22,810 nucleotides of DNA, from positions 1-22,810 of the IMG/VR virus record IMGVR_UViG_3300020442_000186. One strand, written 5' to 3'. Source of the stretch: a virus. The first letter of the stretch is position 1. Every line of letters begins with the position of its first letter. Made by a program: the position numbers and the translations under genes. The notes below the pieces were generated by a model. The model ran no database searches and was not told where the DNA came from. It saw only the letters and a list, made by a program, of their open reading frames with translations. This document shows, one piece after another, positions 1 through 22,810 of the stretch.

Positions 1-29
1 AGTATGTAAACGGCTAAAATGTTTCTCAT
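1..29 (-). CDS. Start of an unidentified minus-strand gene, cut by the window edge
   Basis: Only nine codons are visible (MRNILAVYI, then the edge). A start codon on the minus strand at 29-27 is preceded by AAAGGA (minus strand, 44-39) at nine bases, a good ribosome binding site. It lies 18 bases after the stop of the 101-residue minus-strand gene, so the two probably share one transcript. The product cannot be identified. Confidence 0.5.
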
Positions 30-47
30 TTTATGGTATCCTTTCAA

Positions 48-353
48 TTATTTCATAATTGGCTTGAAGCCAGTGTGATATTGTGCAAACAACTTCATGT
101 CTGCATTCATCTCCAATAGCTCGTGTTGTGCAGGGAAGTTGGATACAACACCTTGTCCTCTTGTGCTTTGCACATAGTCAATCTGCTCACCATTCAAGTA
201 CACAGAGTGTACTTTTTGTGTGTGATAGTCTGCAAAATCCTTTGGATATTGGTAGTTGCATTTGCTAGTAGGAATAATATATTCCTTGCGATTTTTAGGG
301 TCTAGCATTGGGTCTGCTTTGCAGTAAGTGATTTTGATTTTTGTGTTTTTCAT
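48..353 (-). CDS. Hypothetical protein, 101 aa, first gene of the leftward operon
   Basis: This is the only full gene on the minus strand. The start is supported by an AAGGA-type ribosome binding site just upstream and by a promoter with a TTGACA box further up (416-442). The product is soluble, rich in Lys, Tyr and His, with two cysteines and no membrane segment or signal peptide; I see no motif I recognise. Its position as first gene of a transcript running away from the lysis and structural genes suggests an early or regulatory role, which is inference only. No family is assigned. Confidence 0.75.
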   Translation of the reverse strand: MKNTKIKITYCKADPMLDPKNRKEYIIPTSKCNYQYPKDFADYHTQKVHSVYLNGEQIDYVQSTRGQGVVSNFPAQHELLEMNADMKLFAQYHTGFKPIMK

Positions 354-371
354 TTGTTTATTCCTTTCATA

Positions 372-422
372 GTATAATTATTAAAACACTTTTACTAACG
401 TTTCAAGTGTTTTTAATTATAC
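372..422. repeat. 18-bp inverted repeat over the leftward promoter
   Basis: Left arm 372-391 and right arm 405-422 are complementary over 9+9 base pairs, interrupted by two unpaired bases (381-382) in the left arm; the loop is 13 bases. The right arm contains the -10 box of the leftward promoter and the predicted start of transcription falls within the repeat. It could therefore be an operator for a dimeric repressor or a hairpin at the 5' end of the leftward mRNA. Both arms carry the heptamer AAGTGTT or its complement. Confidence 0.65.
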
Positions 423-442
423 GAAAGGATATAAGTTGTCAA
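416..442 (-). promoter_or_regulatory. Sigma-70-like promoter for the leftward genes
   Basis: On the minus strand a perfect TTGACA (plus coordinates 442-437) is followed after 15 bases by a perfect TATAAT (421-416). The spacer is shorter than the preferred 16-18 bases, but both boxes are exact. Transcription would start near 409, about 55 bases before the 101-residue gene. Confidence 0.7.
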
Positions 443-848
443 GGGGGTAGGGTATTTTTGTACTCCCAACCAACATTTTTTGCTACTTTTTGTGTAAATA
501 TCACTTTGTGATAAGCATTTTAAAAGACAACTCACCTCTCATGTGCGTATGTGCAGCGTGAAAGGGTCGTTTTTGTGTTGCAATTTACATTCTCATGGAG
601 AATGAGGGCAGTTTTCTCTCACATGTGCGTGTGTCCGGGAATATGCACACACATAAGGCACATTTGCATAGGGGTGGGCGATCGCCATGCCACCCGCCTA
701 CGTATACGTGTACACAGAAATACACAGATTAGGATATTTAAGTGTTAACCACAACAGTAACTGACATATAAAGTGTTGCAAGTATGCAACAGTTGCAACA
801 TTGCCACACTAAATACTACAAAATTATACTTATTTAATTATTTTGGGG
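443..848. other. Non-coding divergent control region with a G+C-richer palindromic block
   Basis: No credible gene is seen. From about 541 to 720 the G+C is clearly higher than on either side, and the block holds many short palindromes: a 7-bp hairpin with a 3-base loop at 588-604, GGCGATCGCC at 677-686, ACGTATACGT at 700-709, and GTGTACAC at 708-715. An 8-bp direct repeat, TACACAGA, occurs at 711 and 721. Further right, GTTGCA-AGTA-TGCAAC (775-790) is followed by the palindrome GTTGCAAC (792-799). AAGTGTT occurs at 740 and 771. Function is unknown; an operator cluster, origin or small RNA are all possible. Confidence 0.5.
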
Positions 849-876
849 TTGACAAGCTACAGAAAAAACGTATAAT
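849..876 (+). promoter_or_regulatory. Sigma-70-like promoter for the rightward operon
   Basis: TTGACA at 849-854 and TATAAT at 871-876 are separated by 16 bases, an almost ideal host-type promoter. Transcription would start near 883, leaving a leader of about 130 bases before the first plus-strand gene. It is likely the main promoter for the small-gene, lysis and packaging operon. Confidence 0.75.
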
Positions 877-893
877 TACCATATACAACTACT

Positions 894-906
894 ACAGTTA
901 AACTGT
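894..906. promoter_or_regulatory. Dyad ACAGTT-A-AACTGT just downstream of the rightward promoter
   Basis: A perfect 6-bp dyad with a single central base sits at about +12 to +24 from the predicted start, a normal place for a repressor site. A shorter similar dyad, CAGT-A-ACTG, lies at 755-763. No regulator gene is identified in the window, so the operator role is inference. Confidence 0.4.
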
Positions 907-974
907 TACACTTTAAAAATAAAATAATACATAATAGTAACATATTATATATATAAAAAATCTTGGTAATACAG

Positions 975-993
975 TATAATGTACATTCTGTAC
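975..993 (+). promoter_or_regulatory. Second -10-like box with an overlapping dyad
   Basis: TATAAT at 975-980 has no clear -35 box, but it is followed directly by the perfect dyad GTACA-TTC-TGTAC (981-993). A transcript from here would start near 987 and reach the ATG at 1014 with a short leader. It could be a weak or activator-dependent promoter; chance is possible in such AT-rich DNA. Confidence 0.3.
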
Positions 994-1013
994 TAAAATA
1001 ATAGTTGACATTT

Positions 1014-1220
1014 ATGAAAAAATCAGTAAAACTTACATATACAGATGATATTCTGTCAAGAACTTATGATTCCCTTCGTAAGTATGACGATCTACGTGCA
1101 GTTCACGTACCACATTCCTCTGTACATTATATTAGAGCCCTTATCAAAAAAGATACAGGCATAGAATACCCACTTTCCCAAGTAGAAAATGCTATGAAAG
1201 CAGAGGGGTGGACAGAATAA
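1014..1220 (+). CDS. Hypothetical protein, 68 aa
   Basis: First gene of the rightward operon. An in-frame TTG lies three codons upstream (1005), but ATG at 1014 is the more ordinary start; neither has a clear ribosome binding site. The product is a small soluble charged protein with an alternating Lys/Asp/Tyr pattern and no membrane segment. The C-terminal part (IEYPLSQVENAMKAEGW) looks like a helix. Fifteen bases separate it from the next gene. I do not recognise a family. A short protein heading an operon could be a regulator, but nothing shows this directly. Confidence 0.65.
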   Translation: MKKSVKLTYTDDILSRTYDSLRKYDDLRAVHVPHSSVHYIRALIKKDTGIEYPLSQVENAMKAEGWTE

Positions 1221-1235
1221 AGGAGAAAATTTAAA

Positions 1236-1493
1236 ATGTCAAAAGAAATGAGTGAAGCAGCTAAAATAAAAGTTATAAAAAGTATGAGTGCTGATGTCAA
1301 GTTAGGATATATCACAAGAGCCGATGCAATGCAAAGATTAAGGCAAGGTGGAATTACTTCAGATTTAATTGAAAAGCACTTTAGTAAAGGTGGTAATGTA
1401 ACAGCCAAAAGAAAAATGGCTAATGGTGGATATTCAAAGCCACATAACTATTTTGCAGGTGGAAGCGTAAAAAATAATTTAAAATCTAAGTAG
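1236..1493 (+). CDS. Hypothetical protein, 85 aa, with C-terminal MANGG/FAGG motif
   Basis: The start is set by AGGAG eleven to fifteen bases upstream. Residues 1-50 are helical and charged, including RADAMQRLRQGGITSDLIEKHF, which reads like a small helical bundle. The tail is glycine-rich and basic, with MANGG at 61-65 and FAGG at 73-76. The same layout, MAxGG then a short spacer then F-x-GG, appears in the protein encoded at 11086-12426, and MARGG/YARGG in the 43-residue protein at 4304-4435. The meaning of the motif is unknown to me. No membrane segment or signal peptide is present. Confidence 0.7.
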   Translation: MSKEMSEAAKIKVIKSMSADVKLGYITRADAMQRLRQGGITSDLIEKHFSKGGNVTAKRKMANGGYSKPHNYFAGGSVKNNLKSK

Positions 1494-1503
1494 GACTGCT
1501 TAC

Positions 1504-1983
1504 ATGATAGACCCCATCACATTGTCAGCAGCCGTTACAGGTGCGACCACAGCATACAATGCTATAAAAAAAGCTATAATGGTGGGCAAAGAAATTGAAG
1601 ACCTATCATCAGAGCTTGGCAAATGGATGTCAGCAGTTAGTGATGTAGATAATGTACATAGAAATGCTAATAATCCTACAGCTTTAGATAAACTATTTAA
1701 TGGGTCTATTGAACAAGTAGCAATAGAAAGTTTTTCAGCTAAAAAGAAACTAGAAAAACAGAGAGAAGAACTACGAAATTTTTTAATAGCTCACTACGGC
1801 ACACAAGCATGGGATGATTTATTAAGAGAAGAAGGTAGATTACGTAAAGCTAGACAGAAAGCTATCTACGCAAAAGAAGAACAGCAACGTAAAATAAGAG
1901 ATTACACTATTATGGGTTTGGCTGCTTTAGTAGGTGTAAGTGGTTTAGGCTGGATGATATGGCTAATAAGTATGTCAGTTTAA
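1504..1983 (+). CDS. Coiled-coil protein with one C-terminal membrane segment, 159 aa
   Basis: AGGA precedes the ATG. The N-terminus (MIDPITLSAAVTGATTAYNA) is small-residue rich and may be an amphipathic or membrane-associated helix. Residues about 75-132 form a strongly charged helical region rich in Lys, Arg and Glu, probably a coiled coil, and residues about 134-156 form a single hydrophobic segment. I recall similar MIDPIT... proteins in many marine phages, annotated as hypothetical. A membrane role in lysis or virion assembly is possible. The last 25 bases overlap the next gene, which starts inside the membrane-segment codons in another frame. Confidence 0.75.
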   Translation: MIDPITLSAAVTGATTAYNAIKKAIMVGKEIEDLSSELGKWMSAVSDVDNVHRNANNPTALDKLFNGSIEQVAIESFSAKKKLEKQREELRNFLIAHYGTQAWDDLLREEGRLRKARQKAIYAKEEQQRKIRDYTIMGLAALVGVSGLGWMIWLISMSV

Positions 1984-2249
1984 TCCTACTAATATTATTA
2001 TTACTTCCAACTGCTTCAGCAAAAGAAGACGATGTGAAGATGACGACTTGTAGATTAGCAAGTCAAATACTAGGGAATAATCAGAGGGTATGTGTCTTTA
2101 CAGGTGCAAACAATACACAGTACAGAGAGTATCTACCTTATGATGCAGGACCTTGCCCTAGACAATACCAATGTCCATATAGACCTAACAAAGAACCTTT
2201 TGATATTAAAAGTGTAGTTAGAAGTATAAAAAAGCAATTTAAGAATTGA
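1959..2249 (+). CDS. Small exported four-cysteine protein, 96 aa
   Basis: Residues 5-16 are a run of Leu, Ile and Val followed by TASA, a textbook signal peptide with an AxA-type cleavage site after residue 21. The mature part has four cysteines (31, 45, 66, 72), suggesting two disulfides, and a basic C-terminus. The core pattern TC...VCVFTG resembles the TC...CVY/VYC pattern in the products encoded at 2415 and 2597. The start overlaps the preceding gene by 25 bases. Location in the periplasm or outer surface is expected. Function is unknown; lysis, an outer spanin-like role or superinfection exclusion are all conceivable, without direct evidence. Confidence 0.7.
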   Translation: MANKYVSLILLILLLLPTASAKEDDVKMTTCRLASQILGNNQRVCVFTGANNTQYREYLPYDAGPCPRQYQCPYRPNKEPFDIKSVVRSIKKQFKN

Positions 2250-2274
2250 CAAGTAAACAAATAGATGCTATCAT
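2246..2274 (+). promoter_or_regulatory. Possible internal promoter
   Basis: TTGACA (2246-2251), 17 bases, then TATCAT (2269-2274), matching the sigma-70 consensus at 11 of 12 positions. The TTG is also a possible start codon of the next small gene and overlaps the stop of the previous one. If it is a promoter, transcription would begin near 2281, ten bases before the ATG at 2291. Confidence 0.35.
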
Positions 2275-2413
2275 TCTCTTTATATTTAAAATGTCAATGC
2301 GTTTATTTACAGCATTTATTTTATTTATGTTAGTATATGCAATATCAATGGGAATATTAAATGATATTTGTGGATGTGCAAGAGATTATGATTTAACAAA
2401 CTTATGGCGATAG
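2246..2413 (+). CDS. Small membrane protein, 55 aa (40 aa if ATG 2291 is used)
   Basis: An open frame runs from TTG at 2246, in a TTGA overlap with the preceding stop, to TAG at 2411-2413. It encodes a largely hydrophobic peptide with a membrane helix (for example LFTAFILFMLVYAISMGIL) and a polar C-terminus ending in NLWR. A CGC motif follows the helix. Starting at ATG 2291 would keep the helix but drop the first 15 residues. Neither start has a strong ribosome binding site. The codon pattern and its fit between two other small genes support it. Function unknown. Confidence 0.45.
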   Translation: MTSKQIDAIILFIFKMSMRLFTAFILFMLVYAISMGILNDICGCARDYDLTNLWR

Positions 2414-2414
2414 A

Positions 2415-2594
2415 ATGTTATGGGTATTATTTGTAATACTACAAGGAACAGAGATACAAGAAAATGTCTACTTCAATGATTTGGATACGTGCCTTGGATA
2501 TGCACAAAAGCTACGAGCACAGGACTTACACCAAAGACAAGCAGGTGATAAAGTCTATCTCAAAGTATATTGCATTCCTCAGAAAGGTGATTAG
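2415..2594 (+). CDS. Small two-cysteine, probably exported protein, 59 aa
   Basis: The ATG lies one base after the previous stop. The first nine residues (MLWVLFVIL) are hydrophobic, like a short signal or anchor. Two cysteines (26 and 53) sit in the pattern TCLGYAQKLRA ... VYC. The following gene has TCYGYIDNARA ... TCVY, so the two appear to be tandem paralogues. Function is not known. An alternative is that the N-terminus stays in the membrane and only the cysteine loop is outside. Confidence 0.6.
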   Translation: MLWVLFVILQGTEIQENVYFNDLDTCLGYAQKLRAQDLHQRQAGDKVYLKVYCIPQKGD

Positions 2595-2596
2595 AT

Positions 2597-2812
2597 ATGT
2601 GGATTCCAGTTATAACAATATTATGGGCACTGGGAGATAGTGCAACATGGGTAAATTTTCCAATGGTAAATTTTCCTTTTTCGTCAAGTGAAACTTGCTA
2701 CGGATATATAGACAATGCAAGGGCTAAGATAACACAAGACCCTCAATACCTAAATGGTTACAGTACATGTGTTTACATAGGTAGTCCTACAGGAACAGGA
2801 GAATCAACATGA
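2597..2812 (+). CDS. Small two-cysteine, probably exported protein, 71 aa
   Basis: It starts two bases after the previous stop. A hydrophobic N-terminus (residues 1-12) resembles a signal or anchor. There is a small repeat, VNFPMVNFP, at 19-27. Cysteines 34 and 58 lie in TCYGYIDNARA and TCVYIG, matching the neighbour upstream; this supports duplication of a short disulfide-bearing domain. The stop overlaps the next start as ATGA, so the genes are translationally coupled. Function unknown. Confidence 0.65.
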   Translation: MWIPVITILWALGDSATWVNFPMVNFPFSSSETCYGYIDNARAKITQDPQYLNGYSTCVYIGSPTGTGEST

Positions 2813-2940
2813 TTGATTGGAATAAAATTAAATTTGAAGTATGGAATAAAAGATTTGGCGAAGGAACAAATTTTGATTTAGACTATGGTAAATTACTTAT
2901 CATAGGTTTACTTGTTTATCATATATTCTTTCAAGGTTAG
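2809..2940 (+). CDS. Small single-span membrane protein, 43 aa
   Basis: The ATG overlaps the previous stop (ATGA). Residues 1-27 are polar and aromatic (MIDWNKIKFEVWNKRFGEG); residues about 29-42 are hydrophobic (LLIIGLLVYHIFF) and would span the membrane or anchor it with the N-terminus in the cytoplasm. Such tiny proteins are frequent in phage lysis regions. Position in an unbroken chain of genes is the main support; function is unknown. Confidence 0.6.
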   Translation: MIDWNKIKFEVWNKRFGEGTNFDLDYGKLLIIGLLVYHIFFQG

Positions 2941-2942
2941 TC

Positions 2943-3215
2943 ATGGCAGCTAAACTTGACAAATCTAAAATGGCTTGTAATAAACCAAGGCGAACACCTG
3001 ACCATCCTACAAAGTCACATGTAGTGAAAGCATGTAAAGATGGTAAAGAAAAAATTATTCGCTTTGGTCAACAAGGTGTAAAAGGAGCAGGAAAAAATCC
3101 AAAAAGTAAAAAAGACAAAGCACGTAAGAAGTCTTACTATGCTCGTCATAACGCACAAGATGCCAGTCCTGATATATTTAGTGCAAGGTATTGGTCTCAT
3201 AAAGTAAAATGGTAG
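2943..3215 (+). CDS. Conserved basic marine-phage protein, 90 aa, function unknown
   Basis: A strongly basic protein with a recognisable series of blocks: CNKPRRTPDHPTKSHVVKAC, IIRFGQQGVKGAG, then a Lys-rich stretch, YYARHNAQ, and a C-terminal ARYWSHKVKW. I recall this pattern (PRRTP.HPTKSHVVKA, IRFG.QG..TAG, AYWA.KVKW) from a family of uncharacterised proteins in many marine and other phages. Two cysteines flank the first block (12 and 31). No membrane segment. The positive charge suggests nucleic-acid binding, which is inference. It starts two bases after the previous stop. Confidence 0.8.
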   Translation: MAAKLDKSKMACNKPRRTPDHPTKSHVVKACKDGKEKIIRFGQQGVKGAGKNPKSKKDKARKKSYYARHNAQDASPDIFSARYWSHKVKW

Positions 3216-3225
3216 GAAAATAAAA

Positions 3226-3615
3226 ATGGCTAGAAAACTAACAGATTTAAGTGGTGACGGAAGAATAACACAAAAAGATGTTCTCATTGGTAGAGGTGTT
3301 ATAAAAGCTAAAGCAGGAACACTTGCAACAAAAGCAAAAGCAAAAATAAAAAAAGTTGCAAGTAAATTAACAAAAGCAAGTAAAGCTCACGCTGGTCAAG
3401 CTAAAACCTTAAATAAAGTTGTAAAAGCTAAGAAAGGTTTGTTAGCTAAAAAGTCTACAGGCAGTGCTATTCCTTCTAATCCAAAACTTTATGCTGCTGT
3501 TAAAGCCGAAGCAAAAAGAAAATTTGATGTATATCCATCGGCATATGCAAATGCTTGGCTAGTACGTACTTATAAGTCTAGAGGTGGTAAATATAAAACT
3601 GGGGGAAGACGTTGA
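3226..3615 (+). CDS. EF-hand-like loop plus Lys-rich linker plus C-terminal phage domain, 129 aa
   Basis: AGGA precedes the start. Residues 7-18 (DLSGDGRITQKD) fit a calcium-binding loop of the dockerin/EF-hand type, with acidic or polar residues at positions 1, 3, 5 and 12, Gly at 6 and Ile at 8. Residues about 25-75 are an Ala/Lys-rich low-complexity stretch resembling histone H1 tails. Residues about 85-122 (KLYAAVKAEAKRKFDVYPSA then YANAW...YKSRGGKY) are a conserved block I recall from uncharacterised marine-phage proteins. The first six residues (MARKLT) are identical to those of the candidate small terminase. Role unknown; DNA or virion binding is plausible. Confidence 0.75.
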   Translation: MARKLTDLSGDGRITQKDVLIGRGVIKAKAGTLATKAKAKIKKVASKLTKASKAHAGQAKTLNKVVKAKKGLLAKKSTGSAIPSNPKLYAAVKAEAKRKFDVYPSAYANAWLVRTYKSRGGKYKTGGRR

Positions 3616-3902
3616 GAAAACCCGCAGGTGGCTTAACTAAATGGTTCAAAGAAGATTGGCGAGATGTTAAGACAGGCAAAGAATGTGGAAGGTCAGGAAA
3701 AGAAAAAAAGAGTAGACCATATCCAGCATGTAGACCTGCAAACGTAGCTAGTAAAATAAGCAAGAATGAAGCTAGAAAAAAAACAGGACCTGCAAGAGTT
3801 AATTGGTCTGTAACTGCATCAGGTAAAAAAAGAAAGCCTAAAACAATGGTAGCTAGAAAAGGCACGTTAGTTACTAAAAGAAAAACTAAAAGGAGAGCAT
3901 AA
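3612..3902 (+). CDS. Conserved basic protein of the GGLxxWFKE type, 96 aa
   Basis: It starts at TTG in a TTGA overlap with the preceding stop. The blocks GGLTKWFKEDWRDVKTGKEC and CGR...YPACRPA match an uncharacterised phage family I remember (possibly the one catalogued as DUF5872; I cannot check). Cysteines are at 24 and 40, and a very basic C-terminus ends in KRKTKRRA. The family's conserved tryptophans and CGR/CRP pairs might bind metal or nucleic acid, but no role is established here. An alternative later start would lose the conserved GGL block. Confidence 0.75.
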   Translation: MRKPAGGLTKWFKEDWRDVKTGKECGRSGKEKKSRPYPACRPANVASKISKNEARKKTGPARVNWSVTASGKKRKPKTMVARKGTLVTKRKTKRRA

Positions 3903-4301
3903 ATGTTTCAAGCACTTATTAGTCCAATAGCATCTTTAGCAGGTACATATTTAGAAGGCAGAGTAAATAAAGCAAAAGCCGAAACAGAAGTTAAAGTAGC
4001 TCGTGCTAAAGCAGAAGCTAAAGTATACGAAACAGAAGCTACATCTTCTATGCTTATGGAACAGAACCTTACAGCACAAATGGCAGGTTCGTGGAAAGAT
4101 GAATTTTGGACAATAATTTTTGGTGGTATATTGGTTGGGTGTTTCCTACCTTGGACACAACCATACGTTAAAGAAGGGTTTGATTTCTTAAATGCGAACA
4201 CACCTTCTTGGTTTGCTAACTGTTTATACATTAGCATAGGAGCATCCTTTGGCTACAGATTTGGTAAGCAAGGATTACAGATTATGAATGGGAGAAAATA
4301 G
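3903..4301 (+). CDS. Putative holin, 132 aa
   Basis: AAGGAG lies upstream of the ATG. The protein starts with a weakly hydrophobic helix (residues 2-17), then an Ala/Lys/Glu helix (20-46). Next comes WKDEFWT at 64-70, followed by a membrane segment (about 68-84) and a second one (about 103-117), and a short basic tail. This layout, with WxDEFWT before the first span and IGASFGYR after the last, resembles the 3TM holins of gene transfer agents and many marine phages. It would make the inner-membrane hole that lets the lysozyme reach the wall. Identification is from pattern recall; a structural membrane protein is the alternative. Confidence 0.65.
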   Translation: MFQALISPIASLAGTYLEGRVNKAKAETEVKVARAKAEAKVYETEATSSMLMEQNLTAQMAGSWKDEFWTIIFGGILVGCFLPWTQPYVKEGFDFLNANTPSWFANCLYISIGASFGYRFGKQGLQIMNGRK

Positions 4302-4303
4302 AT

Positions 4304-4435
4304 ATGCCAATGCATGGTAAAAAGAAAAAAGGAATGGCTCGTGGGGGAGCAATGAAACCTAAGAAGATGATGGGTGGCGGCATGGGTAAAAAGAAAAAAG
4401 GCTATGCTAGAGGTGGAGCTGCTAGACGTAGATAA
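4304..4435 (+). CDS. Tiny Lys/Gly-rich protein with ARGG repeats, 43 aa
   Basis: GGGAGA lies upstream; the stop overlaps the next start (TAATG). About half the residues are Lys, Arg or Gly. The core is a near duplication: GKKKKGMARGGA (5-16) and GKKKKGYARGGA (28-39), with MMGGG between. I recall comparable short KKKGYARGG proteins in marine phages, with no known role. Strong positive charge suggests binding to nucleic acid or to acidic membrane surfaces. It shares the (M/Y)AxGG element with the products at 1236 and 11086. Confidence 0.65.
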   Translation: MPMHGKKKKGMARGGAMKPKKMMGGGMGKKKKGYARGGAARRR

Positions 4436-5136
4436 TGCCGTATCTCATAAGTAACGTACCCCATTTTCATTGTTGGGTACGGAAAGAGTTTACGTCTAAT
4501 CATTTAAAATACCACGGAGAGTTTATACATGCGATGGTATTTGCAGTTAATACAATACCTGACAGGTCACTTAGCTTTCAACTAGTATTCACAGGTTGCG
4601 AAGCAGACTTTGAAGATGGACCTGAAACAAACATACATGGTGGAGCAATGTGGGCTAGGATGCCGATACAAGCACTCGTAGCCGACATTCCACTAGATGA
4701 ATGGTCAGAACCAATGGAAGATCATTTAGCACAACCTTGGGATTGTGAGTCTAGAAATCACAGTGTAGTCGTGATGGACAGAGTAAGTTCAAGCCCTTGG
4801 CTTTGTAAGATCGGTGGAGAGTTTTACAAAGGTAAATATTTATTTACAGTGGACTACACAGATAGCGACATAGCAGATGATCCTGCTCAACATAAACAGT
4901 CGCATGTGTTATATCTGCTAGATGCAGGGAAGTGGACAGGAAACTTTGTTGCTTTACCTAATAATAGAGTCCGTGCAACAAGCCCTGCGTTGTGGGCTAC
5001 TGGGGAAGGTGCTCCAGACTTTACACCATCTCAGTGGACACACTCGGCAGAAAGCCACGAAAGCTATCTAGACCCTAGCACAACATTTGATAATTTATAC
5101 AATGACAACAAAAAACAAAAAAAGAAGAGACCCTAA
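4435..5136 (+). CDS. Conserved marine-phage protein, 233 aa, function unknown
   Basis: A soluble, aromatic-rich protein with many distinctive blocks: HFHCWVRKEF near the N-terminus, YHGEFIHAMVFAV, HGGAMWARMPIQALV, LAQPWDCESRNHSV, GGEFYKGKYLFTVDYTDSDI, ALPNNRVRATSPALW and GEGAPDFTPSQ. I recall close relatives in many ocean phages, always labelled hypothetical and often near lysis or packaging genes. The high conservation of Trp, His and Gly blocks suggests an enzyme or a compact structural fold, but I see no catalytic signature I can name. The last 35 bases overlap the next gene. Codon use is slightly richer in G+C than that of the small genes before it. Confidence 0.8.
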   Translation: MPYLISNVPHFHCWVRKEFTSNHLKYHGEFIHAMVFAVNTIPDRSLSFQLVFTGCEADFEDGPETNIHGGAMWARMPIQALVADIPLDEWSEPMEDHLAQPWDCESRNHSVVVMDRVSSSPWLCKIGGEFYKGKYLFTVDYTDSDIADDPAQHKQSHVLYLLDAGKWTGNFVALPNNRVRATSPALWATGEGAPDFTPSQWTHSAESHESYLDPSTTFDNLYNDNKKQKKKRP

Positions 5137-5407
5137 AGTTGGAACAGGTAAAAAACCAAAAGGCAGTGGAAGACGTTTATACACGGATGAAAACCCTAAA
5201 GACACTGTTAGCATCAAATTCGCAACTCCATCTGACGCAAGAGCAACTGTTGCAAAGGTTAAAAAAATCAATAAACCATATGCAAGGAAAATTCAAATCC
5301 TCACAGTCGCAGAACAAAGAGCCAAAGTCATGGGTAAAACAGAAGTTGTCGCCATATTTAAAAGGGCGAAAGAACAGTTAAAAAAAGCAAGAGAAAAGAA
5401 TGGCTGA
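5102..5407 (+). CDS. Conserved basic marine-phage protein, 101 aa, function unknown
   Basis: Start chosen at ATG 5102 because the conserved sequence begins there (MTTKNKKRRDPKVGTGKKPK); ATG 5087 in the same frame is possible but adds only five residues inside the previous gene. The blocks GSGRRLYTDENPKDTVSIKF and ARKIQILTVAEQRAKVMGK are ones I remember from uncharacterised proteins of several marine phage groups. It is highly basic at both ends, with no membrane segment. The 35-base overlap with the previous gene and the 8-base overlap with the next imply coupled translation. Confidence 0.8.
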   Translation: MTTKNKKRRDPKVGTGKKPKGSGRRLYTDENPKDTVSIKFATPSDARATVAKVKKINKPYARKIQILTVAEQRAKVMGKTEVVAIFKRAKEQLKKAREKNG

Positions 5408-5627
5408 TAATAATAACGATTTAATTCCAGATAAGATGGCATATCAAGTAAACAAAAGGAGGATGGCATGGGTTTTAATTATTCTTATGGGTATTACCAC
5501 TATCCTGACTTTGGCATTCCCAGACAGACTCGCAGAAGCAGAGAGTATTCTTATGACACAATACATAAGTATGTGTGGACTAGTTGGAGCGTATTTCGGT
5601 TTTAGTGCAATCAGTGGAAGAAAATAA
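5400..5627 (+). CDS. Putative small holin or holin-like protein, 75 aa
   Basis: Two hydrophobic segments (about 23-40 and 53-71) are separated by a short polar turn containing PDRLAEAES, with a charged N-terminus and a basic C-terminal SGRK. Size and two-span topology fit class II holins. The YQVNKRRMAW...GAYFGFSA pattern is common in small membrane proteins placed near lysozyme genes in marine phages. It overlaps the previous gene by eight bases and is followed by a coiled-coil membrane protein and the lysozyme, which supports a lysis role. With another holin-like gene upstream, one of the two may be an antiholin or pinholin. Confidence 0.65.
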   Translation: MADNNNDLIPDKMAYQVNKRRMAWVLIILMGITTILTLAFPDRLAEAESILMTQYISMCGLVGAYFGFSAISGRK

Positions 5628-5633
5628 TGAACT

Positions 5634-5885
5634 ATGGAAGGTATATTACAGTATTGGGAACAACTAGTATTTTTTCTAGGAGCTTTGGTTGTAGCTGTTA
5701 AGTTGCATACCGAAGTAACTACATTAAGAAAAGACGTAGATAAACTAGAAGAAGATTGTAAAACTGCTAATGAAAAAATACAAAATAATTTTGTAAGCTC
5801 AGTAAGAACTGAAAGTGCAGTAAAAGAAACTGAGAAAAAAATTGAATCTTTATTTCAATTACACAATAAAAAGAAAGAAAATTAA
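5634..5885 (+). CDS. Membrane-anchored coiled-coil protein, possible inner spanin, 83 aa
   Basis: One N-terminal membrane span (about 9-23), then a long charged helix with heptad-like spacing (25-80) ending in KKKEN. This is the shape of an Rz-type inner spanin subunit, which bridges to the outer membrane at lysis. The gene sits directly between a holin-like gene and the lysozyme, with a one-base overlap into the lysozyme start. No Rz sequence signature is visible, so spanin is an inference from shape and position; a holin regulator is the alternative. Confidence 0.6.
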   Translation: MEGILQYWEQLVFFLGALVVAVKLHTEVTTLRKDVDKLEEDCKTANEKIQNNFVSSVRTESAVKETEKKIESLFQLHNKKKEN

Positions 5886-6343
5886 TGGCTACATTTTTTA
5901 TAGATAGATTAAGAGAAGAACTAAAGATAGATGAAGGGTGTAAATACGAAGTATATTTAGATCATCTTGGATTACCTACATTTGGTATAGGACATCTTAT
6001 AACTCCAGATGATCCTGAATACATGATGGGAGTAGGAACACCTATTGATGAGATAAGAGTCAATGAAGTATTTGAACAAGATATAAATGTTACAATAGGT
6101 GAATGTAGAAAATTATTTGATGATTGGAATAAATTACCTGAAGAGGTACAGCTAATCATAGCTAACATGATGTTTAACATGGGCAGACCTAGACTTTCTA
6201 AATTTAAAAAGATGATACAAGCTATTAGAGATGGCGATTGGATTGAAGCAGGAAATCAAATGCAGGACTCACGATGGTACAAACAGGTAACAAACAGAGC
6301 AGACAGACTTATATCTCGCATGAAAGCAGTAGGCTTGAGTTAA
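5885..6343 (+). CDS. Endolysin, T4-lysozyme-type muramidase, 152 aa
   Basis: It cleaves the glycan bonds between N-acetylmuramic acid and N-acetylglucosamine. The N-terminus shows the family's catalytic arrangement: Glu17 in LKIDEG, Asp26 in YLDHLG and Thr32 in PTFGIGH, with spacings of 9 and 6 residues identical to Glu11, Asp20 and Thr26 of T4 lysozyme. The C-terminal half contains the usual MMFNMG...L..FKKM block and a W-x3-VTNRADRLISRM segment close to T4 lysozyme's TPNRAKRVI. Length is near that of T4 lysozyme (164). No signal peptide, so it needs a holin. It starts one base inside the previous stop. Confidence 0.95.
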   Translation: MATFFIDRLREELKIDEGCKYEVYLDHLGLPTFGIGHLITPDDPEYMMGVGTPIDEIRVNEVFEQDINVTIGECRKLFDDWNKLPEEVQLIIANMMFNMGRPRLSKFKKMIQAIRDGDWIEAGNQMQDSRWYKQVTNRADRLISRMKAVGLS

Positions 6344-6429
6344 AAAAACAAAGAATAAGAAAGAAACATATAGAAAACCTAAAAGAGTTTTTTAAACCTA
6401 GAAAAAGGGAGTTTATTAAATATGAGTAA
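6274..6429 (+). CDS. Possible small basic protein overlapping the lysozyme end, 51 aa
   Basis: An open frame begins within the last 70 bases of the lysozyme gene, with AGGA six bases before its ATG, and ends eight bases inside the next gene. It would fill the otherwise unexplained 78-base gap after the lysozyme. The part outside the overlap is a charged helix (LELKKQRIRKKHIENLKEFF) followed by KPRKREFIKYE, which looks like real coding sequence rather than random AT-rich translation. No family recognised. If it is not a gene, the gap is simply non-coding. Confidence 0.45.
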   Translation: MVQTGNKQSRQTYISHESSRLELKKQRIRKKHIENLKEFFKPRKREFIKYE

Positions 6430-6631
6430 TAAAGATAAAATTAAAAGTAAAGTAGTAAAAATAGAAGCTACACCATACACGACACCAAGTGGTATATACA
6501 AAGGTGAGTATGTTACATATCAACAAAGGCTAAAAGAGATAGATAGAAAAAACGCTCTGAAGAATATAAAAACAGCCGTTAAAAAATCTTTTGGCGATAT
6601 AGATTTAAGAAAAACTGGGTTATTTAGATAG
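6422..6631 (+). CDS. Hypothetical protein, 69 aa
   Basis: AGGGAG about ten bases upstream supports the ATG. The protein is basic and soluble with the central block TTPSGIYKGEYVTYQQRLKE and a helical C-terminal half ending in KTGLFR. No motif is recognised. It is directly coupled to the candidate small terminase, whose GTG start overlaps this stop by one base, so it may be expressed with the packaging genes. Confidence 0.7.
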   Translation: MSNKDKIKSKVVKIEATPYTTPSGIYKGEYVTYQQRLKEIDRKNALKNIKTAVKKSFGDIDLRKTGLFR

Positions 6632-7002
6632 TGGCTAGAAAATTAACAGAACGTCAACAAAAATTTATTGATGCATTGTTTGCAGAAGCAAATGGTAATA
6701 TTAAAGATGCAAAGATAATTGCAGGATATGCTCCTTCAACAAACAATCAAGAAATAATAAATGCTTTGAAAGAAGAAATACTAGAAGCAACACAAATGTT
6801 CATGGCAAGTAATGCACCTAAAGCTGCACTTGCTATGGTAAGTGGCATTGATGATCCTACAGAACTAGGCACAAGAGATAAATTAAGTGCAGCAAAAGAA
6901 CTGTTAGATCGTACAGGTTTAATTAAAACTGAGAAGATACAAGTAGAATCTTCAGGGGGTGTAATGTTAATGCCACCTAAAAAAGTAGAGGAAGATGAGT
7001 AG
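6631..7002 (+). CDS. terS: Probable terminase small subunit, 123 aa
   Basis: Start is GTG overlapping the previous stop. The N-terminal part (LTERQQKFIDALFAEANGNI, DAKIIAGYAPS) has the helix-turn-helix look and the LTxxQxxFxxA...AAxxAGY pattern of phage small terminases that bind the packaging site. The C-terminal part carries the AAKELLDRTGLIK and VES...LMPPKK blocks also usual in this family. It lies immediately upstream of the terminase linker gene and the large subunit. Small terminases diverge strongly, so the call rests on pattern and position together. Confidence 0.75.
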   Translation: MARKLTERQQKFIDALFAEANGNIKDAKIIAGYAPSTNNQEIINALKEEILEATQMFMASNAPKAALAMVSGIDDPTELGTRDKLSAAKELLDRTGLIKTEKIQVESSGGVMLMPPKKVEEDE

Positions 7003-7390
7003 ATCAACTGGTGAGTGGAAGTTACCTGAGTTAATAGACTTAAAAGAAAATAGTGAATGGGTAGCAATACCACGTATAGCAAAAACAACTCCGTTTGGAT
7101 ATAAACCTGATCCTGAGAATGATCACATTCTTAGACCTATACCTCGTGAGTTAGATGCACTTGAAAAAGCAAAGCAACATTTAAAACAGTATTCATATAG
7201 AGAAGTAGCTAATTGGTTAAGTAAGTTTACTGATAGATATATCTCACATATAGGATTAATGAAAAGAGTAAAGCGTGAGCAAAAACGTAAGAACAAAGCT
7301 AGAACTCTCCGTGTCTGGTCAGAGTATGCAGAAAAGGCGATCCAAGCCGCGAAAAAACTTGAAGAAGAAAGAACAAGTAGCAGAGCCTAA
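6995..7390 (+). CDS. Conserved protein upstream of large terminase, 131 aa
   Basis: It overlaps the small terminase by eight bases. Blocks include ENSEWVAIPRIAKTTPFGYK, ELDALEKAKQHLKQYSYREV and TDRYISHIGLMKRVK. The middle resembles a helix-turn-helix of the kind found in resolvases and in terminase-linked proteins (REVANWL...ISHIGL). I recall similar proteins just before large terminases in marine phages. The C-terminus is a long charged helix running into the terminase gene in another frame. A DNA-binding role in packaging is inferred. It may be joined to the terminase by a +1 shift near 7350-7372 (see findings). Confidence 0.75.
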   Translation: MSRSTGEWKLPELIDLKENSEWVAIPRIAKTTPFGYKPDPENDHILRPIPRELDALEKAKQHLKQYSYREVANWLSKFTDRYISHIGLMKRVKREQKRKNKARTLRVWSEYAEKAIQAAKKLEEERTSSRA

Positions 7391-8831
7391 ACCTGTTATA
7401 AGAGAGTTAGAAGAAATAGAAACTGTTCCTGAAGAAGAACAGAATGTAGTATTTAAACCGAATGCAGGACCTCAGACTGAGTTTCTTGCAGCAGGAGAAA
7501 GAGAAGTTCTATATGGTGGTTCAGCAGGTGGGGGTAAATCCTTTGCAATGTTGGCAGACCCACTCAGATACATGGGTCATCCAGCCTTTAGTGGGTTGCT
7601 CCTTAGACACACAACGGAAGAACTCAGGGAACTTATATTCAAATCGCAAGAACTCTATCCGAAAGTCTGGAAAGGGATCAAGTGGTCAGAAAGAAAAATG
7701 CAATGGGTAGCACCATCAGGTGCTAGACTATGGATGTCATATCTTGATAGAGACCAAGACGTTATGCGTTATCAGGGTTTAGCATTTAGTTGGATCGGTT
7801 TTGATGAATTAACACAATGGTCAAGTCCATTTGCTTGGAACTATATGCGTTCACGTTTACGTTCTACTGCACATGACTTACCAATCTTTATGAGAGCAAC
7901 CACCAATCCGGGTGGTATTGGACATCAGTGGGTTAAGAAAATGTTTATTGACCCATCGCCTTTCGGAGAAGCATTTGACGCAACAGATATTGAAACAGGA
8001 GAAGTCCTCAAATACCCAGCAGGACACCCTAAAGCTGGAAAAGCTCTATTCAAACGGAGATTTATTCCTGCAAGATTATCTGACAATCCATACCTCTCAG
8101 AAAGTGGAGACTACGAAGCCATGCTCCTCTCTCTCCCAGAGCACCAAAGAAAACAGTTACTTGAAGGTGATTGGGATATTAAAGAAGGTGCGGCATTTAG
8201 CGAGTTTGATCGTAAGATACATGTTGTTAAACCCTTTCCGATTCCTAGTAATTGGATTAAGTTTAGGGCTTGTGACTATGGTTATGGGTCTTATTCGGGT
8301 GTGCTTTGGTTCGCTGTATCACCGGATGAACAATTGGTTGTTTACAGGGAACTTTACGTATCTAAGGTCCTTGCCACAGATTTGGCAGATATGATATTGG
8401 AGGTAGAAGCAGGAGATGGCAATATTAGATATGGTGTTTTGGACTCTAGCCTTTGGCATAATCGTGGCGATACTGGTCCTTCTTTGGCTGAACAAATGAT
8501 CACACGAGGATGTCGTTGGAGACCATCCGATAGAAGTAAAGGAAGTCGTGTTTCAGGTAAAAATGAAATACATAGAAGATTACAGGTAGACGAGTTTACG
8601 GAACAACCTAGACTTGTATTTTTTAGTACATGTACTGAAATGATTTCACAGTTACCTGCAATACCATTAGACAAAAGAAATCCAGAAGATGTAGATACAA
8701 ATGCAGAAGATCACTTGTATGACGCATTAAGATATGGTATAATGTCAAGACCAAGGTTTAGTATATTTGATTATGATCCTAACGTACCGAAACCTACATA
8801 CCAACCATCTGATAGTACCTTTGGATATTAA
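7326..8831 (+). CDS. terL: Terminase large subunit (ATPase and nuclease), 501 aa
   Basis: This is the motor that pumps DNA into the head and cuts it. Numbering from ATG 7326: Walker A GGSAGGGKS at 64-72, Walker B WIGFDE at 156-161, and the coupling motif ATTNPGG at 191-197. The RNase H-like nuclease acids are probably Asp317 (ACDYGYG), Asp373 (YGVLDSS) and Asp462 or Asp466 (EDHLYDALRYG). The start is uncertain: GTG 7275 and TTG 7359 are in the same frame, and the upstream gene reads through to 7390 in another frame. Conserved sequence begins only around VVFKPNAGPQTEF. Sequence style matches terminases of marine podovirus-like phages. Confidence 0.95.
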   Translation: MQKRRSKPRKNLKKKEQVAEPKPVIRELEEIETVPEEEQNVVFKPNAGPQTEFLAAGEREVLYGGSAGGGKSFAMLADPLRYMGHPAFSGLLLRHTTEELRELIFKSQELYPKVWKGIKWSERKMQWVAPSGARLWMSYLDRDQDVMRYQGLAFSWIGFDELTQWSSPFAWNYMRSRLRSTAHDLPIFMRATTNPGGIGHQWVKKMFIDPSPFGEAFDATDIETGEVLKYPAGHPKAGKALFKRRFIPARLSDNPYLSESGDYEAMLLSLPEHQRKQLLEGDWDIKEGAAFSEFDRKIHVVKPFPIPSNWIKFRACDYGYGSYSGVLWFAVSPDEQLVVYRELYVSKVLATDLADMILEVEAGDGNIRYGVLDSSLWHNRGDTGPSLAEQMITRGCRWRPSDRSKGSRVSGKNEIHRRLQVDEFTEQPRLVFFSTCTEMISQLPAIPLDKRNPEDVDTNAEDHLYDALRYGIMSRPRFSIFDYDPNVPKPTYQPSDSTFGY

Positions 8832-8839
8832 GGAATAAT

Positions 8840-10936
8840 ATGGCAGAAGAAAATATGATAGACATAGAAGAGAACGTAGCTTCTTTAGAGGATGTAAAAG
8901 ATATATCTAAAGAAGACGGCTCTGCAAATAATCTTATCCGTTATGTTATGGATAGATACCAAAAAGCAGAAGACTCTAGACAGAACGATGAAGATAGGTG
9001 GCTAAGAGCATATAGAAACTATCGTGGATTGTATGGTCCTGACGTACAATTTTCTGAAGCTGAAAAGTCAAGAGTGTTTGTTAAAATAACTAAAACAAAA
9101 ACACTTGCAGCTTATGGTCAGATAACAGATGTATTGTTTGCAGGCAATAAGTTTCCATTAAGTGTAGAACCAACAGAGTTACCTGAAGGTGTATCTGAAA
9201 GTGTTCACATTGATTTAGAACCAAACCCACTAGAAGAACAACAACCTTTACCACCTGAATATACTGGTGGAGAATTACCTGCAGGATATAGAGGTACTGA
9301 ACTAGGTCCACTAGAATCTAAACTAGCAGACCAAGAAGTAAAAGAAGGTCCGGGAACAAATCCAAAATCTGTAACTTATAGCCCTGCTATGATTGCAGCT
9401 AAACAAATGGAAAAGAAAATAATGGATCAATTAGAAGAATCTAATGCTTCTAAACATCTACGTAGTACAGCATTTGAAATGGCTTTATTTGGTACAGGTA
9501 TAATGAAAGGACCTTTTGCTGTAGATAAAGAATATCCAAATTGGGATAAAGAGGGTGACTATGATCCAATAGTAAAAACTGTACCACAAGTAAGTCATGT
9601 ATCTGTGTGGGATTTTTTTCCTGATCCTGATGCTACTAATATGGATGAAGCACAGTATGTTATAGAAAGACATAAACTATCTAGAACACAGCTACGTAAT
9701 TTAAAGAAAAGACCATTCTTTAGAGATACAGTTATAGACAATGTAATTCAAATGGGTGAAGCCTATGTTCAAAAAGATTGGGAACATGATCTTGCAGACT
9801 ATAATGATGAATATAGAATAGATAGATTTGAAGTTATTGAATATTGGGGTACAGTAGATAGAGATACGCTAGAACAAAATGAGATTGACATACCCAAAGA
9901 ATTAGACGAGTTTGATGAATTACAGGTTAATATCTGGGTATGTCAAGACAATTTAATTAGAGCAGTATTAAATCCATTTACACCTGCAAGAATACCATAT
10001 GTATCAGCACCTTATGAACTTAATCCATATTCATTCTTTGGTGTAGGTATTGCAGAAAATATGGATGATACACAAACATTAATGAATGGTTTTATGAGAA
10101 TGGCAGTAGACAATGCTGTATTGTCAGGAAACTTATTAATAGAAGTTGATGAAACTAATTTAGTTCCGGGACAAGACTTATCAGTATATCCGGGAAAAGT
10201 TTTTAGAAGACAAGGTGGAGCTCCGGGACAAGCAATTTTTGGTACTAAGTTTCCAAACGTATCAAATGAGAACATGCAATTGTTTGACAAAGCAAGACAA
10301 CTAGCAGATGAAAGCACAGGCTTACCATCATTTGCACACGGACAAACAGGTGTAGCAGGTACAGGAAGAACTGCATCAGGCATAAGTATGTTAATGAATG
10401 CAGCAAGTATAAGTATTAAATCTGTAATTAAAAATGTAGATGATTATTTATTAAGACCTCTAGGAGAAAGTCTATTTAGTTTTAATATGCAGTTTGATTT
10501 TAATCCTGATATACGTGGAGATTTAGAAGTTAAAGCTAGAGGAACAGAAAGTTTAATGGCTAATGAAGTAAGAAGCCAAAGGTTAATGCAATTCATGGGA
10601 ACTGCTAGTAATCCTGCTCTTGCTCCATTTGCTAAGTTTCAATATATAATTAGAGAGATAGCTAAGTCAATGGATTTAGACCCTGACAAAGTTACAAACA
10701 ATATGGAAGAAGCCGCACTACAAGCAAAGTTAATGCAAAGTATGCAACAACAACCACAACAACCTGAAGCAGGTGTTGACCCCAATGATTCAGCTGGAAC
10801 TGGTGGTGGAACAATAGGAACAGGACAAGTGCCTATACCAAACGAACAAGGATTTACAGGTAATGTTGGACAAGAGACGCAAACAGCTACTCCTCAAACT
10901 CAAGGGGCTGGTGCAAGACAAGAACCTACTAGATAA
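8840..10936 (+). CDS. Portal protein (head-tail connector), 698 aa
   Basis: A clear AGGA precedes the ATG and the gene follows the large terminase by eight bases, the usual order. At about 700 residues it is in the range of large podovirus portals of the P22 type. Visible blocks include NDEDRWLRAYRNYRGLYG near residue 50, KTKTLAAYGQITDVLF near 92, SVWDFFPDPDATNMDEAQYV in the middle, and the PYELNPYSFFGVGIAENMDD and TGRTASGISMLMNAA regions typical of portal proteins. The last about 80 residues are rich in Gln, Gly, Pro and Thr and probably unstructured. It would form a dodecameric ring at one vertex. Confidence 0.9.
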   Translation: MAEENMIDIEENVASLEDVKDISKEDGSANNLIRYVMDRYQKAEDSRQNDEDRWLRAYRNYRGLYGPDVQFSEAEKSRVFVKITKTKTLAAYGQITDVLFAGNKFPLSVEPTELPEGVSESVHIDLEPNPLEEQQPLPPEYTGGELPAGYRGTELGPLESKLADQEVKEGPGTNPKSVTYSPAMIAAKQMEKKIMDQLEESNASKHLRSTAFEMALFGTGIMKGPFAVDKEYPNWDKEGDYDPIVKTVPQVSHVSVWDFFPDPDATNMDEAQYVIERHKLSRTQLRNLKKRPFFRDTVIDNVIQMGEAYVQKDWEHDLADYNDEYRIDRFEVIEYWGTVDRDTLEQNEIDIPKELDEFDELQVNIWVCQDNLIRAVLNPFTPARIPYVSAPYELNPYSFFGVGIAENMDDTQTLMNGFMRMAVDNAVLSGNLLIEVDETNLVPGQDLSVYPGKVFRRQGGAPGQAIFGTKFPNVSNENMQLFDKARQLADESTGLPSFAHGQTGVAGTGRTASGISMLMNAASISIKSVIKNVDDYLLRPLGESLFSFNMQFDFNPDIRGDLEVKARGTESLMANEVRSQRLMQFMGTASNPALAPFAKFQYIIREIAKSMDLDPDKVTNNMEEAALQAKLMQSMQQQPQQPEAGVDPNDSAGTGGGTIGTGQVPIPNEQGFTGNVGQETQTATPQTQGAGARQEPTR

Positions 10937-11111
10937 TTTTAACGAATACTTAGATTTATTAATAGAACAACAACATAAAGCTATGGAATATAGCGACAAT
11001 ATGACCTTGATGTATAGATCACAAGGTTCAATTGCTACATTAAGAAGATTAAAACTTCTGAGAGAGGAAGTGCTAGGAGTAAAGAATGAAAAATCAAATG
11101 GAAATGTTTGA
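10911..11111 (+). CDS. Small helical protein after portal, 66 aa
   Basis: GTG 10911 is preferred over ATG 10863 because the sequence before it is a shadow of the portal frame; AAGGGG lies a few bases upstream. The protein is all-helical in appearance: NEYLDLLIEQQHKAMEYSDN, then YRSQGSIATLRRLKLLREEV. I recall short proteins with the YRxQGxxxxLxxLxxLRExV signature directly after marine-phage portals. Function unknown; a head-assembly cofactor is plausible. It overlaps the portal by 26 bases and the next gene by 26 bases. Confidence 0.75.
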   Translation: MQDKNLLDNFNEYLDLLIEQQHKAMEYSDNMTLMYRSQGSIATLRRLKLLREEVLGVKNEKSNGNV

Positions 11112-12426
11112 CCAAGGTGGACTTAAAGATGAGGGTGGCACAGTAGACCCTGTGTCTGGAAATGAAGTTCCAATAGGCTCTAATAAAGAAGAGGTTAGAG
11201 ATGACATAGATGCTAAACTATCTGAAGGTGAGTTTGTATTTCCTGCTGATGTTGTTCGTTATATAGGTTTAGAAAAACTTATGATGATGAGACAAGAAGC
11301 AAAACAAGGTCTTAAAAAGATGGAAGCTATGGGTCAGATGGGCAACGCAGATGAAGCAACAGTTCGTGATGATTTACCTTTTGATGAAACAGATATCATA
11401 GCAGAAGACGATGACGGCAATGAAGTAGAAATGGCAGAAGGTGGATTAACTCCTTCATCTAAATATAATCAATTTATGGGTGGTGCAGGTATAAGACAAG
11501 TAGTGTATGTAAATCCTAAAACAGGAGATGAGATACTTGTTTATATGGTAAGTGGCACACCTATACCTTCTATCCCTCTGGGATATGTTCCAAAAGGTTC
11601 TGAACAAGCTAATACAGATGCAATTACAGAATCTAAACTAACTAATGCTATAGAACCACCTAAAAATATTCAAGAGGATAAAGATGAAACGTATACAGTA
11701 TTTAATGGAAAGATTGTAAATCCGGGAGCCGATATAGTTTTAACAGGTGGTGATAGTTCTATACAGCCTGATACATGGGCTGACCTAGAAGCAGAAGGTA
11801 TGTTTGGAAAAGCAGTAGACCAAAGCAAAGCTCCGGCAGGATGGACTACACAAAATCAAAGAGAGTATAATAAACTAAAAGAAAAAGGAAATGTAAAAGC
11901 AATGTGGAACGGAAAAGAATGGGATGTATATTCTCCTGATCCAGCATTTGCAGGTTCAGCCTTTGGTAAACCGGGAACTCGTGGATTAAAATCTAAATAC
12001 GGAAATATCTTTGAAAATATAAAAACAGGATTTAGTCAAGACAAAAAAGAAGGAGAAGGTTTTACTTTACCTTTTGGTTTAGGTGTAGTATCAAAGATTG
12101 CACAAGCAAATAATAAAAAGATGGAAGATAATGTTGACTCTACTTTTGATGCATATGCTAAACGTAAAAAAGTAACAACAACAACAGCAGCAGGTAAAGG
12201 TCCGGGAACAACAAAACCAAGACCACTAAAACCAAAAACAGAAACACAGTTAAAGAACGTAGGTGTACAACAAACACAAACATCAACTAGTGATGACGAT
12301 GATAGATTTAGAGAAAAAAGAAGACAACAACAAGAAGAAAAAGGAATAAGAGGATCAGGTTTAACTGAAAAACAAATAAAAGAAACAGACGATATCTTTG
12401 AAAAAAGCACTGGCATAAGAAGATAA
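11086..12426 (+). CDS. Virion-associated protein with SEGEFVFPADVVRY motif, 446 aa
   Basis: AGGAG precedes the start. The N-terminal region has VPIGSNKEEVRDDIDAKLSE then GEFVFPADVVRYIGL (about 29-62), a block I recall from structural proteins near podovirus portals; a similar GEFV signature occurs in tape-measure proteins. At 116-133 it has MAEGG...FMGG, like the product at 1236. The middle contains VVYVNPKTGDEILVYMVS and PIPSIPLGYVP. The C-terminal third is low complexity, with Thr/Lys/Gln-rich and Asp runs, and ends in charged helices. A role in the head or as an injected or internal protein is inferred from position. Confidence 0.7.
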   Translation: MKNQMEMFDQGGLKDEGGTVDPVSGNEVPIGSNKEEVRDDIDAKLSEGEFVFPADVVRYIGLEKLMMMRQEAKQGLKKMEAMGQMGNADEATVRDDLPFDETDIIAEDDDGNEVEMAEGGLTPSSKYNQFMGGAGIRQVVYVNPKTGDEILVYMVSGTPIPSIPLGYVPKGSEQANTDAITESKLTNAIEPPKNIQEDKDETYTVFNGKIVNPGADIVLTGGDSSIQPDTWADLEAEGMFGKAVDQSKAPAGWTTQNQREYNKLKEKGNVKAMWNGKEWDVYSPDPAFAGSAFGKPGTRGLKSKYGNIFENIKTGFSQDKKEGEGFTLPFGLGVVSKIAQANNKKMEDNVDSTFDAYAKRKKVTTTTAAGKGPGTTKPRPLKPKTETQLKNVGVQQTQTSTSDDDDRFREKRRQQQEEKGIRGSGLTEKQIKETDDIFEKSTGIRR

Positions 12427-12450
12427 GTGAATTAATATTGTTCACATTGT

Positions 12451-12478
12451 TGGCTACTCACACCCCCTAGTGGCTACT
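12451..12478 (+). repeat. Two copies of TGGCTACT, 20 bases apart
   Basis: In the 79-base gap before the scaffold gene, TGGCTACT occurs at 12451-12458 and 12471-12478, each followed within a few bases by a run of C. A short dyad GTGAA...TTCAC (12427-12445) lies upstream. The spacing of about two helical turns would suit a protein-binding site, or this is a small tandem duplication. No promoter boxes are convincing here. Confidence 0.35.
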
Positions 12479-12505
12479 ATGACCCCAACAACAAAGGAGA
12501 AGAAC

Positions 12506-13390
12506 ATGGCAGAACAAGCACAAGCTATGGTAAAAGAAGTTAAAGCAGAAAAGAAAGCATTTATGGCAAAGCCATACAGCAGAGAAGATAAAATAAAAAA
12601 AGACGAAGAAGAGTTAACTAAACTAGTAAAGGAGCAAAAAGGTGATACTGAATCTAAAGAACCTGAAAAGGAAACTGAAGATGAGATTATTCCTGAGAAC
12701 GCTGAAGAGAGAAGTTTTAAGAAACGCTATGGTGACTTACGTAGGCACTCTCAAAAACAAGCTGAAGAACTAAAGAAAGAAGTTGAACAACTTAAAAAAC
12801 AATTAGAGTCTTCAACAAAAGGTGAAATTAAACTACCAAAGACAGAAGAAGAATTAGAAACATGGGCGAAAGAATATCCTGATGTTGCCGCAATAGTTGA
12901 AACTATAGCAATTAAAAAAGCAAAAGAACAAAATGAGATGTTAGAGAATCGTATGAAAGAATACGAAGACCTACGAGTTGAAGCATCAAAAGAAAAAGCT
13001 GAAGCAGAGTTATTAAGATTACATCCTGACTTTGCAGAGATTAGAGACAGTGATGAGTTTCACGATTGGGCTGATCAACAGCCTAAGTGGGTACAAGATG
13101 CACTGTATGAGAATAGTGCTGATGCTAAATCTGCAGCAAGAGCAATTGATTTATATAAGGCAGACAAAGACATAAAGCCTAAAAAGAAATCAAATGAAAA
13201 AGATGCAGCTAAAGCTGTAGATACTAGATCAGAAAGAAGTAAACCAACTACAGATGAAACAGCTTCCTATTTAAAAGAGTCACAAGTTCAGAAGATGAGT
13301 CCTCAAGAATATGAGAAACGATCTGACGAAATAATGGAAGCTATACGTAGTGGTAAATTTATTTATGATATATCTGGCTCTGCTAGATAA
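12506..13390 (+). CDS. Probable capsid scaffolding protein, 294 aa
   Basis: ATG 12506 is chosen because AAAGGAGA lies just upstream; the in-frame GTG at 12470 has no such site. The protein is highly charged and mostly helical, with a coiled coil rich in Lys, Glu and Gln in the middle (KKEVEQLKKQLES region) and a more conserved stretch LHPDFAEIRDSDEFHDWADQ. Its position between the portal-linked genes and the major capsid gene, and its composition, fit the internal scaffold that shapes the procapsid and is later removed. No protease domain is visible. Confidence 0.8.
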   Translation: MAEQAQAMVKEVKAEKKAFMAKPYSREDKIKKDEEELTKLVKEQKGDTESKEPEKETEDEIIPENAEERSFKKRYGDLRRHSQKQAEELKKEVEQLKKQLESSTKGEIKLPKTEEELETWAKEYPDVAAIVETIAIKKAKEQNEMLENRMKEYEDLRVEASKEKAEAELLRLHPDFAEIRDSDEFHDWADQQPKWVQDALYENSADAKSAARAIDLYKADKDIKPKKKSNEKDAAKAVDTRSERSKPTTDETASYLKESQVQKMSPQEYEKRSDEIMEAIRSGKFIYDISGSAR

Positions 13391-13404
13391 ATCGTAATTT
13401 GTAG

Positions 13405-13432
13405 TTGACAAACAAATATTTATGTGTATAAC
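13405..13432 (+). promoter_or_regulatory. Sigma-70-like promoter for the capsid genes
   Basis: TTGACA (13405-13410), a 16-base spacer and TATAAC (13427-13432) give a strong host-type promoter in the 254-base gap before the capsid gene. Transcription would start near 13440, giving a leader of about 205 bases. It would raise capsid and decoration protein output over the genes upstream. Confidence 0.7.
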
Positions 13433-13443
13433 TACAAGCAAAC

Positions 13444-13480
13444 CATAAACTAGCCCATATTATATGCAACCTAGTTTATG
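13444..13480 (+). promoter_or_regulatory. Perfect 10-bp hairpin at the 5' end of the capsid leader
   Basis: CATAAACTAG (13444-13453) pairs exactly with CTAGTTTATG (13471-13480) across a 17-base loop. It begins within a few bases of the predicted transcription start. A 5'-terminal hairpin often protects an mRNA from decay. It could also be read as a terminator for upstream transcription, but the following sequence (TTTAATTAATTAG) is not a clean U-run. Confidence 0.5.
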
Positions 13481-13541
13481 TTTAATTAATTAGCAAATTC
13501 CAGTAATACGAGAAGAACACTCTATTATGTTTAAGCCCAAT

Positions 13542-13570
13542 CTTTGAATACGATTGCAACGTATTTTAAG
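13542..13570 (+). promoter_or_regulatory. Second hairpin in the capsid leader
   Basis: CTTTGAATACG (13542-13552) and CGTATTTTAAG (13560-13570) form a stem with six perfect central pairs, one wobble, one mismatch and three outer pairs around a 7-base loop. It lies 75 bases before the capsid ATG. With the first hairpin it makes a structured leader. The rest of the gap holds no open frame I would call a gene. Confidence 0.4.
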
Positions 13571-13644
13571 TTTGCACCTTTAACAGTAGACCTCTAATGG
13601 TATGGTACTTTGCATCTGTTTAAGTAAAAGATAGGAGAATTAAA

Positions 13645-14727
13645 ATGGCTTTTACTACTGCGGCAGGATATGGAAATTTACCTAACGGAAATTTCTCGCC
13701 AATTATCTATTCTAAACAGGTACAACTTGCTTTTCGTAAGGGTTCTGTTGTAGAAGCGATAACAAATTCAGACTACTTTGGTGAAATTGCAAACTTTGGA
13801 GATACAGTTAAAGTAATCAAAGAACCTGAAATCACAGTCAAGTCATATGCTCGTGGCACAACTATTTCACCACAAGACATTGACGATGAAGAGTTCTCTC
13901 TTACCATTGACAAAGCAAACTATTTTGCATTTAAAGTTGATGATATTGAAGAAGCTCATTCGCATATTAACTTTCAATCACTTGCATCTGATCGTGCAGC
14001 GTATAGATTGAAAGATCAATACGATCAAGAAGTATTAGGTTATTTATCAGGATTTAAACAGTCAGCACTACATGGTGTTGCTGATACTGCTAATACCACA
14101 GTCAACGGAACTAAAGCTGTTTCAACAGCAGGTAGTGACGAATTACTTTCTTCAATGAAAATTGACGCAAGTGACTTTGGCGATGGTGATGGTAGTACAG
14201 GTTCTGCAAGTAACAGTATCGTACTTCAGCCAAGAGCAGGTGGAGCAACAGACACAACTCCTGCTGATGGTAATACTTTTCCATTGACATTGATTGCTCG
14301 TATGTCAAGAAAATTAGATCAGCAAAATGTTGACTCAGCAAATAGATGGCTTGTAGTTGACCCTGTATTTGTTGAACTATTAAAAGATGAAGACTCAAGA
14401 CTGTTTAACGCAGACTTTGGTGGAAACACAGGTGGTCTTCAGAATGGTATGGTTCTAAATAATTTACATGGTTTTAAAGTATACATGTCAAATAATTTGC
14501 CAACAGTTGGAACTGGTCCGGGAACTAACGCAGCTTCAAATACATCAAACTATGGTGTAATTGTTGCAGGTCATAGTTCTGCTATAGCAACTGCTGAACA
14601 AATCAATAAAACAGAAACTTACAGAGACCCTGATAGTTTCGCTGATATTGTTCGTGGTATGCATCTGTATGGTAGAAAGATACTTCGCCCTGAAGCCATC
14701 ACTACTGCAATCTACAACATAGCGTAA
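13645..14727 (+). CDS. Major capsid protein, 360 aa
   Basis: AGGAG lies upstream. The sequence has the features of HK97-fold phage coat proteins of the marine podovirus type: VQLAFRKGSVVEAITNSDYF near residue 27, a FGDTVKVIKEPEITVKSYAR strand region, ISPQDIDDEEFSLTIDKANY, then FKVDDIEEAHSH and an ARMSRKLDQQNVDSANRWLV helix-strand block. The C-terminus has DIVRGMHLYGRKILRPEAI. Position after the scaffold, a private strong promoter and the size agree. It would form the icosahedral shell. No cleavage site can be read off. Confidence 0.9.
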   Translation: MAFTTAAGYGNLPNGNFSPIIYSKQVQLAFRKGSVVEAITNSDYFGEIANFGDTVKVIKEPEITVKSYARGTTISPQDIDDEEFSLTIDKANYFAFKVDDIEEAHSHINFQSLASDRAAYRLKDQYDQEVLGYLSGFKQSALHGVADTANTTVNGTKAVSTAGSDELLSSMKIDASDFGDGDGSTGSASNSIVLQPRAGGATDTTPADGNTFPLTLIARMSRKLDQQNVDSANRWLVVDPVFVELLKDEDSRLFNADFGGNTGGLQNGMVLNNLHGFKVYMSNNLPTVGTGPGTNAASNTSNYGVIVAGHSSAIATAEQINKTETYRDPDSFADIVRGMHLYGRKILRPEAITTAIYNIA

Positions 14728-14740
14728 GGGAGATTAGATT

Positions 14741-15232
14741 ATGGCATTTGGTGATAATACACTTCAAGCAGCGAGAGGTAATTCGCAGCGTGGTAGAAAT
14801 CCATACTTGGTTCAAACTGTTTTGAACTGGGCTACAGCTTTATCAGACAGACCTTCTGGTTCTCTTGCAGCAGCTGACGTTATTCCTGTTATAGCTGTAC
14901 CAAAAGGTCACATGATACTAAACGCAGGTATTGAAGTTGATACTGCTACCGATGGTTCTACTTTTACAGTAGACCTAGGAACTGGTGTTGACCCTGACGT
15001 TTTTGTTGATGGCTTTGATGCTACATCTGCAGCAGGAGTGGTAGCACAAAATCCCGCAGCATACCAGCCAGTTATGGCTGTTGCTAACGATAACATTGAT
15101 GTAACAATTGCATCACTTTCAGGTGGTGCAGTTACTTCAGGTAAGTTTCGTATTTGGGCACTTCTTATGGATTGTTCAGATATGGGTAGCGACATGGTTG
15201 CTGACGAAGTAGACAGAGATACATTAGCGTAA
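14741..15232 (+). CDS. Probable head decoration or minor head protein, 163 aa
   Basis: GGGAG precedes the ATG, 13 bases after the capsid stop. After a short basic N-terminus (AARGNSQRGRNPYLVQTVLN) the rest looks all-beta, with alternating hydrophobic residues, IPVIAVPKGHMILNAGIEV and a TFTVDLGTGVDPDVFVDGFD block. I recall this arrangement in structural proteins encoded right after the coat gene in marine phages. It is probably co-expressed with the capsid and stopped by the hairpin that follows. A tail-attachment role is the alternative. Confidence 0.7.
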   Translation: MAFGDNTLQAARGNSQRGRNPYLVQTVLNWATALSDRPSGSLAAADVIPVIAVPKGHMILNAGIEVDTATDGSTFTVDLGTGVDPDVFVDGFDATSAAGVVAQNPAAYQPVMAVANDNIDVTIASLSGGAVTSGKFRIWALLMDCSDMGSDMVADEVDRDTLA

Positions 15233-15244
15233 CTCACACACAAT

Positions 15245-15269
15245 AGAGGGCAGGGAAACTTGCCCTCTT
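15245..15269 (+). terminator. Terminator-like hairpin after the capsid and decoration genes
   Basis: AGAGGGCA (15245-15252) pairs exactly with TGCCCTCT (15261-15268) around an 8-base loop, a G+C-rich 8-bp stem in AT-rich surroundings. It is followed only by a short TTAT, so termination would be partial. That would separate high capsid expression from the tail genes while still allowing read-through; no new promoter is seen before the next gene. Confidence 0.6.
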
Positions 15270-15286
15270 ATAACTAGGAATTTAGT

Positions 15287-15637
15287 ATGACATTTGAAGT
15301 AAAAAGAAGAGTAAACGCTTTTGTAGGTTTAAGTTCAACTGATCTTACTACACTTTATACATGTCCTACAAACAAAACAGCAGTAATTAAAGAAGTATTT
15401 ATTTGTAATACAGACACTACAAACAGTAGAGATATAACGATAGCAATTACTGACACATCAGCATCTACTACTTTTAATTTAATTAAAACTAAGACAGTAG
15501 GTAATGATGATTTTTTAAGATTAGATAGTGCAGACATTATATTAGAGTCAGGAGATATAATAAAGGCACAGGCAAGTGCTGTAGACGATTTAGAAGTTTC
15601 AGCTTTTATTGAGGAATATCCTGACCCAATGAGGTAA
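15287..15637 (+). CDS. Small beta-rich virion appendage protein, 116 aa
   Basis: AGGAA lies upstream of the ATG. The pattern of short strands (LTTLYTCPTNKTAVIKEVFI, ITIAITDTSAS) ending in RLDSADIILESGDIIKAQAS matches a small beta-sandwich protein I recall as a tail or neck appendage in marine phages. The product at 18136 has the same layout (VIDG/GSKIVLQNGDQLFVKS near the end), so the two look like distant paralogues. Virion location is inferred; no receptor-binding evidence. Confidence 0.7.
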   Translation: MTFEVKRRVNAFVGLSSTDLTTLYTCPTNKTAVIKEVFICNTDTTNSRDITIAITDTSASTTFNLIKTKTVGNDDFLRLDSADIILESGDIIKAQASAVDDLEVSAFIEEYPDPMR

Positions 15638-15639
15638 AC

Positions 15640-16071
15640 ATGTCAGTAACAACTGCAATGACAACATCTTTCAAACGAGAGTTACTTCAAGGCTTACATG
15701 ATCTTGATGGACACACTCTTAAACTAGCTCTAATTAAATCAGGCGAATCAGGCACATTTGGAGCTTCTTCCACAAATTTTTCAGAACTATCATCAGATGA
15801 AGCATCAGGTACAGGGTACTCTAGTGGTGGTGCGACATTGGGAAGTGTATCTATAGCATTAGATGGTACAACAGCAACTGTAGATTTTGCAGATGTAAGT
15901 TTTAGTAACTCTACAATATCTGCATCAGGTGCAATGATATATAATACAAGTGCAAGTAATAGAGCAATAGCAGTAATTAGTTTTGGTGGAACAGTAGCAT
16001 CTACAGCAGGTACATTTACAGTAACTATGCCAACAGCAGATGCAAGTAATGCAATTATAAGATTGGCATAA
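15640..16071 (+). CDS. Tail or appendage structural protein, 143 aa
   Basis: It starts two bases after the previous stop. The N-terminus (SFKRELLQGLHDLDGHTLKL) is followed by ALIKSGESGTFG, GTGYSSGGATL and an all-beta C-terminal half with SASGAMIYNTSASNRAIAVI then SFGG and PTADASNAIIRLA. This family (GYxxGGxxL, DFxDxxxxxxTxxAxGAMIY, PTADAxNAIIRxA) is familiar from virion proteins of marine phages of several types. It probably forms part of the tail or fibre base; exact role unknown. Confidence 0.75.
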   Translation: MSVTTAMTTSFKRELLQGLHDLDGHTLKLALIKSGESGTFGASSTNFSELSSDEASGTGYSSGGATLGSVSIALDGTTATVDFADVSFSNSTISASGAMIYNTSASNRAIAVISFGGTVASTAGTFTVTMPTADASNAIIRLA

Positions 16072-16073
16072 GT

Positions 16074-18122
16074 ATGGCTCTTGAAGTACATGACAGAGTA
16101 AAAGAAACTACTACTACCACAGGAACTGATGCATATGCTTTAGGTGGTGCAGTAACAGGTTTTGAAACCTTTGGTTCACATTTAGGTGATACCGATACAA
16201 CTTACTATGTGTGTACTGATGGTACAAACTTTGAAATTGGTATAGGTACATATAACACTTCTGGAAATACACTAACAAGATCAACTATACTTGCAAGTTC
16301 TAACTCAGGCAACGACAATATTCATACTTGGGCAGCAGGAACAAAAGAAATATTTATAACATATCCATCTAGTAAGGCTGTGTTTAAAGATGCAAGTGAC
16401 AATATAAACGGAACATTTGTAGGTAATATCACAGGCAATGTCACAGGTAATACAAGTGGTAGTTCAGGCTCAACAACAGGCAACGCTGCAACAGCTACTG
16501 CTTTAGAAACAGCTAGAACAATAAACGGCACAAGTTTTGATGGAACAGGAAATATAACTGTAACTGCCGCGGCAGGAACATTAACAGGTAGTACACTTAA
16601 CTCAGGAGTAACAGCATCTAGTTTAACTAGTCTTGGAACACTAGCTAGTAATTTAAACTTAGGGGGTCAAGACATTGTAACCACAACATCCAATCAAGAT
16701 ATTGATCTTGCAGCACATGGAACAGGTAGAGTTGTAATTAAAGGTAATGATAATGCAGGAGCATTAGTTCTTAATTGTGAAGCAAACAGTCATGGTCAAA
16801 CAATTCTAGCTGCACCACATTCTGCTCAAGCAGCTAATACACTAAGACTTCCTGATCATGGTGCTGGTGTTACTACTACATCAGATTTAGTTTCTACAAC
16901 AATAGCACAAACTTTAACTAACAAAACTATTGACTCAGATAGTAATACAATAACAAACATTGTTAACGCTGATATAAAATCTAGTGCAGCGATTGCAAAT
17001 TCTAAACTAGCTAACTCAAGCATAACTGTATCTGATGGTTCTAGTTCAACTGCTGTAGCATTAGGTGGAACAGTTACATTTGCAGGAACAAGTAATGAAG
17101 TTGAGGTTGGAGAGAGTTCAGGAACAATAACAGTTGGACTACCTAATGATGTAACTATAGCAGGTAATCTTACAGTTAATGGTACTACAACTACAATAGA
17201 CACAACTAACACACTTGTTAAAGACAGCTTACTAGGTTTAAATAATGGTGCATCTTCTAACTCTAATGACAGTGGTATCATTATAGAAAGAGGTTCTACA
17301 GGTAACGATGCTCTGTTTATATGGGATGAATCTGAAGACAAGTTTGCTTTAGGAACAACCACAGATAACGCAAGTAGTACAGGCAACCTTAACATGACAA
17401 CAGGCACGTTGGTTGCTAACATAGAAGGTAATGTAACAGGTAATGTAACAGGCAACGTCAGTGGAAGTTCAGGTTCTACTACAGGTAATGCCGCAACAGC
17501 TACAGCACTAGCTACAGGTAGAACCATTGGAATGACAGGAGATGTCGTTTGGACATCTGCTAGTTTTGATGGATCAGGCAATGTAACAGGCAGTGCAACA
17601 ATACAGTCAAGTGCTGTAGAAAATAGTATGTTAGCAGGTAGTATAGCTGACAGTAAACTTAATCAAATAACTACAGCAGGTAAAGTCGCTCTAGGTGCAT
17701 TAGAAATAGATGGTGCAAGTGATATTGGTGCAGATTTAGCAGATGCTGATTTAATTATTGTTGATGATGGTGCAGGTGGAACAGAAGTAAAATCTGAATT
17801 AACAAGAGTTAAAAAATATATTTATTCTGCAATGTCAGGTGATGCAACTGCAAGTGATGCAGGAGCAGTAACAATAGCAAATGGTGCTGTAGAAACTGCA
17901 ATGTTAGCTGATGATGCAGTTGATGCAGATAAGTTAGCGTCAAACGCTGTAGTCAATGCTAGTGTAGCATCAGGTGCAGCTATTGATGCAACTAAAATAC
18001 ATGATGGCACAATATCAAATACTGAGTTTGGACATTTAAATGGAGTATCATCTAATATACAAACACAGCTAGATGCAGGAACATCAAAAGGGTTCGCCAC
18101 AGCTATGGCGATAGCGTTGTGA
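16074..18122 (+). CDS. Tail fibre protein, 682 aa
   Basis: The N-terminal about 105 residues (DRVKETTTTTGTDAYALGGA ... TYPSSKAVFKDAS) form the virion-attachment domain I recall in many marine phage fibres. The remainder is low-complexity Gly/Thr/Ser/Asn/Ala sequence typical of beta-helical fibre shafts, with no cysteine-rich or enzymatic domain. Two copies of a 34-residue unit (GNxTGNVTGN.SGSSGSTTGN...TI) lie at residues 117-150 and 452-485. The C-terminal FGHLNGVSSNIQTQLDAG is the usual end-of-shaft motif; the protein then stops after 15 more residues, so receptor binding may be by the small proteins encoded next. Confidence 0.85.
   Translation: MALEVHDRVKETTTTTGTDAYALGGAVTGFETFGSHLGDTDTTYYVCTDGTNFEIGIGTYNTSGNTLTRSTILASSNSGNDNIHTWAAGTKEIFITYPSSKAVFKDASDNINGTFVGNITGNVTGNTSGSSGSTTGNAATATALETARTINGTSFDGTGNITVTAAAGTLTGSTLNSGVTASSLTSLGTLASNLNLGGQDIVTTTSNQDIDLAAHGTGRVVIKGNDNAGALVLNCEANSHGQTILAAPHSAQAANTLRLPDHGAGVTTTSDLVSTTIAQTLTNKTIDSDSNTITNIVNADIKSSAAIANSKLANSSITVSDGSSSTAVALGGTVTFAGTSNEVEVGESSGTITVGLPNDVTIAGNLTVNGTTTTIDTTNTLVKDSLLGLNNGASSNSNDSGIIIERGSTGNDALFIWDESEDKFALGTTTDNASSTGNLNMTTGTLVANIEGNVTGNVTGNVSGSSGSTTGNAATATALATGRTIGMTGDVVWTSASFDGSGNVTGSATIQSSAVENSMLAGSIADSKLNQITTAGKVALGALEIDGASDIGADLADADLIIVDDGAGGTEVKSELTRVKKYIYSAMSGDATASDAGAVTIANGAVETAMLADDAVDADKLASNAVVNASVASGAAIDATKIHDGTISNTEFGHLNGVSSNIQTQLDAGTSKGFATAMAIAL
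16422..16523 (+). repeat. First copy of the 34-codon internal repeat in the fibre gene
   Basis: This encodes GNITGNVTGNTSGSSGSTTG and 14 more residues. It matches 17427-17528 at most amino-acid positions but differs at many third codon positions, so the duplication is old or under selection to keep the protein while avoiding DNA recombination. The copies start 1,005 bases apart. Confidence 0.75.
17427..17528 (+). repeat. Second copy of the 34-codon internal repeat in the fibre gene
   Basis: This encodes GNVTGNVTGNVSGSSGSTTG and 14 more residues, in the same reading frame as the first copy. The following TIGMTGDVVWTSASFDGSGN corresponds to TINGTSFDGTGNITV after the first copy, so the repeated unit extends past the 34 codons at lower similarity. 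Confidence 0.75.
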
Positions 18123-18135
18123 ATAGGAGAATATA

Positions 18136-18495
18136 ATGGCACAAGATTTTGAAAGAGCAGTAGCAAAAGACTCTACAAGTGATATTAACATAGGAAACTC
18201 AGCAGTTGCAGTTTTTGACTCTAATTCTGATGATGCTATTGTTGGAATAAGAATGGCAAATGTAATTACATCTCAAATAAATGTAGACTGTTTTGTTAGA
18301 ACAGCAGCTGCAGGTGGTAGTGATTTAGATGTATACCTAATTAAAAATGCACCGATTCCTGTTGGAAGTAGTTTAGAGTTAATAGATGGTGGCAGTAAGA
18401 TTGTATTACAAAATGGCGATCAGTTATTTGTAAAATCTGACACTGCTGACTCTTTAAATTGTTATGTTAGTTTTGTAGATGCTATCAGTGAGTAG
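18136..18495 (+). CDS. Small beta-rich virion appendage protein, 119 aa
   Basis: AGGAG lies upstream. Recognisable blocks: DFERAVAKD at the N-terminus, VGIRMANVITSQINVDCFVR in the first half, YLIKNAPIPVGSSLELIDGG and KIVLQNGDQLFVKSDTAD near the end. Proteins of this pattern (IPVGxxLxxxDG, KIVLxxGDxxxV) are common in marine phages and in T4-like cyanophages as virion proteins of unknown role. It resembles the product at 15287. It comes directly after the fibre gene, 13 bases on, suggesting a collar or fibre-associated part. Confidence 0.75.
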   Translation: MAQDFERAVAKDSTSDINIGNSAVAVFDSNSDDAIVGIRMANVITSQINVDCFVRTAAAGGSDLDVYLIKNAPIPVGSSLELIDGGSKIVLQNGDQLFVKSDTADSLNCYVSFVDAISE

Positions 18496-18503
18496 GAGTA
18501 AAC

Positions 18504-18953
18504 ATGCCATACATAGGTAAAGATGTAGCAACAGCATATCAAAGCACAACAGCCGTACAAAGATTTAATGGTGACGGAAGTGATACAACATTTACATTAA
18601 CAACAGCCGTAAGTTCTGTACAAGACGTTCTTGTATCTGTAGATGGTGTGGTGCAGGATACTGCCGCTTATACAATACCTGATGGTACAACTCTAACATT
18701 TACTGCTGCACCATCAAGTGGAACAGGCAACATATTCGTAAACTACCTAGCACCTCAAGCATCAACAGTAACACCTGCCGCTGAAAATAAAGGTAACTTT
18801 AAAGGTGGTGGATTGTTTAGAACAAATGCTCAATCATTGACAGCAGATATAACAATACTAGCTACAGAAAATGCTAACGTAACAGGACCTTTTACAGTTG
18901 CAAGTGGAGTAACACTTACAGTAGAATCAGGTGGAACATTGGTGACTATATGA
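18504..18953 (+). CDS. Tail appendage protein with MPYIGK N-terminus, 149 aa
   Basis: AGGAG precedes the start. It begins MPYIGKDVATAYQSTTAVQR and continues with a beta domain (FTLTTAVSSVQDVLVSVDGV, TIPDGTTLTFTAAPSSGTGN IFVNYL in two pieces). Its end, NVTGPFTVASGVTLTVESGG then TLVTI, resembles the GPITQNATVTVNGYWSIV end of the product at 21623, which also begins MPYIGK. The two are therefore duplicated fibre-adaptor or appendage modules. The stop overlaps the next start as ATGA. Confidence 0.75.
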   Translation: MPYIGKDVATAYQSTTAVQRFNGDGSDTTFTLTTAVSSVQDVLVSVDGVVQDTAAYTIPDGTTLTFTAAPSSGTGNIFVNYLAPQASTVTPAAENKGNFKGGGLFRTNAQSLTADITILATENANVTGPFTVASGVTLTVESGGTLVTI

Positions 18954-19336
18954 GTACATTAAAAGTAGATACAATACAAAGTACAAGTGGTGGTAGAGCT
19001 ACATTGACCAAACAAGAATGTTGCATTTCATGGTGGCAATATGATCAAGTTAATACTACAACAGATGGTAGCTTTAATGTGTCATCAATAAGTGATGATT
19101 CAACTGGGATATATACACCAACATTAACCAATTCACAATCTAGTATAACAGATAGATGTGTGCAGGTTTCAAGCAACCATGATGATGGAAATAGTTGGGC
19201 TAGACTTTCTTGTATACAACATGATGATGGTGGCACTTATTCAACAACAGCTATTTCAATTGAAGTATTTTATGCTTCTTATACTAAAGATGACAACCAA
19301 CACAACTTTGGCACTGTATTTGGTGGTCTGGCATGA
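18950..19336 (+). CDS. Appendage paralogue family member 1, 128 aa
   Basis: It starts MSTLKVDTIQSTSGG, a leader shared with the products at 22078 (LNVDTIVDKAGSGG) and 22500 (ILKVDAVQTTTG). The body has ISWWQYDQ..TTTDGSFNVS and SSISDDSTGIYT, matching the KAW...DSFN.SS..D.GTG core of the family, and it ends FGGLA. Two adjacent cysteines (24, 25) and two more are present. ATGA overlaps couple it to both neighbours. It is probably a virion surface protein, perhaps a receptor-binding tip; unproven. Confidence 0.65.
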   Translation: MSTLKVDTIQSTSGGRATLTKQECCISWWQYDQVNTTTDGSFNVSSISDDSTGIYTPTLTNSQSSITDRCVQVSSNHDDGNSWARLSCIQHDDGGTYSTTAISIEVFYASYTKDDNQHNFGTVFGGLA

Positions 19337-19761
19337 GTGAAATATTAACTAATAAACTTACAGGCACAACCACAGCAGGTTCAATTGCCGTAACAGGTGA
19401 AGGTAATTCTACCACGACTAATCTGCAACAGGGGTTAGCAAAGGCTTGGACACATTTTCAAGGAACAAGCACGGCTGCTCATGTAGATAGTAATAATTTT
19501 AACACAAGTTCTGTAGACGATGATGGAACAGGTGATTATGGATTACATTTTACAAATAATATGGGTAATGCAACTTACGCTGTAACTTTTGGATTAGATG
19601 ACGATGGTTCGTCTAGTGTTGTACTAAATGCAGATACATCTAATGGAACTATGGCGGCAGGTAATTTTGATTTTGAAAGTTACTATGTGAATTCAACTAA
19701 TAATAGAACAAATTATGACTACGCTAATATTTATATAGTAGTACACGGAGACTTAGCATAA
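19333..19761 (+). CDS. Appendage paralogue family member 2, 142 aa
   Basis: The start is coupled by ATGA. The core KAWTHFQGTSTAAHVDSNNF, SSVDDDGTGDYGLHFTNNM and NATY is shared with members 3 and 4, and the end HGDLA is the family's C-terminal signature. The N-terminal 40 residues (LTNKLTGTTTAGSIAVTGEG) resemble fibre-shaft sequence. All-beta in appearance, no cysteine. Likely exposed on the virion. Confidence 0.7.
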   Translation: MSEILTNKLTGTTTAGSIAVTGEGNSTTTNLQQGLAKAWTHFQGTSTAAHVDSNNFNTSSVDDDGTGDYGLHFTNNMGNATYAVTFGLDDDGSSSVVLNADTSNGTMAAGNFDFESYYVNSTNNRTNYDYANIYIVVHGDLA

Positions 19762-20159
19762 TGGCTTTTGGTAATTTAAAATTTGATACGCTGACAACTT
19801 CTGATGCTAAGAACACAAACACAGAAAAGTCTATTGATACAAGTTATGTTTTTAATGGAAGTGCGAAACAATGGGTGCTACTTCAAAGTAGTGGAAATTC
19901 TGTTACAGATTCATTTAACAATTCAAGTGTTGCAGATAATGGCACTGGTGATTACACTTTAACAAGGACTAATAATATGGCAAATGCAACTTACTGTGCG
20001 ATTGGTAGTTCTGGCGACCCTCAAACTAGCCACAATGCTAGTTCAGATGTAGACGTGCAAACAACATCTGTGCATGATATAAGATGCGTTAATGATGCAG
20101 CAAATTCTACACAAGATATTCCAGATACAGTTAGTACAGTGCATGGAGAGGTAGCATGA
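19761..20159 (+). CDS. Appendage paralogue family member 3, 132 aa
   Basis: The ATG overlaps the previous stop by one base (TAATG). The core KQWVLLQSSGNSVTDSFNNS, SVADNGTGDYTLTRTNNM and NATYC aligns with members 2 and 4; it ends HGEVA. The N-terminal part, FGNLKFDTLTTSDAKNTNTE, differs from the other members, as if each protein joins a different attachment end to one shared domain. Two cysteines. The stop is coupled to the next gene. Confidence 0.7.
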   Translation: MAFGNLKFDTLTTSDAKNTNTEKSIDTSYVFNGSAKQWVLLQSSGNSVTDSFNNSSVADNGTGDYTLTRTNNMANATYCAIGSSGDPQTSHNASSDVDVQTTSVHDIRCVNDAANSTQDIPDTVSTVHGEVA

Positions 20160-20629
20160 TAAAAACACCAGAGTTTCAAGGAACACATTTATGGGAAAGA
20201 TTACATTGGGCGAAAGATAACTTAGAGAAAGTGCAATCAGATATACGAGTAGTATATGAAGACCCTGAAGATATGGACAACCCTGCAAAGATATTAGTTC
20301 CTGACCCTAATTGGATGGCTTGTGCATTACAGGGTGGCATACTACCACCTGTTGAAGTCTATTGGGAATTAGCAAAAGATGAAGCACAACCTAATTTTGA
20401 AAAACATACGAGAGGGTATTTGTTGCATAACACTAAACCTGTTGAAGCAATGACAGAAGAACAAGCAATAGAATACTTAATTAAAAAAGATATTCCACAA
20501 CGTGTATGGCGAACATGGAATGAGGGCAACAAACCAAAGATGGTTATATGCCGAACACATCAACTGCCTGAACATCGTCAATGGCGAAATGCATGGCAAA
20601 TAACCGATGATATAAAACTAGCAGCATAA
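20156..20629 (+). CDS. Phage protein with C-terminal RQWRNAW motif, 157 aa
   Basis: Soluble and mixed alpha/beta, unlike its neighbours: FQGTHLWERLHWAKDNLEKV at the start, PNWMACALQGGILPPVEVYW in the middle, MTEEQAIEYLIKKDIPQRVW, and RTHQLPEHRQWRNAWQI at the end. The last element matches PSDRHFRNAWAI in the next gene. PxxRxxRNAW is a motif I recall in proteins encoded among tail-fibre genes. A fibre assembly or chaperone role is possible. It interrupts the array of appendage paralogues. Confidence 0.65.
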   Translation: MIKTPEFQGTHLWERLHWAKDNLEKVQSDIRVVYEDPEDMDNPAKILVPDPNWMACALQGGILPPVEVYWELAKDEAQPNFEKHTRGYLLHNTKPVEAMTEEQAIEYLIKKDIPQRVWRTWNEGNKPKMVICRTHQLPEHRQWRNAWQITDDIKLAA

Positions 20630-20640
20630 AGGAGAACAAT

Positions 20641-21012
20641 ATGACAAGTTTTATCGTAGACAAGGATGGCAACCAGATTGATGCATCAACAGTTTCATCA
20701 AAGCCATCAGACCGACATTTTAGAAATGCTTGGGCGATTTCTGGTAAAGTTATAGCTGAAGACATGACTAAGGCTAAAGAAATATTTAAAGACAAGATAA
20801 GGGAAGTAAGAACACCTTTATTAGAAGCTGAAGATGTAGCATATATGAAAGCATTAGAAGCAGATGACGCTTCTGCTAAAACTGCAAGTGTTAATAAGAA
20901 GAAAGCATTGAGAGATGCACCTGCGGCAAAAGCTATTACAGATGCAGATACTATTGATAAGTTAAAAGCAGCGTGGGATACATCTGTACTTGGTGACAGC
21001 CCTTACGCATAA
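20641..21012 (+). CDS. Tail-region protein of the DRxFRNAW type, 123 aa
   Basis: AAGGAG supports the start. Sequence begins with IVDKDGNQIDASTVSSKPSD, then RHFRNAWAISG, KAKEIFKDKIREVRTPLLEA, DVAYMKALEADDASAKT and a C-terminal LKAAWDTSVLGDSPYA. I recall this arrangement (FRNAW, KAKEIFKDKIRxxRxPLLxxLD) in proteins next to tail fibres of many marine phages and some prophages, where it is hypothetical or called a tail-fibre assembly-like protein. Mainly helical, hence more likely a chaperone or connector than a fibre. Confidence 0.75.
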   Translation: MTSFIVDKDGNQIDASTVSSKPSDRHFRNAWAISGKVIAEDMTKAKEIFKDKIREVRTPLLEAEDVAYMKALEADDASAKTASVNKKKALRDAPAAKAITDADTIDKLKAAWDTSVLGDSPYA

Positions 21013-21022
21013 GGAGTAAACT

Positions 21023-21622
21023 ATGGCTTTAACTAAAGTAAGAACGGCTGGTATTAGTGGAACTTTATCAGCAGATAATATGCCTGATGGTTCTTTGATA
21101 GAGTTGCACTCTGTATCCACAGGTGTAGCCGTTTCTGAAATTGCTTTTAATAGCACTTACATAACAACTGCTTATGATGATTACCTTATGATTGGAAAAG
21201 CTGTAACACCTGCTACAGATGGTGCTGAACCAATGATTAGTATTTCAATAGACAATGGTTCTAATTTCAATGTTGCTGTTGATAATGGTAGACATTATAC
21301 CCAAATAACTGGTGCTAGTCATGGTGTAGAAGCAAATAGACATACCGCAGGGGAAATTCAAATAGGAACAGATTTAGGAAATGACGCTAATCAAGGTCAT
21401 GTATTTCATGCACATTTTTTTAATCTTAATAATACAAGTTTTAATAAATATATGTTTTATCAATGTTGTGGCAAACATCAATCTGCCGAATATAAATGGG
21501 ATGGTGGTGCAAATATAGAAACAACAAGTGCAATAAATTATTTAAAATTTCACTACAGCACTGGTAATGTTGCCGCAGGTTCAAGGGTAGCCTTGTATGG
21601 CATAAAGGGGAGTAATTTTTAA
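21023..21622 (+). CDS. Tail fibre or spike-like appendage protein, 199 aa
   Basis: AAGGAG lies upstream. It starts with a short shaft-like element (LTKVRTAGISGTLSADNMPD) typical of fibre N-termini, followed by an all-beta domain (IELHSVSTGVAVSEIAFNST, YDDYLMIGKAVTPATDG, ISISIDNGSNFNVAVDNG). Its C-terminal half is rich in His, Asn and aromatic residues with a CC pair (MFYQCCGKH), and it ends in ALYGIKGSNF. Such YGIK/YGI ends are common in appendage domains. A receptor-binding role is likely but not shown. Confidence 0.75.
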   Translation: MALTKVRTAGISGTLSADNMPDGSLIELHSVSTGVAVSEIAFNSTYITTAYDDYLMIGKAVTPATDGAEPMISISIDNGSNFNVAVDNGRHYTQITGASHGVEANRHTAGEIQIGTDLGNDANQGHVFHAHFFNLNNTSFNKYMFYQCCGKHQSAEYKWDGGANIETTSAINYLKFHYSTGNVAAGSRVALYGIKGSNF

Positions 21623-22081
21623 ATGCCATACATAGGAAAATCACCACACTTTGGAGTAAGAAACAGATACATCTATCAAGCCACAGCAGGGCAAACCTCT
21701 TTCAGTGGATCAGATAGTAGTTCCCTAGTTCTATCATACAACGACAGTTTGTACATGGATGTGTATCAGAATGGTGTGCTGTTAAAACCCGGAACTGATT
21801 ATACAGCGACAACAGGCACAACAGTTGTTCTTGTCACAGGTGCAAGTTTAAATGACGTAGTTGAGATGATTGTATATGATGTGTTCAGCGTAAACAATGC
21901 CTATACTAAAACTGAATCAGATACTCGTTATCCGTTCAAAGGCAACAACAGTATTATAAGATTAAATGGTCAAACTATATCAAATGATATTACAATAGAT
22001 AGTGATGAGAATGGTCAAAGTGCAGGTCCTATAACACAAAATGCTACAGTTACTGTTAATGGTTATTGGAGTATCGTATGA
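21623..22081 (+). CDS. Tail appendage protein with MPYIGKSPHFGVRNRYIY start, 152 aa
   Basis: It begins directly at the base after the previous stop. MPYIGKSPHFGVRNRYIYQA, TAGQTSFSGSDSSSL, YMDVYQNGVLLKPGTDYTAT and VEMIVYDVFSVNNAYTK are blocks I know from marine-phage tail proteins, often found as the N-terminal domain of longer fibres. Here the protein is short and ends GPITQNATVTVNGYWSIV, like the product at 18504. It may form a base to which separate tip proteins attach. ATGA overlap with the next gene. Confidence 0.8.
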   Translation: MPYIGKSPHFGVRNRYIYQATAGQTSFSGSDSSSLVLSYNDSLYMDVYQNGVLLKPGTDYTATTGTTVVLVTGASLNDVVEMIVYDVFSVNNAYTKTESDTRYPFKGNNSIIRLNGQTISNDITIDSDENGQSAGPITQNATVTVNGYWSIV

Positions 22082-22500
22082 CAAGTCAATTAAATGTAGA
22101 CACAATCGTAGACAAAGCAGGCAGTGGTGGTACAAATGTTAAGGTAGGCAATACATCTACTTATGTTTCAGATGGTGGTAATGTTACACAAAATCTTGTA
22201 CAGGGAGTGCTAAAAGCATGGGTTAGAATAGATGGCACTGGAACTGCCGCTATTGATGATTCATTTAACTGTGGAAGTTTAACCGACAGTGGCACAGGAA
22301 TTTTTTTCGTAACAAGAACTAATAATATGTTATCTGCTGATACTTATATTGTTACTGAAGGACAGTTTGTTAATTCTGTAAACACTAGTGGTGTAGATTG
22401 GTCTGTAACAACAACAGCAACAGTTCGTCTATCTGTTTTTGATACTAATTTAACAGATCGTGACCCTATGGGTTACAGTGTTGTAGGAGATTTAGCATAA
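22078..22500 (+). CDS. Appendage paralogue family member 4, 140 aa
   Basis: ATG 22078 (ATGA coupling) is preferred to ATG 22066, because MTSQLNVDTIVDKAGSGG then aligns with the starts of the products at 18950 and 22500. The core KAWVRIDGTGTAAIDDSFNC, GSLTDSGTGIFFVTRTNNM and the end VVGDLA match members 2 and 3. One cysteine. The order MPYIGK protein followed by a paralogue repeats the arrangement at 18504-19336, indicating block duplication. Confidence 0.75.
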   Translation: MTSQLNVDTIVDKAGSGGTNVKVGNTSTYVSDGGNVTQNLVQGVLKAWVRIDGTGTAAIDDSFNCGSLTDSGTGIFFVTRTNNMLSADTYIVTEGQFVNSVNTSGVDWSVTTTATVRLSVFDTNLTDRDPMGYSVVGDLA

Positions 22501-22810
22501 TGGCAAGTATACTAAAAGTAGATGCAGTTCAAACAACAACAGGAAAACCTCTTGTTAATAGCACTGGTTCTGTATTGCAAGTAAAACAAACTACCAAGAC
22601 TGATGTTCAAAGCATACAAAGTACAACACTCTTAGAAATTGGAGATTTAAATCTTACGATTACACCTTCTTCAACTTCAAGTAAAATATTACTTATGGCT
22701 GCTCCTTCTTTAAGTGGTTATGGTCACTACGATGCTTTACTACAAAGAACTGTAGGTGGAACAGATACTGTTTTACTTAGAGGAGATCAAGTAGGTTCTA
22801 ACAGGGCAAG
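22500..22810 (+). CDS. Tail appendage protein, partial, at least 103 aa
   Basis: The ATG overlaps the previous stop by one base and the frame runs off the right edge. It starts SILKVDAVQTTTGKPLVNST then GSVLQVKQTTKTD, IQSTTLLEIGDLNLTITPSS and SKILLMAAPSLSGYGHYDAL. I recall this combination (GSVLQV..TTKTD, L.VTITPSSTSSKIL) from appendage or fibre-tip domains in marine phages. The same KVD...T..G leader is on the products at 18950 and 22078. The part that would bind a ligand lies beyond the window. Confidence 0.8.
   Translation, partial: MASILKVDAVQTTTGKPLVNSTGSVLQVKQTTKTDVQSIQSTTLLEIGDLNLTITPSSTSSKILLMAAPSLSGYGHYDALLQRTVGGTDTVLLRGDQVGSNRA

Follow-up and report, generated by a model that had tools for sequence, protein, structure and literature searches.

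Absence of CCWGG from a marine podophage fragment, and codon switching or loss of Pro-Gly in phages that avoid CCNGG sites

Near-complete elimination of orthodox Type II restriction sites is known in non-temperate double-stranded DNA phages (Rusinov et al. 2018, PMC6286503); that survey covered phages with known hosts and enzymes, and its main text mentions neither CCWGG, nor EcoRII, nor amino acids. Site avoidance is usually taken to be silent at the protein level, a view to which the Pro-Gly dipeptide shows exceptions. Here, we analyze a stretch of viral DNA of 22,810 nucleotides (the window), which, judged from its genes, comes from an HMO-2011-type marine podophage. Homologues of the terminase, portal and coat genes lie in the same order as in phages of this type; the terminase is 80.5% identical to that of HMO-2011, the portal region has 73% DNA identity to CRP-1, and the coat gene has relatives as well. 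The replication module of this type (DNA polymerase A, helicase and an integrase-like gene) falls outside the 22.8-kb fragment. HMO-2011 itself has the integrase-like gene, and a strictly non-temperate life is thus not certain for this phage. The features of the window are:

1..22810, no strand: whole window; CCAGG, CCTGG, TCGA, GGCC and GCGC all zero
635..639, no strand: CCGGG, by exact count the only CCNGG outside called genes
7275..8831, plus strand: terminase large subunit gene; conserved Pro-Gly at residue 212, CCG-GGT (7908)
8840..10936, plus strand: portal gene; Pro-Gly at residues 171, 443, 451 and 462, each CCG-GGA (9350, 10166, 10190, 10223)
11086..12426, plus strand: gene 3' of the portal gene, function unassigned; three Pro-Gly, each CCG-GGA (11722, 11971, 12202)
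13645..14727, plus strand: coat protein gene (P22-like in HMO-2011); Pro-Gly at residue 292, CCG-GGA (14518)
21623..22081, plus strand: tail-region gene; the only Pro-Gly spelled CCC-GGA (21788)

The earlier note had claimed that the window contains no CCAGG or CCTGG, and exact counting on both strands bears this out. CCAG occurs 19 times, CCTG 59 times, GATC 44 times, CCGGG ten times (at 635 and at the nine CCG-GG pairs listed above) and CCCGG once (21788), in agreement with its tallies of about 18 CCAG and more than 50 CCTG, with GATC present and CCGGG not rare. By comparison, 15.4 CCWGG sites are expected from base composition, 13.4 on the plus strand or 14.8 for the two strands pooled under a maximal-order Markov model, 12.2 +/- 2.0 when synonymous codons are permuted (minimum 7 in 1000 shuffles), and 11.3 +/- 1.9 when the permutation also keeps codon-boundary dinucleotides (minimum 6). 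The Poisson probability of zero sites is 4e-7 to 1e-5, and under the Markov model CCWGG is the most depleted of all 5-mers in the window. The further claim of an effect specific to CCWGG was wrong, and we dropped it because TCGA, GGCC and GCGC are equally missing (0 versus 21.8, 17.3 and 10.8 expected, respectively, in the Markov analysis). ACSGT and AAGCTT are likewise at zero versus 16 and 6 expected under codon permutation.

Because CCN-GGN always creates CCNGG, Pro-Gly cannot escape such a site by synonymous codons. The coding CCNGG sites of the window fall exactly at Pro-Gly codon pairs (10/10), the eleventh being the one at 635. As had been noticed, all ten pairs are spelled with CCG (nine) or CCC (one), while prolines in the window are mostly CCT or CCA (130 CCT, 97 CCA, 21 CCG and 9 CCC). 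The same spelling, CCG or CCC, is found for Pro-Gly in CCWGG avoiders. In the CCGG avoiders HTVC033P, CRP-9, CRP-2 and CRP-603, the remaining CCWGG sites lie almost only at Pro-Gly, and CCGG-avoiding relatives have only CCW before GG, the opposite of the window.

CCWGG avoidance is common to relatives of the window. Among their contigs of at least 5 kb, 116/139 lack any coding CCWGG, and the residual coding sites in the others are at Pro-Gly in 83 cases and elsewhere in 5. Avoidance is near-universal across a phage group whose hosts span different families, and CRP-4 and CRP-6, unrelated phages of the same hosts, also avoid CCWGG. Isolation host as the sole predictor of avoidance was dropped because phages of one strain, FZCC0040, differ (observed/expected 1/84 in CRP-3 and 32/92 in CRP-207). 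GATC avoidance in the group is all-or-none and independent of CCWGG. Both words are lost jointly in HMO-2011, CHOED, Aeromonas 1233, VpV262 and T7, and CCWGG is avoided without GATC elimination in the window, CRP-3 and CRP-738. The search for gene families distinguishing avoiders from tolerant phages yielded no convincing candidate.

What removes CCWGG could in principle be a translational effect, i.e. an unusual codon-pair rule against CCA or CCT before GG codons, which had been offered as the alternative and agrees with the spelling of Pro-Gly in the window (10/10 CCS) set against that of all prolines (227/257 CCW). However, coding CCWGG in 16 avoider genomes (complete or large genomes without CCWGG) amounts to 1 observed versus 716 expected, and by codon phase to 0/311, 0/115 and 1/290; phases 1 and 2, in which Pro-Gly is not involved, are as empty as the Pro-Gly phase, and CCGG-avoiding relatives show the reverse preference. 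Because CCWGG is near zero in all three phases, its loss is avoidance at the DNA level, and a codon-pair rule is refuted to the point of being hardly tenable. Equally at the DNA level, Dcm-like methylation of CCWGG could lead to its loss, 5-methylcytosine being deaminated to T with CTWGG and CCWAG as the products, and C5 methyltransferase genes are present in 11 large phage records of the group. Yet the two products occur at 1.06-1.25x expected in avoiders versus 1.04-1.31x in tolerant phages, i.e. without specific enrichment; Pro-Gly is kept as CCG or CCC, which C-to-T decay does not yield, rather than turned into Leu-Gly or Pro-Arg/Ser; and the PF00145 gene is absent from HMO-2011, CRP-1, CRP-345, CRP-738 and Aeromonas 1233, all of which avoid CCWGG. 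Deamination is thus a very unlikely cause. The idea of a phage C5 methyltransferase as a shield permitting CCWGG was also dropped, because the presence of PF00145 is no predictor of tolerance (CRP-603 and CRP-9 are tolerant with it, CRP-2 is tolerant without it, and G003 and G006 are avoiders with it); the specificity of these methyltransferases is not readable from NCBIfam or PDB matches. A Dam-family methylase was not found in the phages searched.

A CCWGG-specific nuclease encoded by the phages and directed against host or rival DNA, with the site avoided for self-protection, would fit the near-universal avoidance in phages whose hosts belong to different families. We consider it improbable, given that a profile search of the ORFs of 30 phage records found no EcoRII- or MvaI-like protein, that no gene family divides avoiders from tolerant phages, and that the unrelated CRP-4 and CRP-6 avoid the site as well. 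Non-classical selection by the host on CCWGG, for example by a methylation-sensing defence or a repair/recombination pathway, is suggested by GATC and CCWGG being the Dam and Dcm sites of enteric bacteria and by their joint loss in the five phages named above; however, the independence of the two avoidances, with CCWGG avoided but GATC not eliminated in the window, CRP-3 and CRP-738, makes this unlikely.

Rather, CCWGG and a number of other short palindromes are probably strongly selected against in this genome, with common Type II restriction endonucleases as the most likely agents and with consequences for Pro-Gly. Endonucleases of these specificities would be common in the bacteria encountered, those for CCWGG being of the EcoRII or MvaI/BcnI type, and the sites would be purged by synonymous change wherever the genetic code permits. 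Because Pro-Gly is the only dipeptide unable to avoid CCNGG, its spelling or loss would follow from the enzymes faced: with CCWGG enzymes only, it would be spelled CCG-GG or CCC-GG, the state of the window; with CCGG enzymes only, CCW-GG; and with both kinds, or a CCNGG enzyme, the amino acids would change, mostly by replacement of Pro with Ala, Ser or Glu next to an unchanged Gly. Candidate genes are found in a minority of species in the likely host families: EcoRII-C in 18/298 Rhodobacteraceae species (about 6%) and 1/136 SAR116-order species (about 1%), and MvaI_BcnI, a family that also includes CCSGG enzymes such that the Pfam match does not fix specificity, in 16/298 (about 5%) and 4/136 (about 3%), respectively. 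One EcoRII gene adjoins a Vsr gene. HMO-2011 avoidance is total, and yet SAR116-order genomes carry EcoRII-C and MvaI_BcnI at only ~1% and ~3%. Avoidance acts at the DNA level in all phases and extends both to relatives and to unrelated phages infecting the same hosts, and the host families contain endonuclease genes; from this we infer that host enzymes exert the selection through restriction. Of the earlier proposal of CCWGG restriction or methylation in the host range, selection by a cutting system is therefore the best-supported part, while deamination-driven loss falls away.

Most phages avoiding both CCWGG and CCGG have lost the Pro-Gly dipeptide (observed/expected 1/26 in SIO1, 2/35 in CRP-6, 29/464 in 40 CRP-6-like contigs and 35/343 in 33 cobavirus contigs). 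Depletion of the dipeptide thus occurs in separate lineages, and it is seen in P12053L (3/27) as well. Vibrio phage VpV262 has zero CCNGG in 46,012 bp and zero Pro-Gly in 67 annotated proteins versus 37.9 expected; a scan of IMG/VR with its coat protein matched only VpV262 itself. Gly-Pro is normal in the CRP-6-like contigs (558/597), and Pro-Gly ranks first for depletion among about 330 dipeptides in CRP-1, CRP-345 and CRP-738. The correspondence is imperfect: in CRP-9, the observed/expected ratios of both sites are low, yet that of Pro-Gly is 0.81; in T7, Pro-Gly stands at 7/31 although CCGG is not strongly avoided; and in CRP-5 it stands at 6/27 even though CCWGG is tolerated at places other than Pro-Gly. 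Probably, CCNGG restriction pressure emptied entire phage proteomes of Pro-Gly in four or more lineages (cobaviruses, the CRP-6 group, some HMO-2011-type phages and VpV262), immunity at the DNA level directly constraining protein sequence. The window represents a milder state, with codon switching only. Its coat Pro-Gly at residue 292 is PA in CRP-1 and CRP-345. Portal residues 443, 451 and 462 are Pro-Gly in all relatives compared, and these, with terminase residue 212, are apparently positions unable to change.

Restriction-site avoidance itself is already known; our literature search found no report of its removing a dipeptide. When fourfold codon boxes make up a palindrome of the form XYNY'X', the site is dictated by an amino acid pair (CCNGG by Pro-Gly, GGNCC by Gly-Pro, GCNGC by Ala-Ala, ACNGT by Thr-Val and GTNAC by Val-Thr), and because the pair fixes the site, a phage must choose between vulnerability and protein change. 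Residual sites together with the dipeptide count give a sequence-only readout of the restriction specificities that a phage lineage faced, which is useful for uncultured marine phages lacking known hosts.

Unlike the survey by Rusinov et al., the present case concerns CCWGG avoidance throughout a group of marine phages, with double avoidance extending to the amino acid sequence. T7 resembles the window in avoiding the same sites at similar strength (CCWGG 2/59, GATC 6/143) and differs in belonging to another phage lineage with another host and in tolerating CCGG (58 sites); given its Pro-Gly count, amino acid replacement may also account for the loss of some of its sites. HMO-2011 and the CRP/HTVC phages share homologous terminase, portal and coat genes with the window, and HMO-2011 also avoids CCWGG (0/74); unlike the window, it lacks GATC (0/171) and keeps TCGA, GGCC and GCGC. 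VpV262 (Zobellviridae) shares the complete absence of CCWGG but goes further than the window, avoiding each of the four CCNGG words as well as GATC and dispensing with Pro-Gly throughout its annotated proteins.

An exact string count found neither CCAGG nor CCTGG in the window, as the earlier note had claimed, against 15.4 CCWGG sites expected from base composition, 13.4 to 14.8 under a maximal-order Markov model, 12.2 ± 2.0 after permutation of synonymous codons (minimum 7 over 1,000 shuffles), and 11.3 ± 1.9 when codon-boundary dinucleotides were also preserved. With a Poisson P of 4e-7 to 1e-5, the absence of CCWGG is correct and strongly significant. The Pro-Gly positions listed in that note were exact; the nine CCG-GG and one CCC-GG pairs together comprise all coding CCNGG, and one further CCGGG lies at 635, outside the called genes. 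The proposed specificity for CCWGG fails, as TCGA (0/22, observed/expected), GGCC (0/17), GCGC (0/11), ACSGT, and AAGCTT are missing too. The low-GC relatives G005, G006, G007, and G016 have most of this set in common with the window.

The window, a 22,810-base IMG/VR fragment, encodes a terminase that shares 80.5% identity with its counterpart in Puniceispirillum phage HMO-2011 and 79.5% with the one in Roseobacter phage CRP-1; its portal region aligns with CRP-1 at 73% DNA identity, and the gene order terminase, portal, coat is the same as in both phages. Summed over 159 relatives' IMG/VR loci, some of which overlap, CCWGG occurs 104 times versus 1,483 expected, while CCSGG occurs 1,304 times versus 655. 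Among complete genomes, CCWGG counts are 0/74 in HMO-2011, 0/87 in CRP-738, 1/84 in CRP-3, 0/35 in HTVC115P, 0/166 in Aeromonas phage 1233, and 1/68 in CHOED; the avoidance is thus seen in isolates with known hosts and is no metagenome artefact. CRP-3 and CRP-207, from one isolation strain, differ, arguing that lineage history matters and not isolation host alone. Independently of CCWGG, GATC shows all-or-none behaviour: 0/171 in HMO-2011 and 44/74 in the window. Several phages infecting different hosts have eliminated both CCWGG and GATC (GATC counts: HMO-2011, 0/171; Aeromonas 1233 and CHOED, 2/251 and 1/206; VpV262, 0), while their close relatives have GATC at a near-normal level. The SAR11 phages HTVC115P (CASTG 0/49) and HTVC010P (CTWAG 0/40, CTSAG 0/23) wholly lack other words, pointing to further enzyme specificities. 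In CRP-603, TCWGA (3/100) and AATT (31/137) are strongly depleted; the other roseophages compared were not flagged for either.

Three readings of the CCWGG absence had been offered: restriction, deamination-driven loss, and a codon-pair rule for Pro-Gly. A translation rule would empty the first codon phase only. It fails: across 16 genomes of avoiders, some of them covered over most rather than all of their length, the coding CCWGG count is near zero in all three phases (0/311, 0/115, and 1/290). Loss through deamination of methylated sites fails as well: the products CTWGG/CCWAG stand at 1.06 to 1.25 times expectation in avoiders versus 1.04 to 1.31 times in tolerant phages, arguing that mutational decay is not the cause. 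Restriction is the likely reading, and we infer that it is the selecting force. EcoRII-C endonuclease domains occur in 18/298 Rhodobacteraceae species, 1/136 in the SAR116 order, and 11/385 alphaproteobacteria, and one match is a full EcoRII-length gene adjoining a Vsr repair gene. MvaI/BcnI domains occur in 16/298 Rhodobacteraceae species and 4/136 in the SAR116 order, where one such gene adjoins a C5 methylase. Neither family was found among the proteins of the 30 phage records searched, and no C5 methylase was found within the window. A PF00145 search gave one match each in CRP-603 and CRP-9 and none in CRP-2 record MK613344; a cytosine-5 methylase has been reported in CRP-2 (PMC6918029).

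Any CCN codon followed by GGN contains CCNGG. The CCGG avoiders keep CCWGG almost only in the Pro-Gly phase (versus elsewhere: HTVC033P, 49 versus 3; CRP-9, 37 versus 3; CRP-2, 27 versus 4; CRP-603, 27 versus 6), and residual CCWGG in 139 relatives' contigs lies 83 times at Pro-Gly and 5 times elsewhere (P ~2e-24 versus the expected phase share). Phages avoiding both CCWGG and CCGG lose Pro-Gly. In the double avoiders CRP-1 (13/45), CRP-345 (7/41), and CRP-738 (17/47), it is the most depleted of ~330 dipeptides; at orthologous positions, its retention relative to control dipeptides is 0.87 to 0.95 times in these three versus 1.10 to 1.69 times in other phages, the reference comparisons being non-independent. 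Where the pair is lost, Gly is mostly retained and Pro replaced. Pro-Gly is invariant even in these phages at terminase residue 212 and portal residues 443, 451, and 462 (window numbering).

The same loss is found in other, independent lineages. CRP-6, from another phage group and with the host strain of CRP-345, has CCWGG at 1/65, CCGG at 2/51, and Pro-Gly at 2/35. Pro-Gly numbers 29 versus 464 expected in 40 double-avoiding IMG/VR relatives of CRP-6 and 35 versus 343 in 33 double-avoiding cobavirus contigs, the contigs in both sets being related and their counts non-independent. No other dipeptide falls as low as Pro-Gly (67/600) in the CRP-6 set, while Gly-Pro is normal (558/597). In the cobavirus contigs, Cys-Ala is rarer still (9 versus 81 expected), and no forced site accounts for it. 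SIO1 (1/26) and P12053L (3/27) have few Pro-Gly pairs. Vibrio phage VpV262 (46,012 bp) has zero CCNGG of any kind and zero GATC; Pro-Gly is likewise missing from all 67 of its annotated proteins, versus 37.9 expected (z = -6.2; next most depleted dipeptide, -3.0). In a comparison of 29 named phages, the ratio for Pro-Gly tracks whichever avoidance, of CCWGG or of CCGG, is weaker when sites at Pro-Gly are set aside (Spearman 0.63, P = 3e-4, with no phylogenetic correction); the exceptions are CRP-9 (0.81 kept), CRP-2 (0.60), T7 (7/31), and CRP-5 (6/27). T7 has this low Pro-Gly count despite not strongly avoiding CCGG.

As a yardstick, T7 has 2 CCWGG and 6 GATC, in agreement with the older literature. 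In the non-subscription literature searched, we found no report of dipeptide loss through restriction avoidance. Non-temperate phages commonly avoid Type II sites, in some cases completely (PMC6286503). Taken alone, the window is an extreme but otherwise ordinary example of this established strategy. Its relatives provide the more interesting result: in them, avoidance of the two halves of CCNGG extends to the sequence of the proteins.
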